This document shows, one piece after another, positions 1 to 64,000 of a stretch of DNA of 64,000 nt (positions are counted from its first letter, which is position 1; each line of letters begins with the position of its first letter). This DNA comes from Candidatus Binatia bacterium (GTDB lineage Bacteria; Desulfobacterota; Binatia; UBA12015), in NCBI GenBank assembly GCA_029243485.1, contig JAQWRY010000073.1, positions 62,001-126,000 on the forward strand, read 5' to 3'. The notes beneath the pieces are model-generated. The model was not told where the DNA came from, ran no database searches, and saw only the letters and a list, made by a program, of their open reading frames with translations. The translations under genes were made by a program, and so were the position numbers.

Positions 1-2
1 TT

Positions 3-692
3 CGGCGTGGTGCGACGCGTGACATCCCGATCCTCACGGGCACGACGCTCGAGGAGTGGAAGCTCTTCCGCATGCTCGATCCGGGCATTCGAGGGCTGTC
101 CCAGGAGGGGTTGCGAGACCGGTTCGGGCTGATCTTGAACGAGGGCTTCCCGGGTGCGCCGTCGCCGGACGAGGCGATGCGGCGTTGGCTCGAGGCGCTC
201 CAGGGCCGAACCGCCGCGACGAGTACGAACGAGGCGTGGGTCGCCTTCCAGAGCGGGCGCATGTTCCATTATCCGTGCGCGCAGCTTGCCGAGGCGCAGC
301 ACGCCGCGGGCGGCGCCGCCTACCGGTACCTGGTGACCTGGCGGGCCGCCGCGATGCGCCGCTTGCTCGGCGCTGCACACGCGATCGACGTGCCGTTCCT
401 GTTCGGCGCCGTCGGGAACCCGCTCGTGTTGCCGCTCACGGGCTTCAGTGGCGCGGCCCGTACCCTCGAGCACAATCTGCAGACCGCGTTTCTCGCGTTC
501 GCGAGCGGTGGCAAGCCCGGGCATTCGGGTCTTCCCGCGTGGCCCGAGTACGACGACGAATCGCGCACGACAATGATCCTCGGTCGGCAGTTCATTGCCG
601 AGGACGGCCCGCTCGAGCGGGAGCGTGTCCTCTACGAGGAGTGGAGCCAGGCGCCATCACCCCTGCGCATGGAGGCCGGCCCCGTCTCGTGA
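3..692 (+). CDS. Type-B carboxylesterase, C-terminal part (cut by window edge)
   Basis: The reading frame is open from base 3, so the gene begins before the window; about 229 C-terminal residues remain. It reads GTTLEEWKLF near the start, typical of the second half of carboxylesterase type B (alpha/beta hydrolase) proteins. The HAIDVPFLFG segment matches the place where the family's catalytic histidine lies (GAxHxxDxPFxFG). The nucleophile-elbow serine would be upstream, outside the window. A complete paralogue of the same family lies on the minus strand at 51297-52787 and has the equivalent HAIELPFVFG. Likely role: hydrolysis of carboxylic esters, substrate unknown. Family assignment is strong; specificity cannot be read. 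Confidence 0.85.
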   Translation, partial: RRGATRDIPILTGTTLEEWKLFRMLDPGIRGLSQEGLRDRFGLILNEGFPGAPSPDEAMRRWLEALQGRTAATSTNEAWVAFQSGRMFHYPCAQLAEAQHAAGGAAYRYLVTWRAAAMRRLLGAAHAIDVPFLFGAVGNPLVLPLTGFSGAARTLEHNLQTAFLAFASGGKPGHSGLPAWPEYDDESRTTMILGRQFIAEDGPLERERVLYEEWSQAPSPLRMEAGPVS

Positions 693-702
693 CCGCGCCC
701 GT

Positions 703-737
703 TTGACTCGCATCGACGGGAATCCTAGCGAACCCGG
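703..737 (+). promoter_or_regulatory. Putative leaderless promoter for the FUN14 gene
   Basis: TTGACT at 703-708, a 17-nt spacer, TAGCGA at 726-731, then exactly 6 nt to the ATG at 738. No Shine-Dalgarno sequence precedes the ATG. This geometry would put the transcription start at or next to the start codon. The same spacing recurs upstream of 26644 and 56806. Confidence 0.5.
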
Positions 738-1061
738 ATGGAAGAGAAGGGGAACATCCTGCTCGGGCCGGTGGGCGGGCTCGGGTTTGGTGGCGTTGTC
801 GGTCTCGCGGTGGGGTACACCGCGAAGAAGATCGGCAAACTCGTCCTGCTGGCGATCGGCGCCGTGTTCATTCTCCTACAGGCGCTTGCCTATACCGAGT
901 TGATCGACATCGACTGGGGTGCGGTCGAAGGCGCGGCGACGAACGCCTGGGAGACCTCGGACGGTACGCTCGCGGATCGGGCGTGGCAGGTGGTGACGAA
1001 CAACCTGCCGTTCGGCGGTGGGTTCGTTGCGGGATTTGCCCTCGGCTTCAAGATGGGATGA
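738..1061 (+). CDS. FUN14-family small membrane protein
   Basis: 107 residues. A glycine-rich N-terminus (GPVGGLGFGGVVGLAVGY) runs into a hydrophobic helix at about residues 36-52, and the C-terminus ends in GGGFVAGFALGFKMG. The GFxxGFxxGxK pattern at both ends is typical of the FUN14 family, whose bacterial members have no settled function (the eukaryotic FUNDC1 proteins are mitochondrial outer-membrane mitophagy receptors). It is followed after 9 nt by a polytopic membrane protein and then another membrane-anchored protein, so the three probably form one transcript. Family call is fairly secure; function unknown. Confidence 0.7.
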   Translation: MEEKGNILLGPVGGLGFGGVVGLAVGYTAKKIGKLVLLAIGAVFILLQALAYTELIDIDWGAVEGAATNAWETSDGTLADRAWQVVTNNLPFGGGFVAGFALGFKMG

Positions 1062-1070
1062 CGTGAAGTC

Positions 1071-1958
1071 GTGACGGCGACGGACTTCTTAGCGGTTGCC
1101 GAAGAGGGACGGCCCGCGCTCGTCGGTCCCAAGATCGACGGGCTGCGAAAGTTTCTGCTCCTGTTCGGGGCTGCGCGCAGTTGGCTGTGGCTGATCTTCA
1201 ACGCGAACATGGACGTGGGGTTGCTCGTGATCGCGGCGCTGCTGCTCACGGCCTGCGCGACTTTGGCTTGGGTGCCCCGCTGGGCGCATGTGGCCCCTCG
1301 GATCGCCGTACCTCTGTTGTTCGTGGAGTTGGTCGGGAACTTTCCCTTCGCGGACAATCACTTCGTCCTGGAGCTGTTGGTGGTTTCGCTTCTCGCACTC
1401 GTCGGGCGCGACGGAGACGGGGAGTCCGCGGTTCTGCAGGGGATCCTGTGGGTCACTGCGATCGTGCTGTTTCAGACGGGGCTACAGAAGGTCCTGCACG
1501 GCCAGTACTTCGGCGGCGAGTTTCTGGCGTTCATGGTCGGTCGCGGCGATCGATTCGGCGATGTGTTCGGTTGGATGCTCTCGCCCGAGGAGGTCGTACG
1601 CCTCGCGGCGCATGACCCTCTCCGTTCGGGGGAGGGGCCATATCGGGTCGAGTCCACTAAATTCGTGCTCGCCTCGAACGCGGTCTACGTCGCGGAGATG
1701 ATCCTGGCGCCTTTGCTGGTTTGGAAGCGTACGCGCACGGTCGCGGCGATCGTGGCTCTCGCGTTCGTAGTCGTGATCCAGACGGGCGCCCGGGAGATCG
1801 GCTTCGCGCTGGTGTTCGTGAACCTCTTGTTGCTGTTCACACCGAGCGACCTCATCCGGAAGCTCGTACCGGTCTTCGGGATCTTCCTGCTGTGGGTGGT
1901 GCTGGCGGCCGCGGGCTTCTTGCCCGGCGCCGCGTGGATCGAGTCGGGGTACATGTGA
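1071..1958 (+). CDS. Polytopic membrane protein of unknown function
   Basis: 295 residues beginning with GTG 9 nt after the FUN14 gene. Several hydrophobic helices are visible (about residues 25-40, 45-65, 75-95, 105-135 and four near the C-terminus, 210-290). The layout is loosely like HTTM/DoxX-type membrane proteins, but I see no diagnostic motif and do not assign a function. A conserved-looking loop with GQYFGGEFLAFM lies near residues 143-154. Its TGA overlaps the ATG of the next gene, indicating translational coupling. Confidence 0.6.
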   Translation: MTATDFLAVAEEGRPALVGPKIDGLRKFLLLFGAARSWLWLIFNANMDVGLLVIAALLLTACATLAWVPRWAHVAPRIAVPLLFVELVGNFPFADNHFVLELLVVSLLALVGRDGDGESAVLQGILWVTAIVLFQTGLQKVLHGQYFGGEFLAFMVGRGDRFGDVFGWMLSPEEVVRLAAHDPLRSGEGPYRVESTKFVLASNAVYVAEMILAPLLVWKRTRTVAAIVALAFVVVIQTGAREIGFALVFVNLLLLFTPSDLIRKLVPVFGIFLLWVVLAAAGFLPGAAWIESGYM

Positions 1959-2464
1959 TGGCGGCCCGCCGGAAATCGCCCGGGCCCCCGGCGCCCGTCG
2001 CCGGCTGGAAGGTCGCCGTCGTTCTGGCGGTCATCGCCTTCGTCGCGGTTTGGCCGCTGGTGCATCGGGGTCTCGTCGCGCTGTACGACGTGAACCCTTG
2101 GAAACTCGGAGGCTGGGCGATGTACACGACGGCTACGCCCCCGGTCCTCGTGGTCGCCTTCGAGCCTCGGGGAGACGGTGGCGTGCCGCTCGATCGGCGC
2201 CAGTTCCCGGCGTACGTCCAGCAGGCGCTCGGACAATTTGAGATGCGCCGGCACGTCCTCGGTAATCTCCACCGACCCGATGCGTTTGCTTCGCTGGTGC
2301 TGCAGGCTCGTCCGGATCTGGAGCGCGTCGTCGTCCTCGTCCAGCGGATGGCTCTCGACCCGTCCACTGCTCGGATGTCGGCTCGCACGATGCACTACAC
2401 GTATGGCGCGGAGGGCTTGCTCGCGGAACAGGCGGTTGCGGCGGCCGAGTTGGCGGGGTCGTGA
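1958..2464 (+). CDS. Membrane-anchored protein of unknown function
   Basis: 168 residues from the ATG that overlaps the previous stop (TGATG). One N-terminal hydrophobic helix (about residues 15-35, VAVVLAVIAFVAVWPLV) is followed by a soluble domain of about 130 residues with a WKLGGWAMYTT motif. No recognised family. The coupling to the polytopic protein at 1071-1958 suggests the two act together, perhaps as a two-subunit membrane complex; that is inference from gene order only. Confidence 0.6.
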   Translation: MAARRKSPGPPAPVAGWKVAVVLAVIAFVAVWPLVHRGLVALYDVNPWKLGGWAMYTTATPPVLVVAFEPRGDGGVPLDRRQFPAYVQQALGQFEMRRHVLGNLHRPDAFASLVLQARPDLERVVVLVQRMALDPSTARMSARTMHYTYGAEGLLAEQAVAAAELAGS

Positions 2465-2509
2465 GAATGAGCCGCGCGTGGTTCCCCGACGCGTGGTGGC
2501 GAGGCCTCC

Positions 2510-2659
2510 ATGAAGACCGCTTGGGCCGACCTGCTCGGCATCGACGTGCCCATCGTACTTCCGGGGATGAGCTGGATCTCGAAGCCGGGTCTGGTGGCGC
2601 CCGTATGTGAGGCGGGTGGACTCGGAATTCTCGCCGCGGGCGGCTTCGCGGTCAGCTGA
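2510..2659 (+). pseudogene. Nitronate monooxygenase N-terminal remnant
   Basis: A 49-codon ORF begins with ATG at 2510 and stops at 2657-2659. It reads LLGIDVPIVLPGMSWISKP, then EAGGLGILAAGGF. This is the beginning of the nitronate monooxygenase / 2-nitropropane dioxygenase TIM barrel (consensus: LGIxxPIxxxPMxxxxxPxLxAAVSxAGGLGxLG). The family is normally 320-380 residues, so over 85% is missing, and the downstream neighbour starts 1 nt later on the other strand. Best read as a truncated gene. Confidence 0.6.
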
Positions 2660-2660
2660 T

Positions 2661-5600
2661 CTAGCCGGCCCCGCTCGCGGCGGATGTCGTCTGCCGGAGG
2701 TCGCGTAGGTTGTCGTTAAGCTCGCGGACGCGACGCGACAGGGTCTGGCAGATGCTGATCGCGATCCCGGGTCGGCCGTCCATCACGCGAAGCAGGTCCG
2801 GTCGGTCGATGCGCAGGAGACGGATCTTGCTGATCGCCGTGCACGTGGCGGAACGGGTTTCTCCGTCGAGAATGGCCATTTCTCCGAAGAAGTCACGCGG
2901 GCCGAGTTCGCCGAGGGTGATGCCGCTGCGGGTGATTTGCACCTTCCCGGACACGATGAGGTACATGCAGTCGTCGAAGTCGCCTTCGTGCACGATGCGG
3001 GTGTTGGCCGAGTGGTCGACCTCGCGCACGATGCTTGCGAGTTCCGTGAGTTCGCGGGTACTGAGGCGCTCGAACAGCGCGAGGCTTCGAAGGTGTAGAA
3101 CGATCTCGACTCCAGAGAGCATAGGGGAGACCTCCTCTTGGTCGGCGGGAGTGTCGGTGCAGGGGCTGATGGCCCGGATGGGGGCGAGCGGGTAGGCGGG
3201 TTCGCTGGGATGGATCTCAGGCACGCCGCCGAGCCGGTTGAGCTCGGAGTGTTCGAGGGTTGCCGCGACGAAGGCGCGCGTGAGCGAATCCTCGTCCGCG
3301 AGCGCCTGGAGGAGAGCCGCGTCGCGCTCGGCCGTGCGGTCTGCGGTTGGTCGCGGCTGCTGTGCGCGTCGGCCGTCGTCGAGCAACGTGAGCAGCGCAT
3401 TCGCCTGTCCGGCGGGGAGGAGCGCCTCGAATGCTTCGAGGAGGACCGCGCGTTCGCGTCCGCTGTGCGCGCGTTCGAGCAGCGGCCCCAGTTCGGCGAT
3501 CCGCTCGTCTTGGAAGAGCGCGGCGAATAGCGAAAGGGCTGCGCGCGTTCCCTCGTCGACGCGCTCGGTCAGGCGTTGTCGAACGAGGCCCGACGTCGTC
3601 GCACCGGCGAGCGCGTGTTTCAGGTCGAGGACCCGGCGGATCCCCTCGAGCTCATCGTCGACCAGGGCGTGAAGCGTTGCAGCGTTGACCGGAATGTCTC
3701 GGAGCACGGGGAGCAGTGCTTCTCGCGTGTGGCGACCGTCGCAATGAAAGGCCTCGAGGATGACATCGATGCCATGCGGTCCGAGGGCGCGGAGGGACTC
3801 CTGCGCGGCCTCGACCTCGCCCGCGTCGTCCGAAGAAAGCCGCGCCACCGCCCAGCGGCCGTAGTCGGTGCGGCCCGTGAACCCCAGGAAGCGCAGCAGG
3901 GCAGCGCGAACGGCTGGGTCGGGGTCGCTCTGATGTTCGAGGAACCTCGTGGTGAGGTGGTCGACCGCTGCGCCATTTCGTGCGGCGACGTCGGCGAGAG
4001 CGTTTGCGGCGTGCGGCCGCTCCTCGTCGTCGCCGAGGAGCGCCACGACGAGATCGAGTCGTGCACGCCAGGAGGTCTTGTCGACGGTGTCGGCGGCTCG
4101 GGGCGCGACGAGTGTCGTGCGGAGGGATTCGAGCGCGACGTGGCGAAACTCGGCGGTGCCCGACGCGACGGCCTCGCGCAGGAGCGCATCGGCGTCGTCG
4201 GCGCGCAACGCCAGCTGGGCGGCGAGCCGCACGGCGGCCGGGGTACCTTCGTCGCTCTCCAGAGTGGAGAGGGTGTCGCGGGTCTTCGCGTCGGAGATCC
4301 GCGCGACGGCGGATGCCAGGAGGATCAGCCGTGCTTTCTCGTCGGCACCGAGGTCGGCCCGCTCGGTGACGGCGCCGAGCATGGCCGAGCTGGCACCGTG
4401 GGCCTCGCTGGGGGAGAGCGTTCCGGCCTGGAGAAGGCGGCTGATCGTGTCGAGAAGGATCGGGACGTTGTCGGCTGGCGCGGCGCGCAGCGCCTCCGCA
4501 GTCACCTCCGCGGCGATGCCCGGTGGCGCTTCGAGAGCGAGCTCGCACGCGGCTGCACATCGGTCGGGATCGGGGTCCCGGAGGGAGGCTTCGAGGAGCC
4601 GCGTGGTGCGGGCATCGAGAAGGTCAGCGTCGGGGGCTTCTCCCCGCCCGAAGCGCGTCTGCGATGCGGCCTCCAAGAGCAGCGACGGGTAGGCCCGCGC
4701 CAGCGCGATTCCTGCGCCGAGCCAGAGGAAGGCGAAAGGCACGGCGATTCGGGGCAACATTGCTTCGAGGGATGCGGCGATGGTGCCGAGTACGAGTAGG
4801 TTGCCGATTACGCCTCCGCCCCGCTTCAACATGCCGTCGAGCAACGCGGCTACGGTCGGGCGGCTCGTCTCGGGGAACAGCGTTGCGAGGGTCCGTTCGG
4901 CTGGCTCGCCGAGGGCTTTGTCCTGCAGGCTCGCGGCGGCCATGGCCACGATGGCGATGCTGAGACCACCGACGGTCGCGAAGCCGATGAACCCGAGCAT
5001 GTAGACGGCCGGGGCCAGGAGGGCGGCGCGCGGTACGCCGAACTGGCGGAACAACCACGAGGTCCCCCCGAGTTGGAGCGCCAGGATCGCCACGTTCATC
5101 CATCCGCGGAAGTTGCCATAGAGTTGGAGCAGTTCCTGCTCGCCGTCCATGCCGCGCGTTGCGGCGTCGGCGGCGACTGAGAACTCGTAGTACAGGACCG
5201 GGGCGAGCGTGCCCGCGAGGAGCGCTCCGGTGGCGAGCAGCCGGAACAAGCCGCTGTCACGCCACAGTGAGGTGAAGCTCGGCCGCGTGTCGTCTTCGTT
5301 CCGACGGGACCGTCTCGGCCATTCGATTCGTGTGACGGTCTTTCGGCGCAGCGCGGAGGTCGCGAGGGCGCCAAGCGCGAGCGCTCCGGCGGCGATCAAT
5401 ATGAGCGCGTGGATTCCGAGCTGGGTTCCGAGACTCCCCGAAGCGAAGCTGCCGAAGGCGACGCCGAGCGTCCCGCCGGCCATCATCGGTGGGACGAGGC
5501 GCTTGGCTTGGCGACCGTCGACCCAGCCGCCCATCGCGATCCAGAAGACGAGCAATGCGAGGGCCTGGATCTGTTTTGCGGCGAGGACCAGGACGGCGAG

Positions 5601-5936
5601 GACACCCGGGAGATCGGCCAGCAGTCCGAGCCACAGAGGTACGAGGAACGCGGCGGCGCACCATAACGTGAGAGTGAGGGCGCGGCCGTGGTCGCCGCCG
5701 GCGACCCGTCGTCCGATGAAGTACGTGCTCGCGGCGAGCAGGCCGGAGTTCACGAGGAAGACGAGCGGAAGTTGCTCGACGCCCACGCGTTTTAGGAAGA
5801 GCGTCTCCGCTGCGTTGGTGAGCGAAACGGTGGCCCAGCCTACCAGGAACAGCGAAAGGCCGCCCCACAGGACGATCGGCCGCTCGGAGGCGGTTCCGTT
5901 CGGAGGTCCGGCGGTAGGTGCTGTGCCGTCTGGCAT
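2661..5936 (-). CDS. Nucleotide-transporter-like MFS / HEAT-repeat / cyclic-nucleotide-binding fusion protein
   Basis: 1091 residues. Residues 20-430 form about 12 hydrophobic helices like those of ATP/ADP-carrier (Npt/Tlc) or MFS proteins. Residues 440-930 are helical repeats of the HEAT type, rich in Ala/Leu/Asp pairs. Residues 940-1075 are a cyclic-nucleotide-binding domain: the phosphate-binding cassette reads FFGEMAILDGETRSATCTA, with the glutamate and arginine that bind cNMP present. No cyclase or kinase is adjacent. A cNMP-controlled membrane transporter is the natural inference; the transported solute cannot be read. It is the largest gene in the window and is transcribed alone. The start ATG at 5936 precedes a short Pro/Gly-rich cytosolic lead. 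Confidence 0.75.
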   Translation of the reverse strand: MPDGTAPTAGPPNGTASERPIVLWGGLSLFLVGWATVSLTNAAETLFLKRVGVEQLPLVFLVNSGLLAASTYFIGRRVAGGDHGRALTLTLWCAAAFLVPLWLGLLADLPGVLAVLVLAAKQIQALALLVFWIAMGGWVDGRQAKRLVPPMMAGGTLGVAFGSFASGSLGTQLGIHALILIAAGALALGALATSALRRKTVTRIEWPRRSRRNEDDTRPSFTSLWRDSGLFRLLATGALLAGTLAPVLYYEFSVAADAATRGMDGEQELLQLYGNFRGWMNVAILALQLGGTSWLFRQFGVPRAALLAPAVYMLGFIGFATVGGLSIAIVAMAAASLQDKALGEPAERTLATLFPETSRPTVAALLDGMLKRGGGVIGNLLVLGTIAASLEAMLPRIAVPFAFLWLGAGIALARAYPSLLLEAASQTRFGRGEAPDADLLDARTTRLLEASLRDPDPDRCAAACELALEAPPGIAAEVTAEALRAAPADNVPILLDTISRLLQAGTLSPSEAHGASSAMLGAVTERADLGADEKARLILLASAVARISDAKTRDTLSTLESDEGTPAAVRLAAQLALRADDADALLREAVASGTAEFRHVALESLRTTLVAPRAADTVDKTSWRARLDLVVALLGDDEERPHAANALADVAARNGAAVDHLTTRFLEHQSDPDPAVRAALLRFLGFTGRTDYGRWAVARLSSDDAGEVEAAQESLRALGPHGIDVILEAFHCDGRHTREALLPVLRDIPVNAATLHALVDDELEGIRRVLDLKHALAGATTSGLVRQRLTERVDEGTRAALSLFAALFQDERIAELGPLLERAHSGRERAVLLEAFEALLPAGQANALLTLLDDGRRAQQPRPTADRTAERDAALLQALADEDSLTRAFVAATLEHSELNRLGGVPEIHPSEPAYPLAPIRAISPCTDTPADQEEVSPMLSGVEIVLHLRSLALFERLSTRELTELASIVREVDHSANTRIVHEGDFDDCMYLIVSGKVQITRSGITLGELGPRDFFGEMAILDGETRSATCTAISKIRLLRIDRPDLLRVMDGRPGIAISICQTLSRRVRELNDNLRDLRQTTSAASGAG

Positions 5937-6107
5937 GCAGGGGACGTTATCACCGCAGGGCCAGAGGCAAAGCCCGGCTCCGGCCCGCTTCTCTTAAGTT
6001 TTCGTAATGTGCCCGAAAGCCTCCGGTAAGGGATCGGTCGCTACCATGTTCTCTGAAACCGCCCCGACCTCGAGTAGGCCGCGGCCGAGAGAGCAAGGAA
6101 TATCGAG

Positions 6108-7163
6108 ATGATGAAGAGCACCATCACGCGCGCGACCGCGGTCGCAGTGAGCGTCGGTCTGCTGGCTGGATCGGCGGTGTACGAGAGCTACGCCAAGACC
6201 GAGCCAGCCGACACCGGGCCCGGAATGGTTCTCGCTCTTGCCAACCCGACGTCGCCCCAGGATGTCGTAGTGGTCGTGAACGGACACGAAGTCACGCGGG
6301 GCGAGGTCGACAGAGAGATCGATTCGATGCTCGGCGGACAACTCGCGAACGTTCCGGCGGAGCAACTCGATGGCATCCGTGCCCAGGTGGCTGCGCGGGT
6401 GACCGACGGTGTCATCGTGAAGACGCTCCTCGAGCAAGCCGTCGAGACGCAGGGCATTCAAGTCGACGACGCCAAGATGGCTGACGCGATGAAGAAGATC
6501 GAAGCCTCGTTGCCCGAGGGCAAGACGATGGCCGACTACATGACGGCGATGGGAACCACGAAGGCGGAGTTCCAGGACCAGCTCGGCATGAGTCTGCGGG
6601 TCGACACGCTCATTGAGAGGAAGATGGGCAAGATACCGGAGCCGACGGAGGCGAACGTCACCGCGTTCTACGAGGAGAACGGTGAGATGTTCGACGCGCC
6701 GGAACGCGCCGAGGTGAGCCACATCCTGGTGGCGATGGCACCGGATGCCGATCCGGCCGCGAAGGCCGAGAAACGTAAGGAAGCCGAAGCAGTTCGTGCC
6801 GAGCTGGTTGCTCAGGGTGGCGCCGACTTCGCGACGGTCGCCGGCCTTCGCTCGGACTGCCCGAGTAAGGCGGAGGGCGGCAAGCTCGGCATGCTGGCAC
6901 GCGGGGACACGGTCCCGCCCTTCGAGGCGGCGGTGTTCTCGCAGGACGTTGGCGCCGTTGGTCCGGTCGTCGAGACGCCCTTCGGCTTCCACATCGTGCG
7001 GGTGGAGGGGCGTGAACCTGCCGGCAAGGTCTCGATGGCGGAGGCAAAGCCGTTCATCGAGCAGCGGCTGGCCGAGGAGCAGCAGCGCGCCGCCGTGGTG
7101 AAGTATCTCGACGGTCTGCGGGCAGACGCGAAGGTGGTCTACCCAAGCAAGGAAGCGGCGTGA
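6108..7163 (+). CDS. Exported parvulin-type peptidyl-prolyl isomerase (SurA/PrsA-like)
   Basis: 351 residues. The N-terminus (MMKSTITRATAVAVSVGLLAG) is a signal peptide or membrane anchor. A SurA-N-like helical region (about 50-170, with VVVVNGHEVTRGEVD at its start) precedes a PpiC rotamase domain at about 198-325, recognisable by EVSHILVAM, GGKLGMLARGD and TPFGFHIVRV. It should catalyse proline isomerisation or chaperone outer-membrane and periplasmic proteins. The start follows AAGGAA about 8 nt upstream. It is monocistronic and ends before a strong hairpin at 7185-7215. Confidence 0.85.
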   Translation: MMKSTITRATAVAVSVGLLAGSAVYESYAKTEPADTGPGMVLALANPTSPQDVVVVVNGHEVTRGEVDREIDSMLGGQLANVPAEQLDGIRAQVAARVTDGVIVKTLLEQAVETQGIQVDDAKMADAMKKIEASLPEGKTMADYMTAMGTTKAEFQDQLGMSLRVDTLIERKMGKIPEPTEANVTAFYEENGEMFDAPERAEVSHILVAMAPDADPAAKAEKRKEAEAVRAELVAQGGADFATVAGLRSDCPSKAEGGKLGMLARGDTVPPFEAAVFSQDVGAVGPVVETPFGFHIVRVEGREPAGKVSMAEAKPFIEQRLAEEQQRAAVVKYLDGLRADAKVVYPSKEAA

Positions 7164-7184
7164 TCGGTCGCTCGGGGTTGTAGG

Positions 7185-7215
7185 CGCGGGTGCGTTGCGC
7201 TGGAGCGCACCCGCG
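7185..7215. terminator. GC-rich hairpin between convergent genes
   Basis: CGCGGGTGCG (7185-7194) is a perfect inverted repeat of CGCACCCGCG (7206-7215) with an 11-nt loop. It lies 21 nt past the parvulin stop and before the end of the convergent epoxide hydrolase gene. There is no following T-tract, so it may be a Rho-assisted or mRNA-stabilising hairpin. Confidence 0.5.
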
Positions 7216-7284
7216 TCTCGTAGTCGTGGCCGTCGAGCCGAGCCCGCGCCGTTCCCAGGCGACGGGGGCCGGCTCCGGCCGCGT

Positions 7285-8424
7285 CTACCTCATGTTTCGA
7301 AAGCAGTTCCGGAGTTCATCGACGAAGGTCTCCGGTTGTTCGAACGCGGCGAAGTGTCCGCCCTTCGGCAGCTCGTTCCAGTAGACGAGGTTCGTGAAGC
7401 GCTTCTCCGCCCAGCGTTTCGACGTGCGGAAGATCTCCTTCGGGAAGATGCTGCAGCCCGCGGGTAGCGTGATCTGGTCGAGGCGCGGGGTATTGAAGCT
7501 CTCCCAATACAGCCTCGCGGAGGAGGCCGCGGTGCCGGGTAGCCAGTAGAGCATCACGTTGTCGAGGAGCTCGTCGCGGGTGAGGGCGTTCTCGGGGTGA
7601 CCGTTGCAGTCGGTCCACGCCCAGAACTTCTCGAGGATCCAAGCGGCCTGGCCCGATGGCGAATCCGCGAGGCCGTAGCCGACCGTCTGCGGCCGAGTGC
7701 TCTGTTGCTTGGAGTAGCCCGAGTCCCATTTGTTGTAGTGCTCGAAGCCCGTGAGGGAGGCCTTCTCGAGGTCGGTCATGTCGTTCATCGTCTCGGGGTC
7801 GGGGCCGACGACGGGCATGTTCACGTGGATCCCGGCGCAGTGGTCGGAATTGTGGACGGCGACCTGCGTTGTGACCATCGAGCCCCAGTCGCCGCCTTGC
7901 GCGACGTACCGGTCGTAGCCGAGACGGGCCATGAGCTTGCCCCAGGTTTGCGCGATCTTGTCGACGCCCCAGCCGGGGGCGGTCGGCTTGTCGGAGAATC
8001 CGTAGCCAGGCAGCGAGGGGCACACGACGTGAAAGGCGTCCTTGGCGTCTCCACCGTGGGCCGTGGGGTCGGTCAGCGGGGCGATCACCTTGTGGAATTC
8101 GACGATGGATCCCGGCCAGCCGTGTGTCATGACGAGCGGCAGGGCACCCGCGTGCGGCGAACGCACATGGATGAAGTGGATGCCGAGGCCGTCGATCTCC
8201 GTTCGGAACTGCGCGAAGGAGTTGAGATGGGCCTCGCGGGCCCGCCAGTCGTAGTCGTTCGCCCAGTACGTGCAGACCTCTTGGGTGTATTCGAGCGGGA
8301 TCCCCTGGGACCAGTCGGCAACGACCTCCTTGTTCGGCCAGCGGGTCGCGCGAAGGCGCGTCCTCAGGTCTTCGAGCTCTGCGTCGGTTGCCTCGATGCG
8401 AAACGGTACGATGTCTTCAGCCAT
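7285..8424 (-). CDS. Epoxide hydrolase (microsomal/EHN type)
   Basis: 379 residues from the ATG at 8424, chosen because AGGAGAG lies just upstream. The N-terminal EHN domain (about 1-110, PFRIEATDAELEDLRTRL) is followed by an alpha/beta hydrolase core. HGWPG at 101-105 forms the oxyanion hole, D179 in GGDWGS is the nucleophile position, and the histidine in GGHFAAFEQP near the C-terminus is the general base. All fit EPHX1-like epoxide hydrolases, which open epoxides to diols. Divergent from the MacA-like operon. Substrate unknown, though lipid or terpene epoxides would suit the carotenoid oxygenase and limonene-epoxide-hydrolase-like genes elsewhere in the window. Confidence 0.9.
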   Translation of the reverse strand: MAEDIVPFRIEATDAELEDLRTRLRATRWPNKEVVADWSQGIPLEYTQEVCTYWANDYDWRAREAHLNSFAQFRTEIDGLGIHFIHVRSPHAGALPLVMTHGWPGSIVEFHKVIAPLTDPTAHGGDAKDAFHVVCPSLPGYGFSDKPTAPGWGVDKIAQTWGKLMARLGYDRYVAQGGDWGSMVTTQVAVHNSDHCAGIHVNMPVVGPDPETMNDMTDLEKASLTGFEHYNKWDSGYSKQQSTRPQTVGYGLADSPSGQAAWILEKFWAWTDCNGHPENALTRDELLDNVMLYWLPGTAASSARLYWESFNTPRLDQITLPAGCSIFPKEIFRTSKRWAEKRFTNLVYWNELPKGGHFAAFEQPETFVDELRNCFRNMR

Positions 8425-8530
8425 GGTGCTCTCCTGTAGTGGGATGGCCTTCAGCATGGCTTTCGCGATCGTCGCGGGCAAGGGCGGCGGCCGCGTCTCC
8501 TCGGTGCGCACATCGTGCTACTCTGACCCG

Positions 8531-9715
8531 ATGTCGTCTGGACGTTGGGTGCTCGCGGCTGCCTGTGGGGCGCTGTTGCTTCTCCTCGGAATCTGGCTCT
8601 CGCCTTCGGGCGAGACGGTCGAATACGCGACGACACCAGCGGAGCGGGGGCCGATCGTCGCCGAGGTCACGGCGACCGGGCGCGTCGAGCCGCGCCAGTC
8701 GGTCGAAGTGGGCACGTACGTTTCCGGGCCGATCCTCGAGGTCGACGTCGACTTCAACACGAAGGTCCGCGCGGGCCAGCGTCTGGCGCGCATCGATCCC
8801 CGGACCTTCGAAGGGAAGGTGGCGCACGCGGTGGCGGATCTCACGCTCGCCGAGGCTCGCGTCGAGAGAGCGGTCGCGGCGCTGGAGCTCGAGCAATCGA
8901 AGTTGCGTCGCTCGAAATCCCTCGCAGGGAAGGCCGTCGTCTCGTCCGAGGAACTCGAGATCGCTCGCTCGAACGAGCGGCAGGCTGAGGCCGAGGTCTC
9001 CGTCGCACGGGCGGAGGTCGAGCGCGCGCGTGCTACCCTCGCCGAGGCCGAGGTGAACCTGAGCTACGCGGACATCGTCTCGCCGATCGACGGGATCGTG
9101 ATTTCGCGCTCCGTTGACGTCGGCCAAACGGTGGCGGCGACGTTCCAGACGCCGGTGCTGTTCGTCATCGCGAACGATCTCGAACAGATGCAGGTTCTCG
9201 CGTTCGTGAACGAGGCAGACGTGGGGCGAGTGCGCGAGGGGCAGGTCGCCACGTTCACCGTGGATGCGTTCCCGGGCCGACCCTTCGAAGCCGTCGTGCG
9301 TCAGGTACGCCACGCGTCCGAAGGGCCGGAAACACAAGAGCCGGTCATCAGCTATGTCGTCACATACGACGTGGTTCTCGACGTCGAGAACTTAGGGGGC
9401 CTCTTGCGCCCGGGCATGACGGCGAACGTACGCGTCGTGACGGCGGAGGCGGACGACGTCCTGAAGGTGCCGACCGCGGCGCTGCGCTTCCGCCCGCCCG
9501 GTTCAAAGGTGGCTCGGACGAGCGGTGACGACGGGGCCGTGTATCGCCTCGAGTCCGGGGAGCCGGTGGCCGTCTCGGTGACCCTCGGTCTGTCGGACGA
9601 CCAGCTGACGGCGGTCTCCGGTGGGGGCCTGGCCGCCGGGGACGACGTGGTGACGCGCATGCAGGTGACGTCGGACGAGGGCGGCTGGGCGCTCTTCGGT
9701 CGCCGGCGCCGTTGA
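8531..9715 (+). CDS. Periplasmic adaptor subunit of a MacAB-type exporter
   Basis: 394 residues. An N-terminal membrane anchor (WVLAAACGALLLLLGIWL) is followed by a lipoyl half-motif (ATGRVEPRQSVEVGTYVSG), a helical hairpin (about 100-165), the second lipoyl half (DIVSPIDGIVISRSVDVGQTV) and beta-barrel domains. This is the HlyD/MacA family of adaptors, which bridge an inner-membrane ABC transporter to an outer-membrane channel. The ATG overlaps nothing upstream; a TACTCT hexamer ends 6 nt before it, compatible with leaderless initiation. Its TGA overlaps the next gene's ATG. No TolC-like gene is visible. Confidence 0.85.
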   Translation: MSSGRWVLAAACGALLLLLGIWLSPSGETVEYATTPAERGPIVAEVTATGRVEPRQSVEVGTYVSGPILEVDVDFNTKVRAGQRLARIDPRTFEGKVAHAVADLTLAEARVERAVAALELEQSKLRRSKSLAGKAVVSSEELEIARSNERQAEAEVSVARAEVERARATLAEAEVNLSYADIVSPIDGIVISRSVDVGQTVAATFQTPVLFVIANDLEQMQVLAFVNEADVGRVREGQVATFTVDAFPGRPFEAVVRQVRHASEGPETQEPVISYVVTYDVVLDVENLGGLLRPGMTANVRVVTAEADDVLKVPTAALRFRPPGSKVARTSGDDGAVYRLESGEPVAVSVTLGLSDDQLTAVSGGGLAAGDDVVTRMQVTSDEGGWALFGRRRR

Positions 9716-10412
9716 TGTCGTCTGGCGACCGCGTCGTTCGGGCCGAAGGCCTCGAGCGGGTCTACGGAGAGGGCGACGTCGCGGTTCGCGCGCTGCGCGG
9801 TGTGAATCTCCATGTCGCGAGGGGCGAGTATATCGCGATCATGGGGCCGTCGGGCTGCGGAAAGTCGACCCTTCTGAACCTCCTGGGTTGTCTCGACCGG
9901 CCCTCGCGCGGTTCGTTCGAGCTGGCGGGTCGGGACGTGAGCCGACTCGATCCGGACGAGCGCGCGACCGTACGGAACGAAATGTTGGGTTTCGTCTTCC
10001 AGGATTTTCACCTGCTCGCGCGCACCACGGCGCTCGAGAACGTGGAGCTTCCGCTGATCTACGGCCCTTCGGCGCCCGACGCTCAGAGAACCCGGGCCCT
10101 TGCCGCGCTCGCCCGGGTCGGACTCGAGGGGCGGGAGCATCACACTCCGCGAGAGCTGTCCGGTGGTCAGCAACAGAGGGTCGCGATCGCCCGCGCACTG
10201 GTGACCGAGCCGGCCGTTCTTCTCGCGGACGAGCCTACCGGGAACCTCGACTCGGAGACAAGCGTGGAGATCCTGGCGCTGCTCGACGAGTTGCACTCGA
10301 AGGGGCTCACGGTGGTGCTCGTCACGCACGATCCCGAAGTCGCGGCGCGCGCGCAGCGCCTCATCCGAATGCGCGACGGACGGATCGTCGAAGATACGCG
10401 GGTGACGCCTCG

Positions 10413-10416
<4 letters not shown>
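9715..10416 (+). CDS. ABC transporter ATP-binding protein (MacB/LolD class)
   Basis: 233 residues. Walker A GPSGCGKST, signature LSGGQQQRVAIARAL, Walker B VLLADEPTGNLD and the H-loop VTHDPE are all present. The DEPTGNLDS form is characteristic of the MacB/LolD/FtsE group. The ATG at 9715 overlaps the adaptor stop (TGATG), and the TGA overlaps the permease ATG, so the three genes are translationally coupled. It should power the permease at 10413-11645, exporting a lipoprotein, macrolide-like compound or peptide; the substrate cannot be read. Confidence 0.9.
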
Positions 10417-11645
<1,229 letters not shown>

Positions 11646-11697
11646 CGGTCGCATTATCCCAGGCCGTGGTTGGACTGAGAAAAGAAGGAGGTGCGGC

Positions 11698-12624
11698 ATG
11701 GCTCGCGATTCGAAGGTGAACAAGGTTCTGGTGGCGACGGACTTTTCCGAGAACGCGCAGGGCGCGATCGATTGGGCCGGGGAGGTCGCCCGTGTCCACG
11801 GCGCTCACGTCGAACTCTTCCACGCGTTGCAGGCGCCACCTCTCGTGCTCGCGCCCGAGATCGTCCCGCTTCCGCCCGAGTTCTACGAGCGTGACCGCGA
11901 GCACGCCGAGAAGCTCCTCGCCGAGAAGGCCGAGGAGCTGCGCGCGCGGGGCCTTCAAGTCGAGACGTCCCTCCGTTCGGGTTCGGCTCGCGACGCGATC
12001 CTGGAAGAGGCGGCCCGGGCCGACGTGGACCTAGTTGTCGTCGGCGCGCGCGGTACGACTGCGCTCGAGCGTCTGTTGCTCGGTAGCGTTGCGGCCCGCG
12101 TGGTTCGCGATGCCGCGTGTCCCGTGCTCGCCATCCCGCTCGAGCAGGTGGGTGCCCATCGGCCGATTCACCGGCTTCTTGTCCCGACCGATTTCTCGGA
12201 CGACGCCGAGAGTGCGGTCCACGCAGCGAAGGAGATCCTCGGCCCGGTGGCCGACACGAAGAAGGTCACGCTTCTGCACGTTTGGACGATTCCGGCCGGG
12301 GCGGGTATCGCCTGGCCGGCGGCGGGGATCGAACCGGATCTCACCGCGTTTGTCGGCGCGGCGCGACGCCAGTTGGAGAAGGCCGCCGAGCCCCTGCGCG
12401 CCGCGGGTTACGACGTGGAGACCATCGAGCGCGAGGGCGAGCCGGCCCATGTGATCGACGAGCAGGCCCGCTCGCAGGGGGCGGACCTGATCGCAATGGG
12501 GACCCATGGCCATTCTGGCCTGAAGCGGCTCTTTTTCGGGAGCGTCGCCGAGCGGGTTCTCCCGGCGGCCCCTTGTCCGGTGCTGACCGTTCGACGTCCG
12601 TCGAAGGATGTTGACGCCGCCTAA
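11698..12624 (+). CDS. Tandem UspA-domain universal stress protein
   Basis: 308 residues with two Usp folds. Domain 1 (about 5-145) ends in GARGTTALERLLLGSVAARVV; domain 2 (about 158-300) ends in GTHGHSGLKRLFFGSVAERVL. Both carry the G-2x-G-9x-G(S/T) ATP-binding pattern, so both halves may bind nucleotide. AAGGAGGTG lies just upstream of the ATG. Tandem Usp proteins are cytoplasmic stress and persistence factors; no direct partner is evident. The next gene, an exported peroxiredoxin, starts 20 nt after the stop, so co-transcription under stress is plausible. Confidence 0.9.
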   Translation: MARDSKVNKVLVATDFSENAQGAIDWAGEVARVHGAHVELFHALQAPPLVLAPEIVPLPPEFYERDREHAEKLLAEKAEELRARGLQVETSLRSGSARDAILEEAARADVDLVVVGARGTTALERLLLGSVAARVVRDAACPVLAIPLEQVGAHRPIHRLLVPTDFSDDAESAVHAAKEILGPVADTKKVTLLHVWTIPAGAGIAWPAAGIEPDLTAFVGAARRQLEKAAEPLRAAGYDVETIEREGEPAHVIDEQARSQGADLIAMGTHGHSGLKRLFFGSVAERVLPAAPCPVLTVRRPSKDVDAA

Positions 12625-12644
12625 ACTGCGGGCAAGGTGGAGAG

Positions 12645-13169
12645 ATGAAACGAAACCGGACCATATCCGCGATCGCAGCATGCCTTGCGCTCCTCGCTGC
12701 GGGCATTGCCGACGCCGCCATGCTCGAGAAGGGCGATCCGATGCCCGACTGGAATTTGCCCGATCACACCGGTGCGAAGCTCGCCTCTAAGGACCTCGCG
12801 GGGAAGAGCTACCTGTTGTGGTTCTACCCAAAGGCGCAGACCCCCGGCTGTACGATCGAGGGTCAAAACTTCCGCGACCAACATGCGGCGTTCGCGGCGG
12901 CGGGGGTGGAGGTGCTGGGCATCTCGTTCGACACGCCCGACGGCAACGCGGCCTTCGTCAAGGCGGAGTCGTTTCCGTTCCGCCTACTGTCGGATGACGG
13001 GTCGCTGGCCTACGCGGTCGGGGCGGCGGAGCCCGGCGGAGCGAAGTACGCGAGGCGCATCTCCTATCTAGTCGGGCCCGACGGACGCGTGCGGGAGGCG
13101 TACGGTACCGTCGTGCCGGCGAATCACGCGGCACAGGTGCTCGGCGATCTCGCCAACGAAGGGGGCTGA
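12645..13169 (+). CDS. Exported 1-Cys peroxiredoxin (AhpC/TSA, Bcp-like)
   Basis: 174 residues. A signal peptide (MKRNRTISAIAACLALLAAGIADA) is followed by a thioredoxin fold with the peroxidatic cysteine C69 in QTPGCTIEGQNFRD. In Bcp/PrxQ proteins a resolving cysteine often sits five residues later; here that position is not Cys and no other cysteine is present in the mature part. So it should be a 1-Cys enzyme reducing H2O2 or lipid hydroperoxides outside the cytoplasm, recycled by another thiol. GGTGGAGAG precedes the ATG. Confidence 0.85.
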   Translation: MKRNRTISAIAACLALLAAGIADAAMLEKGDPMPDWNLPDHTGAKLASKDLAGKSYLLWFYPKAQTPGCTIEGQNFRDQHAAFAAAGVEVLGISFDTPDGNAAFVKAESFPFRLLSDDGSLAYAVGAAEPGGAKYARRISYLVGPDGRVREAYGTVVPANHAAQVLGDLANEGG

Positions 13170-13172
13170 ACG

Positions 13173-13546
13173 ATGGCCGGCGTGCGGGAGGGCGAATGCG
13201 GTTGCGGCGCGGTGCGGTACCGCAGCGAGGGTGCGCCCGTCGTCCTCGCGGTCTGCCACTGCTCGGAAGTCTGATCGCGAAGACGGAGTCGTTCTCGATC
13301 TCGGGGGAGATGAAGGTCTTCCGCCGCATGGCCGACAGCGGGAACCCGATCGATTGCCACTTTTGCCCGACGTGCGGTGTGCGCCTGAACCACGACCCGA
13401 AGAAGCTGTCCGGGACCTACAAAGTGAAGCCGGGGTCGTTGGACGACTGCGACTGGCTCGCGCCGGCCGTGCAGGTGTGGACCAAGAGAAAACAATCGTG
13501 GGTGACCCTGCCGGCGGACCTGGCCGAGGTGGAGGGACAGCCGTAG
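13173..13546 (+). pseudogene. GFA-family (glutathione-dependent formaldehyde-activating-like) gene broken by a short deletion
   Basis: From ATG 13173 the frame reads GECGCGAVRYRSEG and then AVCHCSEV before TGA at 13272. The remainder of the same family continues in another frame: SLIAKTESFSISGEMKVFRR, then CHFCPTCGVRLNHDP, ending at 13546. GFA proteins normally read CHCxxCQRxSGSAFxxS at this junction. The second zinc cysteine and the next dozen residues are missing, so a deletion of roughly 34 nt (3n+1) fits, and it shifts the frame. Only part of the CENP-V/GFA zinc site survives, so a functional enzyme is unlikely. Confidence 0.75.
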
Positions 13547-13597
13547 GACGGGGGGCGTAGGAGAGCGACTCTGGGCGCGGACTGGTAGGACCCCGGA

Positions 13598-14920
13598 GTG
13601 TCCGGCGTTGCGCCCGAAGGGGATCCTGCGGAGGACCGGAGCTTTCGCCCCGGCTGGATCGGGTATTTTCATTTTCTCGGCGAGCCGCCAGCGCTCACGC
13701 GGAGGCAGTGGAAGGTCCTCGCGCTCGTTTCGACCGCCTCCTTCTTCGACCAGTACGACGCGGGCCTGTTCTCGCTTGCGCTCAAGCAGATTCAAGTCGA
13801 TCTGGCGATGCCCGAGGGGAGCCTCGGTTTCTTCTCATCGATCGTCATGTTCGGGTCGGTGTTGGCGATCCTGCTGACCTGGGCCGCCGATCGGTTCGGA
13901 CGGCGCCGGCTGCTCATGATTACGATCGTCGCGTACACGCTTCTGACCGGGGCGACCGCGTTCTCTCCGAACGCAGAGACCTTCGTCGCGCTGCAGTTCC
14001 TGTCGCGGATGTTCATTACGGCGGAGTACGCGCTCGCGATCGTCGTGATCGGCGAGGAGCTGGACGACGACGCGCGGGGCTGGGGAATCGGAGCGCTCGC
14101 GGCGCTCTCTGCTTGCGGGCACGGGCTGGCGTACGCGCTGTTCGCGTTCATCGACATTCTTCCGATGGGCTGGAGAACTCTGTACCTGGTGGGCCTCATT
14201 CCGCTCGCGATGGTCGCCTGGATGCGCCGGGACATGGAGGAGACCCCGTACTTCGAGCGACTGGAAGCCGGTCGGGGAGGACAGGGCGCTCCGCGGGTAG
14301 GTCTGCTCGCGCCGCTGCGGGGCCTTGTGCGGCAGTATCCCGCGCGGTTTGCCGCGATCGGCTCGATCTTCCTACTGCTCGGCCTGGCGGAGCGGGCGGC
14401 GTTCTTTTTCGCCCCGAAATTCCTGCAGGACGAGCACGGCTTCTCGCCGGCGGTCGTCGGGATGATGGGCTTGTTCGGAGGCGCGTTGGGGGTCTTCGCG
14501 AACACGCTCGCCGGACGCTGGAGCGACCGGTTCGGACGCAAGCGCACCGCTCTGGTCTTCCTCACTGTGATGCCTATTGCCGTGATCGTGTTCTACAACG
14601 CCTGGTGGGGCTTCCTGCCTCTGCTCTGGGTGGCGCTGCTGTTCTTCGCGATGGGCGGCGGCGTGCTGTTGTCGATGTACGGCGTGGAGCTGTTCCCGAC
14701 CTCGTATCGCTCGACCGCCGCCGGGGCCCGGGCGACGCTGTCCACCCTGGGGGCTGTGCTTGGGCTTGGGCTCGAGTCACTCCTCTACGGGGTCTTCGGC
14801 TCGCACTGGACGGCGATCTCGGTCCTCGCGAGCCTGGCGCTTCTCGCGCCACTGATCGTATGGGTGGCGTTTCCCGAAACGACCGGGCGAAGTCTCGACG
14901 AGATTTCGCCCGAGCGTTGA
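13598..14920 (+). CDS. MFS transporter, sugar-porter/metabolite:H+ symporter type
   Basis: 440 residues with 12 predicted helices. Family signatures: DRFGRRRLLM after helix 2, the matching RWSDRFGRKRTA between helices 8 and 9, and the C-terminal PETTGRSLDEIS that ends sugar-porter-type MFS proteins. DQYDAG in helix 1 is typical of the aromatic-acid/metabolite subgroup. Starts at GTG 13598; TAGGAC ends 6 nt upstream, so it may be leaderless. Substrate unknown. Convergent with the SnoaL-like gene 9 nt downstream. Confidence 0.85.
   Translation: MSGVAPEGDPAEDRSFRPGWIGYFHFLGEPPALTRRQWKVLALVSTASFFDQYDAGLFSLALKQIQVDLAMPEGSLGFFSSIVMFGSVLAILLTWAADRFGRRRLLMITIVAYTLLTGATAFSPNAETFVALQFLSRMFITAEYALAIVVIGEELDDDARGWGIGALAALSACGHGLAYALFAFIDILPMGWRTLYLVGLIPLAMVAWMRRDMEETPYFERLEAGRGGQGAPRVGLLAPLRGLVRQYPARFAAIGSIFLLLGLAERAAFFFAPKFLQDEHGFSPAVVGMMGLFGGALGVFANTLAGRWSDRFGRKRTALVFLTVMPIAVIVFYNAWWGFLPLLWVALLFFAMGGGVLLSMYGVELFPTSYRSTAAGARATLSTLGAVLGLGLESLLYGVFGSHWTAISVLASLALLAPLIVWVAFPETTGRSLDEISPER
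14884..14912. terminator. Long hairpin inside the 3' end of the MFS gene
   Basis: A 14-bp stem (14884-14897 against 14899-14912, one G-T wobble, single-base centre) lies within the codons for PETTGRSLDEISPE, just before the stop. The next gene converges 9 nt later, so the element could serve as a shared terminator from both sides. Confidence 0.4.
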
Positions 14921-14929
14921 GAGTCGGGC

Positions 14930-15364
14930 TTACGCTGGGAACATCTTCTCGACGAGCGCGGAGTCGTTGTGCTCGCGGAACTCGACGATCTTGCCGTCTT
15001 CCAGGTGCCAGATCATGCAGTACGTGTTGCGGTACGGTTCACCGCTCTTCGCCGTGGCGTTGCCGTAGGTCTCGACTACGACCCAGTCCCCTGCGGGAAT
15101 CAGGTTCTTGATCTCGAGCGTAATCATCTCGTCGAGGCCCTGGACGACGCGGCCGACGAGCTCTACGAACTCGGCCTTGCTGCTGCAATGGTTCGAGAAC
15201 TGATGCGAACCGTTCATCTGGAAGTGCATCTCATCGCTGAAGTTCGAGAGGAATGCCTCGGTGTCGCCGCTGTTGAAGGCGTCGAGCGCGGTCTTCACGA
15301 TCGCAATGTTCTTTTCTTGAGTGCGGTGGGCGGCGAGGAGTTCCTCGGGTGTCGGATCTACCAT
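14930..15364 (-). CDS. SnoaL/NTF2-like protein
   Basis: 144 residues of the NTF2-like alpha+beta fold: a helical start (RTQEKNIAIVKTALDAFNSGDTEAFL), then sheet strands including MHFQMNGSHQFS and a C-terminal WHLEDGKIVEFREHND. Such proteins are small-molecule isomerases, hydrolases or binding proteins. Its ATG lies 3 nt past the stop of the carotenoid oxygenase gene, so the two are almost certainly co-translated; it may process or bind the cleavage product. Specific reaction unknown. Confidence 0.8.
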   Translation of the reverse strand: MVDPTPEELLAAHRTQEKNIAIVKTALDAFNSGDTEAFLSNFSDEMHFQMNGSHQFSNHCSSKAEFVELVGRVVQGLDEMITLEIKNLIPAGDWVVVETYGNATAKSGEPYRNTYCMIWHLEDGKIVEFREHNDSALVEKMFPA

Positions 15365-15367
15365 GAA

Positions 15368-16741
15368 TCAGGCTCCTACCCAGTGTGAATGGAACCCGTA
15401 GGGAACCCGGCGAGGGGTTCGGATACGGGCCACCGGGCCGTCGGTGAATTTCTGGGCGTCGACGACCCAGCATTCGGTGTGGTCATCGGATTCATCGTGG
15501 ACGAAGCCCACGACGTACCCGTCGTCTTCGGAGCGGCTTCCGACGCGTGGCGCGAAGACGACCTCCTGGTTGAACTGCGTGTCGTTCATCTCGACGACCT
15601 CGAGATCGTCGCTCTTTCGGTCGTGCTTGAGCATCGCGTTGAACAGCAGGCCGCGATCGGGGTGGAAGCGCGAGGCATAGCCGAAGCGGGTTTCCTCGCC
15701 GATCATGGACTCGTTGATCCGCGAGAACTCCAGAGGGGTCTCGTTCGGCCGCGATTCCTCGACCTTGCCGGTCGTCATGTTGAACCGATAGCGGTGGAGC
15801 CGCGCGTTCTGGTCATCCGTTTGTCCCTCGTCCTGGTCGAGAATCGAGGTTCGGAGTGTGCGGCAGGCGTCCATGAGGATGTCGTCGCCTTCCTCCCACG
15901 CGTTGAAGACATGGAAGATGTAGCCGGTCTCGACGTCGAACCACTTCGTTTCGGAGCCCTCGCCGTAGCGCGGGACGATGCCGATTCGGGTTCCGTTCTC
16001 GGGCTCCCAGTCGAACGCCTTGCCGCCGTTCATGATGCGATCGAACGAGAACGTGACGGGCATGTCGAAGATCAGGCTGTAGTTCTTCGTGATGGCCATG
16101 TCGTGGATCATCACGGCAGCGCCCGGAAGCTCGATTCCGGTCTGATGCGTCACCTTGCCCGTGGCATCGACGACGCCGTAGCGGACGTACGGCTTCTCGG
16201 CCGGCGAGTAGCAGAACACGATGAGTTCGCCGGTGCGCGGGTCGACCTTCGGGTGGGCCGAGACGGCTTGCGTCCAACCGTCGCCGAACGTCTGCGCGCC
16301 GACGGTCTCGAGGTTGGGCAGGCCGAGTTCGAACGGACTTCCGGCTTCCCACGTCGCGAGCAGTTTGCCGTTGTGGAACGCGAGGGCCGTGTTCGCGAGG
16401 TTCTTCATCGGCATGTCGGGTGGCGTCTCGATCTTGCCGATCGAACTGAAGCCGCCCCAGATCGATTTCCCTTCCTTGCGTTCGCGCAGGAAGCCCGCCG
16501 TTTCGATCCACCGATTGCGGTACGTGGCCTCACCGTTTTTGAACTCAATCTGATGGATCATCCCGTCGCCGTCGAACGGGTGGTAGAGTTCTTCGCTGAT
16601 GGGCTCGAACTGGTTGTTGGGCCCGTTGCGCAGGAAGAAGCCGGCGAGGTCGATTGGGATCTGGCCCTCGATGTCGGTGCAGGGCAGGGCGACCTCCTCG
16701 GTTACCGGTGCGAAATTTCCCTGCAGATACTCGTTGGCCAT
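15368..16741 (-). CDS. Carotenoid cleavage oxygenase (RPE65/lignostilbene dioxygenase family)
   Basis: 457 residues from the ATG at 16741, preceded by GAGGAGG. The family's four iron-binding histidines can be placed: H163 (SAHPKVD), H213 (IHDMA), H277 (FHVFN) and H451 in the C-terminal FHSHWVGA. GFFLRNGPN near the N-terminus is the family's opening motif. It should cleave C=C bonds of carotenoids, apocarotenoids or stilbenes with O2. No carotenoid biosynthesis gene lies nearby, so a catabolic role (plant-derived apocarotenoids or lignin stilbenes) is possible. Confidence 0.92.
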   Translation of the reverse strand: MANEYLQGNFAPVTEEVALPCTDIEGQIPIDLAGFFLRNGPNNQFEPISEELYHPFDGDGMIHQIEFKNGEATYRNRWIETAGFLRERKEGKSIWGGFSSIGKIETPPDMPMKNLANTALAFHNGKLLATWEAGSPFELGLPNLETVGAQTFGDGWTQAVSAHPKVDPRTGELIVFCYSPAEKPYVRYGVVDATGKVTHQTGIELPGAAVMIHDMAITKNYSLIFDMPVTFSFDRIMNGGKAFDWEPENGTRIGIVPRYGEGSETKWFDVETGYIFHVFNAWEEGDDILMDACRTLRTSILDQDEGQTDDQNARLHRYRFNMTTGKVEESRPNETPLEFSRINESMIGEETRFGYASRFHPDRGLLFNAMLKHDRKSDDLEVVEMNDTQFNQEVVFAPRVGSRSEDDGYVVGFVHDESDDHTECWVVDAQKFTDGPVARIRTPRRVPYGFHSHWVGA

Positions 16742-16781
16742 CGAAGTCCTCCTCGCGGGCATCACCCACGGCCGTCCTCGT

Positions 16782-16797
16782 TAGTGAGTCACCACTA
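16782..16797. promoter_or_regulatory. Inverted repeat in the divergent carotenoid oxygenase / dioxygenase region
   Basis: TAGTGAGTCACCACTA contains nested inverted repeats: TAGTG/CACTA with a 6-nt centre and GTGA-G-TCAC. It lies about 41 nt upstream of the carotenoid oxygenase ATG and 48 nt upstream of the phytanoyl-CoA dioxygenase ATG, a natural operator position. TAGGAT at 16833-16838 ends 6 nt before the ATG at 16845. No regulator gene adjoins. Confidence 0.35.
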
Positions 16798-16844
16798 CGA
16801 TCAACCGCTGGGCCCTGTCAACACTCGTTGGCTAGGATGCTCGC

Positions 16845-17696
16845 ATGAGTGATTCGAAGGTTCTGACCGAGGCCCAGCGCGATGCCTACGACCGCGACGG
16901 CTTCCTGTCGATTCCCGGGTTGGTGGACGAGGCTTGGCTCGCCCGGTTGCGCGAGACGACGGCCGGGTTCGTCGAGCACAGTCGGACGCTCACGGAGTCC
17001 AACGTCGTTTTCGATCTCGAGCCGAGCCACACGGCGGACAGCCCGCGGCTGCGCCGGCTCGTCTCACCGGTCGATCTGGACGAGACATTCTGGGAATTCG
17101 CGTCGGCCTCGGTGATCACGGACCTCGTCGAAGATCTGCTCGGCCCGGACCTGAAGTTCCATCACGGCAAGCTGAACTTCAAAGCGGCCTGCGGCGGTGA
17201 AGAGGTAAAGTGGCACCAGGATATCCAGTTCTGGCCGCACACGAACTACGGGCCCCTCACGGTCGGCGTTTTTCTCACGGATGTGAAGGAGAACATGGGC
17301 AACGTCGGGTTCATCCCGGGGAGCCACCGTGGGGACTTGTTCGATCAGTACGAGGGAGACGACTGGGTCGGATGCCTGTCGAACGGGGATGTCGCCAAGG
17401 TGGATGTGGGAAGCGCGGTCTACCCGATCGGGCCGGCGGGCAGCGTGACCGTTCACAATTGTCGGACGGTGCACGGCTCCGCCCCGAATCGCTCGGAGCA
17501 GGAGCGCCCACTGCTTCTCCAGACCTACGCCCCGGCCGACGCGTTCACCTACACCGACTTGGTGAAGCGCAGTCCGCACGGCGACATGCTGATCCGCGGC
17601 CGGCCGGCCCGGTGGGCGCGTCACGACCCGCGTCCGTGTCAGGTGGGGCCGTCGAAGGTGCGAACGATCTTCGAGGTCCAGCAGCGCGAGACCTGA
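16845..17696 (+). CDS. Phytanoyl-CoA dioxygenase family protein (Fe(II)/2-oxoglutarate)
   Basis: 283 residues. The facial triad is clear: H124 and D126 in WHQDIQFWP and H210 in TVHGSAPNRS; R221 follows as the 2-oxoglutarate-binding arginine. The double-stranded beta-helix core spans about 90-235. Family members hydroxylate branched-chain acyl-CoAs, small alcohols or secondary metabolites. Divergent from the carotenoid oxygenase over 103 nt, suggesting co-regulation. Its substrate cannot be inferred from the sequence. No Shine-Dalgarno is visible; TAGGAT ends 6 nt before the ATG. Confidence 0.9.
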   Translation: MSDSKVLTEAQRDAYDRDGFLSIPGLVDEAWLARLRETTAGFVEHSRTLTESNVVFDLEPSHTADSPRLRRLVSPVDLDETFWEFASASVITDLVEDLLGPDLKFHHGKLNFKAACGGEEVKWHQDIQFWPHTNYGPLTVGVFLTDVKENMGNVGFIPGSHRGDLFDQYEGDDWVGCLSNGDVAKVDVGSAVYPIGPAGSVTVHNCRTVHGSAPNRSEQERPLLLQTYAPADAFTYTDLVKRSPHGDMLIRGRPARWARHDPRPCQVGPSKVRTIFEVQQRET

Positions 17697-17721
17697 CCGC
17701 CGCTCTGGTGCGCGGCGTCAG
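17693..17721. terminator. Shared hairpin containing both stop codons of convergent genes
   Basis: A 10-bp stem with one bulged C (17693-17703 against 17712-17721) spans the TGA of the dioxygenase gene (17694-17696) and the TGA of the EF-hand gene on the other strand (17718-17720). No T-tract, but the placement suits a bidirectional terminator. Confidence 0.45.
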
Positions 17722-18221
17722 AACTTCTCGTTGATGATGTTCGGTACGAGCGGGTAGGGCGCGCTCTCGCTGTAGTAGCTTTGGGCCGCGTAGTTCTTGA
17801 TCTCTCGTTGGTCGACGCGGTTGTCCTTGTTGGCGTCGGCCCGGTCGAAGACGGTGTAGATGCGCGAACCGAATTTCGCTTCGTTCTTGTCGACGTGGCC
17901 GTCGTCGTCCTTGTCGTGGTCGTCGTGTTCGTCCAGCCAATCCTTCGTGCTCTTCGTCACCGCCTTGCCGAGTTCGAACAGCGTGACGTTGCCGTCCTTG
18001 TCGTAGTCGGTGTCTTTGAAGGACTCGGCGCTGAAGAAGCCGCCCTTTTTGGCTTCGTCTTTGGAGAGCTTGCCGTCGTGGTCGGCATCGGCCGCCTCGA
18101 ACGCCTGCTTGAAGAGGTGCGGTGTCGGTGCGGGAGTCGGATCGGCGGCGTAGGTGGCGGAGCCGGCGCTGATCCACACGGCTGCGGCGAGGCAGGAGAG
18201 GAGCTGGTGCGCTCGAATCAT
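17718..18221 (-). CDS. Exported four-EF-hand calcium-binding protein
   Basis: 167 residues. A signal peptide (about 1-26, LLSCLAAAVWISAGSATYA) is followed by four Ca-binding loops: DADHDGKLSKDE, DYDKDGNVTLFE, DKDDDGHVDKNE and DANKDNRVDQRE, each 12 residues with Asp/Asn at positions 1, 3 and 5 and Glu at 12. It should be a periplasmic or secreted calcium sensor or buffer. The ATG overlaps the stop of the upstream gene (ATGA), so both are made together. Confidence 0.88.
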   Translation of the reverse strand: MIRAHQLLSCLAAAVWISAGSATYAADPTPAPTPHLFKQAFEAADADHDGKLSKDEAKKGGFFSAESFKDTDYDKDGNVTLFELGKAVTKSTKDWLDEHDDHDKDDDGHVDKNEAKFGSRIYTVFDRADANKDNRVDQREIKNYAAQSYYSESAPYPLVPNIINEKF

Positions 18222-19072
18222 GGGGTCTGCTCCTCGCGCTCGAGTCGCGCGGCGAGGGCCGATGCGGCCCCGATGTGCTCGTCGGTGAACTCGAAGTGAA
18301 CGGGCCCGGCGTCGAAGCTGGCGCGGTCGGAGACGGCGAGCTTCTGCAGCCCTTGGGCGGGGAAGGCGAAGACCGTGGTCTCGTCCCTCCGGGGCGGGAC
18401 TGCGTTCCGACGTCCGGTTCGGCGGCGACGTGAGGTGTTCTGCTCGACGACGGGAGCCTCTCCGGTCCATTGCCCGATCTGCAGTTGGGCGGTCGTGGCG
18501 GATCCCAGCGGTGCCCGTACGCCCTGGCGGTTCAGGCTGATCCAGACCTGCTCGGGACGTCCTCCTCTCGAAGGCGATGCCCGCAGTTGGATGAACTCAC
18601 GCAGAGGGAGGAGGCCGGTGTCCGGAACGGTACGGTACCACGGAGTTCCGATGACCGTCGTGGCCCCGGCGTCGTTGCGGCTGACGGAGAGCGACACGCG
18701 CTTCATCGGGACGTACTCGCCTTCGACGGTGCTGGTTCCGGCGGAGTCCGCGGGACCTGCCGCCGTTTCCGCCGCCGGGGCCGCGCCCGCTGTGGCGGCA
18801 TCGTCGGCGGCTTTCGCCGCGTCCGCCGAAGCCGCTGCGGCCGCAGCGCGGAGCTCGCCGAGTTCCGCGCGCAACCGTTCGTTCTCGGCTTGCAGTAGGG
18901 CGTTCTCGTCCGCGTCGTCCGCGTCTTGGGCGAAGGCCGGTAGGGGCGTCACGGCGATGCCGCCCATGACCCCGACGACCATAGCGACCGCGCAGAGCCC
19001 GCTGCCAGCCGGCCGCAGACTCCGCCTCGCCCTCTCCCAGACTCCGTGTGCCGACCCCATCTTGGGATCCAT
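18218..19072 (-). CDS. Exported coiled-coil protein of unknown function, coupled to EF-hand protein
   Basis: About 284 residues from the ATG at 19072 (an ATG at 19147 would add 25 Arg-rich residues). A signal peptide ends near AFA-QDADD; then a short coiled coil (NALLQAENERLRAELGELR), an Ala-rich linker, and a beta-rich C-terminal domain with TVIGTPWYRTVPDTGLLPLREFIQL and GQWTGEAP segments. No family recognised. ATGA overlap with the EF-hand gene suggests a two-component extracytoplasmic unit in which Ca2+ sensing modulates this protein (inference). Confidence 0.65.
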   Translation of the reverse strand: MDPKMGSAHGVWERARRSLRPAGSGLCAVAMVVGVMGGIAVTPLPAFAQDADDADENALLQAENERLRAELGELRAAAAAASADAAKAADDAATAGAAPAAETAAGPADSAGTSTVEGEYVPMKRVSLSVSRNDAGATTVIGTPWYRTVPDTGLLPLREFIQLRASPSRGGRPEQVWISLNRQGVRAPLGSATTAQLQIGQWTGEAPVVEQNTSRRRRTGRRNAVPPRRDETTVFAFPAQGLQKLAVSDRASFDAGPVHFEFTDEHIGAASALAARLEREEQTP

Positions 19073-19192
19073 AGCATTCGAGGGGACATTTCGGCAGTCC
19101 AATCGCGAATCCGGACCTCGAAAAGGCCGATACGGGTTGCGGTACATTGGGACTCAACACAGCGACTGACCAATCTGACCCTGGAGTCCCGA

Positions 19193-19459
19193 ATGTTCTT
19201 CCTCTTGCGCCGCCTGGCGATCGGCCTGTGCCTGGCTCTGCTCTGCGTATTCGCGCCAGGCGCATACGCAGCCGAATGTGGTGACTCAGTCCCGTGCGAC
19301 TGCGGTGACTCCGTCGGTGCTTCGACAACGCTCACGGCCGACATCGACGGCTGCAGTCGCACCGGCCGCGAGGTCGAGATCAAGAAGAGCGACGGCGTGA
19401 AGCCGGTCGGCAACGTGATCGACCTGCCGACCACTGGCCTCGGCGTCGTCGTGCGGTAG
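19193..19459 (+). CDS. Short secreted protein, probably a truncated beta-helix protein
   Basis: 88 residues from the ATG at 19193. A signal peptide (FFLLRRLAIGLCLALLCVFAPGAYA) is followed by ECGDSVPCDCGDSV and TLTADIDGCSRTG. This Cys/Gly/Asp opening (CDCGDxV...TLTxDxxxC) resembles the start of large parallel beta-helix secreted proteins. Only about 60 mature residues remain, against several hundred expected, and the C-terminus abruptly becomes NVIDLPTTGLGVVVR, so an internal deletion of a longer gene is likely. Could instead be a genuine short Cys-rich protein. Confidence 0.4.
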   Translation: MFFLLRRLAIGLCLALLCVFAPGAYAAECGDSVPCDCGDSVGASTTLTADIDGCSRTGREVEIKKSDGVKPVGNVIDLPTTGLGVVVR

Positions 19460-19465
19460 CTTCGG

Positions 19466-20119
19466 CTAGCCCTTGTCGACGTGCTCCATGAGCAGGTGAG
19501 CGAACCAGCGTCGGAAGCGTGCGTCGACCTGGCTGTGCTCGGGGGTTCCGGCGTTCCAGATTCCGCCGGTGAGTGAGTCGCCGAGGACGGCGGCAGCAGC
19601 CAGTCGGGCGATGAAGAACGAGTCCTCGCGAGTCGGTGGTTTGAGCCCGTTCGTCTCGGCGTGTTCGCAGCGCCGGCGGTGCAGCAGGTCGGCGACGTGG
19701 TCGAGCAGGGCGCGGGCTTCGGTGCGGGACTCGGAGGAGAGCGCGCGCCAGGCGATCAGGCGCGCGGTCCCGCTGTCGCCGAGAGTCGAGAAGACGTGCT
19801 CGATGATGTGCTCGGCGGAGCTCTCGTTCGCGGGCGCTGCCGACAGCGCATCGACCAGGTCTCCCACCAGCCGCTCCGTGATCCGAAGCCCCAACGCACG
19901 GGTGAGGCCGTCGCGGCTCTCGAAGTGGTGCAGGATAGTAGGGTGCGAGATGCCCACGTCTGCCGCTATGTCCTGAAGTCGGATGGCCTCGGGCCCGCCG
20001 GCCTTCAGGCGACCCTCGGCGGCATCGAGGATCAGTGTGCGTGCCTCGGCCGCGGTCCGGCGCACCCGCCGTGTCGTCGGCTCGGTTCGCGTCGTCTTTT
20101 TCTTCACCGGGGGCGCCAT
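19466..20119 (-). CDS. TetR-family transcriptional regulator
   Basis: 217 residues. A basic leader (VKKKTTRTEPTTRRVRR) precedes the TetR_N HTH (about 24-68): LILDAAEGRLKAGGPEAIRLQDIAADVGISHPTILHHF. The C-terminal ligand-binding domain is unassigned. It is divergent from the Coq4-family gene with 94 nt between the starts, and a 10-nt palindrome sits on the putative -10 of the coq4 promoter, so it most likely represses coq4 and itself. Confidence 0.9.
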   Translation of the reverse strand: MAPPVKKKTTRTEPTTRRVRRTAAEARTLILDAAEGRLKAGGPEAIRLQDIAADVGISHPTILHHFESRDGLTRALGLRITERLVGDLVDALSAAPANESSAEHIIEHVFSTLGDSGTARLIAWRALSSESRTEARALLDHVADLLHRRRCEHAETNGLKPPTREDSFFIARLAAAAVLGDSLTGGIWNAGTPEHSQVDARFRRWFAHLLMEHVDKG

Positions 20120-20125
20120 GGGTTA

Positions 20126-20158
20126 TTGACAGGACTGTAGATATGGTGTTGTATACAA
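20126..20158 (+). promoter_or_regulatory. coq4-like promoter with overlapping TetR-type operator
   Basis: TTGACA at 20126-20131, a 17-nt spacer, and TTGTAT at 20149-20154. The -10 is the left part of a perfect 10-nt palindrome, TTGTATACAA (20149-20158). TGTAGAT also occurs twice as a direct repeat flanking it (near 20136 and 20162). An A+T-rich island in a GC-rich genome, it is the best operator candidate for the adjacent TetR protein. Confidence 0.55.
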
Positions 20159-20213
20159 TCTTGTAGATTAGATGTGTGACCGAGGGAAGTCCCTCGGGGG
20201 AAGGATACAAACC

Positions 20214-20939
20214 ATGGCTCGACAATCGGCACAAAGCGGCAGGATTCGCCCGCTCGACGCACTTCGCGGAATCCGCGGCCTGCTTCGCGACCCCGATGAC
20301 ACGGAAAAGGTCTTCGACATTATCGATGCGCTGTCGGGCCGCTCGCTGGAGCGTACCTTCGGGCGGTTCCGCCGAACGGAAACGGGGGCGCGCTTGCTCG
20401 CAGAGCAGCCGGATCTCGTCGCCGTTCTAAGCGACCGGGATCGGCTTCTCGCGATGCCGGCTGGAACCCTCGGCCGCGCGTATGGCGAGTTCGTGTCGCG
20501 CGAGCAGATCAGCGCCGACGGTCTGATCGAGGCGAGCGAGCGGATCGCCGAGCGTGATCCCAGCATTCCCGAAGACCGCTACTGGTTCGGCGGCCGACTG
20601 CGCGACATGCACGACCTCTGGCACGTCGTGACCGGCTACAACCGGGATCTGGTCGGCGAGGCCTCCCTGCTCGCGTTCTCCTATGCTCAGATCCAAAACC
20701 CGGGCATCGGGTTCATCGTGCTGGTTGCTTACCTGCGTGCGGGCAGCAAGGACATTCGCTGGGCGAGACCGATGATCCGCGACGGGTACGAGCGCGGGAA
20801 GCGCGCCGAGTGGCTCCCCTCCCAGGATTGGGAAGCGCTCCTCTCGAAGCCTCTCGAAGAAGTTCGACGAGATCTCTGCGTAGGCGTTCCGCCGCAATAC
20901 GAAGAGGTTCGGTCCGAGGGTGCTCCGGCGCTCGCCTGA
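20214..20939 (+). CDS. Coq4-family protein
   Basis: 241 residues from the ATG at 20214, downstream of a GGGGGAAGGA purine run. The Coq4 metal-site motif is intact: H133-D134 and H137 in MHDLWHVVTG plus E149 (HDxxHx11E). In eukaryotes Coq4 supports ubiquinone ring decarboxylation and hydroxylation and organises the CoQ synthome; in bacteria this fold is widespread outside Ubi loci and of uncertain role. Here it is controlled by a TetR regulator and has no ubi neighbour, while the same genome makes menaquinone. Family call strong, role open. Confidence 0.85.
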   Translation: MARQSAQSGRIRPLDALRGIRGLLRDPDDTEKVFDIIDALSGRSLERTFGRFRRTETGARLLAEQPDLVAVLSDRDRLLAMPAGTLGRAYGEFVSREQISADGLIEASERIAERDPSIPEDRYWFGGRLRDMHDLWHVVTGYNRDLVGEASLLAFSYAQIQNPGIGFIVLVAYLRAGSKDIRWARPMIRDGYERGKRAEWLPSQDWEALLSKPLEEVRRDLCVGVPPQYEEVRSEGAPALA

Positions 20940-21026
20940 CCAACACGCACTTTTTTCTCCCGATCACGTATCCTTTCGGCCTCGGCGCGCGTCGTGCCAT
21001 GTGCGAGCCGCAAGGATGCCATCGTG

Positions 21027-21287
21027 ATGGAGAACGCCGGAATCACCCAGGACCTGCGAGACGGGCTGCGCGCTGCCTGGCAACGCTGTATCGACATGGC
21101 CGTGCCGCTGCGGCCTGTCCTCCACGGGTACTGAGGCACCCTGACGCGCGACGCGAGCGCGAAGCCGTTCGAGCTCGCACCACAGGAACGAGCGGCCGTG
21201 CTCTTGAAGGACGTGTTCGAGCTGAGCCTCCCCGCGATCGCCGATGTCCTCGGCACGACTGCCGGGGCGGTAAAGGCCGCCCTCCTG
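21027..21287 (+). pseudogene. RNA polymerase ECF sigma factor remnant (internal deletion and stop)
   Basis: From ATG 21027 the frame reads AAWQRCIDMAVPLRPVLHGY, then TGA, then LTRDASAKPFELAPQERAAVLLKDVFELSLPAIADVLGTT ending in AGAVKAAL. This is the start of an ECF sigma (region 2 normally begins with a ...LRPxLxRYCRxLTG... helix) joined to region 4, with the bulk of region 2 missing. The TGA sits where a Cys codon (TGC) is usual after HRY/HGY. The helix-turn-helix of region 4 is intact up to the point where an ABC permease fragment begins in the same frame. Confidence 0.65.
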
Positions 21288-21500
21288 CTCCTCGGCTTTG
21301 AGGTGTTGTTGTATTTCGCGATCGGGGTCACGCTCCTCGTCGGCGCGGCCGGCGTGATGAATGTGATGTTCGTGATTGTGACCGTGCGGACCCGTGAGAT
21401 CGGACTCCGCAAGGCCATCGGTGGATCCAATGGTTCGATCTTCGCGCAGTTCCTCGTGGAGTCCATGTTCATCACGCTCGTTTCCGGTGGCTTCGCCGGG
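21288..21500 (+). pseudogene. MacB/FtsX-type ABC permease fragment fused to the sigma remnant
   Basis: About 70 codons, in frame with the preceding sigma fragment, encode AIGVTLLVGAAGVMNVMFVI and TVRTREIGLRKAIGGSNGS. This is the conserved TM2-loop-TM3 part of MacB-type permeases (compare GGIGIMNVLLVAVSERTREIG in the intact gene at 10413-11645). Nothing N-terminal of this segment remains and sequence identity is lost soon after SGGFAG. It is divergent enough from the intact MacB gene not to be a recent copy of it. Confidence 0.65.
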
Positions 21501-21709
21501 CACCGGAGTGTCGGTGGGCGAGAGCGTTGCGACGATCCGGCGACTCGCCTCGGAGGACGCACGGCCGGGCCACACCGAAGCCACTGTGGCGGGGCTCGCG
21601 GAGATCGAGCGCTTCGCCTTGTACTAGGGGTTGCCGCTCGTCTCGGTCGGCGACCTGACGCGCTGGCTCTAGAATGCGCTCGGACCAAGTCGATCTGCGC
21701 GGCGGTACG
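21501..21709. other. Non-coding or decayed stretch between permease fragment and ABC-F gene
   Basis: A short open segment (ending in TAG near 21627) reads SEDARPGHTEATVAGLAEIERFALY and may be another gene tail that I cannot assign. No promoter or hairpin is obvious. Together with 21027-21500 this makes about 0.7 kb of broken coding fragments. Confidence 0.35.
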
Positions 21710-23425
<1,716 letters not shown>

Positions 23426-23495
23426 GAGCGGGTCGCCCGCCCGTCGCCGAAGTGCGTTGATCGGCTCGAGGCTGGGCTACGAAACTACCGAGCGG

Positions 23496-23889
23496 ATGCG
23501 TCCTCTCATCGTTGGGCTGTGCCTGCTTCTGGGGCCCCTCGGGGCGCCAGCGCAAGCCGCCCGGAACGTGGCCTTTCCCGGGGCGGTGGGATTTGCGGCG
23601 GAGACTTTCGGCGGTCGTGGAGGGGACGTGTTCCTCGTGACGACCCTCGCCGACGACGGTCCAAGGAGCCTGTGCGAAGGCATCGACTCACAGGCGGGGC
23701 CGCGCATGATCGATCTTGCCTAAGCGCTCCGCATTCGCGGGAAGTCGCACCTGACGCTCGCGGGGCAGACCTCGGCCGGTGAGATCACGACGCGGGCTCG
23801 AACCGGGCGATCCCGCGGACCGCAACGACTACGAGGTCCGCCGGAAGTACACGAACCTCGAGGTCTACCTGCACACGCTGACGCGCTGA
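23496..23889 (+). pseudogene. Secreted pectate-lyase-like gene, internally deleted
   Basis: From ATG 23496: a signal peptide (LIVGLCLLLGPLGAPAQA), then VAFPGAVGFAAETFGGRGGD and VFLVTTLADDGPRSL, the classic opening of family-1-like pectate lyases. The frame stops at 23720, then continues as HLTLAGQTSAGE. The last 90 bases, in another frame, encode NDYEVRRKYTNLEVYLHTLTR before TGA at 23889, the typical C-terminal tail of the same proteins (YTNLEEYLN). About 250-300 central codons including the catalytic beta-helix are missing. Confidence 0.75.
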
Positions 23890-23892
23890 GCG

Positions 23893-24822
23893 TCAGCTAC
23901 CGGCCGAGGCAGTGCGGCGGCGGGCGCGCCACTGCGCGCGCTCGAGGTCTTCTTCCTGCGAAAGGAAGTTGAAGATCCGTCGGATGTAGCGGAAAGCGCC
24001 GCCGTATCGGGCAAACTCGGCGGGGTGGATCAGCACCGCCTCGAGCGGCATCGGGTCGTCCTCGGTCTTCGCGACCCGCAGGATGCAGGCGTAGCAGGGC
24101 GCTTGTATGCGTCCGCGATCGATCATGTATGTGAGGTACGCACCGGCCTGGACCTTGTGGGACACACCGATCGACTTTGAGGTCTTCCAGTCGACCAGGA
24201 GCGGCACGCGCGAGCCGGGCCGCTCTTTGACCTCGTACTTCCGGTTCCAGGTCGACCTGGCCAAGAGGCGATCGAGGTCGGCGGTGCCGAACGCGTCTGC
24301 GGTGCCGGCCGACCAGATGCGCTCGTCCTCACTCCAGAGACGTTCTTCGATGCCTTCGGGGTCGGGTTCGAACGCGATGGCTTCGAGCCAATCCTTCGCG
24401 AGGCCGGCCGCGCGCGTGACGAGCGGCTCGGGCTCCGGCTCGTCGGTTCGATCGAGACCGGGGAGGGCGGCCTTCTCGCGGAGATGGTCTTCGAGAAGCG
24501 CGTGCGTGGCTGTTCCGAAGTCCGCGGCCACCTGCTTCTGGACGTCGCACGCGAGGTCGCGGCCGAGGCGCTTCTTCACGTCTCGGAGAACGGCCTTCGT
24601 CCGCACTTCGTCGAGATGCTTGCCGAGCACCGCGGCGACTTCTTCGAGGACCTTTTGGCGCTCGAGCTTGGCGGCCCACGTGGTGAGAAAGGGCTTGCCG
24701 ATGCCTCGATCGATCACGGTGGTCGTGCGGGGCATGGGGCGGCGCTCCCCGTCGAGGACGTAGAAGTCTGCATCGGCGTGGGGGAGCTTGGGCTTACGGG
24801 GGCCGTTGCTGGCTTCGCTCAT
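23893..24822 (-). CDS. Stand-alone RecB-type PD-(D/E)XK nuclease
   Basis: 309 residues. The catalytic core is complete: G103-T-A-T-H107-x3-E111 (motif I), E-rich region near 161, G173-T-A-D176 (motif II), D211-W-K213 (motif III), and Q225-x3-Y229. This order is that of RecB/AddB/Cas4-type nucleases, but no helicase domain and no four-cysteine Fe-S cluster are present. It stands alone between a decayed pectate lyase and a divergent subtilase, with no cas genes or phage genes nearby. Likely a DNA exonuclease in repair or defence; phage-type exonucleases share this fold. A TATGGA -10 ends 6 nt before the ATG. Confidence 0.8.
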   Translation of the reverse strand: MSEASNGPRKPKLPHADADFYVLDGERRPMPRTTTVIDRGIGKPFLTTWAAKLERQKVLEEVAAVLGKHLDEVRTKAVLRDVKKRLGRDLACDVQKQVAADFGTATHALLEDHLREKAALPGLDRTDEPEPEPLVTRAAGLAKDWLEAIAFEPDPEGIEERLWSEDERIWSAGTADAFGTADLDRLLARSTWNRKYEVKERPGSRVPLLVDWKTSKSIGVSHKVQAGAYLTYMIDRGRIQAPCYACILRVAKTEDDPMPLEAVLIHPAEFARYGGAFRYIRRIFNFLSQEEDLERAQWRARRRTASAGS

Positions 24823-24828
24823 GGGCGA

Positions 24829-24834
24829 TCCATA
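24829..24834 (-). promoter_or_regulatory. -10 element of the nuclease gene, leaderless spacing
   Basis: On the minus strand TATGGA is followed by 6 nt and then the ATG at 24822. In the same 62-nt gap the plus strand carries CACAAT (24872-24877) 7 nt before the ATG at 24885. No convincing -35 for the minus-strand gene. Confidence 0.35.
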
Positions 24835-24884
24835 GAGACATGGGCAGGTTTCAACTCCAAACGGACTCGGTCACAATCTGCCTG

Positions 24885-26579
24885 ATGTTGCCTCTTCTAC
24901 TCGCGATCATCGCCGGTCTCGCGGCCGTTCCGCATATCGCGTGCGCCGCGGAGAGCACGGAGATCGCCGTCCTCCTGCGCGACCGCGCGGGGCGCGACGC
25001 GGACCTCGACCTGCGCCCGCTCGAGCCGGCCGAGGTTGAGCTTCTGGAGGCCGCCGCAGCGGTCGGTCTCCTGCCGACCCGGCTGCAGGACAACGGGGCA
25101 CAAGTCCTGGCGGTATCGGGCGGCGCCGATGGTCCGCGCCTTCGTGCCTTGCTCGCCGGCCTGCGAGGCTTGCCCGAGGTCGTCTACGCGGATCGAGTCA
25201 TCAGAGTGGAGGAGGCGACCCCGCCGCCGGGTGGGACGCTCGATCGCATCATCGTGAAGCTCCGGGATCCGGCCTCGCGCGACGCCTCGGATGCCGCGCG
25301 TCCCATGCCGCAGGAGAAGGTTCGGGAGCTCAGTCGGATTGCCGGCGTGTCCCTTTTCCACGAGCGGCCGGTCTCCGGCGGTGCGTACGCACTGCGACTG
25401 TTCCAGAAGATGCCCGATGCATCGGTCACGGCCATCGCGAAGCGGTTGTCGCAGGATCCGTCCGTCGCCTACGCCGAGCCGACCGTGCGGGGCCGTTTTC
25501 AGGCGCGCCCGAACGATCCTCTGTACGCCGACCAGTGGCCTCTCTTCGATAGCGCCGGCGGCGTGAATGCTCCGGGCGCTTGGAAGCGGACCCGAGGGAG
25601 CGCGGACGTCGTCGTCGCGATTCTGGATTCAGGGATTCGGCCGGAGCATCCGGACCTGCGTGGACGGTTGTTACCCGGCTATGACTTCGTGAGCGACGTG
25701 CGCCGCTCGAACGACTTCGACGGTCGGGACGCGGATCCGACGGATCCCGGTGATGCGACGTTCTCCGCGGAGTGCGCGATCGGCGCCCCGGCGACGGTCT
25801 CTACGTGGCACGGGACGCACGTCGCCGGAACGGTCGGTGCGGCGACCGACAACCGTACGGGCGTCGCCGGGGTTGATTGGAAGGCGAGGATTCTTCCCGT
25901 GCGGGTGGGGGCGAAGTGCGGCATCGATCCGATCGACCTCGTCGATGCGATCCGCTGGTCCGCGGGTGCTCTGGAACCCGGTGTCCGGATCGCCGACGTG
26001 GGGCCGGGGCCGGCGACCCCAGCGCGCATCCTGAACCTCAGCATGGAGTTCCCCGGTGCCTGCCCTCAGTCGCTGCAGGACGCGATCACGGACGCGGTCG
26101 CCGCCGGCGCCCTCGTCGTCGCGGCGGCCGGGAACGCCGGCCAGCCCGCGGGCGGCTTCCATCCTGCCAACTGCCAAGGCGTGCTCGTCGTGCACGGGAA
26201 CGACGCCGCAGGCGCACACGCGGCGTATTCGAACTATGGCGATGTCGACGTGTCGGCGCCCGGCGGGTCGACGTCGATGGACGTACGGCGCGGAATCCTC
26301 TCGACGGTAGTCGCCGGACGCAAGACCGCCGGCGCACCCGACTACGCGTTCAAAGAGGGCACGAGCATGGCGGCGCCGATGGTCGCCGGCGTTGCTTCCC
26401 TGGCGCTCTCCGTCGCCCCGGACCTGACCCCCGGGAACCTGCACACTCTTCTCGAAGCCACGTCTCGGCCGTTTCCGGTCGGGACCGGCGCGGACTGTTC
26501 CGATTCCGGCAGCCGCTCGTGTGGTGCGGGGATCGTTGATGCGGGGGCGGCGGTCGCCGCGGCGGCTGCCGTGGATTGA
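24885..26579 (+). CDS. Secreted subtilisin-family (S8) serine protease
   Basis: 564 residues from the ATG at 24885 (an ATG at 24840 would add 15). A signal sequence (MLPLLLAIIAGLAAVPHIACA) precedes a propeptide of about 170 residues. The catalytic triad is complete: D248 in VVVAILDSGIRPEHPDL, H309 in HGTHVAGTVG, and S494 in FKEGTSMAAPMVAG. The Ca/oxyanion Asn is in AAAGNAGQPAGG. The layout is that of secreted bacterial S8A proteases with an I9-like pro-region. I prefer 24885 because CACAAT lies 7 nt upstream and 24840 would place the promoter inside the divergent nuclease gene. Confidence 0.92.
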   Translation: MLPLLLAIIAGLAAVPHIACAAESTEIAVLLRDRAGRDADLDLRPLEPAEVELLEAAAAVGLLPTRLQDNGAQVLAVSGGADGPRLRALLAGLRGLPEVVYADRVIRVEEATPPPGGTLDRIIVKLRDPASRDASDAARPMPQEKVRELSRIAGVSLFHERPVSGGAYALRLFQKMPDASVTAIAKRLSQDPSVAYAEPTVRGRFQARPNDPLYADQWPLFDSAGGVNAPGAWKRTRGSADVVVAILDSGIRPEHPDLRGRLLPGYDFVSDVRRSNDFDGRDADPTDPGDATFSAECAIGAPATVSTWHGTHVAGTVGAATDNRTGVAGVDWKARILPVRVGAKCGIDPIDLVDAIRWSAGALEPGVRIADVGPGPATPARILNLSMEFPGACPQSLQDAITDAVAAGALVVAAAGNAGQPAGGFHPANCQGVLVVHGNDAAGAHAAYSNYGDVDVSAPGGSTSMDVRRGILSTVVAGRKTAGAPDYAFKEGTSMAAPMVAGVASLALSVAPDLTPGNLHTLLEATSRPFPVGTGADCSDSGSRSCGAGIVDAGAAVAAAAAVD

Positions 26580-26608
26580 CCTGCCGGTCGGTGCGGTGAA
26601 TCTGGCCG

Positions 26609-26643
26609 TTGGCGGGCGGCCTCGCAGATGGCAGGATCTTTCG
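26609..26643 (+). promoter_or_regulatory. Putative leaderless promoter for the lipoprotein hydrolase
   Basis: TTGGCG at 26609-26614, a 17-nt spacer, CAGGAT at 26632-26637, then 6 nt to the ATG at 26644. There is no Shine-Dalgarno. Same geometry as upstream of 738 and 56806. Confidence 0.5.
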
Positions 26644-27762
26644 ATGCTACCGACCGTTCGTCGTGCCCGTGCTTGCCTGATTCTCCTCTTCGCCGTCACA
26701 GTCGTCGCTGGCTGTGGTGACAGTGCGACGACCGGAAGCAGTTCGTCGCCCGGGGGCGCCCCCGTCGCGGCGGCGGATCCCGCGCAGCCGGGGCCGTATC
26801 CCGTCGGCGTCACGCGAATCGAACTGTACGACGAAGCGCGCGATCGCGTCGTCCTCACCGAGATCTGGTACCCTGCCGCCGAATCCGCCCGCGACCAGCC
26901 TCCCGCCCCGGCGACGAGCTACCTCCCGCCGGACCTCGCCTTCCTCGCGGACAACGCGACGATTCCGCTCGTCGCTGTGCGCGACGTTTCGCTGGCTGAC
27001 GATGGGCCGTATCCGCTGATCGCGTTCTCGCACGGTTCCGGCGGGATCCGGTTCCAGAACACGTTCCAGTGCGAGCACCTGGCGAGTCATGGCTTCGTCG
27101 TGATCGCGCCGGATCACCAGGGGAACACGTTCTTCGACAGTTCGGGCACTACGGAGGGGTTGCGGGAGGCGCGACCTCTCGATGTACTTTATCTCCTCGA
27201 TCAGTTCAGCACCTTCACGTCGCAGTCGGGCAATCGATTCGAGGGGTGGATCGATCTCGACAAGGGCTTCGGCGTGACTGGACACTCCCTCGGCGCCTTC
27301 ACCTCAATGGCCGCTGCGAGCATGGACTCACGCGTCGTCGCCTCACTGCCCATGGCTCTCGGTGGGCCGGTGTCCGACACCTACGATGCGGCGACGTTGC
27401 TCATGCTGGCGACCGTCGACAACACGATCGGCCCCGAGGGCAACGCCGCCGTCCGCGCTACGTACGACCTGGTTCCGGGACCGCGGTTCCTCGCAGAATT
27501 GGTTGATGCGGGGCACTTCAGCTTCAGCTTCGCCTGTCAGACCGGACTCGGGATCGGGGATGGCGATGGCTGCGGGACGAGCACGCGGTTCGACGGCTCT
27601 CCGGTGACGTTCATCTCGGACCTGCGGGTCTGGGAGATCGTGAACACCTATTCTGCGGCGCTCTTCGGGCGCTACATCAACGGCATTCAGGAGTATGACG
27701 AATTCCTGAGTTCGACTCTCGACCCGGAGGTGAATCGGTATGTCGCCGACCCGAACCGTTGA
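26644..27762 (+). CDS. Alpha/beta-hydrolase lipoprotein (PAF-acetylhydrolase/dienelactone-hydrolase-like)
   Basis: 372 residues. A lipoprotein signal ends in the lipobox VVAGC with C24 as the lipidated residue, then a Ser/Gly linker. The hydrolase core has HGSGG (oxyanion loop) and GHSLGAFTS (nucleophile elbow); the acid and histidine are expected in the C-terminal half (DAGHFSFSF). The N-terminal strand pattern GPYPVGVTRIELYD...IWYPAAE resembles PAF acetylhydrolase-like proteins. It should hydrolyse short esters or modified lipids at the membrane surface. Confidence 0.82.
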   Translation: MLPTVRRARACLILLFAVTVVAGCGDSATTGSSSSPGGAPVAAADPAQPGPYPVGVTRIELYDEARDRVVLTEIWYPAAESARDQPPAPATSYLPPDLAFLADNATIPLVAVRDVSLADDGPYPLIAFSHGSGGIRFQNTFQCEHLASHGFVVIAPDHQGNTFFDSSGTTEGLREARPLDVLYLLDQFSTFTSQSGNRFEGWIDLDKGFGVTGHSLGAFTSMAAASMDSRVVASLPMALGGPVSDTYDAATLLMLATVDNTIGPEGNAAVRATYDLVPGPRFLAELVDAGHFSFSFACQTGLGIGDGDGCGTSTRFDGSPVTFISDLRVWEIVNTYSAALFGRYINGIQEYDEFLSSTLDPEVNRYVADPNR

Positions 27763-27852
27763 GCCGGCTCTTGACGCAACGATTGGCCGCGGGCGAGATC
27801 CGAGTCCTACCAGGCGGCCCGAGACGTCCGCGTGCACACGCCGGGTTGACTG

Positions 27853-28260
27853 ATGCTGACCACGGAGCAGCTTCAGGCCACGATGAAAGGCTTGTTTCCC
27901 GAAGTGCTGGGAGTGCGCCTCATGGAAGCGACGGAGGATCGCATCGTCGCCGAGATGGATCCCCGCGAAGACCTCTGCACGCTACCCGGCCGGATTCACG
28001 GCGGTGCGCTCATGGCCTTCGCGGACACGCTCGGCGCTTACGGCACCTTTCTCAACCTGCCCAAGGGTGCCGGCACGACCACGATCGAATCGAAGACGAA
28101 CTTCTTTGCGAGTCCGAAGTTCGGTGTTCCGATTCAAGCCGTCTCGACACCACTGCATCGCGGCCGAAGCACGATGGTGTGGCAGACGAGAATGGAATCG
28201 GCAGGACGGTTGGTCGCCCTCGTCACGCAGACCCAGATGGTTCTGTTCCTCGAGGGCTGA
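27853..28260 (+). CDS. PaaI-type hotdog thioesterase
   Basis: 135 residues. The hotdog core includes GRIHGGALMAFADTLGAYGTF, the PaaI signature in which the HGG(A) loop and the acidic residue two turns later are catalytic, and TTIESKTNFF. It should hydrolyse acyl- or aryl-CoA esters. Separated by 90 nt from the upstream hydrolase lipoprotein. No Shine-Dalgarno visible. It is not part of the men operon 10 kb away, whose DHNA-CoA thioesterase (MenI) is missing; members of this superfamily can be MenI, but nothing specific here supports that. Confidence 0.85.
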   Translation: MLTTEQLQATMKGLFPEVLGVRLMEATEDRIVAEMDPREDLCTLPGRIHGGALMAFADTLGAYGTFLNLPKGAGTTTIESKTNFFASPKFGVPIQAVSTPLHRGRSTMVWQTRMESAGRLVALVTQTQMVLFLEG

Positions 28261-28303
28261 TGTCGGCGGAACGCGCGCCGCGCGCTGCCGCCTGAGGTGT
28301 AGG

Positions 28304-28771
28304 TCAGAGACTACGCTTCTTGCGGCGAAGGTTGCGTCGGCTGCCCTTGGGCTTACCGGCACCACCGCGCGGTCCACCTGGACCGCCGCTACCACCACCA
28401 CCGCCACCACCGCCACCACCACCGAACGGTGAGGGGCCGCCGAAGTCGGGTCCTCCCTGGTTCGGATTGAAGGAGGGGGTACGGGGGCGACGTTCCTGCG
28501 CTTCGTTCACGCGTAGCGCGCGACCGTTCAGCTCGAAGCCGTCGAAGCGCTGCGTCGCAGTGGTAGCTGCGGACGAGTCCGAGAACTCCACGAAAGCGAA
28601 CCCACGAGGTCGACCGGTTTCGCGGTCCGTGGGGAGAAAGACCTCGGCGATCTCGCCGATGTCTCCGAACAGTTTCTCGAGCTCAGCCTTCGTCGTGTCG
28701 AAGCTCACGTTCCCAACAAACAGTTTTGCGCTAATGATGTCCTCCAGGTTCGATGGTGGCCGATGGGCCAC
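28304..28771 (-). CDS. RRM-type RNA-binding protein with poly-glycine tail
   Basis: 155 residues if begun at GTG 28771. One RRM: RNP2 KLFVGNVSF, RNP1 RGFAFVEF, about residues 15-93. A glycine-rich tail (about 110-140, with an 11-Gly run) leads into a basic C-terminus (KPKGSRRNLRRKKRSL). These are the small bacterial glycine-rich RRM proteins, thought to act as RNA chaperones in cold or stress. Typical relatives begin directly with M(S)xKLFVGN. Here the only in-frame codon at that place is ATT, with GGAGG 5 nt upstream, so an ATT start (12-13 residues shorter) is possible. Confidence 0.85.
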   Translation of the reverse strand: MAHRPPSNLEDIISAKLFVGNVSFDTTKAELEKLFGDIGEIAEVFLPTDRETGRPRGFAFVEFSDSSAATTATQRFDGFELNGRALRVNEAQERRPRTPSFNPNQGGPDFGGPSPFGGGGGGGGGGGSGGPGGPRGGAGKPKGSRRNLRRKKRSL

Positions 28772-28872
28772 GCGGACGACGGACCACCAAGGCCCACCTC
28801 CACTTTGGCCTTACCATAACAGGCGAAACCGCGGTCTACAGGGCCTAGAATCCATGTGGGCCCAGACAAGGG

Positions 28873-29540
28873 ATGGCCGGTTCCGGCCGGCCTCGACGGG
28901 GTTCTGAGGGGTCGTGTACACTTTGGTTTGCAGCGGGAGAGGGGCTGGTGGGGTGGCGGAGGGGCGGAGGAGCCGCTGGATCAAGGCGGAGAATCGCGGC
29001 GGTGGTGGTCGCGACCGTCGCCCTGGGTGGTCCGGCGACCCGACAGGCCCAAACCGTTGCGCCGTCTGGGTTTCTGGGGGCGGATGCGTCGTCGCTGGCC
29101 AAGGGCCAGGACGACCAACCCAAGCTTTTCTACCTGGACCAGGTGGTCAGCTGGAAGAGTTTTGGATGCCGTTCTGCTCGGTCCGGTGACGATTTGGCGA
29201 AATCTGGGAAGTGAGGGGCATTTCACAGACCGACGAGCAGACGCTGGCGAACAGCTTGCATGGTCTGCTGTACCGCGTTCTCGCAAAGGACTGGCAGATG
29301 GCCACTGCGCGGGGGCCCAATACGCTCCGTTTCCAGGTGGCGCTCACCCAACTCGACGGCAGTGACGTCGTCTTGAACGTGGGGTCGACGGCCGCATCGG
29401 GCAGAAGCGCCTGATGGGGCTCGTGGGAGAAGTGGAGCGACGTCGACTCGGCCATGGAGTACTGGGGCGAGATGTTCCGCTCCGATTTCTGTGAGCAGCG
29501 TGGTGCGGGCAGCTGCACGAAGCCCGAGGCCGACGACCTT
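28873..29540 (+). pseudogene. DUF3313-like exported protein gene with two frameshifts and a stop
   Basis: Pieces in three frames join into one DUF3313-like protein: APSGFLGADASSL...VVSWKSF, then DAVLLGPVTIWRN, then GISQTDEQTLANSLHGLLYRVL and PNTLRFQVALTQLDGSD, then (past TGA 29412) WSDVDSAMEYWGEMFRSDF. Deleting one G near 29163 and one G in the GGGG at 29215-29218 restores continuous reading. The in-frame TGA at 29412-29414 remains. The N-terminal part has a hydrophobic signal (IAAVVVATVALGG). Either a real pseudogene or one with two homopolymer errors plus a nonsense codon. Confidence 0.6.
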
Positions 29541-29721
29541 TTAGGGTCCTGGCCGGCGTCGCGTGCGGTAGTGGTGGAAGGACTGCACGCAGAGGCGTAC
29601 ACTGGGCTCGGAAGCGGCCGGAGCGAGTTGAATCTCCGGCTCGAGGACCGAGGGGCCGGTAGACAGCCGGTGTCCGCGGGGGGCGGTAGGGTGTGGTGAT
29701 GGGGACGCGGAGGAAACCTCG

Positions 29722-31239
29722 ATGACGGTGGCGGAACTCGTTGCGTTCGTTCCGTTCGTGCTGCAGGCCGTTTTTCTGGTCGGCGGTGTGGTCCTGCTGG
29801 TCTGGCTAGCCTCGGTGCGCCGGGGATTGTCGGCGTTGGAGTCGGCGACGTTGGATCAGGCCGAGGAGGCGGAGCGGAGTCGCGACGCGAACCTCGCGGC
29901 GCAGGCAACCCAGGTAGCCCTGGCCTCACGCCTCGAAGCGATCGAGAAGGCGCACGTCGATGCCGAGAAGCGCCTTCGCGAAGAGATCGGCCAGAATCGA
30001 CGCGAGGCAGCCGACAACGCACGGATCGGTCGCGAAGAACTCGGCGCCACGCTCGGTCGCGTGGCCGACTCGATGCAGGAGCGGCTCGGCGAGATGGCGA
30101 CCGCGCAGGCTGCTCGCCTCGACGCCTTCTCGACCCGCCTCGAGGGGCAAGCGGCCGCGAATGAGAAGAAGCTCACGTCGCTCACGCGCTCGAACGAAGA
30201 AAAACTCGAGCAGCTACGGCAGGCGGTCGACGACCGGCTCGGGCAGATGCGGCGAGACAACGGCGAGCAGCTCGAGCGCATGCGGGCCACGGTGGACGAG
30301 AAGCTCCAGGGTACACTCGAAAAGCGCCTGGGCGAGTCGTTCAAGCAGGTTTCGGAGCGCCTCGAGCAGGTGCATCAAGGCCTCGGCGAAATGCAGACGC
30401 TCGCCGGTGGCGTGGGGGATCTCAAGCGCGTCCTGTCGAACGTGAAGCTCCGCGGCGGCTGGGGAGAGGTGCAGTTGGGGGCGCTCCTCGAGGACATGCT
30501 CACGCCGGACCAATACGTCCGCAACGTGCGCCCGCGCGAGGAGAGCGCCGAGGTCGTGGAATTCGCGATTCGGCTGCCCGGCAAAGAGGGCGATCCGGAC
30601 GACGCCGTCTGGCTCCCTATCGACGCGAAGTTCCCGCTCGAGGATTATCAGCGCCTCGTCGACGCGAGTGAGGCGGGGGACCGCGTCGCTCTGGAGGCCG
30701 CCGCAAAGGATCTCGAGAGGCAGATCCTGAGCTGTGCGAAGGACATCTCGACGAAGTACATCCACCCGCCTCTCACGACGGACTTCGCCGTGATGTTTCT
30801 ACCGACCGAGGGCTTGTACGCCGAGATCGTTCGCCGGCCTGGGCTCGTGGACCGGCTTCAGCGCGAGCGCCGTGTGGTCGTGGCCGGACCGTCGACCTTT
30901 GCGGGGCTCTTGAACAGCCTGCAGATGGGGTTCCGGACCTTGGCTATCCAGGAGCGCTCCAGCGAGGTTTGGCAGTTGCTCGGCGCCGTGAAGACGGAGT
31001 TCGGGAAGTTCGGTGACACGCTCGATGGCGTCAACAGGAAGCTGGCGCAGGCCTCGAAGACGATGGACGACGCCGCGAGGCGCTCGCGCGCGATCGAGCG
31101 GAAGCTGCGCGATGTGGAAGAGATCCCTGTGGGGGGCGGTACGTTGGGGGTGCTCGAAGAGGGGCTGGACGCCGACGCTTCGTCTGAAGGAGAGAGTAGC
31201 GAGGAGGCTGCGCGGCATGCGCGTGTGGCTGTGGCCTGA
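29722..31239 (+). CDS. rmuC: DNA recombination protein RmuC
   Basis: 505 residues. An N-terminal membrane helix (LVAFVPFVLQAVFLVGGVVLLVWLA), a long coiled coil (about 40-235) and the RmuC domain (about 240-450) containing GGWGEVQLGALLEDML, WLPIDAKFPLEDYQRL and FLPTEGLYAEI. RmuC is a PD-(D/E)XK-related nuclease-fold protein that limits inversions at short inverted repeats; DAKFP holds its conserved acidic and basic residues. GGAGGAA lies just before the ATG. The C-terminal acidic tail overlaps the next gene by 23 nt. Confidence 0.92.
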   Translation: MTVAELVAFVPFVLQAVFLVGGVVLLVWLASVRRGLSALESATLDQAEEAERSRDANLAAQATQVALASRLEAIEKAHVDAEKRLREEIGQNRREAADNARIGREELGATLGRVADSMQERLGEMATAQAARLDAFSTRLEGQAAANEKKLTSLTRSNEEKLEQLRQAVDDRLGQMRRDNGEQLERMRATVDEKLQGTLEKRLGESFKQVSERLEQVHQGLGEMQTLAGGVGDLKRVLSNVKLRGGWGEVQLGALLEDMLTPDQYVRNVRPREESAEVVEFAIRLPGKEGDPDDAVWLPIDAKFPLEDYQRLVDASEAGDRVALEAAAKDLERQILSCAKDISTKYIHPPLTTDFAVMFLPTEGLYAEIVRRPGLVDRLQRERRVVVAGPSTFAGLLNSLQMGFRTLAIQERSSEVWQLLGAVKTEFGKFGDTLDGVNRKLAQASKTMDDAARRSRAIERKLRDVEEIPVGGGTLGVLEEGLDADASSEGESSEEAARHARVAVA

Positions 31240-31915
31240 CGCGCGTCGGCGCATCTGCGCCGGATGGATGGGTCTCATGCTGGCGTTGGCCGCTCCGGTG
31301 GCGGCGCGGGAGCCTGCGCCGGAGATCGATCCTGCTTCGGAGCCCGAACCTGCGCCCGAACCGCCGTCGGACCTGCCCCATGCGCACGTCTCGGCCGGGG
31401 ACATTTCAGTGGGTGCCTCCGGCGGTTTTGGCTTCGGATTCGTCCGAGCTCCGGCGTACCGCGGGGGCGAGACCGACGACGTGAACGCGATCGCTCTGTT
31501 TCCGCAGATCGGGTACCGCGTGACGGATCGCTTGGGCGGAGACGGATGGTACGCGGGTTCGTTCGAAGTTCTGCTCGAAGGGAACCTTCTGTGGGAAACG
31601 CACCCGCACAGCGGTTTCGGCGGCGGGGCGGGGCTGCTGTTGCGCTACGATCTCCTGTCGGTCCCCTACGTGATCCCGTTCGGGGAGATCGGCGGCGGCA
31701 TGCTCGATCTGGACTTCGGGCTCGACGACCAGGCCGACGGCTTCAACTTCTCGCTGCACGGCGGGGCGGGCGTGCGCTACTTCATCACGCCCAACTGGTC
31801 GGCCTCGCTCGCCTGCCGGTGGCAGCACATCTCCAACGCTGGGACCACGCTGCCGAACGACGGTATCGACATGATTCAGCCGCTGTTGGGGCTGTCTTAC
31901 GTCTTCGACCGCTAA
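31217..31915 (+). CDS. PagL-like lipid A 3-O-deacylase / acyloxyacyl hydrolase
   Basis: 232 residues from the ATG at 31217, with GAGGAGG 9 nt upstream, inside the rmuC 3' end. A signal peptide (MGLMLALAAPVAA) is followed by an EPEPAPEPP linker and an outer-membrane beta barrel with alternating aromatic strands. The PagL active site H204-x-S206 is in RWQHISNAGTTLPNDGID, and the protein ends in the aromatic YVFDR. It should remove the 3-O acyl chain of lipid A in the outer membrane. The C-terminal Phe-x-x needed for BAM recognition is approximated by VFDR. Confidence 0.85.
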   Translation: MRVWLWPDARRRICAGWMGLMLALAAPVAAREPAPEIDPASEPEPAPEPPSDLPHAHVSAGDISVGASGGFGFGFVRAPAYRGGETDDVNAIALFPQIGYRVTDRLGGDGWYAGSFEVLLEGNLLWETHPHSGFGGGAGLLLRYDLLSVPYVIPFGEIGGGMLDLDFGLDDQADGFNFSLHGGAGVRYFITPNWSASLACRWQHISNAGTTLPNDGIDMIQPLLGLSYVFDR

Positions 31916-31965
31916 TCGACCGCCCGCGGGTCGCGTGGACGCGGCGGACCGGCCGCCTCGGCGCT

Positions 31966-33078
31966 TCAGCCGCCGACGTGCGCCGTCCGTGCCTTGGGTT
32001 GCGCGCTGCGCTGCGTGGCGGAGCTGCTTCGGTATCGCTGTGCGTAGAGCGCCGTCGTTTCCTTCAGGCGCTTCGCGATCTCGGCGCGGAGTTCGGGGGG
32101 CTGCACGACCTCGACCCACGGACTCGTCGACATGATCCAGTTCGAGAGCTCGGTCGTGCCGCGCACCTTGAGTTCCAGATGCGTCTTCCCGTCGGATCCG
32201 CGGAAGAACTTCTGCGTCGCGTGGAGTTGCCGGGCGCGCAGGTACGCTTCGGTCTCGGCGTTCTGGATCGCCAATTCGACGCGGGTGGTCTCCCCGTCGA
32301 CGATTCCGAACATGCCGTTGGTGTGGCGCGCGGGGTCGAAGCCCTTGGGGTAGTTGAAGTGTATCTTTAGCCCCTCGCCGTCGACCTTGGTCTCGACGGA
32401 GCGGATCCGATCGACGGCCAGCCAGACGGTCTTGCGGTATTGCGAGCTGCGGCCGAGGAGGTAGAGACCTCCGCGGTGCTCGACGAGGGAGTAGGGGTCG
32501 AAGTCGTGGGTGCGGCCTTCGCCTACGACGCCGCCGTAATCGATCACGAGGCGCATCTGGTCGATCAGCGCGCGGAGGAGCAGATCGAGTTCGTCCTCCA
32601 TAGTGGAGTAGCTCTTGGGCAGGTGTGCGAGGGCGAAGAACTTGCGGTCGGCGTTTTCCAGGCGGCGCCGCGCCGCGGCCGGAACCGTCTTCAGCATCTT
32701 GCCCCAGAGATCCTTGTTCACGGACTCGAAGACCGTTCCCTCGAGGACGCGGGCAAGGCGGAGCGTGAAGAAGAGCGCCAGGACTTCGTAGTCGGTCGTT
32801 GCGGGGCCGGTGTGCGTGTCGGCCAGCTTCACGAAACGTCGGTCGCCGCGTCGGACGACTTCGAGAAGAGGGCGCTCGCGCTGGTCGACGAGTTCACGAC
32901 GGCATGCCTCGAGATAGCGGGCGAGCGTGCGTTCGGTGATCCGGAGATCCTCCTGGATGGCCTCGAAGCTCCAGCCATTCGGACGCTCGCGTAGTTCGTG
33001 AACGAGTCGGGCCAACCGGGTCGCTGCTCCGTAGGTTGGCTTGCGTCCCTGGGTGGTCCTTTTCTTCTGGCGTGGCAT
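31966..33078 (-). CDS. WYL-domain transcriptional regulator
   Basis: 370 residues from the ATG at 33078, preceded by GGGGGAG. A basic lead (MPRQKKRTTQGRK), an HTH_11/DeoR-type winged helix (about 15-75: RLVHELRERPNGWSFEAIQEDLRITERTLARYL), a helical linker, and a WYL domain (about 190-280; YSLVEHRGGLYLLGRS in place of the canonical W-Y-L core). The C-terminal WCX extension ends in a disordered tail. WYL regulators sense nucleic acids or small ligands and often control defence or DNA-damage genes. No obvious target gene adjoins; convergent with the pagL-like gene. Confidence 0.85.
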   Translation of the reverse strand: MPRQKKRTTQGRKPTYGAATRLARLVHELRERPNGWSFEAIQEDLRITERTLARYLEACRRELVDQRERPLLEVVRRGDRRFVKLADTHTGPATTDYEVLALFFTLRLARVLEGTVFESVNKDLWGKMLKTVPAAARRRLENADRKFFALAHLPKSYSTMEDELDLLLRALIDQMRLVIDYGGVVGEGRTHDFDPYSLVEHRGGLYLLGRSSQYRKTVWLAVDRIRSVETKVDGEGLKIHFNYPKGFDPARHTNGMFGIVDGETTRVELAIQNAETEAYLRARQLHATQKFFRGSDGKTHLELKVRGTTELSNWIMSTSPWVEVVQPPELRAEIAKRLKETTALYAQRYRSSSATQRSAQPKARTAHVGG

Positions 33079-33464
33079 CACTCCCCCTTCGACAACGGGT
33101 GTCTCTGAAGAGCTACTAATAAGAGACCCTGCGGGATGCAGAAAGATGCCGAACCCGTGATTCGTCGTACGAACGTTCGAGATGTGGGCCGCGAACGGGA
33201 ACGGCAAGTAGCGCTGGCCCCCTGCGGCTCGGCGGGCCCGACTCCGAGGCGTGGGCTGATGTGCACGATCGGGACGCGGGAGCCACTACCGGTTCCGCCG
33301 AGGATCGCTCCGACCCGACAGCGACTCTCGTGCCCGGCCGAGATCAGCAGAAGTTCCCGTGCCCGTCGGAGATCAAGACGAACCTCCGAAGGCTCCCCCG
33401 CCGCCGCCGCGACAAGAGTGACGAACGTCTCTACTTCTGGGCTGGGAGTCCCTCGACGTTAGTT
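33079..33464. other. Intergenic region with an imperfect tandem repeat
   Basis: 386 nt with no convincing gene on either strand. Two imperfect copies of a 29-30-nt unit stand head to tail at 33329-33357 and 33358-33387 (both begin CGTGCCCG and contain GAGATCA). The start of the WYL gene and its purine-rich ribosome site are at the left edge. A short plus-strand ORF has no supporting features. Confidence 0.4.
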
Positions 33465-33962
33465 CTACGCCTGTTCGACGCGGTTGAGCTCTGGGTCGGC
33501 GCGCTCGGCGTGCTTCTGCGAGAGGAACAGGCGGTAGCGCGCGTAGGTCCTCGGCCGCTTGGCCTCGAGCCAGGTGAAGAACTGTTCCGAGGTGCGGAAG
33601 GAGAACTTCTCTGCCGGCTCGTCCTCAGCGGTGAGCTGCTTCTCGCAGTCGCGCCAGTCGAAGTCTTTGCAGATGGCGGGGCGGTGGTCGTAGATGCCGC
33701 AGAGTCCCTTGTCCGTGAGGTTCTCGCAGCGCGTTTCCATCTGCAGGTACCACGCGCCTTCCCAGTCGATGTAGACCGAGATGCCTGCGTGATAGAGGTA
33801 CCAGGAGATGTGATCGTAGTCCTTCATCGTGGTGGGCTCGTCGATCTGGGTCGCGATGTAGGTGCAGCACTGAGAGCACGAGAAGCACGGATGGCCCGAG
33901 AGCTTCGTGAGCGTGGGAGGAGTCAGAGTCGGCTTCTTCGGGGTGCTGGACCGTTTGCTCAT
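33465..33962 (-). CDS. YkgJ-family cysteine-cluster protein
   Basis: 165 residues from the ATG at 33962. Cysteines lie in the YkgJ/CxxCxxCC pattern: CFSCSQCCTYIAT near the N-terminus, then CENLTDKGLCGIYDHRPAICKDFDWRDCE. The family probably binds a metal (Zn or Fe) cluster; its reaction is not established. The ORF continues upstream to 33998 but that part has no similarity to the family. A promoter-like TTGCTC-N17-TAATCG lies just before the ATG. Monocistronic between two gene-free stretches. Confidence 0.85.
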   Translation of the reverse strand: MSKRSSTPKKPTLTPPTLTKLSGHPCFSCSQCCTYIATQIDEPTTMKDYDHISWYLYHAGISVYIDWEGAWYLQMETRCENLTDKGLCGIYDHRPAICKDFDWRDCEKQLTAEDEPAEKFSFRTSEQFFTWLEAKRPRTYARYRLFLSQKHAERADPELNRVEQA

Positions 33963-33998
33963 ACCCGGGCGATTAAGCCATGCGTGGCAGGGGAGCAA
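33963..33998 (-). promoter_or_regulatory. Putative leaderless promoter of the YkgJ gene
   Basis: On the minus strand TTGCTC (33998-33993), a 17-nt spacer, TAATCG (33975-33970), then 7 nt to the ATG at 33962. No Shine-Dalgarno sequence. Confidence 0.45.
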
Positions 33999-34297
33999 GG
34001 GTTGTCTGCTCCGTGCCCGCCGAATTCCCGGTCGTGCGGGGGCTAGGGCAGGCCGAGGCTGGCCGCGCTGCAGTCGGTGAAGGCGGACCGGGGCGTTCTT
34101 CGCCTGGAACCGATCGGCTTCGTCGCGCAGGATCAGAGAGGTGCTGGGGCTGAAGAGTGCACAGCTCCGCTGCTGTCCCGCGAGGATCCGGATGGCGACC
34201 CGGCCCTGTGCGCCGGTCAGGGCGAGTGTCGTGGCGAGATCACGGCCTCCGAGGTTGTCAGGCCCCCAAAACGAGCGGCAAGCGAGAAAGCGGCCGG
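33999..34297. other. Gene-free stretch downstream of the histidine kinase
   Basis: About 300 nt in which I see no coding frame with family features on either strand, and no hairpin with a T-tract. A LytTR response regulator would normally be expected here, beside the LytS-type kinase, and is absent. Confidence 0.4.
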
Positions 34298-35410
34298 CTA
34301 CCCCTCGTCGTCAGCGATGCCACCCGCATCGAGCGCGCGATCGGGGACGCGGAGCGTGATGTGGGTTCCTTCCCCCGGATTGCTGCGGATCTCAGGAAGA
34401 TAGCTGCCTCCGTAGAGGTGCGTCAGCCGGTCACTCACGTTCCGGAGCCCGACGCCGGTCGCCCCGGTCGGTCTGTGGCCATCGGTGACCATTCCGACCC
34501 CGGAATCCTGGATGTTGAGCACGAGCTCCCGGCCCTCGACGCGCGCGCGGACGAAGATGTCGCCACCCCCGACCTTGTTGGAGATTCCGTGGCGCACGGC
34601 ATTCTCGACCAGCGGTTGGACGATGAGGGTGGGCACGATCCAGCGCTGGGCGTCCTGGGCTATGTCGAACTCCACGCGAAGCTGGTCCCCGAAGCGTGCC
34701 CGTTCGATGTCGAGGTATCCGTCGGCGATCTCGAGCTCGTCGGCGAGGGGGACGAACGTGCGGTCTTTGCTCTGTAGGAGGTAGCGAAAGATCTCTGCGA
34801 GTCGTTGCACGCACTCTTCGGCGCGAACGGGGTCGACCGTGATGAGGTGCGCGATCGAGTTCAGGCTGTTGAACAGGAAGTGTGGGTTGATCTGCGCGTG
34901 CAATGCCTGAAGCTGCGCGGAGGCCGCAAGCTCGTCGGCTTTTTCCGCGCGTGCTTCGAGGGCGCGCATCGGCTGCCACGCCTGATCGAACATCGATACG
35001 GCCAACGCTGCGGTCGGCAGGATTGGAAGAGCGAAGTACGGCCAGGCGCCTTCGGCGACGTGCCGGCCGGACGCGTCCTGCGAGAGCATCCAGATTCCGA
35101 ACCGGGCCAACAATACGGCGTTTACGACGAGGAACGACGTGCAAGTCATTCCCAGGATCGCGGCGATGGTCTGGCCGATGAGAGTCCGCCACCTTGACGG
35201 GGTTCGGATGCGCGGCAGCACGAACCTGAACAGTAAGATGTAAGCCGGCGCGTAGGCGACCGCTCCGAGAGTGATCTCAAGAGACAGGCTCCAATTGTCC
35301 TGTGAGACCCCGGCGATCAACCCGAGGAGCATGCCCGTCGCGATTGACGACCACAGCATGAGCCTCACCTGTCGCCACAGGACGCTGCGTTGCGAGGGGG
35401 CCGCTTCCAC
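34298..35410 (-). CDS. LytS/YehU-type sensor histidine kinase (His_kinase family), orphan
   Basis: 370 residues from GTG 35410. Four hydrophobic helices (about 15-35, 45-65, 75-100, 115-140) form a membrane sensor. The His_kinase box QINPHFLFNSLNSIAHLI carries the phospho-acceptor histidine, followed by the HATPase domain with PTLIVQPLVENAVRHGI (N box) and DSGVGM (G1 box). This class signals to LytTR regulators, but none is adjacent and the response regulator at 53657-54037 is a stand-alone receiver without a LytTR domain. The frame stays open far upstream through two other genes; that part is antisense shadow. Confidence 0.85.
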   Translation of the reverse strand: MEAAPSQRSVLWRQVRLMLWSSIATGMLLGLIAGVSQDNWSLSLEITLGAVAYAPAYILLFRFVLPRIRTPSRWRTLIGQTIAAILGMTCTSFLVVNAVLLARFGIWMLSQDASGRHVAEGAWPYFALPILPTAALAVSMFDQAWQPMRALEARAEKADELAASAQLQALHAQINPHFLFNSLNSIAHLITVDPVRAEECVQRLAEIFRYLLQSKDRTFVPLADELEIADGYLDIERARFGDQLRVEFDIAQDAQRWIVPTLIVQPLVENAVRHGISNKVGGGDIFVRARVEGRELVLNIQDSGVGMVTDGHRPTGATGVGLRNVSDRLTHLYGGSYLPEIRSNPGEGTHITLRVPDRALDAGGIADDEG

Positions 35411-35427
35411 GAGGGAGATCCTACACC

Positions 35428-36273
35428 TTAACCTGCGAGCGATGAAGTCGTCGTGGCGGTTGCCATGAGGGTCCGGGTTTCGACGTCGAGGATTTCCACC
35501 CGGTGCAGGGCCGTGCCGTTCCCTTCGCGGAGAAGCTCGCAGCGGGTCCGGTAGGGCCCCTTGCCCTGGGCCAGGTAGTGGACGGACAGGTCGGTGGCGA
35601 TCGCCGGCTCGCCGAGGAGGGCGCCCGTGGCGGCCTCGCAGGCGGCCTGGGCGAGAGTGGCCGTGATTCCGCCCTGGAGCGAGCCGAAGCTGTTCTTCGC
35701 GAAGTCGCTCGCGGGCAGCTCCACGATGCCGGCCGCGGCGTCGGTCGTCTGCAGCCCGAGTTCGGTCAGGAACGGGCTGCGCAGCCCGGAGTCGGGGCGC
35801 GCGAAGTCGACTCGGGTCTCCTCGGTCGGCTCGCTCGGGTGCTCGAGTTCCGAGGTGAGGTCGGGGCGACTGATGCGCACGAACGTCATGGTCGAGTGGG
35901 CGAGCGCGACACCCTCCGCGGTCCGCGACTCTTCTTCCGAGCCATAGCCGCGGACGGTGACCTCGAACACGGCGGTGGTGCGTCCGCTTCGCAGAAGAGT
36001 GGGCTCGGCCACGGCCAGCTCGACCGGTTCCCGTTCCTGCGCGTGGATCTCGAGTTCGGCCGTGGCGAGCCAGTCCGGCGCGATCGTGCGCATCGCGACT
36101 CCGGCGGCGGCAAGGTCGACGGCCACGGCTAGGGCACCCAGGGAAACGGCACCCGACGCGCTTCGAAGCTCCCGAGGCGTGGGCATGAGAACGCGGTCGG
36201 ACCGGTCCGGGGTCCGGATCATGCTGAACGCGAGACCTCGCAGGAGGTGCCGGTCGGGTGGGTACGCAGGCAT
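35428..36273 (-). CDS. Double-hotdog acyl-CoA thioesterase-like protein
   Basis: 281 residues with two hotdog repeats. The first (about 30-135) contains GAVSLGALAVAVDLAAAGVAM; the second (about 160-275) contains NSFGSLQGGITATLAQAACEAA, which keeps the PaaI-type GG loop, and TDLSVHYLAQGKGPYRTRCELLREG. Single-chain double hotdogs of this type hydrolyse medium or long acyl-CoAs. It lies 17 nt beyond the kinase GTG start, so the thioesterase and kinase could share a transcript. Substrate unknown. Confidence 0.8.
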   Translation of the reverse strand: MPAYPPDRHLLRGLAFSMIRTPDRSDRVLMPTPRELRSASGAVSLGALAVAVDLAAAGVAMRTIAPDWLATAELEIHAQEREPVELAVAEPTLLRSGRTTAVFEVTVRGYGSEEESRTAEGVALAHSTMTFVRISRPDLTSELEHPSEPTEETRVDFARPDSGLRSPFLTELGLQTTDAAAGIVELPASDFAKNSFGSLQGGITATLAQAACEAATGALLGEPAIATDLSVHYLAQGKGPYRTRCELLREGNGTALHRVEILDVETRTLMATATTTSSLAG

Positions 36274-36321
36274 ACTGGTGATGGGTAGCGACTCGCCGGG
36301 AGCGACGCGACTGTGACGTCC

Positions 36322-37296
36322 TCAGGTATCCTCGTCGTCGCGTCCCGCCGCGATCTCCGCGCGCAGCGCGGCGAGATCCCCCAGGTAGAAGAACGACACC
36401 GGCACGCGCATCAGGATGAACACGAACGAGAGCAGGAATCCGAGCGCCAGGAGTTCCGCCTCGGGCGCGAATGAGCGGTAGAAGTAGACGACGGCCGCCT
36501 GTTGCGTTCCGAGGCCGGCGGGTGTGATCGGAAGCGTCCCGATGAGCAGGACGGGAGGCACCGTCGCCACGAGGTGGAACCAGGGAACGTCCGCTCCGAA
36601 CGCAGGAAGCGCGAGTGCGAAGAAGAGAACGAACACGGAGAAGTAGGTCCCGCGCAGGCCGAGAACGATGAACACGTCGCGCCACGTTGCGAGCCGGTGC
36701 GAGTGGAAGACGCGCAATTCGAGGATGCCGCGGAGCCACGCCCATCCCGGCTTCCAGCCGGAGATGAAGACCGTGAGGATCGCGAGCGGAACCGCGAGCA
36801 CGAACACCATCGCGATTCGGATCGATTCGAGTCCCGGATCGGCGGGCAGCAGAAGGCTCCCGAAGAGGACGAGCCCGGCCAGGATCACGAGGTCGATCAA
36901 GTTGTACAAGAGCATCGTGCTGAGCGCCTCGATGAACGGGACGCCCTTGGCGTGTCGCATGTGCAGAATGATGCCGCCGGTGCCGAGGTTCCAGTTCAGC
37001 ACGGCGAGGAGATACGTTAGCGCGCGGACGGAGCGCGCTTCCCGTGGGGGCAGCGGCGCGTTGAAGCGAGTGTAGATGTAGGACAGCGCGAACGAGTCGA
37101 TCCAGAACCACACCACGACGCAGAGTACGGCGGCCGGAAGGAGCAGGCTCAGGTCGGCGCGGCCGAAGGCGGCGATCGCCTCATCGAGCGGGATCTGCTG
37201 CAGGAGGTACCAGAGGACGAAGGCGGCGAGAGCCCAAGGGAGGACGCGCGTCGCGAAACCCGTCCAATCGGCCTTCGCCGGGGCGCGCTTGCTCAC
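36322..37296 (-). CDS. Lysylphosphatidylglycerol-synthase-type flippase-like membrane protein (UPF0104)
   Basis: 324 residues from GTG 37296. Eight or so membrane helices. The conserved N-terminal part (LPWALAAFVLWYLLQQIPLDEAIAAF), the NWNLGTGGIILHMRHAKGVPF loop and the C-terminal PITPAGLGTQQAAVVYFY match the LPG-synthase TM domain / AglD-type proteins. Such proteins move or modify polar lipids; without the C-terminal aminoacyltransferase domain it is probably a lipid transporter. On the minus strand TTGCGA-N17-GACACT stands 7 nt before the GTG. Divergent from the menaquinone operon. Confidence 0.75.
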   Translation of the reverse strand: MSKRAPAKADWTGFATRVLPWALAAFVLWYLLQQIPLDEAIAAFGRADLSLLLPAAVLCVVVWFWIDSFALSYIYTRFNAPLPPREARSVRALTYLLAVLNWNLGTGGIILHMRHAKGVPFIEALSTMLLYNLIDLVILAGLVLFGSLLLPADPGLESIRIAMVFVLAVPLAILTVFISGWKPGWAWLRGILELRVFHSHRLATWRDVFIVLGLRGTYFSVFVLFFALALPAFGADVPWFHLVATVPPVLLIGTLPITPAGLGTQQAAVVYFYRSFAPEAELLALGFLLSFVFILMRVPVSFFYLGDLAALRAEIAAGRDDEDT

Positions 37297-37344
37297 CCGT
37301 GGAAGTGTCGTCGCACGGTCGGCGGTTCGCAACCGGGCAGGGGG

Positions 37345-37419
37345 TAGTAGCGGGCCTACTATTCCGCATGACGAACCGTGAGAGTTGACACACTCAGAGT
37401 GAATGCTCACACAGTAGGT
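37345..37419 (+). promoter_or_regulatory. Divergent regulatory region of the menaquinone operon
   Basis: Contains TAGTAG-N5-CTACTA (37345-37361), TTGACA at 37385-37390 exactly 35 nt before the merR ATG (37420), and the palindrome CACTC-A-GAGTG (37391-37401) immediately after that -35, in the spacer where MerR proteins bind. GTGAG (37378-37382) and CTCAC (37406-37410) flank it as a wider inverted repeat. The -10 position (37408-37413) reads CACACA, a poor match, as expected for an activator-dependent promoter. Confidence 0.45.
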
Positions 37420-38169
37420 ATGACTTACGGCGTGGAAGAGCTGGCACGCGAGGCGGGGCTGAGCATCGATACGATCCGCTTCTACCAGGCGCAGGGTATT
37501 CTCGACCGACCCAAGCGGGTGGGGCGGAAGGCTTCGTACGGCGAGCGCCATCTCAGTCGGCTGCACCGGATTTGCGATCTAAAAGCGCGCGGGCTGACTC
37601 TCGCAGGGATCAAGCGCGTCGTCGGGCCCGGGAAGTCCCGTTCCGACTCTGCGCTCATCGGAGCCCTTACCGAGGGGCGTGGGGCGCGGCGCTTCGATCG
37701 CGCGGGCCTCGCCAAGGAGACCGGCGTGCCCGAGGCGCTCATCGAAGCGGTGGAACGCTCGGGCCTCGTCGAGCCGCTGCGCGACGGTGGCGGTGCCGCG
37801 TACGACGAAGCCGATGTCGAACTCGCGCGCGCCGCGCTCGCCGTCTTGAAGGAAGGCCTACCCCTGCAGGAGTTGCTCGGGCTGGCAAACGATCACGCGG
37901 GCAACATTCGTGAGATCGCGGATCGCGCTGCATCGCTCTTCGACACGCATGTGCGACACGATGGTTCCGGGGGCCAAGTCGATCCGGAAGAAGTCGTGGA
38001 CGCGTTTCGCCGTCTGCTCCCGGCAGTGACGTCGCTCGTGGCGCATCACTTCCAGAGGACGCTCGTCTGTCGTGCGCTCGAACGTCTCGAGAAACACGGC
38101 GATGCGTCTGGCCTCGAGCAGGCGCTCGAAGCCTCACAGTCCACCCGGTTGGCGATCCGATGGAACTGA
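37420..38169 (+). CDS. MerR-family regulator with two MerR-type winged helices
   Basis: 249 residues from the ATG at 37420. First MerR HTH at 3-68: YGVEELAREAGLSIDTIRFY, wing RKASYGERHLSRLHRICDLKARGLTLAGIK. A second segment at 92-157 has the same order: FDRAGLAKETGVPEALIEAV, wing GGAAYDEADVELARAALAVLKEGLPLQELLGLA. The C-terminal 90 residues are helical, with HVRH and HH motifs that could bind metal or ligand. Its end overlaps the start of menG (ubiE) by 10 nt, so it is the first gene of the menaquinone operon and probably its autoregulator. Confidence 0.8.
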   Translation: MTYGVEELAREAGLSIDTIRFYQAQGILDRPKRVGRKASYGERHLSRLHRICDLKARGLTLAGIKRVVGPGKSRSDSALIGALTEGRGARRFDRAGLAKETGVPEALIEAVERSGLVEPLRDGGGAAYDEADVELARAALAVLKEGLPLQELLGLANDHAGNIREIADRAASLFDTHVRHDGSGGQVDPEEVVDAFRRLLPAVTSLVAHHFQRTLVCRALERLEKHGDASGLEQALEASQSTRLAIRWN

Positions 38170-38873
38170 ACGCACATCGCGATCCACTTCCCGCTCCGGG
38201 CGAGAAGGCCGCAGCGGTCCGCGACATGTTCGATCGAATCGCACCCGGGTACGACCGCATGAACGGACTGATGACCGCTGGGTTCGACCGCGCCTGGCGT
38301 CGCGCGGTCCTGGACATCGCCGCGGTGGGGAACGGGGACCTCTTGGTCGACGTGGCGTGTGGTACCGGCGATCTCGGTCTCCTCGCCAGGCGAGACGGGG
38401 CTTCGGTCGCGGCGGTCGACTTCTCTGGGCCGATGCTCGGGATCGCAGCGGAGCGGGGCCTCGAGGGACGGTTGTCACGGGCGGATGCGCTCGCGCTGCC
38501 GGTGGCGAACGGCTGTGCGGACGCCGTCACGTGTGGCTTTGCGCTTCGGAACTTCGTTTCGATTCCGCCGTTCCTCGCCGAGGCTGCACGGATTTTGAAG
38601 CCAGGCGGTCGGATCGTCGTTCTGGAGGTCGCGACACCGACGAACCCGCTGATCCGATTCTGCCACCAGATCTATTTCAATCGCGTCGTCCCCTTCCTCG
38701 GCGCGCTCTTGGCGGAACGCGAAGCCTACACCTATCTTCCACATTCGGTGGTGTACCTGCCGACGACCGCCGAGCTTCTCGAGATGCTCGATGCCGCCGG
38801 GTTTGAACGGACCGGCGCGCGGAAGCTCGGATCGGGTGGAATCCAACTGGTGCACGGAAGGCGCCGGTCATGA
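38160..38873 (+). CDS. menG: Demethylmenaquinone methyltransferase (MenG/UbiE)
   Basis: 237 residues. SAM-binding motif I VDVACGTGDLGLLARR, post-I DFSGPMLGIA, and the UbiE signatures RNF (CGFALRNFVSI) and YTYLPHSV. FDRIAPGYDRMNGLMTAGFDRAWRR is the family N-terminus. It catalyses the final C-methylation of demethylmenaquinone (and DMQ-type ubiquinone precursors in species that make both). Given its place in a men operon, the menaquinone role is preferred. ATGA overlap with menF. Confidence 0.93.
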   Translation: MELNAHRDPLPAPGEKAAAVRDMFDRIAPGYDRMNGLMTAGFDRAWRRAVLDIAAVGNGDLLVDVACGTGDLGLLARRDGASVAAVDFSGPMLGIAAERGLEGRLSRADALALPVANGCADAVTCGFALRNFVSIPPFLAEAARILKPGGRIVVLEVATPTNPLIRFCHQIYFNRVVPFLGALLAEREAYTYLPHSVVYLPTTAELLEMLDAAGFERTGARKLGSGGIQLVHGRRRS

Positions 38874-40141
38874 CCGCTGCGATCCCGGCGGGCTTGATCC
38901 GAGAGCCGCGGTTCCTCTGTGTGGGCGAACGCGTGCTGGACCGCGCGATGGATCCCCTCGACTTCCTCACCTGCGTCGGCGACGAGCGAGCCTTCTACTT
39001 CGAGCGCCCGGCCGACGGAGTGTCGATCGCGGCGGCCGGCGTGGTGCCCGGCATCGAAGAGCCCGATCGTGGACAAGAGCCTGCGGGGCTGCGGGTCGGC
39101 GGATTCGCCTTCGACCGATCGCGCGCGCCGGACGGGCAGTGGTCGGGGTTTCCGGATGCGTCGTGGTCCGTGCCGCGTGTCGCGCTTCTGAACCGCGACG
39201 GGGAATCCGTGCTTCGGGTAGCGGCAACGGCCGACGAAGGAGGCGGTGCGCGAGTCGAAGCGGGTCTCGATGAGGTGGTCCGCCGGCTCGGGCGCCCGAC
39301 TTCGGCTCCCGAGTCCGAGGGGGTGGCCCACTATCAGATGGAGGCGCTCGGGTCTGTGGCGCATTGGAAGGCGGCGGTCGAGGCAACGCTCGCCGACATC
39401 GCTGCGGGCCGGCTCTCGAAGCTGGTCCTCGCCCGCGCGGCGCGCATCACGGCAGACGTGCCATGGCGTCGCTTCCGCATTGCTCGTCGCCTGCGCGCGG
39501 CGCATCCTGGTGCGACTGTCTTCGCGGTCACCTTCGGTACGCGAACGCTCGTCGGTGCGACCCCCGAGAGACTTGCTCGTCTCGACGACCGACGTCTCAC
39601 GACCGCGGCCGTCGCGGGTACGGCGCCGCCGGCGCCGATCGGTGGGGAGGAGGATCGCGCCTTCCTTGCGGATCAAAAGGAGCGCCGCGAACACGCTGTC
39701 GTCGTAGACGAGCTTCAGAGGCGGCTTGCGCCTCTTACCACGGACTTGGTCGTCCCGGAGGCGCCCGCCATCTTGACGACGCCCGCCCTCCGTCACCTGC
39801 ACACGCCGATCTCGGCGGAACTCCGCGCCGGCCGTGGGCTCCTCGATGTTTGTGGCGAGCTGCATCCGAGTCCCGCCGTCTGTGGTCTCCCTGTAGATTT
39901 CGCGAAGGAGGCTCTGCGCGAGCGCGAGCAGATCGACCGCGGTTGGTACGCGGGCGGAATCGGGTGGCTCGACGAAGGCGACGGGGAAGTCGTCGTGCCG
40001 CTTCGCGCCGCGCTACTCGATGGTCGCGTTGCCACGCTTTACGCGGGCGCGGGCATCGTCGAGGGCTCGCGGTGGGAGGCGGAGCTCGAGGAGACGCGAC
40101 TCAAGATGCGCGTCATGCAGGCCGCTCTCCTGGAACTCTGA
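38870..40141 (+). CDS. menF: Isochorismate synthase
   Basis: 423 residues. The chorismate-binding domain occupies the C-terminal 270 residues: LSKLVLARAARI, GTRTLVGATPERLARL, TPALRHLHTPI and CGLPVDFAKEALREREQIDRGWYAGGIGW, which include the Mg-binding glutamates. It converts chorismate to isochorismate, the first committed step of menaquinone synthesis. A salicylate or siderophore role is disfavoured by its men neighbours. Coupled at both ends: ATGA with menG, TGATG with menD. Confidence 0.93.
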   Translation: MTAAIPAGLIREPRFLCVGERVLDRAMDPLDFLTCVGDERAFYFERPADGVSIAAAGVVPGIEEPDRGQEPAGLRVGGFAFDRSRAPDGQWSGFPDASWSVPRVALLNRDGESVLRVAATADEGGGARVEAGLDEVVRRLGRPTSAPESEGVAHYQMEALGSVAHWKAAVEATLADIAAGRLSKLVLARAARITADVPWRRFRIARRLRAAHPGATVFAVTFGTRTLVGATPERLARLDDRRLTTAAVAGTAPPAPIGGEEDRAFLADQKERREHAVVVDELQRRLAPLTTDLVVPEAPAILTTPALRHLHTPISAELRAGRGLLDVCGELHPSPAVCGLPVDFAKEALREREQIDRGWYAGGIGWLDEGDGEVVVPLRAALLDGRVATLYAGAGIVEGSRWEAELEETRLKMRVMQAALLEL

Positions 40142-41907
40142 TGGCGCCGAACCGAAACTATCTCGCGATGGAGGTTCTCGTCGAGGAGTTGGTGCGTTCG
40201 GGTGTGACCGATGCGTGCGTGAGTCCGGGGAATCGATCAGCTCCGCTCGCCTTCGCACTCGCGCGCAACTCGGGCGTGAAGGTCTGGACCCACGTCGACG
40301 AGCGCTCGGCGGGCTTCTTCGCGCTAGGCCTCGCACGTGCGACGCGTCGGCCCGTCGTCGTCGCGTGCACCTCGGGAACCGCGGCGGCCAACCTGCTGCC
40401 GGCGGCCGTCGAAGCGCACCATGCGGGTGTTGCGTTGATCCTGCTCACCGCGGATCGGCCCCCGGAACTGCGTGAGCGTTCGGCCGGCCAGACGATCGAC
40501 CAGCTCGGTTTGTACGGAAGCCACGCCCGTTGGTCCTTCGATCTCGGGGTGCCGGAGCCGACGGAGGTGGGCGTGCGACACGTCCGAGCAGCCGCGTGTC
40601 GTGCGGTGGCCGAGTCCGTCGGCCTGCCGGCGGGTGTCGCGCACTTGAACCTACCGATGCGCGATCCACTCGATCCGTCGAACGAAGAGGGGGTAGCCCT
40701 CGCGGAGGTTGGCGCGACGGCGCGAGATTCCGAAGCGCGGTACACGCTGGTGACAGTGCCGAACGCCGGAGTCTCCGCGGATCTCTTGCGACCGATCGCG
40801 GACCGGTTGGCGACGGCTCGACGCCCGCTTCTATACTGCGGCCCTCTCGATTCAGACGCTCCGAACCTGGTTGCGGCGGTTCGGGCCCTCGCGCAACGGC
40901 TCGATGCGCCGCTCTTGGCGGAGCCGATCTCGAATCTTCGCCGGTCTGAGGCCGGAGAACGGCTCGTAGGGAGCTACGAGGCGCTCCTGCGCGACGACGC
41001 CTTCGCGGCGGCGTCTCGGCCGGATGTCATCGTGCGGCTGGGCGCACCGCCGACCTCGCGGACGGTCGCGACGTGGCTGGATGGCTGCGGCGCGGAACTC
41101 GTCGTGTTGGACGAGGGCGGCGGTTGGCCGGATCCCGGCTGCCGTGCGAGCCACGTCGTCCACGGGTCGATTGCAGAGAACTGCCAGACGATGGCCGCGG
41201 CGCTGCGGAGCGTCGATTCGGATGCGGATTGGTGTGAGCAGTGGGCTGCGGGCGAACGACGAGCGGCGCAGGCGTTAGCGGTATCCGTGGAAGGAGAGAG
41301 TGCGCCGTTCGAGGGCCACATCATGCGCGCGATCGGGGCCGCCCTTCCTTCGGACGCGAGCGTGTACGTGGGCAACAGTCTCGCCGTTCGCGATCTGGAT
41401 TGGTTCTGGCCGAGCGACGCGCCTTCGGTTCGAGTTCTCGCGAATCGCGGCGCGAACGGCATCGATGGGTTCGTGTCGAGCGTCCTCGGTGCTGCCGCTG
41501 GAGGTATGCCGGTCGTGGGGGTTTGCGGAGACCTGTCGTTCTTTCACGACCTCGGCGGCCTGGTGGCGGCGCAGCGGCTCGGTGTGCGCGCGTGCTTCGT
41601 GGTCACGAACAACGGTGGGGGAGGGATTTTCGACTATCTGCCGTCGGCGCGGGCTGAGGGTGGATACGAGGAGCATTTCGAAGAGCTGTTCGTGACACCT
41701 CTCGGGATCGAACTCGGCCCGCTCGTGGCAGCGCACGGAGTCGAATTTCGTCGCGCGGAGCGGGTGGAGCAGATCCGTCCCGCGATCGAGCGCGCGCTCG
41801 CTAGCGCCACGACATCGGTGGTGGAAGTGGTCGTGGATCGAGCGGACAGTCGCGCGGCCCACGCGCGCGCGTGGGCCGCGGCGCGGGCGGGCAGGGCGGG
41901 CGAATGA
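40141..41907 (+). CDS. menD: 2-succinyl-5-enolpyruvyl-6-hydroxy-3-cyclohexene-1-carboxylate synthase (SEPHCHC synthase)
   Basis: 588 residues from the ATG overlapping the menF stop. SPGNRSAPLAFAL and ERSAGFFALGLARAT are the MenD opening motifs. The ThDP-binding region reads NRGANGIDGFVSS, VGVCGDLSFFHDLGGL and NNGGGGIFDYLP. It adds the succinic semialdehyde-ThDP carbanion (from 2-oxoglutarate) to isochorismate. Length is normal for the family (550-600). A long frame upstream of 40141 is antisense shadow over menF and not part of the protein. Confidence 0.95.
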   Translation: MAPNRNYLAMEVLVEELVRSGVTDACVSPGNRSAPLAFALARNSGVKVWTHVDERSAGFFALGLARATRRPVVVACTSGTAAANLLPAAVEAHHAGVALILLTADRPPELRERSAGQTIDQLGLYGSHARWSFDLGVPEPTEVGVRHVRAAACRAVAESVGLPAGVAHLNLPMRDPLDPSNEEGVALAEVGATARDSEARYTLVTVPNAGVSADLLRPIADRLATARRPLLYCGPLDSDAPNLVAAVRALAQRLDAPLLAEPISNLRRSEAGERLVGSYEALLRDDAFAAASRPDVIVRLGAPPTSRTVATWLDGCGAELVVLDEGGGWPDPGCRASHVVHGSIAENCQTMAAALRSVDSDADWCEQWAAGERRAAQALAVSVEGESAPFEGHIMRAIGAALPSDASVYVGNSLAVRDLDWFWPSDAPSVRVLANRGANGIDGFVSSVLGAAAGGMPVVGVCGDLSFFHDLGGLVAAQRLGVRACFVVTNNGGGGIFDYLPSARAEGGYEEHFEELFVTPLGIELGPLVAAHGVEFRRAERVEQIRPAIERALASATTSVVEVVVDRADSRAAHARAWAAARAGRAGE

Positions 41908-42701
41908 CCCTGTGGGCGAAGACTTACGGTGAGGGGCCGCCGCTTGTGCTGTTGCACGGGTTTACCGGCAGCGCGGCGACGTGGGATCGCTATGCGAAGG
42001 ATCTGCGGGGCTTCCGCGTGCTCGCGATCGACCTCCCCGGACACGGTGCATCCGCCGCGCCGGCATCGGGCATGTCCTTCGAAGAGATCGCGGATGCGGT
42101 GGTTGCCGTTCTAGACGACGAAGGCGTGGAGCGCTGCGCGTGGCTCGGATACTCGATGGGTGGGCGGGTGGCACTGCAGGTGCTCGTTCGGCATCCGGGT
42201 CGGGTGGAGCGGATCGTGATCGAGAGCGCGTCGCCGGGACTTCGGGAAGCGGGAGAGCGCGAGGCCCGCGCCGCTGCGGACGACGCCCTGGCCGCGGGAA
42301 TCGAGCGCGACGGCTTGGAGCCGTTCGTCGAGCGTTGGGCAAGGCAACCGCTCTTCGCGTCGCAGAAGCGCGTTGCACCCGAGGATCTCGACCGCGAGAG
42401 GAGGGCTCGGCTGCAGAACACCGCCACCGGACTCGCGGCCGGACTGCGAGCGCTCAGTGTGGGTCGGCAGCCCTCTTTGTGGAGCGCTCTTGGCGCGGTG
42501 CAGGTTCCGCTCTTGGCGGTCGTCGGAGCGGAAGACCCCAAGTACCTGGCTCTAGGTGAGTCACTCGTCCGCGTCGCGCCCGGCGCGGAGCTTCGTGTCG
42601 TGGCAGAGGCGGGGCATACGGTCCATCTCGAGCAGCCGGGCATCTTCTGGTCCGCTGTGCGTTCCTTTCTTCTGGGTGGGCTGGGGAGCGATCGCGGATG
42701 A
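41904..42701 (+). CDS. menH: 2-succinyl-6-hydroxy-2,4-cyclohexadiene-1-carboxylate synthase (SHCHC synthase)
   Basis: 265 residues, ATGA overlap with menD. An alpha/beta hydrolase with HGFTGSAATWD (oxyanion loop), nucleophile serine in LGYSMGGRVAL, acid in GAEDPKY and histidine in AEAGHTVHLEQP. GYSMGGR with LPGHG fits MenH, which eliminates pyruvate from SEPHCHC. Assignment leans on position between menD and menA; the fold alone is not specific. Confidence 0.9.
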   Translation: MTLWAKTYGEGPPLVLLHGFTGSAATWDRYAKDLRGFRVLAIDLPGHGASAAPASGMSFEEIADAVVAVLDDEGVERCAWLGYSMGGRVALQVLVRHPGRVERIVIESASPGLREAGEREARAAADDALAAGIERDGLEPFVERWARQPLFASQKRVAPEDLDRERRARLQNTATGLAAGLRALSVGRQPSLWSALGAVQVPLLAVVGAEDPKYLALGESLVRVAPGAELRVVAEAGHTVHLEQPGIFWSAVRSFLLGGLGSDRG

Positions 42702-43582
42702 GTGAGAGTCGTGCGTCGCTTCTCCTGTCGGCGATCCGGCCACGGACGCTGCCCGCCTCGCTCGTGCCGGTCGTCGTTGGGAGTGCGGTTGCGGGCCACG
42801 GAGGCGCCTTCGATCCCGCTATCGCGGGGTTGGCGATTCTCGCCGCGGTCCTGCTGCAGATCGGCACGAACCTGATCAACGACTATGGCGATCACGTGCG
42901 GGGCGCCGATGGCGACGATCGAATCGGGCCGTCGAGAGCGTCGCAGTCGGGAGAGGTGGATCCGAAGCAAGTGGCTCTCCTGGGCGGTACGGCACTTCTG
43001 GGCGCGGCGCTCGTCGGTGTTCTCCTGATCGCACACGGCGGCTGGCCGATCGTGTGGATTGGCGTCGGCTCGCTCCTCGCGGCAGTCGCGTACACGGCGG
43101 GGCCGTTTCCGTTGGCGTACCACGGCCTCGGGGAGGTCTTCGTGTTCGCGTTCTTCGGCCCGGTCGCGGTGCTGGGTACGCAGTACCTGCAGGCCGGCGA
43201 GATCAGCGCCGGCGGCGTCGCCGCCTCTGTCGCGATCGGTGCGCTCGCGGCCGCGATCCTTTTGGTGAACAACGTGCGCGACGTCGAGGGTGACACCCGG
43301 GCCGGGAAGCGGACCATCGTCGTGCGTCTCGGTCGCCGGGCCGGTCGGGCTCTTTACGTGCTCGCGCTCGCCCTCGGTTTCGGTGCGCCGCTCGTCGGTT
43401 GGCTCGCGGGCTGGCTCCCGGCGGGTGCGTTGGTGGCGTGGCTCTCGCTCCCCCTCGGGATCTCGCCGTTGCGCACGGTTCTCACGACCACCGAGGGGCC
43501 GCCCCTGAACGAGGCGCTGGCGAACACCGCGAAGCTCGAGTTGGCTTTCGGGATCGCGTTCGCCGTCGGCATGTTGCTGTGA
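42698..43582 (+). CDS. menA: 1,4-dihydroxy-2-naphthoate polyprenyltransferase
   Basis: 294 residues, ATGA overlap with menH. A UbiA-fold membrane enzyme with about nine helices. The two Asp-rich motifs are TNLINDYGDHVRGAD and NNVRDVEGDTRAGKRT, which bind the Mg-prenyl diphosphate. IRPRTLPASLVPVVVGSA is the MenA N-terminal signature. It attaches the polyprenyl side chain to DHNA with loss of CO2. Its end overlaps the menC GTG start (GTGA). Confidence 0.93.
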   Translation: MSESRASLLLSAIRPRTLPASLVPVVVGSAVAGHGGAFDPAIAGLAILAAVLLQIGTNLINDYGDHVRGADGDDRIGPSRASQSGEVDPKQVALLGGTALLGAALVGVLLIAHGGWPIVWIGVGSLLAAVAYTAGPFPLAYHGLGEVFVFAFFGPVAVLGTQYLQAGEISAGGVAASVAIGALAAAILLVNNVRDVEGDTRAGKRTIVVRLGRRAGRALYVLALALGFGAPLVGWLAGWLPAGALVAWLSLPLGISPLRTVLTTTEGPPLNEALANTAKLELAFGIAFAVGMLL

Positions 43583-44667
43583 GAATTCGAGCGGTCGAGC
43601 TCTTGTCGTTCTCGATTCCGCTCGTGAGGCCGCTCGCGACGGCGCGCGGCGCGATCGAGGAACGTCGTGGGTGGATCGTGAAGCTCACGGACGAGCGTGG
43701 TCTTGTGGGCGTCGGAGAGGCGGCCCCCCACCCGCATAGCTCCGCCGAAGATGCGGCGCGCGAATCCAGCCGGCTCCCCGAGATCGCTGTCCGCGTTCGG
43801 GATGCCGACGTGTTCCGGGTTCGCGAGGCGAGCGAGACGTTGGCGGATTTTCCGAGGTGGATCGCGTGCGGCCTCGACACCGCTCTTTGCGACTTGGAGG
43901 CCCGTGCTCGCGGTGTCACGCTTGCCGAACTTCTCGGTGGGGCGCGGCGCAACGATATCCCGGTGAACGCGGTCCTCGAGGCTGCGGATCTCGACAGTTG
44001 CGTGGATGAAGGGAGGCGTGTGCTCGCGGCCGGATACACGCACGCGAAGCGCAAGATCGCGGGCGACGTCGCAACGACGGCAGCGGAGGTGCGCGCGCTC
44101 GGTGCGGCGGTCCCCGGTCTCGCGTTGCGGCTCGATGCCAACGGTATTTGGGATCGCGCGGAGGCCGAGGCGGCCTGTCGAGCGCTCGCCGGTCCGAACG
44201 TGGAGTGGGTGGAGCAGCCGCTCGAGTCGAGGGACTTCGAAGGGTTGGCCGCGCTGCGGTCGAGCGTGGAGGTGCCGATTGCGGTCGACGAGTCGGTGCG
44301 GAGTCCCTCCGATGTCGAGGCGCTGGCGCGAGAACGAGCGTGCGACGGCGTCGTGGTGAAGCTGGTGCAAGTCGGAGGACTGTCGGTGGCCTGCGAAGTC
44401 GCGGTTGCCGCGGCCGCCGCTGGGTTGCCGCTCGCAGTCACGAGCGGCATCGACACGGGAATCGGAATCGCGGCGGCTCTGTCGTTTGCGGCGACGGTGC
44501 CCGGGTCTTTAGCGGCCTGCGGTCTGTCGACAGGCTCACTCCTGGTCGGCGACCTGGTGCGTGACGTGGTCCGCCCCGGACCGTGGATGGGCGTGCCGTC
44601 AGGGCCGGGGCTGGGAGTCGAGCTCGACGAGGTGGCGTGCGCGCGGTTTGCCGTGGAGTCGACATGA
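43579..44667 (+). CDS. menC: o-succinylbenzoate synthase
   Basis: 362 residues from GTG 43579. An enolase-superfamily barrel with the expected catalytic set: the K-x-K of HAKRKIAGD, D in LRLDANGIW, E in VEWVEQPLE, D in IAVDESVRS, and K in VVVKLVQVGG. It dehydrates SHCHC to o-succinylbenzoate. The family includes N-succinylamino acid racemases, but the operon setting makes the OSB synthase role the safe one. ATGA overlap with menE. Confidence 0.92.
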   Translation: MRIRAVELLSFSIPLVRPLATARGAIEERRGWIVKLTDERGLVGVGEAAPHPHSSAEDAARESSRLPEIAVRVRDADVFRVREASETLADFPRWIACGLDTALCDLEARARGVTLAELLGGARRNDIPVNAVLEAADLDSCVDEGRRVLAAGYTHAKRKIAGDVATTAAEVRALGAAVPGLALRLDANGIWDRAEAEAACRALAGPNVEWVEQPLESRDFEGLAALRSSVEVPIAVDESVRSPSDVEALARERACDGVVVKLVQVGGLSVACEVAVAAAAAGLPLAVTSGIDTGIGIAAALSFAATVPGSLAACGLSTGSLLVGDLVRDVVRPGPWMGVPSGPGLGVELDEVACARFAVEST

Positions 44668-46100
44668 CAGTTCAGCCGGATTGGTTGCGGCGACAGGCGG
44701 CCGCCCGGCCGCGTCATGCGGCGGTGGTCACCCCGCAGGGCAGCGCGACGTTCGCCGAACTAGACGATCGCGTTGCTCGGCTGGCCCGGGTCCTGTCCGC
44801 GCATCCGGCGACGCGGGTCGGGGTGGTCCTGGGCAACGGGCTCGCTCTCGCGGAGACGGTGCTGGCCTGTCTACGAGTCGGCAAGCCCGTGGTCTTGTTC
44901 GATCCTCGGCTCGGCCTGGAGGAGGCTCTCCCTCTCGTCGCGACGACCGCGCCCGGCTTAATCGTCACGAACGCGGAGACGCAGGATCTCGGTGGGGCGC
45001 TGGCGGCCGAAGTCGATGGCGAGTCTTGCGCGCACGCAGGACTTGCGGCCGCGGCGCGCTCGTCCGCACGGGACACGCCCTCGGGTGTGGATCTCGAACG
45101 AACCGCCGTCGTCGTCTTCAGCTCCGGTACCAGTGGAACCCCGAAGCCGATCGAGCTGACGGCTGGCAATCTTCTGTGGAGTGCTCTCGCGAGCGCGTCC
45201 CGCCTCGGCAGCCGGCCGGAGGACCGATGGCTCGCGTGTCTTCCGCTCTCGCACATGGGCGGGTTGTCGATCCTGTTTCGGAGTGTGCTGCTCGGAACCA
45301 CGATGCAGCTGCACCGCGGTTTCGATTTGGCGGCGGTGCGCGCTGCCCTCGCCGGGGAGGGCACGACCATGGTGTCGCTGGTCCCGACCACGCTCGCCCG
45401 GCTCATCGACGAGGTGAAGAGCGGAGTCGTTGCGGCCCCCGCGCTGCGCTGCGCGCTGATCGGTGGCGCGAGCGCTCCGATCGAGCTTCTCGAAGAGGCT
45501 CGCCGCTCGGGCCTGCCGGTGGCGCCCACGTATGGGCTCACCGAGACGGCATCGCAGGTGGCGACTCTGGCCCCTGGTGAGCCCTTTGGCGAGACGGGCC
45601 GTGTCGGGCCGCCGCTGCTTCCCACGGAGGTGTCGATCGTCGGCGCCGACGGTCGTGACGTGGAAGCGGGAGTCGTCGGCGGGATTCGGATTCGAGGCGC
45701 GACCGTTTCGGCGACGGCGCTCGAGGAGGACGGCTGGCTACACACGGGGGACGCGGGCCGGCTGGACTCGGTCGGGGTGCTCACGGCGCTCGGTCGGCAA
45801 GACGACGTCATCATCACGGGGGGCGAGAATGTTTCGCCGGGGGAGGTCGAGGCCGTACTGGGCCGCCTGCCCGGGATCGCCGAGGTCGCAGTCGCTGGGG
45901 TGGCGGATCCGCAGTGGGGTCAGGTCGTCGGCGCGTGGGTGGTGCCGAGCCCGGGGGCGTCGATCTCGTTGGAGGGCCTGCGCGAGGCTTGCGGCACGCA
46001 GTTGGCGCCGCACAAGCGCCCGCGATGGCTCACCCTGGCCGACGCGCTGCCGCGCACCGCACTCGGCAAGATTCGAAGAAACTTACTCGGCGGGCGGTGA
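44664..46100 (+). CDS. menE: o-succinylbenzoate-CoA ligase
   Basis: 478 residues. The ANL superfamily: P-loop FSSGTSGTPKPIELTAGNL, A5 TYGLTETASQ, A7 HTGDAGRLD, A8 GRQDDVIITGGENVSPGEVE and A10 lysine in RTALGKIRR. It activates OSB to OSB-CoA. This is the last gene of the operon. The next enzyme, DHNA-CoA synthase (MenB), and the DHNA-CoA thioesterase are not found anywhere in the window. Confidence 0.93.
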   Translation: MTVQPDWLRRQAAARPRHAAVVTPQGSATFAELDDRVARLARVLSAHPATRVGVVLGNGLALAETVLACLRVGKPVVLFDPRLGLEEALPLVATTAPGLIVTNAETQDLGGALAAEVDGESCAHAGLAAAARSSARDTPSGVDLERTAVVVFSSGTSGTPKPIELTAGNLLWSALASASRLGSRPEDRWLACLPLSHMGGLSILFRSVLLGTTMQLHRGFDLAAVRAALAGEGTTMVSLVPTTLARLIDEVKSGVVAAPALRCALIGGASAPIELLEEARRSGLPVAPTYGLTETASQVATLAPGEPFGETGRVGPPLLPTEVSIVGADGRDVEAGVVGGIRIRGATVSATALEEDGWLHTGDAGRLDSVGVLTALGRQDDVIITGGENVSPGEVEAVLGRLPGIAEVAVAGVADPQWGQVVGAWVVPSPGASISLEGLREACGTQLAPHKRPRWLTLADALPRTALGKIRRNLLGGR

Positions 46101-46151
46101 GGGGGGCGGCGTCGGGTGGCGACGGCCCGCCCGCACCGTCATGATGGGGGG

Positions 46152-47519
46152 ATGCCTTCCCCGCGGCTCCGCGCTCTTCCTCTCCTCTCTCTCGGCCTCG
46201 TCGCGGTGGTGCTGGTCTGGGCGGTGCGGCTGCCGGCTGTGACGTGGAAGAGTGCACAGCCTCCTCGTCACGTGATCTTGATCTCGCTCGATACTCTTCG
46301 CGCGGATCACTTGGGGGCCTGGGGGTATGAGGGGGAGACGAGTCCCCGCTTGGACTCTCTGGCGAAGAAGAGCGTGGTTTTCCGACGTGCCGTCGCGCAG
46401 GGCAGCAGCACGATCCCGTCCCACGCGTCGTTGTTCACATCGCAATACGCGTCGGCGGTCATCGCCCCGGGTGCCGGTCTGCTGGATTGGTCCGAAACTC
46501 TCGCGGAGGCGCTCTCGCTTGACGGGTTCGCGACGTGGGGCTTCGTAGATGGTGGGAACGTCCGCAGTAGATTCGGATTCGATCGGGGGTTCGAGCACTA
46601 CGAAGACGATCGCGTCGGAGTGGAGCGTCTGGTGGCGCGCGCGAAAGGTTGGATCACGTCACATCCGACGCCCCGCTTCTTTCTATTTCTGCACACGTAC
46701 GAGATCCACACGCCCTACAAAGCTCCGCCCGAGTACGTGAAGATGTTCGGTACCCCCGAGTTCCGGCCCGGCTTCCATCCGGACACGAAGTACTTCCGCG
46801 AGATCGAAGCGCAAGGCAAGGGTTTGTCGGCCCGCGAGCATCGCGAGGTCGTGGCGCGGTACGACGCGGGCATTCGCTACACGGACGAGCGCATCGGCGG
46901 CTTCCTCGATTGGCTCGACGAGAGGGGGCTCCTCCAAGACTCGCTCGTCGTGGTGGTGTCGGATCACGGCGAGGAGTTCCTCGAGCACGGGAGGCTCGGC
47001 CATCAGCAACTCTATCTCGACCCGAATCTTCGCGTGCCGCTGCTCTTCTATCGTCGCGGGATGCCGGCTCGGGTGATCGACGAAACCGTGGAATTGATCG
47101 ACGTCGTGCCGACCATCCTCGATCTCCTCGAGTTGCCGAATCTCCCCGCGTCGGTGGGCCAGAGTTTGGTGGCGTCCTTCGCGGGCGTACCTCCGCGGGG
47201 CGACCGGATGGCCTACGCGGAGAAGGGCACCATGCCCGGGGCGCAGACCGTGATCACGGACCGCTACCAGCTCCTGGAGGATCGGACGACGAATGAGGTC
47301 CGACTCTACGATCTCCAGGCCGATCCCGAGGCGACGCGCGATGTTCTCGCAGAGCAGCCCGCGGTTGCGGCAGAACTTGCTGCCGCGATGGCAGCGCGAC
47401 GTGAAGCGGCCAGCGAAAGCTGGCATCGACACGAGCGCGAGGCGCGCCGCCAGACCCGGATTGCGCCCATGAAGGACAAAGTGCGTCGCGAACTCGAGGT
47501 GCTCGGGTATCTCGAATAG
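46152..47519 (+). CDS. Membrane-anchored sulfatase-superfamily enzyme with Thr at the nucleophile site
   Basis: 455 residues from the ATG at 46152; an N-terminal helix (LLSLGLVAVVLVWAV) anchors it. Alkaline-phosphatase-fold metal ligands: D47 in ISLDTLRADHLG, the D-H pair in VVVSDHGEEF. The position that holds the formylglycine Cys/Ser in sulfatases (C/S-x-P-S-R) reads T87-I-P-S-H, so it cannot be a classical sulfatase; Thr nucleophiles occur in phosphoglycerol and phosphoethanolamine transferases of this superfamily. CATGAT ends 6 nt before the ATG. It follows menE by 51 nt and may be a separate unit. Confidence 0.75.
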   Translation: MPSPRLRALPLLSLGLVAVVLVWAVRLPAVTWKSAQPPRHVILISLDTLRADHLGAWGYEGETSPRLDSLAKKSVVFRRAVAQGSSTIPSHASLFTSQYASAVIAPGAGLLDWSETLAEALSLDGFATWGFVDGGNVRSRFGFDRGFEHYEDDRVGVERLVARAKGWITSHPTPRFFLFLHTYEIHTPYKAPPEYVKMFGTPEFRPGFHPDTKYFREIEAQGKGLSAREHREVVARYDAGIRYTDERIGGFLDWLDERGLLQDSLVVVVSDHGEEFLEHGRLGHQQLYLDPNLRVPLLFYRRGMPARVIDETVELIDVVPTILDLLELPNLPASVGQSLVASFAGVPPRGDRMAYAEKGTMPGAQTVITDRYQLLEDRTTNEVRLYDLQADPEATRDVLAEQPAVAAELAAAMAARREAASESWHRHEREARRQTRIAPMKDKVRRELEVLGYLE

Positions 47520-47520
47520 G

Positions 47521-47542
47521 ATCCGATCGACCGTCGGATTTT
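47521..47542 (+). terminator. Intrinsic terminator after the sulfatase-fold gene
   Basis: ATCCGA (47521-47526) pairs with TCGGAT (47534-47539) around a 7-nt loop, and TTT follows, 1 nt past the TAG stop. Short stem but a classical layout; the best intrinsic terminator in the window. Confidence 0.5.
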
Positions 47543-47607
47543 GCGGCGTCAGGACGTTCTGCTAGCAGGCGGGTATAGGCGGTTGGTAGGCCGTCAAGGG
47601 TGAGAGA

Positions 47608-48771
47608 ATGATCGAGAAGAGAAGCCGGATGAAGAGGATCAACTGGGTCACCGCGGTGTTCTTGTTCTCGACTCCGGTGGGGGCGCTGGTCTGGGGCGGA
47701 TTCCATGTTCACGCGAACGGAGTCAGCGCCGCCGAGGTCATCTTCTTTGCGTTCTACCTTGTCATCACCGCGATGAGCATCACGGCGGGCTACCACCGGC
47801 TCTTCTCTCACCGTGCCTACGAGGCGAGCCCTCTGGTCCGCGCGCTGTATCTTCTCTTCGGTGCCGCCACCTTCCAGGACTCCGCGTTGGCGTGGTCGGC
47901 CGACCACCGTTCGCACCATCAGAACATCGATCGCGAAGGCGACCCGTATAACGTCCATCGGGGTTTCTTGTGGGCGCACATGGGTTGGCTACTCGTGACC
48001 GATCACCTCCACGAACGTCGAACGAACGTCCCCGATCTCGAGGGCGATTGGATGGTCGTCGCTCAGGATCGGTACTACGGGTTGATCGCGACCGTCATGT
48101 GCTTCGGGCTGCCGCTTCTCGTCGGGTTCGCATTCGGTGATCCCTGGGGGTTCCTCCTCTGGGGAGGGCTCGTTCGCGTCGTAGTCGGACACCACATCAC
48201 CTTCTTGGTGAACTCGCTCGCGCACACGCTCGGAGAGCGTCCGTACGAGCCGGCCTTTTCGGCCCGCGACAGTCTGGTCACCGCCGTACTCACGTTCGGC
48301 GAGGGGTACCACAACTTTCATCACCGGTTCGCGAGCGACTATCGCAACGGTGTCCGTCGGTACCAATGGGATCCGACGAAGTGGCTCATTCGTGGCCTCG
48401 AGAAGATCGGTCTCGCGTCGAACCTTCGCCGGGTCCCCCGGGAGCGGATCGTCGCTGCCCGAATGCGGTCGGATGAGCATCGTCTCCTCGAGCGCGTTCG
48501 CGAATGCTCGCAAGACGCGGTGGAGTCCGCGCAGGCCCGGTTGGCGGAGATCTCCGTCGCCGTGGAGCGGACGGTCACGCGGCTCGGCGAGCTCGAGAGG
48601 GAGTTCGCTCGCGTCCGGACGGATGCTGCGGGCGTCTCGCGCGAGCGCCTCCGACAGCTCCAGGCCGACTTGCGCGCCGCCCGCAAGGAGTTCCGCGAGG
48701 CCTGGCGTCGGTGGGCCCGCGAGCTGTCGCGGTTGCCGGCGAGCCTCGAACCCTCGCCGACCGCGGGCTGA
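47608..48771 (+). CDS. Acyl-CoA/acyl-lipid delta-9-type fatty acid desaturase with C-terminal coiled coil
   Basis: 387 residues. Four membrane helices and the three histidine boxes of the stearoyl-CoA desaturase family: H63-RLFSH68, H100-RSHH104 and H235-NFHH239, plus NSLAH (202-206). These bind the di-iron centre. The catalytic domain ends near 275; residues 281-370 form a charged coiled coil (RVRECSQDAVESAQARLAEI and ELEREFARVR) not found in ordinary desaturases, which end soon after the last box. Transcribed after a terminator; AGGGTGAGAG precedes the ATG. Convergent with the next gene 7 nt later. Confidence 0.9.
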   Translation: MIEKRSRMKRINWVTAVFLFSTPVGALVWGGFHVHANGVSAAEVIFFAFYLVITAMSITAGYHRLFSHRAYEASPLVRALYLLFGAATFQDSALAWSADHRSHHQNIDREGDPYNVHRGFLWAHMGWLLVTDHLHERRTNVPDLEGDWMVVAQDRYYGLIATVMCFGLPLLVGFAFGDPWGFLLWGGLVRVVVGHHITFLVNSLAHTLGERPYEPAFSARDSLVTAVLTFGEGYHNFHHRFASDYRNGVRRYQWDPTKWLIRGLEKIGLASNLRRVPRERIVAARMRSDEHRLLERVRECSQDAVESAQARLAEISVAVERTVTRLGELEREFARVRTDAAGVSRERLRQLQADLRAARKEFREAWRRWARELSRLPASLEPSPTAG

Positions 48772-48778
48772 GTTTCCC

Positions 48779-50194
48779 TCAGATCGGTCCGATTTCGGGG
48801 ATCAGCTTCGCCACGCGGAGGGAGTCGTCGATTAACCGGTCGACGGTGGGATGCCTGCGGAAGCTGATGTGCCCGCCCGGGTACCAGACGATGCGCGGCC
48901 GGTCCCAGTGACGCCAGAGATCTCTCGGGTGATCGGGGGCGACGATCCGGTCGGCCGTCCCGGCAAAGATCGAGCGTCGTTCGTGCGGCACCAGCGGCTT
49001 CATCGCCAGTGGAGACACGACGCTGAGGAGTTCTCGGATCTGCTCGTGCACGAGCCCCAGGGCCTCGGCGGCTCGGATTTGCAACGGCGAGCCGTGACGC
49101 GTCGATAGCCGGAGGAAGTCCACTGCGGGGATCCCGGCGATGACGGCATCGAGCGGCTCGAGCGAGGAGAGAAGAGCGGCGTTGTACCCGCCGAGTGAGA
49201 GGCCATACACACCTACGGGACCGTCCCACTGCGTCCGAATCCACGCGAGGACCCGGCGAAGATCCCACACGGCTTGCGCTTCGGCGTGGATGGAATCCAG
49301 GAAGTCCGCGCCGAGGTAACCACCGCCGTTCCGACGCCCGATACGTCGAAGTCCGTGCAGGGGGAGAGTCGGGATCGCGAGGTTCAACCCGAGCCGGTCG
49401 TGCAGGCGTCGGGCGCGAAAGGCCCCCAGGTCCGCGCGCGGAAGGCCCATCTCATATCCGTGTACGCAGATCAGCCACGGGCGCGGCGCGCCGTGTCGCA
49501 AGATCCATGCGTGTGCCCGGCGATTCGAGGCGTGGTCGAGCCAGCGGTCCCGGCCGGGCTCGTCCGGCCACGGTTCGTACTCGCTGTCGAACTGCATGTG
49601 CTCGTAGGACAGGGTGCCGACAGCCGCGCGCGGCATCTCCATCCGTGTCGGTGGCTCTGGCTGGCGATGAAAGGCCGCCGGATCGTCGAACCATCCGCGG
49701 CTCCGGAAGAGCGCGCGGGCCTCCGTCGCCTCGTGGAGCACTCGCCTGTGTTCCGCGACCGGGATCGGCGCCGTGCGCAGCGTGAGGCTTGCCAGAATCA
49801 CCTCGTCGAACGCCACCTCGCCGTCGAGTCCGAGCGATGGCGTCACCGGCGGTACGTCTTCGAGCAGTGGTTCCTGTCGGAGGGCGGTCCGCCCGGCCGC
49901 GAGGAAGCTGGCCGCCGAAGCGGCGAACAGCGCTACTGCGAGGACAGGCTCGACGGCGATCGCGAGCGGAAGGCTCAGGAGGGCTCCGGCCGCAGCGCCG
50001 AGTGCGAGGAACTGGGGGATGCGTATGTCTCCCGGGTACAACACCGTCGACAGACCCGCCGAGAGCAGCAGGGTGCCCGGGAGCAGGCTTGCCGCCCCGG
50101 CGAGTCCGCCGCAACTCATCCCGCACCAGAGCCAGGCGAGACCGGTGAGCGGGGGGAGAAGGACGGGGAGGGACCAACGAGGTGGCTCGAGCAT
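48779..50194 (-). CDS. Alpha/beta hydrolase with N-terminal membrane domain
   Basis: 471 residues from the ATG at 50194. Four or five hydrophobic helices occupy about 1-120 (LPPLTGLAWLWCGM, LLPGTLLLSAGLSTV, FLALGAAAGALLSLPLAIA, VLAVALFAASAASFLAAG). A linker leads to an alpha/beta hydrolase at about 230-470: VHGYEMG (oxyanion region), nucleophile elbow VYGLSLGGYNAALL, a TADRIV acid segment, and histidine in YPGGHISF. No close family recognised beyond the fold. The frame continues upstream to 50350 but lacks plausible start context there. Divergent from the truncated sigma unit. Confidence 0.75.
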   Translation of the reverse strand: MLEPPRWSLPVLLPPLTGLAWLWCGMSCGGLAGAASLLPGTLLLSAGLSTVLYPGDIRIPQFLALGAAAGALLSLPLAIAVEPVLAVALFAASAASFLAAGRTALRQEPLLEDVPPVTPSLGLDGEVAFDEVILASLTLRTAPIPVAEHRRVLHEATEARALFRSRGWFDDPAAFHRQPEPPTRMEMPRAAVGTLSYEHMQFDSEYEPWPDEPGRDRWLDHASNRRAHAWILRHGAPRPWLICVHGYEMGLPRADLGAFRARRLHDRLGLNLAIPTLPLHGLRRIGRRNGGGYLGADFLDSIHAEAQAVWDLRRVLAWIRTQWDGPVGVYGLSLGGYNAALLSSLEPLDAVIAGIPAVDFLRLSTRHGSPLQIRAAEALGLVHEQIRELLSVVSPLAMKPLVPHERRSIFAGTADRIVAPDHPRDLWRHWDRPRIVWYPGGHISFRRHPTVDRLIDDSLRVAKLIPEIGPI

Positions 50195-50338
50195 GGTTCG
50201 CCCAGCGATACCGTGCCGCCGTCCGCGGGGCCACATCAGAGGTCCCGATATCACCCATTTCGCGCCGAGCGGTCGTAGACCCTGACGGTGCCGGCCAGCT
50301 GCCGGCCGCAACAGGAGGTAGAGAAGATAGTCGGAACC

Positions 50339-50725
50339 ATGGCCGCCCAATCAGCTTTTCCCTCGGACGCGATCCCCGTCTGGGATTTCACCCGCCCCGC
50401 GCTCCGTATGCTCGGCAAGGAGCGCGATGGGGAGGACGGTGTCGGGGTCTGGAGGAAGCGAGGACGACAGCCGGAGATCGAGGCGGATGCCGAAGTCGAG
50501 TTCGCGCCCGCTGCCGAAGGCTCCGCCCAGTTGCGGATCGACCTCGACCGCGCCCTACGCCGCCTGTCTCCGGAGATGCGGTCGGTGGTCGTTGTGCGGT
50601 TCTCGGAAGACTTGGCCTACGAGGAGATCGCGCACGTTCGCGGTGCGAGCGTGAACACGGTCAAGACGCAGCTTGCGCGCGCCAAGCGCGTGATGCGTGA
50701 GGAGTTGAAAGGAGCTTGGTCATGA
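50339..50725 (+). CDS. Sigma-70 region-4-only protein (truncated ECF sigma factor)
   Basis: 128 residues from the ATG at 50339 (GTG at 50288 possible). The C-terminal 60 residues are ECF region 4: LDRALRRLSPEMRSVVVVRFSEDLAYEEIAHVRGASVNTVKTQLARAKRVM. The basic VWRKRGRQPEIEADAEVE resembles the linker after region 2, but region 2, which binds core polymerase and the -10, is absent. So it is a decayed or minimal sigma. Its stop overlaps the next ATG (ATGA), as in sigma/anti-sigma pairs. Confidence 0.6.
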   Translation: MAAQSAFPSDAIPVWDFTRPALRMLGKERDGEDGVGVWRKRGRQPEIEADAEVEFAPAAEGSAQLRIDLDRALRRLSPEMRSVVVVRFSEDLAYEEIAHVRGASVNTVKTQLARAKRVMREELKGAWS

Positions 50726-50943
50726 CTGGACGATCCGGAGATCTCGGAGCTGCCTTCGCGGCGGTGCCGCCATCGCCCGACGGGTTGGGTTCTCGCATCC
50801 TGGACTTCGTACGGGGTGCCGCAGAAGATCTGGCGAGCCTTCCCGAGCTCGACCGCATCGTGTTTTCGACGGTCGAGTCGGCGCGCAAGGGTGGTTGCCG
50901 GGTCTGTCGAAAGTGTCAGCCGACGGATCCGACGCCCGAATGA
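50722..50943 (+). CDS. Small protein in the anti-sigma position
   Basis: 73 residues, ATG overlapping the stop of the region-4 protein, with AAAGGAG upstream. The sequence is soluble, helix-prone (GSRILDFVRGAAEDLASLPELDRIVFSTVESARK) and ends in a C-x-x-C pair (CRVCRKCQP). No zinc-anti-sigma HxxxCxxC motif and no membrane helix. Function unknown; position suggests a partner of the sigma fragment. Confidence 0.45.
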   Translation: MTGRSGDLGAAFAAVPPSPDGLGSRILDFVRGAAEDLASLPELDRIVFSTVESARKGGCRVCRKCQPTDPTPE

Positions 50944-51044
50944 CGCAGGCCTCATAGGTCAAGTAGGTAATCCTCGAGGCGGAGTTGAACGCATGTTCGA
51001 GGAATTCACTTGATCCGATGGTGAGAAGGAGACTAGCGGGTACC

Positions 51045-51266
51045 ATGTCCCAAGAACTCGAGACGGCTAGTCAGGTAGAAGTTCTCGAGACGATGGAGCG
51101 ACTCTCTCGAGCCGGGTACTGCGAGGTCGATGTAAAGCGTCGTCTTCGGCCCGGCGAGTTTCGGAGAGTGGTGGGGTGGTCGGAGGCGGAGAGGCGGATT
51201 CGTTTCACGCTCGAATGGAAAGCAACGGACCGAGGCGTCGAGACGGAGGTGCAAGTTTCAAGGTGA
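51045..51266 (+). CDS. Small hypothetical protein
   Basis: 73 residues from ATG 51045. It has a plausible alpha-beta pattern (ETMERLSRAGYCEVDVKRRL, RIRFTLEWKATDRGVETEVQV) but no family I know, and only a weak GAAGGAG some distance upstream. It could be a tail of the sigma unit or an accidental ORF. Confidence 0.35.
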   Translation: MSQELETASQVEVLETMERLSRAGYCEVDVKRRLRPGEFRRVVGWSEAERRIRFTLEWKATDRGVETEVQVSR

Positions 51267-51296
51267 CGCGGCTGGCGCGTCCCGCTCGGCCGGAGT

Positions 51297-52787
51297 TCAG
51301 AGAACATCGTCCCAGACGCGACGCTCCGCGGGGAACGGATCGGCTTCGACGCGGGACTCGCGATCGAAAACGAGGGTCTCGCGGCGGGTTTCATCGTAGG
51401 GCCGCCATTCGCCGAGGCCTGCGTGCGACGGGTTGCCGCTGCGACCGAATGCAAGCCATGCATCCATGGTCTGCAGGCTGAGGGCGTCGGCCTCGGGGCC
51501 ACGGCCGGCAAAGCGATCCATTGTCGGTGCGTCGAGTGTGCCGAAGACGAACGGGAGCTCGATCGCGTGGCAGGCGCCGAGGGCACCGCGCCCCGCCGGC
51601 GAGGGCCAGGAGAAGAGGTAGGCGAACGTCGCGGATTGGTGCGCGGCCTGCGCTTCGGCGAGTGCGATCGCCGGGAGGCGGAACAGGCGGTCGGTTTCGA
51701 TCGCGTCGAAGACTTCCCAGGGTGCGCGACCTTCGTGCCCGTACGTTGCGAGCAGGCGCTCGGTGGCCGCCTCGGGGTCTGTCACGGTCGCGCGCCGCAG
51801 TCGGGAATGCACATGCTTGCGCAGGCCGGCGGGGTCCATCGCACGGTGACTGCGGATCGCGAATGTGAACAGGCGCCACTCGTCCCGCGTCGTGCCGACG
51901 ATTAACTCGACGTCGCGCGCGTCGCCCGCGCGGACGGCGTCGAGAGGGTGCACCGGAAGCGTGTCGTCGTCGACGACCGGTGCGAAGGGGAGGAAGATCT
52001 CCGCGGCGAGCTTCTCGTGTGTGCGAACCGAGGCTTGAACCAATGCCTCGACCGGGACGTCGCGGAGACGGCGTGCATCGACGTTCTCGAGGTCGAGGGC
52101 GCGTCCCATCTCGAACCGAACGCGGGCAGCTTCGTCCTGCGTGAGGGTGGCTTGCGCAGCGCCGCTCTGGGCGATCGCGCGGTGGAAGAGCCCGCGTGCT
52201 GCCGGCATCGCGAGGAGCGTGGTGGTGGCCATCCCGCCCGCGGATTCGCCGAAGATCGTGACGTGGTTCGGGTCGCCTCCGAACTGCGCCACGTTGTCGC
52301 GGACCCACTCGAGGGCCTGGATCTGATCGTGCTGGCCGACGTTTCGGGCCGCGTCGTCGAGGTGCAGGTAGCCCAGCGGGCCGAGCCGGTAGTTGATCGT
52401 CACGAGGACGACGTTGCCGCGCTCGATGAGGGCGCGCCCTTCGTACATCGCCTGGGAGTTGGAGCCCGTTCGGAATGCGCCGCCGTGGATCCAGAAAAGT
52501 ACCGGGCGGGCGCCGTCGTCGCACCCCGGCGTGAAGACGTTCAGCGCGAGGCAGTCTTCGTTCTGCGGGCCCGACGCCATTCCCTGCAGGGGGCTCGGCG
52601 GCTGCGGGCAGCTCGATCCGGTTTCGACGCACGAGCGGACGCCGGCCCACGGCTCCGGTTGGCGCGGCGCTTCGAAGCGGAGCCTGCCGACCGGCGGGGC
52701 GGCATAGGGAATCCCGCGGAACACCTGATGGGTGCCGTTGTCGGTGCCCTCGATTCTCCCCGAAGTCGTTTGGACCGTGACCGCCAT
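51297..52787 (-). CDS. Type-B carboxylesterase
   Basis: 496 residues, full length for the family. Oxyanion HGGA at 101-104, EDCLALNVFTP (the conserved EDCLxLNV motif), nucleophile S182 in FGESAGG, and the histidine in GACHAIELPFVFG. It hydrolyses esters and amides, substrate unknown. No signal peptide is apparent, so cytoplasmic. It is a paralogue of the partial gene at the left edge. Separated by 45 nt from the HAD phosphatase gene upstream on the same strand, from which it may be co-transcribed. Confidence 0.93.
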   Translation of the reverse strand: MAVTVQTTSGRIEGTDNGTHQVFRGIPYAAPPVGRLRFEAPRQPEPWAGVRSCVETGSSCPQPPSPLQGMASGPQNEDCLALNVFTPGCDDGARPVLFWIHGGAFRTGSNSQAMYEGRALIERGNVVLVTINYRLGPLGYLHLDDAARNVGQHDQIQALEWVRDNVAQFGGDPNHVTIFGESAGGMATTTLLAMPAARGLFHRAIAQSGAAQATLTQDEAARVRFEMGRALDLENVDARRLRDVPVEALVQASVRTHEKLAAEIFLPFAPVVDDDTLPVHPLDAVRAGDARDVELIVGTTRDEWRLFTFAIRSHRAMDPAGLRKHVHSRLRRATVTDPEAATERLLATYGHEGRAPWEVFDAIETDRLFRLPAIALAEAQAAHQSATFAYLFSWPSPAGRGALGACHAIELPFVFGTLDAPTMDRFAGRGPEADALSLQTMDAWLAFGRSGNPSHAGLGEWRPYDETRRETLVFDRESRVEADPFPAERRVWDDVL

Positions 52788-52832
52788 TCAGAGGTTAGTA
52801 GCGCAGTCGTCTGCGGCATGCCCACCGACGTC

Positions 52833-53591
52833 TCAGGGACGGTAGTACATCGGATTCGGCAGCTTGTAGGTCGCCCGCGCGAGTCCGCCTTCGAGGTCGC
52901 TCCACTGATCGCCGACGTTCACGAGAATCTCGAAACCCTGTTCCTGGATCGCGCGACGCGCTGCCGTCTTGTAGGGGACGGCGGAGTCCAGGTCGTAGTC
53001 GTCGGGTTTGAGGTGGAGCCCGACCCAGCGCCCATACCCCGCCGCGTGGAGCTGTCGCTCGGTCGCTTCGCGAAGGTGCTCCCGCCGACCGGTCACGAAG
53101 AACACCGCGACACCCTGGTCGAGCGCTCGGCGGTAGAGGGCGAGGACACCTGCGTGGGGCGGGGCCACCGAGCCCGAGACCCACTCGTCCCACGCACCCG
53201 GGTCCCAGCCAAAGCCCAACTTCCGTTGAATCGCGAACGTGGAAAGGGCGGTATCGTCGATGTCGAGTACGATCGCAGGTCGCTTGGCCGTCGGTAGCTC
53301 GGTTTCGAGGCGCGCTGTCGCTTGAGCCGAGATCTGGTTGATTTGTCCCGCCCATTCGCCGCTGTCGTGGAACTCGATGATCTGCGCTTTGGTCTCTGCG
53401 AGGTGCGTGAGGGTAGAGCCGTCCGCCAGTCGTACCGCGGACTGTTCGGGGGCCGGTTTCGCAGGGACGAGGGTCACGGCGGGAGGCCGGCTCCCCAGCC
53501 CGCAGGCGGCGAGCGACAGCGCGAGAGCAAGGGCGATGGCGTGTGGCCCGGCGCCGACGGCTCGGCGATGTTCAGACTCAGCTGCGCGCAT
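52833..53591 (-). CDS. HAD-superfamily acid phosphatase lipoprotein (class B/C-like)
   Basis: 252 residues. A lipoprotein signal with lipobox LSLAAC (C30). HAD motif I is DIDDTALST (110-118; first Asp nucleophile), motif II FFVTGR, motif III the K of VPYKTAARRAI, and motif IV VGDQWSDLEGG. The insertion and DIDDT form match Acid_phosphat_B / plant VSP / e(P4)-like phosphatases, which dephosphorylate nucleotides in the periplasm or on the outer membrane. Catalytic residues are complete. Confidence 0.9.
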   Translation of the reverse strand: MRAAESEHRRAVGAGPHAIALALALSLAACGLGSRPPAVTLVPAKPAPEQSAVRLADGSTLTHLAETKAQIIEFHDSGEWAGQINQISAQATARLETELPTAKRPAIVLDIDDTALSTFAIQRKLGFGWDPGAWDEWVSGSVAPPHAGVLALYRRALDQGVAVFFVTGRREHLREATERQLHAAGYGRWVGLHLKPDDYDLDSAVPYKTAARRAIQEQGFEILVNVGDQWSDLEGGLARATYKLPNPMYYRP

Positions 53592-53656
53592 GTCCCGGCC
53601 CCGGGGCCTGTTGGATCACGGCTCCGTCGGGGCTTCAACCGCCCCGAGGACCCGAG

Positions 53657-54037
53657 TCAGGCGGGCGGGGGCGAGACGGCTTGCGAGACGCTGTCGATGA
53701 GCTGGCGGGCCGTGAACGGTTTGCTGAGCGTCTGGCCGGCGCCGAAGGATCGCGCCGCATGAAGCAGATCTCTTTTGTCGAGGACGGCGCTGCCGCCGGA
53801 GACCGCGATGATCTTCAGCTGAGGCCATTCCCGCCGGAGTTCCAGGATCGTCTCCAGACCTTCCTTTTCGGGCATGATCAGGTCGGTGATGACCACGTCG
53901 CAGGCCAGTACCCGCTGTACCTCGAGGCCGACGCGGCCGTTGGCTGCCTGGAGAACCTCGTGCCCGGCGGGCTCGAGGGCCATTCGTGCCATTTCCCGAA
54001 CGGTCGCGGAGTCATCGATCACAAGTACGCGTGCCAC
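53657..54037 (-). CDS. Stand-alone response-regulator receiver domain
   Basis: 126 residues, a CheY-like fold only. Acidic pocket D8-D9, phospho-acceptor D52 in VVITDLIMPEKEG, switch S80 (AVSGG) and K106 in LSKPF. There is no output domain. The nearest kinase in the window, the LytS-type protein at 34298-35410, usually pairs with LytTR regulators, so a partner cannot be named. It may relay to a phosphotransfer protein or a methyl-accepting/PilZ target elsewhere. Confidence 0.92.
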   Translation of the reverse strand: MARVLVIDDSATVREMARMALEPAGHEVLQAANGRVGLEVQRVLACDVVITDLIMPEKEGLETILELRREWPQLKIIAVSGGSAVLDKRDLLHAARSFGAGQTLSKPFTARQLIDSVSQAVSPPPA

Positions 54038-54205
54038 AGTCGCTCCTCAGCTTCTTGGATCGGTCGAATGGATCGGAAACTGGAGCGCGGCCGTCGAACG
54101 CGCGTTCGAGGCGGGTTTGGCGGGGCTCCGACATGGCGATCGCCTTAGGGTAGTTTGCGTTTCCGACGGGTGGGCGGTAGCAGCCCGGCAACCGAGGAGG
54201 TCCAG

Positions 54206-54508
54206 GTGATCGTTGTCGCAGGAACCATCGTAATCGACCCGGCCCAGCCCTCCGAGCCGGAGGCTGCCTTCGACCGGATGCGGGTTGCCAGCCTCGCTGA
54301 GGACGGCAGCCTGTCCTACCAGGCGTTCCGGGACCGGGTGGACGAGGGCACCTGCTTCATCTTCGAGAAATGGCGCAACCAGGAGGACCTGACGCTTCAT
54401 TTTCGGGCTTCGTACATGGCCGACTTCGGAACTGTTCTCGCGAGTGACGGCGTGCGCTCGATGGAGGGCCGAAAGTACGAAGTGAGCGCGGGGGGGGACG
54501 CCCCGTGA
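54206..54508 (+). CDS. Antibiotic-biosynthesis-monooxygenase (ABM) fold protein
   Basis: 100 residues from GTG 54206, chosen because GAGGAGG stands 5 nt upstream. Dimeric alpha+beta barrel: VIVVAGTIVIDPAQ, a helix with EAAFDRMRVASLAEDGSLSYQAF, then EGTCFIFEKWRNQEDLTLHF and SYMADFGTVLA. Members are quinol monooxygenases (YgiN), haem-degrading enzymes or uncharacterised. YgiN-like function is possible but no active-site residue is diagnostic. Overlaps the next gene's GTG, starting an operon with a transglutaminase and an LLM oxidoreductase. Confidence 0.8.
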   Translation: MIVVAGTIVIDPAQPSEPEAAFDRMRVASLAEDGSLSYQAFRDRVDEGTCFIFEKWRNQEDLTLHFRASYMADFGTVLASDGVRSMEGRKYEVSAGGDAP

Positions 54509-55494
54509 GGGGGCGGCTGCTTGCGGGGGTTGCGGTTCTGGGCCTCGCCTCCATGGCGTCGGTCTCCGCCGGTGACCCGTGGAAGGACAGCGCGCAGTAC
54601 GCGATAGAGTACCGGGTCGACCTGACGGCGCTCGCGGCAACCGAGAACGACAAGGTTCGAGTTTGGGTGCCGCTGCCGGTCGAGACGACCGATCAGACCA
54701 TCCTGTCGACCGACATCGACTCGCCGTGGGCCTCGCGCATGGTGCGCGACTCGAACGGGAATCGCGTCGTCTACCTCGAAGGGGAGGGGGCCGCCTCGAA
54801 GCCGTTGGTGCTGCGCACGGTGGTTCAGCGCCGCCCATCGCATGGGACGTCGAAGGACCTCGTTTCGAAAGATGGTCCCGACGATCCGTCGCGCTTTGGC
54901 AAACCGGCACGGATGATTCCGCTCGAAGGCCTGATCGAGCAAGTGGCGAAGCAGGAGGCCCGTGGCCTCACCGGCGAGGACGAGAAGGTCCGCGCGTATT
55001 ACGACTACGTCGTTGCGAACATGGCCTACGACAAGAGAGGCACGGGTTGGGGCCAGGGCAACGCAACCTGGGCGTGCACGAACAAGCGCGGGAACTGCAC
55101 TGACTTCCACTCTCTCTTCATCGGTATGGCACGAAGCCAGGGGATTCCCGCGCGCTTCCTCATCGGCCTCCCGGTCCCCGGCAAGGACGGCGGCGTGATT
55201 CCCGGGTACCACTGCTGGGCGGAGTTCTGGGACGAGTCCGCGGGCTGGGTGCCGGTCGATTCCAGCGAGGCGAACAAGAGAGACATGGCTGACGAGTACT
55301 ATGGTCATCTGCCCAACGATCGTGTGGAGTTCACCACCGGGCGGGACCTTGTTCTGGAGCCGCCGCAGGCCGGTGAGCCCCTCAACTACTTCATCTATCC
55401 GTACGTCGAGATCGCGGGAGAGCCCGCAGGCGACGTACCGGCAACCTTCGCGTTCGAGCGCCAGCCGCCCGAGCGCCCGACCTCGGGGAGTTGA
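54505..55494 (+). CDS. Exported transglutaminase-like cysteine protein
   Basis: 329 residues from GTG 54505 (overlaps the ABM stop, GTGA). Signal peptide about 1-22 (LLAGVAVLGLASMASVSA). A beta-rich N-terminal half precedes the transglutaminase core, with C198 (RGNCTDFHSLF), H236 (GYHCWAEFW) and D252 (GWVPVDSSEA), the papain-like triad in the usual order. Such exported proteins are proteases, peptide N-glycanases or cross-linkers; specificity unknown. Confidence 0.88.
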   Translation: MRGRLLAGVAVLGLASMASVSAGDPWKDSAQYAIEYRVDLTALAATENDKVRVWVPLPVETTDQTILSTDIDSPWASRMVRDSNGNRVVYLEGEGAASKPLVLRTVVQRRPSHGTSKDLVSKDGPDDPSRFGKPARMIPLEGLIEQVAKQEARGLTGEDEKVRAYYDYVVANMAYDKRGTGWGQGNATWACTNKRGNCTDFHSLFIGMARSQGIPARFLIGLPVPGKDGGVIPGYHCWAEFWDESAGWVPVDSSEANKRDMADEYYGHLPNDRVEFTTGRDLVLEPPQAGEPLNYFIYPYVEIAGEPAGDVPATFAFERQPPERPTSGS

Positions 55495-55496
55495 AC

Positions 55497-56372
55497 GTGG
55501 ACATCGGAAAGATTGGCATCTGGGCGTTTCTCGACCTCGTTCCTGCCGCGGAGTCGCAAGCGGCGGCGCGAGAGATCGAGGACCTCGGTTTCAAGGCATT
55601 GTGGATCCCCGAGGCGATCGGCCGTGAGGTGTTCACGAGCTCGGCGGTCCTCCTTGCGGGAACCAAGAGCCTCGTCATCGCGACCGGCATCGCGAACGTT
55701 TGGGCGCGTGACGCGATGGCGATGGCCAACGCGCAGCGGACGCTCTGCGAAGCGTACCCCGAGCGGTTTCTTCTCGGCATGGGGGTGAGTCACGCCCCGA
55801 TGGTCTCGACCATCCGAGGGCACAACTACGACAAACCGTTGACCTACATGCGCGGGTATCTCGACGCGATGGATAAATCGATCTTTGCGGGTGCCGCGCC
55901 GGCGAGTGAGCCAAAGCGGATTCTCGCGGCGCTGCATCCCAAAATGCTGAAGCTCGCTAGCGAGCGCTCTTGGGGTTCGCACCCGTACTTCGTGACTCCC
56001 GAACACACGGCGCGGGCGCGAGAGGCCTTGGGTGAGGGCCGTATGCTCGCGCCGGAACAAGCGGTGGTACTGGAGACGGATCCCGACAAGGCGCGCGCGA
56101 TCGCGCGCCAGCACATGGCGATCTACATCGGACTTCCGAACTACCGTCGGAACGTGCTCTCCCTGGGCTTCGAGGAGTCGGACTTCGACAACGGCGGAAG
56201 CGATCGATTGGTCGACGCCATCGTCGCGTGGGGTGACATCGACGTCATCCGACAGCGCGTCCGGGCGCATCAGGACGCCGGCGCCGACCACGTCTGCCTC
56301 CAGGCTCTACCGGAGAACATGGCCGAGTTGCCCCGCGACCAGTGGCGCGCGCTTGCGAAGGGCTTGCTCTAG
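55497..56372 (+). CDS. F420-dependent LLM-class oxidoreductase
   Basis: 291 residues from GTG 55497, preceded by GGGGAG at 6-nt spacing; TTG 55491 is an alternative. Luciferase-like TIM barrel: IGKIGIWAFLDLVPAAESQAAAREIEDLGFKALWIPEA, TGIANVWARDAMAMANAQRTL, ERFLLGMGVSHAPMV, and the C-terminal DAGADHVCLQAL. Short members of this type are F420 enzymes (TIGR03620-like). The use of F420 rather than FMN is inferred from similarity; no F420 synthesis gene is in the window. Confidence 0.85.
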   Translation: MDIGKIGIWAFLDLVPAAESQAAAREIEDLGFKALWIPEAIGREVFTSSAVLLAGTKSLVIATGIANVWARDAMAMANAQRTLCEAYPERFLLGMGVSHAPMVSTIRGHNYDKPLTYMRGYLDAMDKSIFAGAAPASEPKRILAALHPKMLKLASERSWGSHPYFVTPEHTARAREALGEGRMLAPEQAVVLETDPDKARAIARQHMAIYIGLPNYRRNVLSLGFEESDFDNGGSDRLVDAIVAWGDIDVIRQRVRAHQDAGADHVCLQALPENMAELPRDQWRALAKGLL

Positions 56373-56540
56373 CGGGCGTTGAAACGTGGCGTTGCCGGCC
56401 GGAACGGGGTGTTGCGCGCGGGTGCGGCGTCCCGTTTCACGGTGGGCTCGGAGCTCCGGAAGTAAGGGCGGCTCGGGATGGCGTGCGTCTTGCGATCGAG
56501 TCCTCCCGTCGGTGTGTCGTAACCGGTGGGAGGTGGAGCG

Positions 56541-56798
56541 GTGGCGAAACGGGGCGAGGCGGGAGCGGGCGAGGGTGCGGAAGTGGACCTGGACGTCCAG
56601 GCGCTCCTGGAGGAGATGGGACGGGCCGGGCTACGGCCGGCGATGATCGTCTTTCTCGGTGATACGGGTGTGCCGCGCGTCGCCACGCGCGGAGTGGATC
56701 CAGTGGAACTCCTGCGGGATCTCGCCCGCCGCAGTCGGGCGGGCCGCCCGTGTCGCCGGGGCGCCGCCGCTTGGCACCAAGCGAGCTCCGACGTATGA
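56541..56798 (+). CDS. Small hypothetical protein
   Basis: 85 residues from GTG 56541, with GGGAGG 7 nt upstream. Reads DLDVQALLEEMGRAGLRPAMIVFLGDTGVPRVATRGVDPVELLRDLARRSRAGR, a plausible compact alpha/beta fragment; no family known. Its last 30 nt carry the promoter of the next gene, which starts 7 nt after its stop. Coding status uncertain. Confidence 0.35.
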   Translation: MAKRGEAGAGEGAEVDLDVQALLEEMGRAGLRPAMIVFLGDTGVPRVATRGVDPVELLRDLARRSRAGRPCRRGAAAWHQASSDV

Positions 56799-56805
56799 CG
56801 TCGGG
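56771..56805 (+). promoter_or_regulatory. Putative leaderless promoter of the epoxide-hydrolase-like gene
   Basis: TTGGCA at 56771-56776, a 17-nt spacer, TATGAC at 56794-56799, then GTCGGG and the ATG at 56806. No Shine-Dalgarno apart from the weak GGG. The best match to a sigma-70 promoter with leaderless spacing. Confidence 0.55.
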
Positions 56806-57174
56806 ATGGATCCAGAGAAGGTAGTAAGAAACTTCTGCGAAACGGTGAAGCAGGTCGATTTGAAGGCGCTCCTGGCGTTCTTCACCGAGGACGCCGTGTA
56901 TCACAACATCCCGGTGGACCCGGTGCGGGGGCACGCCGAAATTGAATCGACGCTCGCCCAGTTCATGTCTCCGGGCGGCGAGGCCTCGTTCGAGTTGAAG
57001 GCCCTCGCGGTGTCGGGCAACAAAGTCCTGACCGAGCGTGTCGACGTCCTCACGATGGGTGGCAAGCGCGTCGAGATTCCAGTCATGGGCACGTTCGAGG
57101 TGACTCCCGAAGGGAAGATCAGCGCCTGGCGTGACTATTTCGACATGCAACAGGTGATGTCGCAGCTGGGCTAG
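56806..57174 (+). CDS. Limonene-1,2-epoxide hydrolase-like (NTF2-fold) protein
   Basis: 122 residues. NTF2 fold with VVRNFCETVKQVDLKALLAFFTEDAVYHNIP, RGHAEIESTLAQF, TERVDVL (R and D of the limonene epoxide hydrolase active site) and the C-terminal WRDYFD, whose aspartate is the third catalytic residue of that family. It should hydrate an epoxide by a one-step acid/base mechanism. The larger alpha/beta-fold epoxide hydrolase at 7285-8424 is a separate, unrelated enzyme. Monocistronic. Confidence 0.85.
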   Translation: MDPEKVVRNFCETVKQVDLKALLAFFTEDAVYHNIPVDPVRGHAEIESTLAQFMSPGGEASFELKALAVSGNKVLTERVDVLTMGGKRVEIPVMGTFEVTPEGKISAWRDYFDMQQVMSQLG

Positions 57175-57332
57175 TGTCTTGAGTCTGAAGTTGTCCGTCA
57201 CTTTCGGCGAGGCATCGTCGCTTCTGACAAGAGCGCGATCTCGCCCGCGCGGCGCGTCCGGGCGTTCGGAAACCCCGACGGGCTGACCGGCGTGGTCCGG
57301 AGCTCTCCTGCAACCTGCTAGGGTGCCGTCCG

Positions 57333-58535
57333 GTGGTTGATGACGATCGACGGGGGCTGTGGCTCCTCTTCTTCTGCTTGGTCTGTGTGGGCATCGGGCA
57401 GGCGATGTTGTTCGTCATTCTGCCGCCTGCGGCGCGAGAGATCGGCCTGTCCCCCTTCCAGGTCTCGATGATCTTCGCGACCTCGGCGTCGGTCTGGGTC
57501 TTCATGAGCCCGATGTGGGGGCGGCGGAGCGACGTCATCGGGAGGCGGCCGGTCTTGTTGATCGGGCTCCTGGGCTTCGCGGCCTCGATGATCTTGCTCG
57601 CGACCACGATCGGCTTGTCGCTCGACGGGTACTTCACGCCCATGGTGGCCTTCGGCCTGATGGTCGCGTCGCGTTGCGTCTTTGCGGTCTTCGGGTCCGG
57701 CACACCTCCTGCCTCGCAGGCCTACGTCGCTGACCGCACGAGCCGGGAAGAGCGGACGCGCGGCGTGGCCCTCATCAATGCGGCGTTTGGTACCGGTCAA
57801 ACACTGGGCCCGGCGGTGGGCGCGGGGCTGGCGACCTTCGGACTGCTCGCCCCTCTGTATCTCTCCGCGGGGCTCGCCATCTTCAGCGCGGTGGTGATCT
57901 GGCTGTTCCTGCCGGAGAAGGAGAAGCCCGTCGTCGTGGTGCCGAAGGATGGCAAGAAGCTGCGGTTCACCGACGCGCGAATCGTACCGTTCGTCGTCAT
58001 CGCCATCTGCATGCAGGCGGTACGCGCGACGACGACGATCACGCTTGCGTTCTTTCTGCAGGACATGCTCGCGTTGTCGCCGACGCGAACGATGGAACTC
58101 GCCGGAATCGGTTTCATGATCCTCGCGATCGCGGGTCTCGGCGCGCAGCTGGGGCTCGTGCAGAGGCTTCGGATCCGGCCGGCGACGCTGATTCAGACGG
58201 GTCTTGGCTCCGGGGTGCTCGCCTTCGGTTTGTTCAATCTCGAACTCGGGTTCGCCGGGTATGCGGTCGCGCTCGCGTTCCTGGGGATGGGCCTCGGTCT
58301 GGTGCGACCGGGCAACGCGGCGGGTGCGTCTCTGTCGGTCGCGCCGGAAGAGCAGGGTGCGGTCGCGGGTATCACGAGCGCCATCGGCGTCGTGGGCAAC
58401 ATCTTCGGGCCGCTCCTGGGCACTGCGCTCTACGAGTGGTCCCCGCGAGGTCCGTATCTGTTGAACGGAGTGCTGATGGCCGCTGCGCTCGTGTTCAGTC
58501 TCACGCATCCGGGGTTGCGAAGGGCGCGGGCGTAG
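57333..58535 (+). CDS. MFS transporter (TetA/DHA1-like efflux)
   Basis: 400 residues from GTG 57333 with 12 helices. Motif A after helix 2 reads SPMWGRRSDVIGRRPVL, typical of drug:H+ antiporters, and motif C lies in GTGQTLGPAVGAGLATF. TAGGGT ends 8 nt before the GTG. Likely exports a hydrophobic compound or metabolite; substrate unknown. It is followed after 5 nt by polB, so the two may share a transcript although functionally unrelated. Confidence 0.85.
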   Translation: MVDDDRRGLWLLFFCLVCVGIGQAMLFVILPPAAREIGLSPFQVSMIFATSASVWVFMSPMWGRRSDVIGRRPVLLIGLLGFAASMILLATTIGLSLDGYFTPMVAFGLMVASRCVFAVFGSGTPPASQAYVADRTSREERTRGVALINAAFGTGQTLGPAVGAGLATFGLLAPLYLSAGLAIFSAVVIWLFLPEKEKPVVVVPKDGKKLRFTDARIVPFVVIAICMQAVRATTTITLAFFLQDMLALSPTRTMELAGIGFMILAIAGLGAQLGLVQRLRIRPATLIQTGLGSGVLAFGLFNLELGFAGYAVALAFLGMGLGLVRPGNAAGASLSVAPEEQGAVAGITSAIGVVGNIFGPLLGTALYEWSPRGPYLLNGVLMAAALVFSLTHPGLRRARA

Positions 58536-58540
58536 GGCCG

Positions 58541-60859
58541 ATGCGGGGACTCATCCTGCAGCCGACGTATCGCGTGCGTGGCTCTGGGCCGGTCGTGCAG
58601 CTGTACGGCCGCCTGGAGGAGGGGCCAGGCTTCCTGGTCGAGGATGATCGCTTTCGTCCGTATCTGTTCGTGCACACGCGGGACATCGATGCGGTGCCGA
58701 GGTCGGATGGCGTTTCGATCGAGATCACCGGCGGGGTGGACTTGATGGGCGAGGCGGTCGCACGCGTTGCGCTCGAGAAGCCCGCGGACGTTCCGGCGAT
58801 GCGTGATCGGCTGAGACGCGCCGGGGCGCGGGCGCTCGAGGCGGACCTGAGGTTCCCCTACCGATACCTGATCGACCACGGGCTGCGCGCCGGCGTCGAG
58901 ATCGTCGGCGAGTCGCGCCCTGCCGAAGGAACAGATTCGGGCCTGCTCGTTTTCACCAATCCTACGCTGCGGCCGAGTGACGTCCGGCCGGCGCTCCGAG
59001 TTTTGTCGATCGACATCGAGACGCCCAAGGATGCGAGCGCGGTCTGGTCGGTTGCGCTGGCGGGCTGTGACTCAGAAGAGGTGCACCTCGTCGCGCCCGA
59101 TCCGGTTGCGGGCGCCGTGTCGCACGAAGACGAGGCGACGTTGCTCGCGGCCGTCGCGAGGCGGATCCGCGCACTCGATCCGGACGTGATCACCGGCTGG
59201 AACGTCGTCGACTTCGACCTGACGGTGCTCGCCGCCCGTTGTCGCGCCACGGGAGTCTTGGAGGCTTTCGGTCGCGTTCCCGGCGACATGCGATTCGAGA
59301 GCGACCGGGGCTTCACCCGTCAGGGCCGCGCCGAGATCCCGGGTCGTGTGGTGCTCGACGGCATCGGAATCGTTCGGGATGCACTTCGGCTGCCGGACTA
59401 CCGATTGGAGACCGTGGCCCAATCCGTTCTCGGTCGCGGGAAGCAGATCGATCACGAGGCGCCCGACGCCGCGGCGGAGATTGCCCGGTTGTATCGCGAG
59501 GATCGACCTGCGCTCGTCGCCTACAATCTGGAGGATGCTCGACTGGTTCTGGAGATCCTGGAGAAGGAGGGCCTACTGGACCTCACTCTCGAGCGGAGTC
59601 TCCTGTCCGGTATGCCGTTCGATCGCGTCGGGGCCAGCGTGGCGTCGTTCGATCGGCTCTATCTTCCGGAGCTGCGCAAGCGGGGCGCGGTGGCGGGGAG
59701 TGTGGCTGACGTGCGGGGCGGCGGGCCAATTGCGGGCGGTGCGGTACTCTCTTCGACTCCGGGCTTGTTCCGGAACGTTGCGGTCCTGGATTTCAAGAGC
59801 CTGTATCCGAGCCTGATCCGCACCTTCCAACTCGATCCGCTCGCGCACGCGCGTGCGGCCCGCGAGGGAATGGACGATCCGATCATCGCCCCGAACGGGG
59901 CACGCTTTGCCCGCGGCGACGCGATTCTTCCGGGCCTTCTCGATCAGTTTCTGGCCAGCCGCGAGGAGGCGAAGCAGCGCGGCGCGCGACACGCGGACCA
60001 GGCGATCAAGATCATGATGAACGCGTTCTTCGGGGTGCTCGCGTCGCCGGGGTGTCGGTTTTTTGATCCAGACATCGCGAACGCAATTACGGGCTTCGGT
60101 CAGCAGACGCTCGGTTGGACTCGCGACATCCTCGAAGCAGAGGGTTTGCGTGTGCTCTACGGCGACACGGACTCGGTTTTCGTTGAGTTGCGGGCGGTTC
60201 AGTCTGGCGAGGCAGCACGGGAGGAGGCCGAGGCGGTGCGAAGCCGGGTGCAGGAGCGCATCTCGGTGCGGATCGCGGAGGAGTACCGCGTGGAACCGCG
60301 GCTGCTGCTCGAGTTGGAGTACGTGCTCGATCGGTTCTTCCTGCCTCGGGTACGCGGCGGCCGCGGCGGAAGTAAGAAGCGATATGCGGGCTGGCGAGAC
60401 GAGAACCTGTTGATCGTCGGACTCGAGTCGGTGCGGCGGGATTGGCCGGCGGTCTCGGGGCGCCTTCAGCGAGGCATCCTAGAGCGTGTCTTCACGGACC
60501 GTGAGGTCTTGCCGTTCGTGAAGGAAGTCGTCGAGAGGGTTCGCGCGGGCGAGTTGGACGAGGAACTCGTGTACGTGAAGCGCATCCGGAAGGGCGACGT
60601 GTCGAGCTACACGCGGACGACGCCACCGCACGTTCAGGCGGCGCGCAAGGTGCCGGACTTCCGGGGTGGGATCATCCGCTACGTCGTGACGCGCGACGGG
60701 CCGGAGCCGGTGCTCCCGGGGCGCCCGCTCCCGGAGGGCATCGACCACGCGCACGCCGAGGAGAAGTTGCTGCGACCGATCGCCGACGCGATCCTGCCGG
60801 AGGTGGGTTCGAGCTTCGACGAGGCCGTTGGGAATCCGCGGCAGCTCAGTCTTCTGTAG
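58541..60859 (+). CDS. polB: DNA polymerase II (family B)
   Basis: 772 residues from the ATG at 58541. 3'-5' exonuclease motifs: Exo I SIDIETPKD, Exo II TGWNVVDFDL, Exo III YNLEDARLV. Polymerase motifs: A DFKSLYPSLI, B KIMMNAFFGVLASPG, C YGDTDSVFV. All metal-binding aspartates are present, so both activities should be intact. Length matches E. coli PolB (783). It should act in damage-tolerant synthesis and replication restart. It converges with recD/recB, forming a DNA-repair block. Confidence 0.95.
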   Translation: MRGLILQPTYRVRGSGPVVQLYGRLEEGPGFLVEDDRFRPYLFVHTRDIDAVPRSDGVSIEITGGVDLMGEAVARVALEKPADVPAMRDRLRRAGARALEADLRFPYRYLIDHGLRAGVEIVGESRPAEGTDSGLLVFTNPTLRPSDVRPALRVLSIDIETPKDASAVWSVALAGCDSEEVHLVAPDPVAGAVSHEDEATLLAAVARRIRALDPDVITGWNVVDFDLTVLAARCRATGVLEAFGRVPGDMRFESDRGFTRQGRAEIPGRVVLDGIGIVRDALRLPDYRLETVAQSVLGRGKQIDHEAPDAAAEIARLYREDRPALVAYNLEDARLVLEILEKEGLLDLTLERSLLSGMPFDRVGASVASFDRLYLPELRKRGAVAGSVADVRGGGPIAGGAVLSSTPGLFRNVAVLDFKSLYPSLIRTFQLDPLAHARAAREGMDDPIIAPNGARFARGDAILPGLLDQFLASREEAKQRGARHADQAIKIMMNAFFGVLASPGCRFFDPDIANAITGFGQQTLGWTRDILEAEGLRVLYGDTDSVFVELRAVQSGEAAREEAEAVRSRVQERISVRIAEEYRVEPRLLLELEYVLDRFFLPRVRGGRGGSKKRYAGWRDENLLIVGLESVRRDWPAVSGRLQRGILERVFTDREVLPFVKEVVERVRAGELDEELVYVKRIRKGDVSSYTRTTPPHVQAARKVPDFRGGIIRYVVTRDGPEPVLPGRPLPEGIDHAHAEEKLLRPIADAILPEVGSSFDEAVGNPRQLSLL

Positions 60860-60885
60860 GGGTGCGCCCGGCCGCAGTCAGAAGA
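60850..60885. terminator. Possible hairpin between polB and recD
   Basis: TCTTCTG (60850-60856) pairs with CAGAAGA (60879-60885); the 22-nt loop is GC-rich. It covers the ends of both convergent genes. Weak evidence. Confidence 0.3.
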
Positions 60886-62785
60886 GCTCGCCCTGCGGCG
60901 GGCCGCCTTCGCGAGTCGTGGGAGGCGGGGTGGCTTTGGGGACGGGCGGTTGCGGGAAGTCCTTTACGCCCAGGGCTTCCGCCAACCCCGAAGTCCTCGG
61001 GAGCTGTTTGAACATGCCTTCCGCGAACCGCTGGGGGTCGCCGAGGATGTCCAGCTTCGATCGTGCGCGCGTCGCGCCGGTGTAGAGGAGTTCGCGGCTG
61101 ACGAGCCGGGAGTCCGCGTCGGGGAGAGCGAGGAGCACGTGCTCGAACTCGGAGCCCTGGCTCTTGTGAACCGTCAGAGCGTAAGCCGTCTCGGCGTGCG
61201 ACAATCGTCCCGGAGGAAGGTCGCGCAACTCCCCCGACGTTCCTTCGAAGTAGACGCGCAGTTTCCCGTCGTCTCGGCGGAGCGCGACGCCGATGTCTCC
61301 GTTCCACAGTCGCTGCGCGTAGTCGTTGCGCGTGACGAGCACAGGTCGCCCTTCGTACCAGGTCTGGCCGGCCGCGATGCGACGTCGTCGTCGAAAATGC
61401 GCTTCGATCCGCGCGTTCCAGCTGGTGACGCCGCTTGGGCCATCGCGGAGGACACACAATACGCGGAAGCGGTTGAAGCTCGTGAGTACGTCGGCCGGCG
61501 CGGCGTGCTTTCGGATCGCATCGAGGAACGGAGCGAACCCGTCGGTTACGCGGGTGGCGACCGCCGGGCCCAAGTCGGTCGGCGCGGAGGCCTCGGTAGG
61601 GATCCAGGAGATGTCGGCGGGTGGATGCTCGACGAGCTGTGTGAGTGCGGCGCCATCGCCGGCGCGGATGGCAGACGCGAGGGTGCCGATGCCCGAGGCT
61701 TCATCGAAGCGGAACGAATGGCGCAGGAGCGTGATCGAGCCGGAGAGCGCGGTGGCCTGATCGCTCGCCGGGCTCGGTGCGTGTCCCGTGACGCGTTCGA
61801 TCTCAGATCGTAGCTCCGGAGGCGGGGCGGGGGAGGCCGCGCACAGTTCGCCGAAGACCGATCCGACGCCGACCGGGGGCAGCTGATCTTTGTCGCCGAT
61901 CAACACCAACCTGGCCGCCTTCGGAAGCGCATCGACGACCTTAGCCATCATGGCGAGGTCGACCATGGAAGTTTCGTCGATGATCAGAGCGTCGAGCGGA
62001 AGGGGCTGCTCGGCGTTATGCCGCAAGCGTGTGGCGTTGGGGCTTCCGCCGAGGAGCCGATGAAGGGTGGCCGGCTCGTCGCGCATGATGCGGTCGATCG
62101 TGCCGTCGGAGTCGAGCGAACCGCGGTACTCCCGGAGCTGCTCCTTCAGCCGTCCCGCGGCCTTGCCCGTGGGTGCGGCGAGCCGCACGCGCAGGGGGCG
62201 ATCGGGCTGCGACTGGGAGGCGAGCAGTCGCAGAATGCAGGCGACGATCGTGGTCTTGCCGGTTCCGGCACCGCCCGAGATCACCGCGAGCCCGCGGAGG
62301 ATGGCGGTGACGGCGGCCACGCGTTGGCCCTCGGAGAGCTGTTCGCGGACGGGCAGGCCGTTCCAGGTATTGGTGAGCGTGTCTAGATCGATGCCCTCGG
62401 GCCGAGTCGCCGCGCGGCGCTCGAGGTCGTGCGCCACCTTATCTTCGTACTCCCAGTAGCGGTGGAGATAGAGCCGGCCGGCGTCGGTCAAGACGAGCGG
62501 TCGATTCTCACCCGGGGCGCCCACGGATCCGCTCGCGCGGAGCGCAGTCATCCAGTCGGGTAACGATGGGGCGAGAGCCTCGGCCGGTGCCGCGTTGTCC
62601 GGCCAAGGACGGCCCGCGTACTCTCGTAGGTCGAGGCACGCGCCTCCCTCGAGGGTCTGCTGGCTCGCGAGCGCCGCTCCGAGCCAGACTTCCCGCGGAT
62701 CGTCGCCGGTGCGTTCAGCCAGGAAGTCGGCAAAGCGACGCGGTAGCTCGTCGAGGAACGATGGAGTGAACGTCGCGGCCGTCAT
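60878..62785 (-). CDS. recD: Exodeoxyribonuclease V alpha subunit
   Basis: 635 residues from the ATG at 62785. An N-terminal RecD domain (LDLREYAG) precedes a superfamily-1B helicase: Walker A SGGAGTGKTT (171-179), motif II IIDETSMVDLAMM, motif III LVLIGDKDQLPPVGVG, and the C-terminal motif VI region ALTVHKSQGSEFEHVL. RecD is the 5'-3' motor of RecBCD. Its ATG overlaps the recB stop (ATGA), so both are made stoichiometrically. Confidence 0.95.
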   Translation of the reverse strand: MTAATFTPSFLDELPRRFADFLAERTGDDPREVWLGAALASQQTLEGGACLDLREYAGRPWPDNAAPAEALAPSLPDWMTALRASGSVGAPGENRPLVLTDAGRLYLHRYWEYEDKVAHDLERRAATRPEGIDLDTLTNTWNGLPVREQLSEGQRVAAVTAILRGLAVISGGAGTGKTTIVACILRLLASQSQPDRPLRVRLAAPTGKAAGRLKEQLREYRGSLDSDGTIDRIMRDEPATLHRLLGGSPNATRLRHNAEQPLPLDALIIDETSMVDLAMMAKVVDALPKAARLVLIGDKDQLPPVGVGSVFGELCAASPAPPPELRSEIERVTGHAPSPASDQATALSGSITLLRHSFRFDEASGIGTLASAIRAGDGAALTQLVEHPPADISWIPTEASAPTDLGPAVATRVTDGFAPFLDAIRKHAAPADVLTSFNRFRVLCVLRDGPSGVTSWNARIEAHFRRRRRIAAGQTWYEGRPVLVTRNDYAQRLWNGDIGVALRRDDGKLRVYFEGTSGELRDLPPGRLSHAETAYALTVHKSQGSEFEHVLLALPDADSRLVSRELLYTGATRARSKLDILGDPQRFAEGMFKQLPRTSGLAEALGVKDFPQPPVPKATPPPTTREGGPPQGELF

Positions 62786-64000
62786 GCGTTGCCTCCGGCG
62801 CCGGCGGCGTGGCCCCGTCCGATGCGTTCGTCGAGCTCCTCGATGAGTGCGCGTGGTGGGCAATCGAAGAAGATGCCGGAGGTCGAACCACGCTTGGGCT
62901 GCATGCCGCGAAGGAAGAGATAGTACGACCCGCCCATGTGATGATCGTAATCGTATTTTGGGATGCGAAGTCGGAGCAGGCGGTGCAGCGCAAGGGTATA
63001 GGTGACGTACTGCAGCGTGTAGAGCTCGTGGCGAACGACGGCCTCGAGTGCCTTGGGCCGATACGCCTCGAAGCTGCCGCCCAGCCAATTGGATTTGTAG
63101 TCGGCAAGGTAGTACATGCCGCCGGATTCGAAGACGAGATCGATGTATCCCTTCACGTAGCCGTCGACGAGCGGACGAGGAAGCTCGTCTTCGGGGCCGC
63201 GGTCGGGCACGCCGGGATAGCCGTGCGTTTCGAGCAGCTCGTTCAGACCCTCGAGCGTGAGCTGGCCAGCCGGGTAGTGGAACTCGACCTCGTTCAAGCG
63301 CTGTGCCATCGAAACGTCGCCGAGGCGGACGGCGCCGCCGTCATCGAGCGGCGTGTCGAGGACGTCTCTCATCATCTGCTGGATCGTTGGGACCCAGAAC
63401 GATGGGAAGCCGTACTCGTCGAGCGTGCTCGCGACGAGCGTGCGCAGGCGGTCGGGATCAGCGTCGGTGAAGTCCCACTTCTCGAAGAGCTGGTGCAGAC
63501 AAACCCCGGCGCGCGCGCCCTTGGGGAAGCCGAAGAGATCGCGGCCGGTTTCGGCTTCTTGTGTAGGGGCCGTCGCGCGGCCGTCTCGGTCCGCGAAGTC
63601 GACGCTTCGTCCGCCTCGGAGGGCAGAGAAGCTCGTGATGCGCCACCGGTTCTCTACGTTTCGAGAGATGGTCCTCGCGCGGAGCGGCCCGGTGGCCCCG
63701 ATCGCAGGAAGAGAGATCGGCTCGGGTGCCTCGTCTGTCGGGCGAGCGAGAGATTGCACCGCAAGTGCGCCGCCGGAGTCGTCCGCGACTTTCGCGAGTG
63801 CCGCGAGGAGCTCGTCATCGCCTAGATCCTGGTAGGGGAGGGAGAGTGGGTCCGCTCCAGAGCCGCCGCGCTCGGTCTCCCGATGGAGCAGCCAAGCGAG
63901 AGCGGATCGCTTCTCGGACTTCACCGCGCCCCAGCCGAACGTGCAGTGGTGCCTGGCTCGCGTCAGCGCAACGTACAGGAGACGCAGGTCCTCAGCGAGC
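62782..64000 (-). CDS. recB: Exodeoxyribonuclease V beta subunit, C-terminal part (cut by window edge)
   Basis: About 405 C-terminal residues. The edge shows LRLLYVALTRARHH, the SF1 helicase motif VI region of RecB. The nuclease domain follows with GVCLHQLFEKWDF, VKGYIDLVFESGGMYYLADYKSNW (the D and DYK of the PD-(D/E)XK site) and LQYVTYTLALHRLL (QxxxY). The active site is intact. recC should lie upstream, beyond the window. Confidence 0.93.
   Translation of the reverse strand, partial: LAEDLRLLYVALTRARHHCTFGWGAVKSEKRSALAWLLHRETERGGSGADPLSLPYQDLGDDELLAALAKVADDSGGALAVQSLARPTDEAPEPISLPAIGATGPLRARTISRNVENRWRITSFSALRGGRSVDFADRDGRATAPTQEAETGRDLFGFPKGARAGVCLHQLFEKWDFTDADPDRLRTLVASTLDEYGFPSFWVPTIQQMMRDVLDTPLDDGGAVRLGDVSMAQRLNEVEFHYPAGQLTLEGLNELLETHGYPGVPDRGPEDELPRPLVDGYVKGYIDLVFESGGMYYLADYKSNWLGGSFEAYRPKALEAVVRHELYTLQYVTYTLALHRLLRLRIPKYDYDHHMGGSYYLFLRGMQPKRGSTSGIFFDCPPRALIEELDERIGRGHAAGAGGNA

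What the first reader, a model, noticed from the sequence alone, without database searches (positions are those of the whole stretch)
703..56805. Recurrent leaderless promoter architecture with fixed -35/-10/ATG spacing
Sequence: TTG-type -35 begins exactly 35 nt before ATG, with 17-nt spacer and -10 ending 6 nt before ATG, for genes at 738 (TTGACT/TAGCGA), 26644 (TTGGCG/CAGGAT) and 56806 (TTGGCA/TATGAC). At merR (37420) the TTGACA -35 is in the same place but the -10 is poor. YkgJ (33962, minus) fits with one extra nt (TTGCTC/TAATCG). -10-only matches ending 6 nt before the start: 8531 TACTCT, 13598 TAGGAC, 16845 TAGGAT, 46152 CATGAT, 24822 minus TATGGA. None of these has a clear Shine-Dalgarno, while many other starts do (11698, 16741, 8424, 29722, 33078). 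Established: leaderless mRNAs are common in actinobacteria and Deinococcus and less so in proteobacteria-like lineages. Inference: this organism uses leaderless initiation for a large minority of genes.
Basis: partly seen in the sequence, partly recalled or inferred. Interest (0 to 1): 0.6.

Follow-up and report, generated by a model that had tools for sequence, protein, structure and literature searches.

The report
Leaderless promoters in a deltaproteobacterium-like genome
In this unnamed, apparently uncultured bacterium roughly one gene in five seems to have its promoter pressed against the start codon, so that the messenger RNA would begin at the start codon itself; this is a known mode of gene expression, here supported by sequence in a little-known lineage.

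Summary
In 629 starts from 809 kb of the genome, called without upstream motifs, TANNNT ends 6-9 nt before the start 39 times against 9.3, with 0 of 200 shuffles reaching it. It comes with a TTG -35 at modal spacing 17 (21 against 3.4), lacks Shine-Dalgarno (3 of 39 against 264 of 590), and is the top non-SD motif de novo, GnTAnnnT. Same-genus orthologues conserve -10 and -35 above the spacer. In 200-kb samples E. coli, Sinorhizobium and two phylum members show no excess; 250 kb of Deinococcus do. About 20% of starts (19-25%) fit this class. Best explanation: leaderless transcription from sigma-70-type promoters, a known mode already predicted for 8 of 33 delta-proteobacteria (PMC3160421). No transcript end is mapped.

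The parts
703..740 (+). TTGACT (703-708), N17, TAGCGA (726-731), N6, ATG 738 (FUN14-family gene)
   Evidence: (P 0.91); TTGACT/TAGCGA kept in G001, TTGACA/TAGCCA in G002, TTTGCA/TAACCT in G004
8519..8533 (+). TGCTACTCT extended -10 (hexamer 8519-8524), N6, ATG 8531 (HlyD-like gene)
   Evidence: (P 0.93); TGCTACCTT-N6-ATG in G003 and TGCTAGACT-N6-GTG in G004, not seen in G014; own finder chose 8444 instead
13586..13600 (+). TGGTAGGAC -10, N6, GTG 13598 (MFS transporter)
   Evidence: (P 0.66); the hexamer is not conserved in 3 same-genus orthologues (3 of 6 letters each)
16833..16847 (+). TAGGAT -10, N6, ATG 16845 (PhyH family)
   Evidence: (P 0.47, competing SD reading 0.50); no orthologue upstream held
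26609..26646 (+). TTGGCG, N17, CAGGAT (26632-26637; TGGCAGGAT extended), N6, ATG 26644
   Evidence: P 0.42; TGACAGGAT-N6-ATG in G001 and TTGGCC-N17-CAGGAT-N6-ATG in G003; not kept in G002, and not seen in nine orthologues of other genera (starts extrapolated)
33960..33998 (-). TTGCTC, N17, TAATCG, N7, ATG 33962 (YkgJ/CxxCxxCC family)
   Evidence: (P 0.64); kept in G001 (both elements) and G002 (TAATCG, TTGCCC)
37385..37422 (+). TTGACA, then either N17-CACACA-N6 (reader) or N19-CACAGT-N4, ATG 37420 (MerR family)
   Evidence: (P 0.70, best at d=7); block kept nearly whole in G001; G002 has TTGACA-N19-CATTGT-N4; G004 TTGCTC-N16-TAGAGT-N6 (spacings counted by eye); own finder missed this gene
46140..46154 (+). 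CATGAT, N6, ATG 46152 (sulfatase); probably not a -10
   Evidence: (P 0.16); no orthologue tested
56771..56808 (+). TTGGCA, N17, TATGAC, N6, ATG 56806 (limonene epoxide hydrolase-like)
   Evidence: (P 0.29); both hexamers kept in G001 over a changed spacer; the G003 orthologue has an SD-like GAAGGAG instead; own finder chose 56845
24820..24834 (-). TATGGA, N6, ATG 24822; 17 nt from the divergent start 24840
   Evidence: P 0.71; TATGGA kept in G001, TATGGG in G002, but the stretch partly overlaps the divergent gene
5934..5949 (-).
   Evidence: (P 0.98, 8.2 bits); no orthologue tested

Best explanation
About one gene in five here, mostly genes well separated from their upstream neighbour, is driven by a housekeeping (sigma-70-type) promoter with an extended -10, GnTAnnnT, and often a TTG -35 at about 17 nt, placed so that the -10 ends 6-9 nt before the ATG/GTG. 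RNA polymerase then starts at or within about 3 nt of the start codon, the mRNA has no leader and no SD, and ribosomes start on the 5'-terminal AUG/GUG. Shown by sequence: motif, spacing, SD depletion, conservation, no excess in 200-kb samples of four control genomes. Inferred: the transcript 5' end, the sigma factor and the leaderless translation.
For: TANNNT at d6-9: 39 against 9.3, p 3e-13; 0 of 200 shuffles. Among patterns with three fixed bases, G.TA (41 against 5.8) and TA...T (31 against 3.6) rank first in the 362 non-SD starts. TTG is the most enriched trinucleotide at the -35 place (21 against 3.8) and spacer 17 the mode. Start calls used coding score and start codon only. Codons 2-16 are as coding-like as in SD genes and the upstream is not. 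In all 17 same-genus pairs held, conservation peaks at the -10 and the -35, p 0.007, or 0.016 on 13 pairs (pairs are not independent). Whole genomes: TTG-N20-TANNNT-N6-ATG 11 against 1 decoy in G000; 135 against 25 in the 13 genomes of the family. Deinococcus 14 against 3.1; E. coli 5 against 9.0; S. meliloti 4 against 3.6; G040 0 against 2.1; G035 3 against 4.6. Cross-fitted share 19-21%; fixed motif at six decoy ranges 0-2.5%.
Against: No transcript 5' end is known. Motifs learned freely at decoy offsets also reach 17-25%, and free fits give 21% in E. coli and 18% in S. meliloti, so only cross-fitted and fixed-motif figures count. 9 of 17 same-genus pairs do not keep the -10 hexamer exactly, 13598 in 0 of 3. 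Same-class G018 and G019 show no clear share in 200 kb (8% with 0-13, and 0%). In G002 the strict pattern occurs 5 times against 1 decoy but 4 reversed. G040 and G035 are not clean negatives: genome-wide they have 7 against 0 and 18 against 3 reversed.
Confidence: 0.88

Rival explanations
1. The motif is a real promoter but the true start codon lies further downstream behind an SD, so the mRNA has an ordinary leader and the called start is wrong.
For: Start calling is imperfect: the finder missed merR and placed 8531 and 56806 elsewhere. A downstream ATG/GTG with an SD-like tetramer within 150 nt exists for 9 of 52 genes with P(-10) above 0.8.
Against: The same holds for 30 of 149 SD genes; codons 2-16 have coding periodicity (GC1/2/3 0.67/0.52/0.76 against 0.65/0.47/0.73 in SD genes) while the 45 nt upstream do not. 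Same-genus orthologues of 738, 56806 and 37420 align from residue 1.
Confidence: 0.05
2. Very short leaders (about 3-5 nt) rather than strictly leaderless mRNAs; translation would still be SD-independent.
For: The distance spreads over d=6-9 (14, 10, 9, 6), so not every start can fall on the first base of the codon.
Against: d=6 is the mode, sharper still with the -35 (13 of 21), as expected for a start site on the first base of the codon.
Confidence: 0.25
3. Composition artefact: AT-rich patches before genes give TANNNT by chance.
For: In a GC-rich genome any AT-rich patch stands out; A...TA is also raised at d8-10 (4, 5, 7 against 1.9), though it shares the TA of the -10.
Against: Peak locked to position; AT...A (4, 4, 4, 0 at d6-9 against 3.5 each) and TT...A (5, 5, 2, 4 against 4.3 each) show none; 0 of 200 shuffles; conservation.
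Confidence: 0.01
4. Most of the reader's ten window sites are chance matches and only the genome-wide trend is real.
For: 46152 P 0.16, 56806 P 0.29, 26644 P 0.42 and 16845 P 0.47 by motif alone; 13598 not conserved.
Against: 738, 56806, 33962- and 26644 conserve the -10 in at least one sister species while the spacer changes; 8531 keeps TGCTA in G003 and G004.
Confidence: 0.08

Closest known systems
TA-led (leaderless) genes of bacteria, Zheng et al. 2011 (PMC3160421; passages and one section read)
   Same: TANNNT core about 12 bp upstream of the start, weak middle positions in high-GC genomes, share near 20% as in Actinobacteria. Their Table 2 lists 8 of 33 delta-proteobacterial genomes with leaderless genes, 15.8% on average (5.7-20.6).
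   Different: They report a TG peak before the box in several low-GC genomes; here a G at that place stands out in a high-GC genome, with a -35, and orthologues were compared promoter by promoter.
-10 region adjacent to ORFs in Deinococcus-Thermus (PMC12340547; outline and two sections read)
   Same: TANNNT about 6-7 bp before the ORF in nearly a third of D. radiodurans genes, beside an RBS motif in others.
   Different: bS21 is found here but gave no match in the controls Thermus and Deinobacterium; phylogenetically remote; no experiment here.
Leaderless transcription as predicted by GeneMarkS-2, summarised in PMC9581028 (passages read)
   Same: Leaderless and SD-led genes in one genome; 21.6% of bacterial species predicted to use it.
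   Different: That program was not run here.

Membership tests
Bacterial leaderless (TA-led) genes | -10-like TANNNT about 10-12 bp upstream of the start, above background | tested here: met
Bacterial leaderless (TA-led) genes | no Shine-Dalgarno at those starts | tested here: met
   SD-like tetramer in 3 of 39 against 264 of 590
Bacterial leaderless (TA-led) genes | -35 at promoter spacing, i.e. a true promoter | tested here: met
   21 against 3.4; spacer mode 17
Bacterial leaderless (TA-led) genes | genes head their transcription unit | tested here: met
   by a proxy, 40 nt or more to the upstream neighbour: 30 of 39 against 361 of 590
Bacterial leaderless (TA-led) genes | transcript 5' end at the start codon | not testable with these tools
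   no RNA data
Bacterial leaderless (TA-led) genes | translation from a 5'-terminal AUG/GUG | not testable with these tools
   no ribosome or protein data
MerR-type promoter (19-bp spacer) at 37420 | 19-bp spacer with dyad between -35 and -10 (recalled) | tested here: inconclusive
   spacings counted by eye; the G004 relative reads as N16

The most novel reading that the evidence does not exclude
Leaderless expression from extended -10 promoters is an inherited, major second route of initiation (about a fifth of genes) in a whole family and probably its class within a little-known delta-proteobacterial lineage, running beside a complete SD apparatus (IF3, bS21 and a protein with six S1-domain matches), with single genes switching between the two routes between sister species, as 56806 seems to have done in G003.
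Probability: 0.6. Interest if true: 0.42.

Novelty: new member of a known kind. Interest (0 to 1): 0.35.

Why it matters
If true it adds a little-known delta lineage to the bacteria with heavy leaderless use, outside Actinobacteria and Deinococcus-Thermus. In practice, gene callers that expect an SD may misplace starts here, and promoters of about a fifth of genes could be read straight from the genome. Sister species that differ in the route at one gene (56806) would allow the switch between leaderless and SD initiation to be studied directly.

Tried and rejected
De novo EM with a single-base background was captured by CG-rich composition and gave no -10; it was replaced by a position-based pattern scan and a mixture with a second-order background. 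Freely learned motifs at decoy offsets reached 17-25%, so the learned 25% alone was not used. The first conservation count used 6 hand-picked pairs that keep both elements (-10 35/36, -35 27/36, spacer 47/102, upstream 26/90); since that is selected, all 17 same-genus pairs held were counted again. Left out of both counts: orthologues outside the genus (738 in G004; 8531 in G004 and G014; 56806 in G004; 37420 in G004 and G014; 26644 in nine genomes), shown; some support the reading (738, 8531 and 37420 in G004), 26644 and 8531 in G014 do not. The phylum-wide pattern count gave more matches than the reversed pattern in 58 of 59 genomes (all but G056), by my count of its table. No 16S was found; the lineage rests on RpoB only, and no class name is claimed. 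D. gobiensis alone (25 starts) showed no signal (1 against 0.9); the Deinococcus figure pools it with D. deserti. Literature searches: seen as listings except three papers read in part; the pair leaderless + Desulfobacterota listed three papers, none on this by title.
Full report
What was checked. The window lies in an unnamed draft genome, G000 (6.55 Mb, 88 contigs, 97.5% complete). That it is uncultured is inferred from the draft state of it and its relatives. Its RpoB is 75% and 70% identical to two genomes of the same class and at most 66% identical to the named records returned (very near genomes may be left out there). In a quick RpoB tree named Desulfovibrio, Desulfopila and Syntrophales rows fall among rows of its phylum, but so do Myxococcota and Bdellovibrionota rows, and 18 of 61 inner forks are open. 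So it is a deep branch of delta-proteobacterial type; nothing finer is claimed.

Chance. In the window the frame TTG-N20-TA-N10-ATG occurs only at 703 and 56771, 0.11 expected. For the genome, a small gene finder was written that chooses starts by coding score and start codon only, so upstream motifs cannot bias it. On the window and 40 stretches, 809 kb, it called 646 starts, 629 of them with 60 nt upstream. It is imperfect: it missed merR at 37420 and put the starts of 8531 and 56806 elsewhere, which would dilute a signal. TANNNT still peaks at d=6-9 (14, 10, 9, 6 against 2.3 per position), p 3e-13. Dinucleotide shuffles give 8.75, maximum 18, against 39.

What the motif is. A scan of patterns with three fixed bases within seven positions finds the SD first in all 629 starts. 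In the 362 starts without SD it finds G.TA at d10-12 (41 against 5.8) and TA...T at d6-8 (31 against 3.6), together GnTAnnnT, the form of an extended -10. TTG is the most enriched trinucleotide at the -35 place (21 against 3.8). Starts with the strict -10 rarely have an SD-like tetramer (3 of 39 against 264 of 590) and more often lie 40 nt or more from the upstream neighbour (30 of 39 against 361 of 590). Codons 2-16 of genes with P(-10) above 0.8 are as coding-like as those of SD genes and their upstream is not coding, which speaks against wrong start calls.

How many. A three-part mixture (none, -10, SD) gives 25% -10-type starts (bootstrap 20-29%). Fitted on one half and applied to the other it gives 19-21%; the fixed motif at six decoy ranges gives 0-2.5%. 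With the G000 motif fixed: G005 18%, G008 22% (same family), G015 14%, G018 8% (0-13), G019 0% (same class), G040 0%, G035 3% (same phylum), E. coli 6% (0-14), S. meliloti 5% (0-10), Deinococcus 15% (6-23). Fits with a freely learned motif run higher in every set (21% in E. coli, 41% in Deinococcus) except G000, from whose own fit the fixed motif comes, and are not used. Direct counts for the controls agree: Deinococcus 14 against 3.1, E. coli 5 against 9.0, S. meliloti 4 against 3.6, G040 0 against 2.1, G035 3 against 4.6.

Whole genomes. TTG-N20-TANNNT-N6-ATG occurs 11 times in G000 against 1 for a decoy with N16 and 1 for the reversed pattern. Over the 13 genomes of the family, G000-G012, it occurs 135 times against 25 (decoy) and 16 (reversed); over the 8 other genomes of the class 104 against 51 and 42, where two genomes, G013 and G016, have high controls. 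G002 is weak (5 against 1 and 4). G008 and G012 share many identical matches and are not independent. In the phylum sample the pattern exceeds its reversed form in 58 of 59 genomes, including G040 (7 against 0) and G035 (18 against 3). So either the mode reaches further than the 200-kb samples show, or the reversed pattern is a poor control; this was not resolved.

Conservation. The profile of conservation has two peaks, at d5-9 (-10) and d29-33 (-35), with the spacer and the region beyond lower. The -10 hexamer averages 4.76 of 6 against 3.85 for other hexamers, p 0.007; without merR and 24822, 13 pairs, p 0.016; it is kept letter for letter in 8 of 17. The pairs share genes and species, so these p values are rough. 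Best cases: 738 (TTGACT/TAGCGA in G001), 56806 (TTGGCA/TATGAC in G001), 33962 (TAATCG in G001 and G002), 26644 (CAGGAT-N6-ATG in G001 and G003). Counter-cases: 13598 is not kept in 3 of 3 (G001 and G002 have other TA hexamers there, by eye), 26644 is lost in G002 and not seen in nine orthologues of other genera, and in G003 the 56806 orthologue has GAAGGAG before its ATG instead.

Mechanism. With a -10 ending 6-7 nt before the codon, a sigma-70-type polymerase would start on the first base of the ATG/GTG (general knowledge of such promoters), so the mRNA would be leaderless. Whether the true end lies on that base or a few nt before it cannot be told from sequence. The genome also encodes IF3, bS21 and a 596-aa frame with six S1-domain matches; among the 14 control genomes Thermus, Deinobacterium and Corynebacterium gave no bS21 match. 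That is an observation, not an explanation.

Known or new. Bacterial leaderless genes with TANNNT about 12 bp upstream were surveyed in 2011, with 8 of 33 delta-proteobacterial genomes positive at 15.8% on average (PMC3160421); the same arrangement was tested by experiment in Deinococcus (PMC12340547). This finding is therefore a new member of a known kind, well supported by sequence, in a lineage for which the listings of the searches made showed no report.

Noticed in passing
window 24822 (-) / 24840 (+): Divergent start codons only 17 nt apart; the minus gene's TATGGA lies in the gap, so any -35 would lie inside the other gene. TATGGA is kept in G001 and reads TATGGG in G002.
   Followed up: partly
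window 37385-37422: The merR promoter block TTGACACACT...CTCACACAGT is kept almost whole in G001, spacer included, which suggests an operator between -35 and -10.
   Followed up: partly
window 20119-20172: Divergent gene pair 19466-20119 (-) / 20172 (+) with the palindrome TTGTATACAA in the gap, perhaps an operator.
   Followed up: no
L273 upstream of the 56806 orthologue (G003): An SD-like GAAGGAG stands where own genome and G001 have the -10: a possible switch between leaderless and SD initiation.
   Followed up: partly
G003:C1:79973, G004:C20:15915, G005:C18:122148, G007:C239:3299, G009:C213:12668, G011:C27:10765, G000:C86:462062: Very similar promoters TTGTCG...-TAGCGTC..-ATG in four genera of the family; perhaps one orthologous gene, not identified.
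   Followed up: no
G016, (C68, C118, C127, C204, C251): The same 38-nt match occurs five times: a repeated sequence, which inflates the count for that genome.
   Followed up: no
phylum sample: The strict pattern exceeds its reversed form in 58 of 59 genomes, strongly in some (G055 33 against 4, G059 24 against 2, G072 20 against 2); no matched decoy was run.
   Followed up: no
G000:C62:93851-94006: bS21 is present here although the controls Thermus, Deinobacterium and Corynebacterium gave no match.
   Followed up: no
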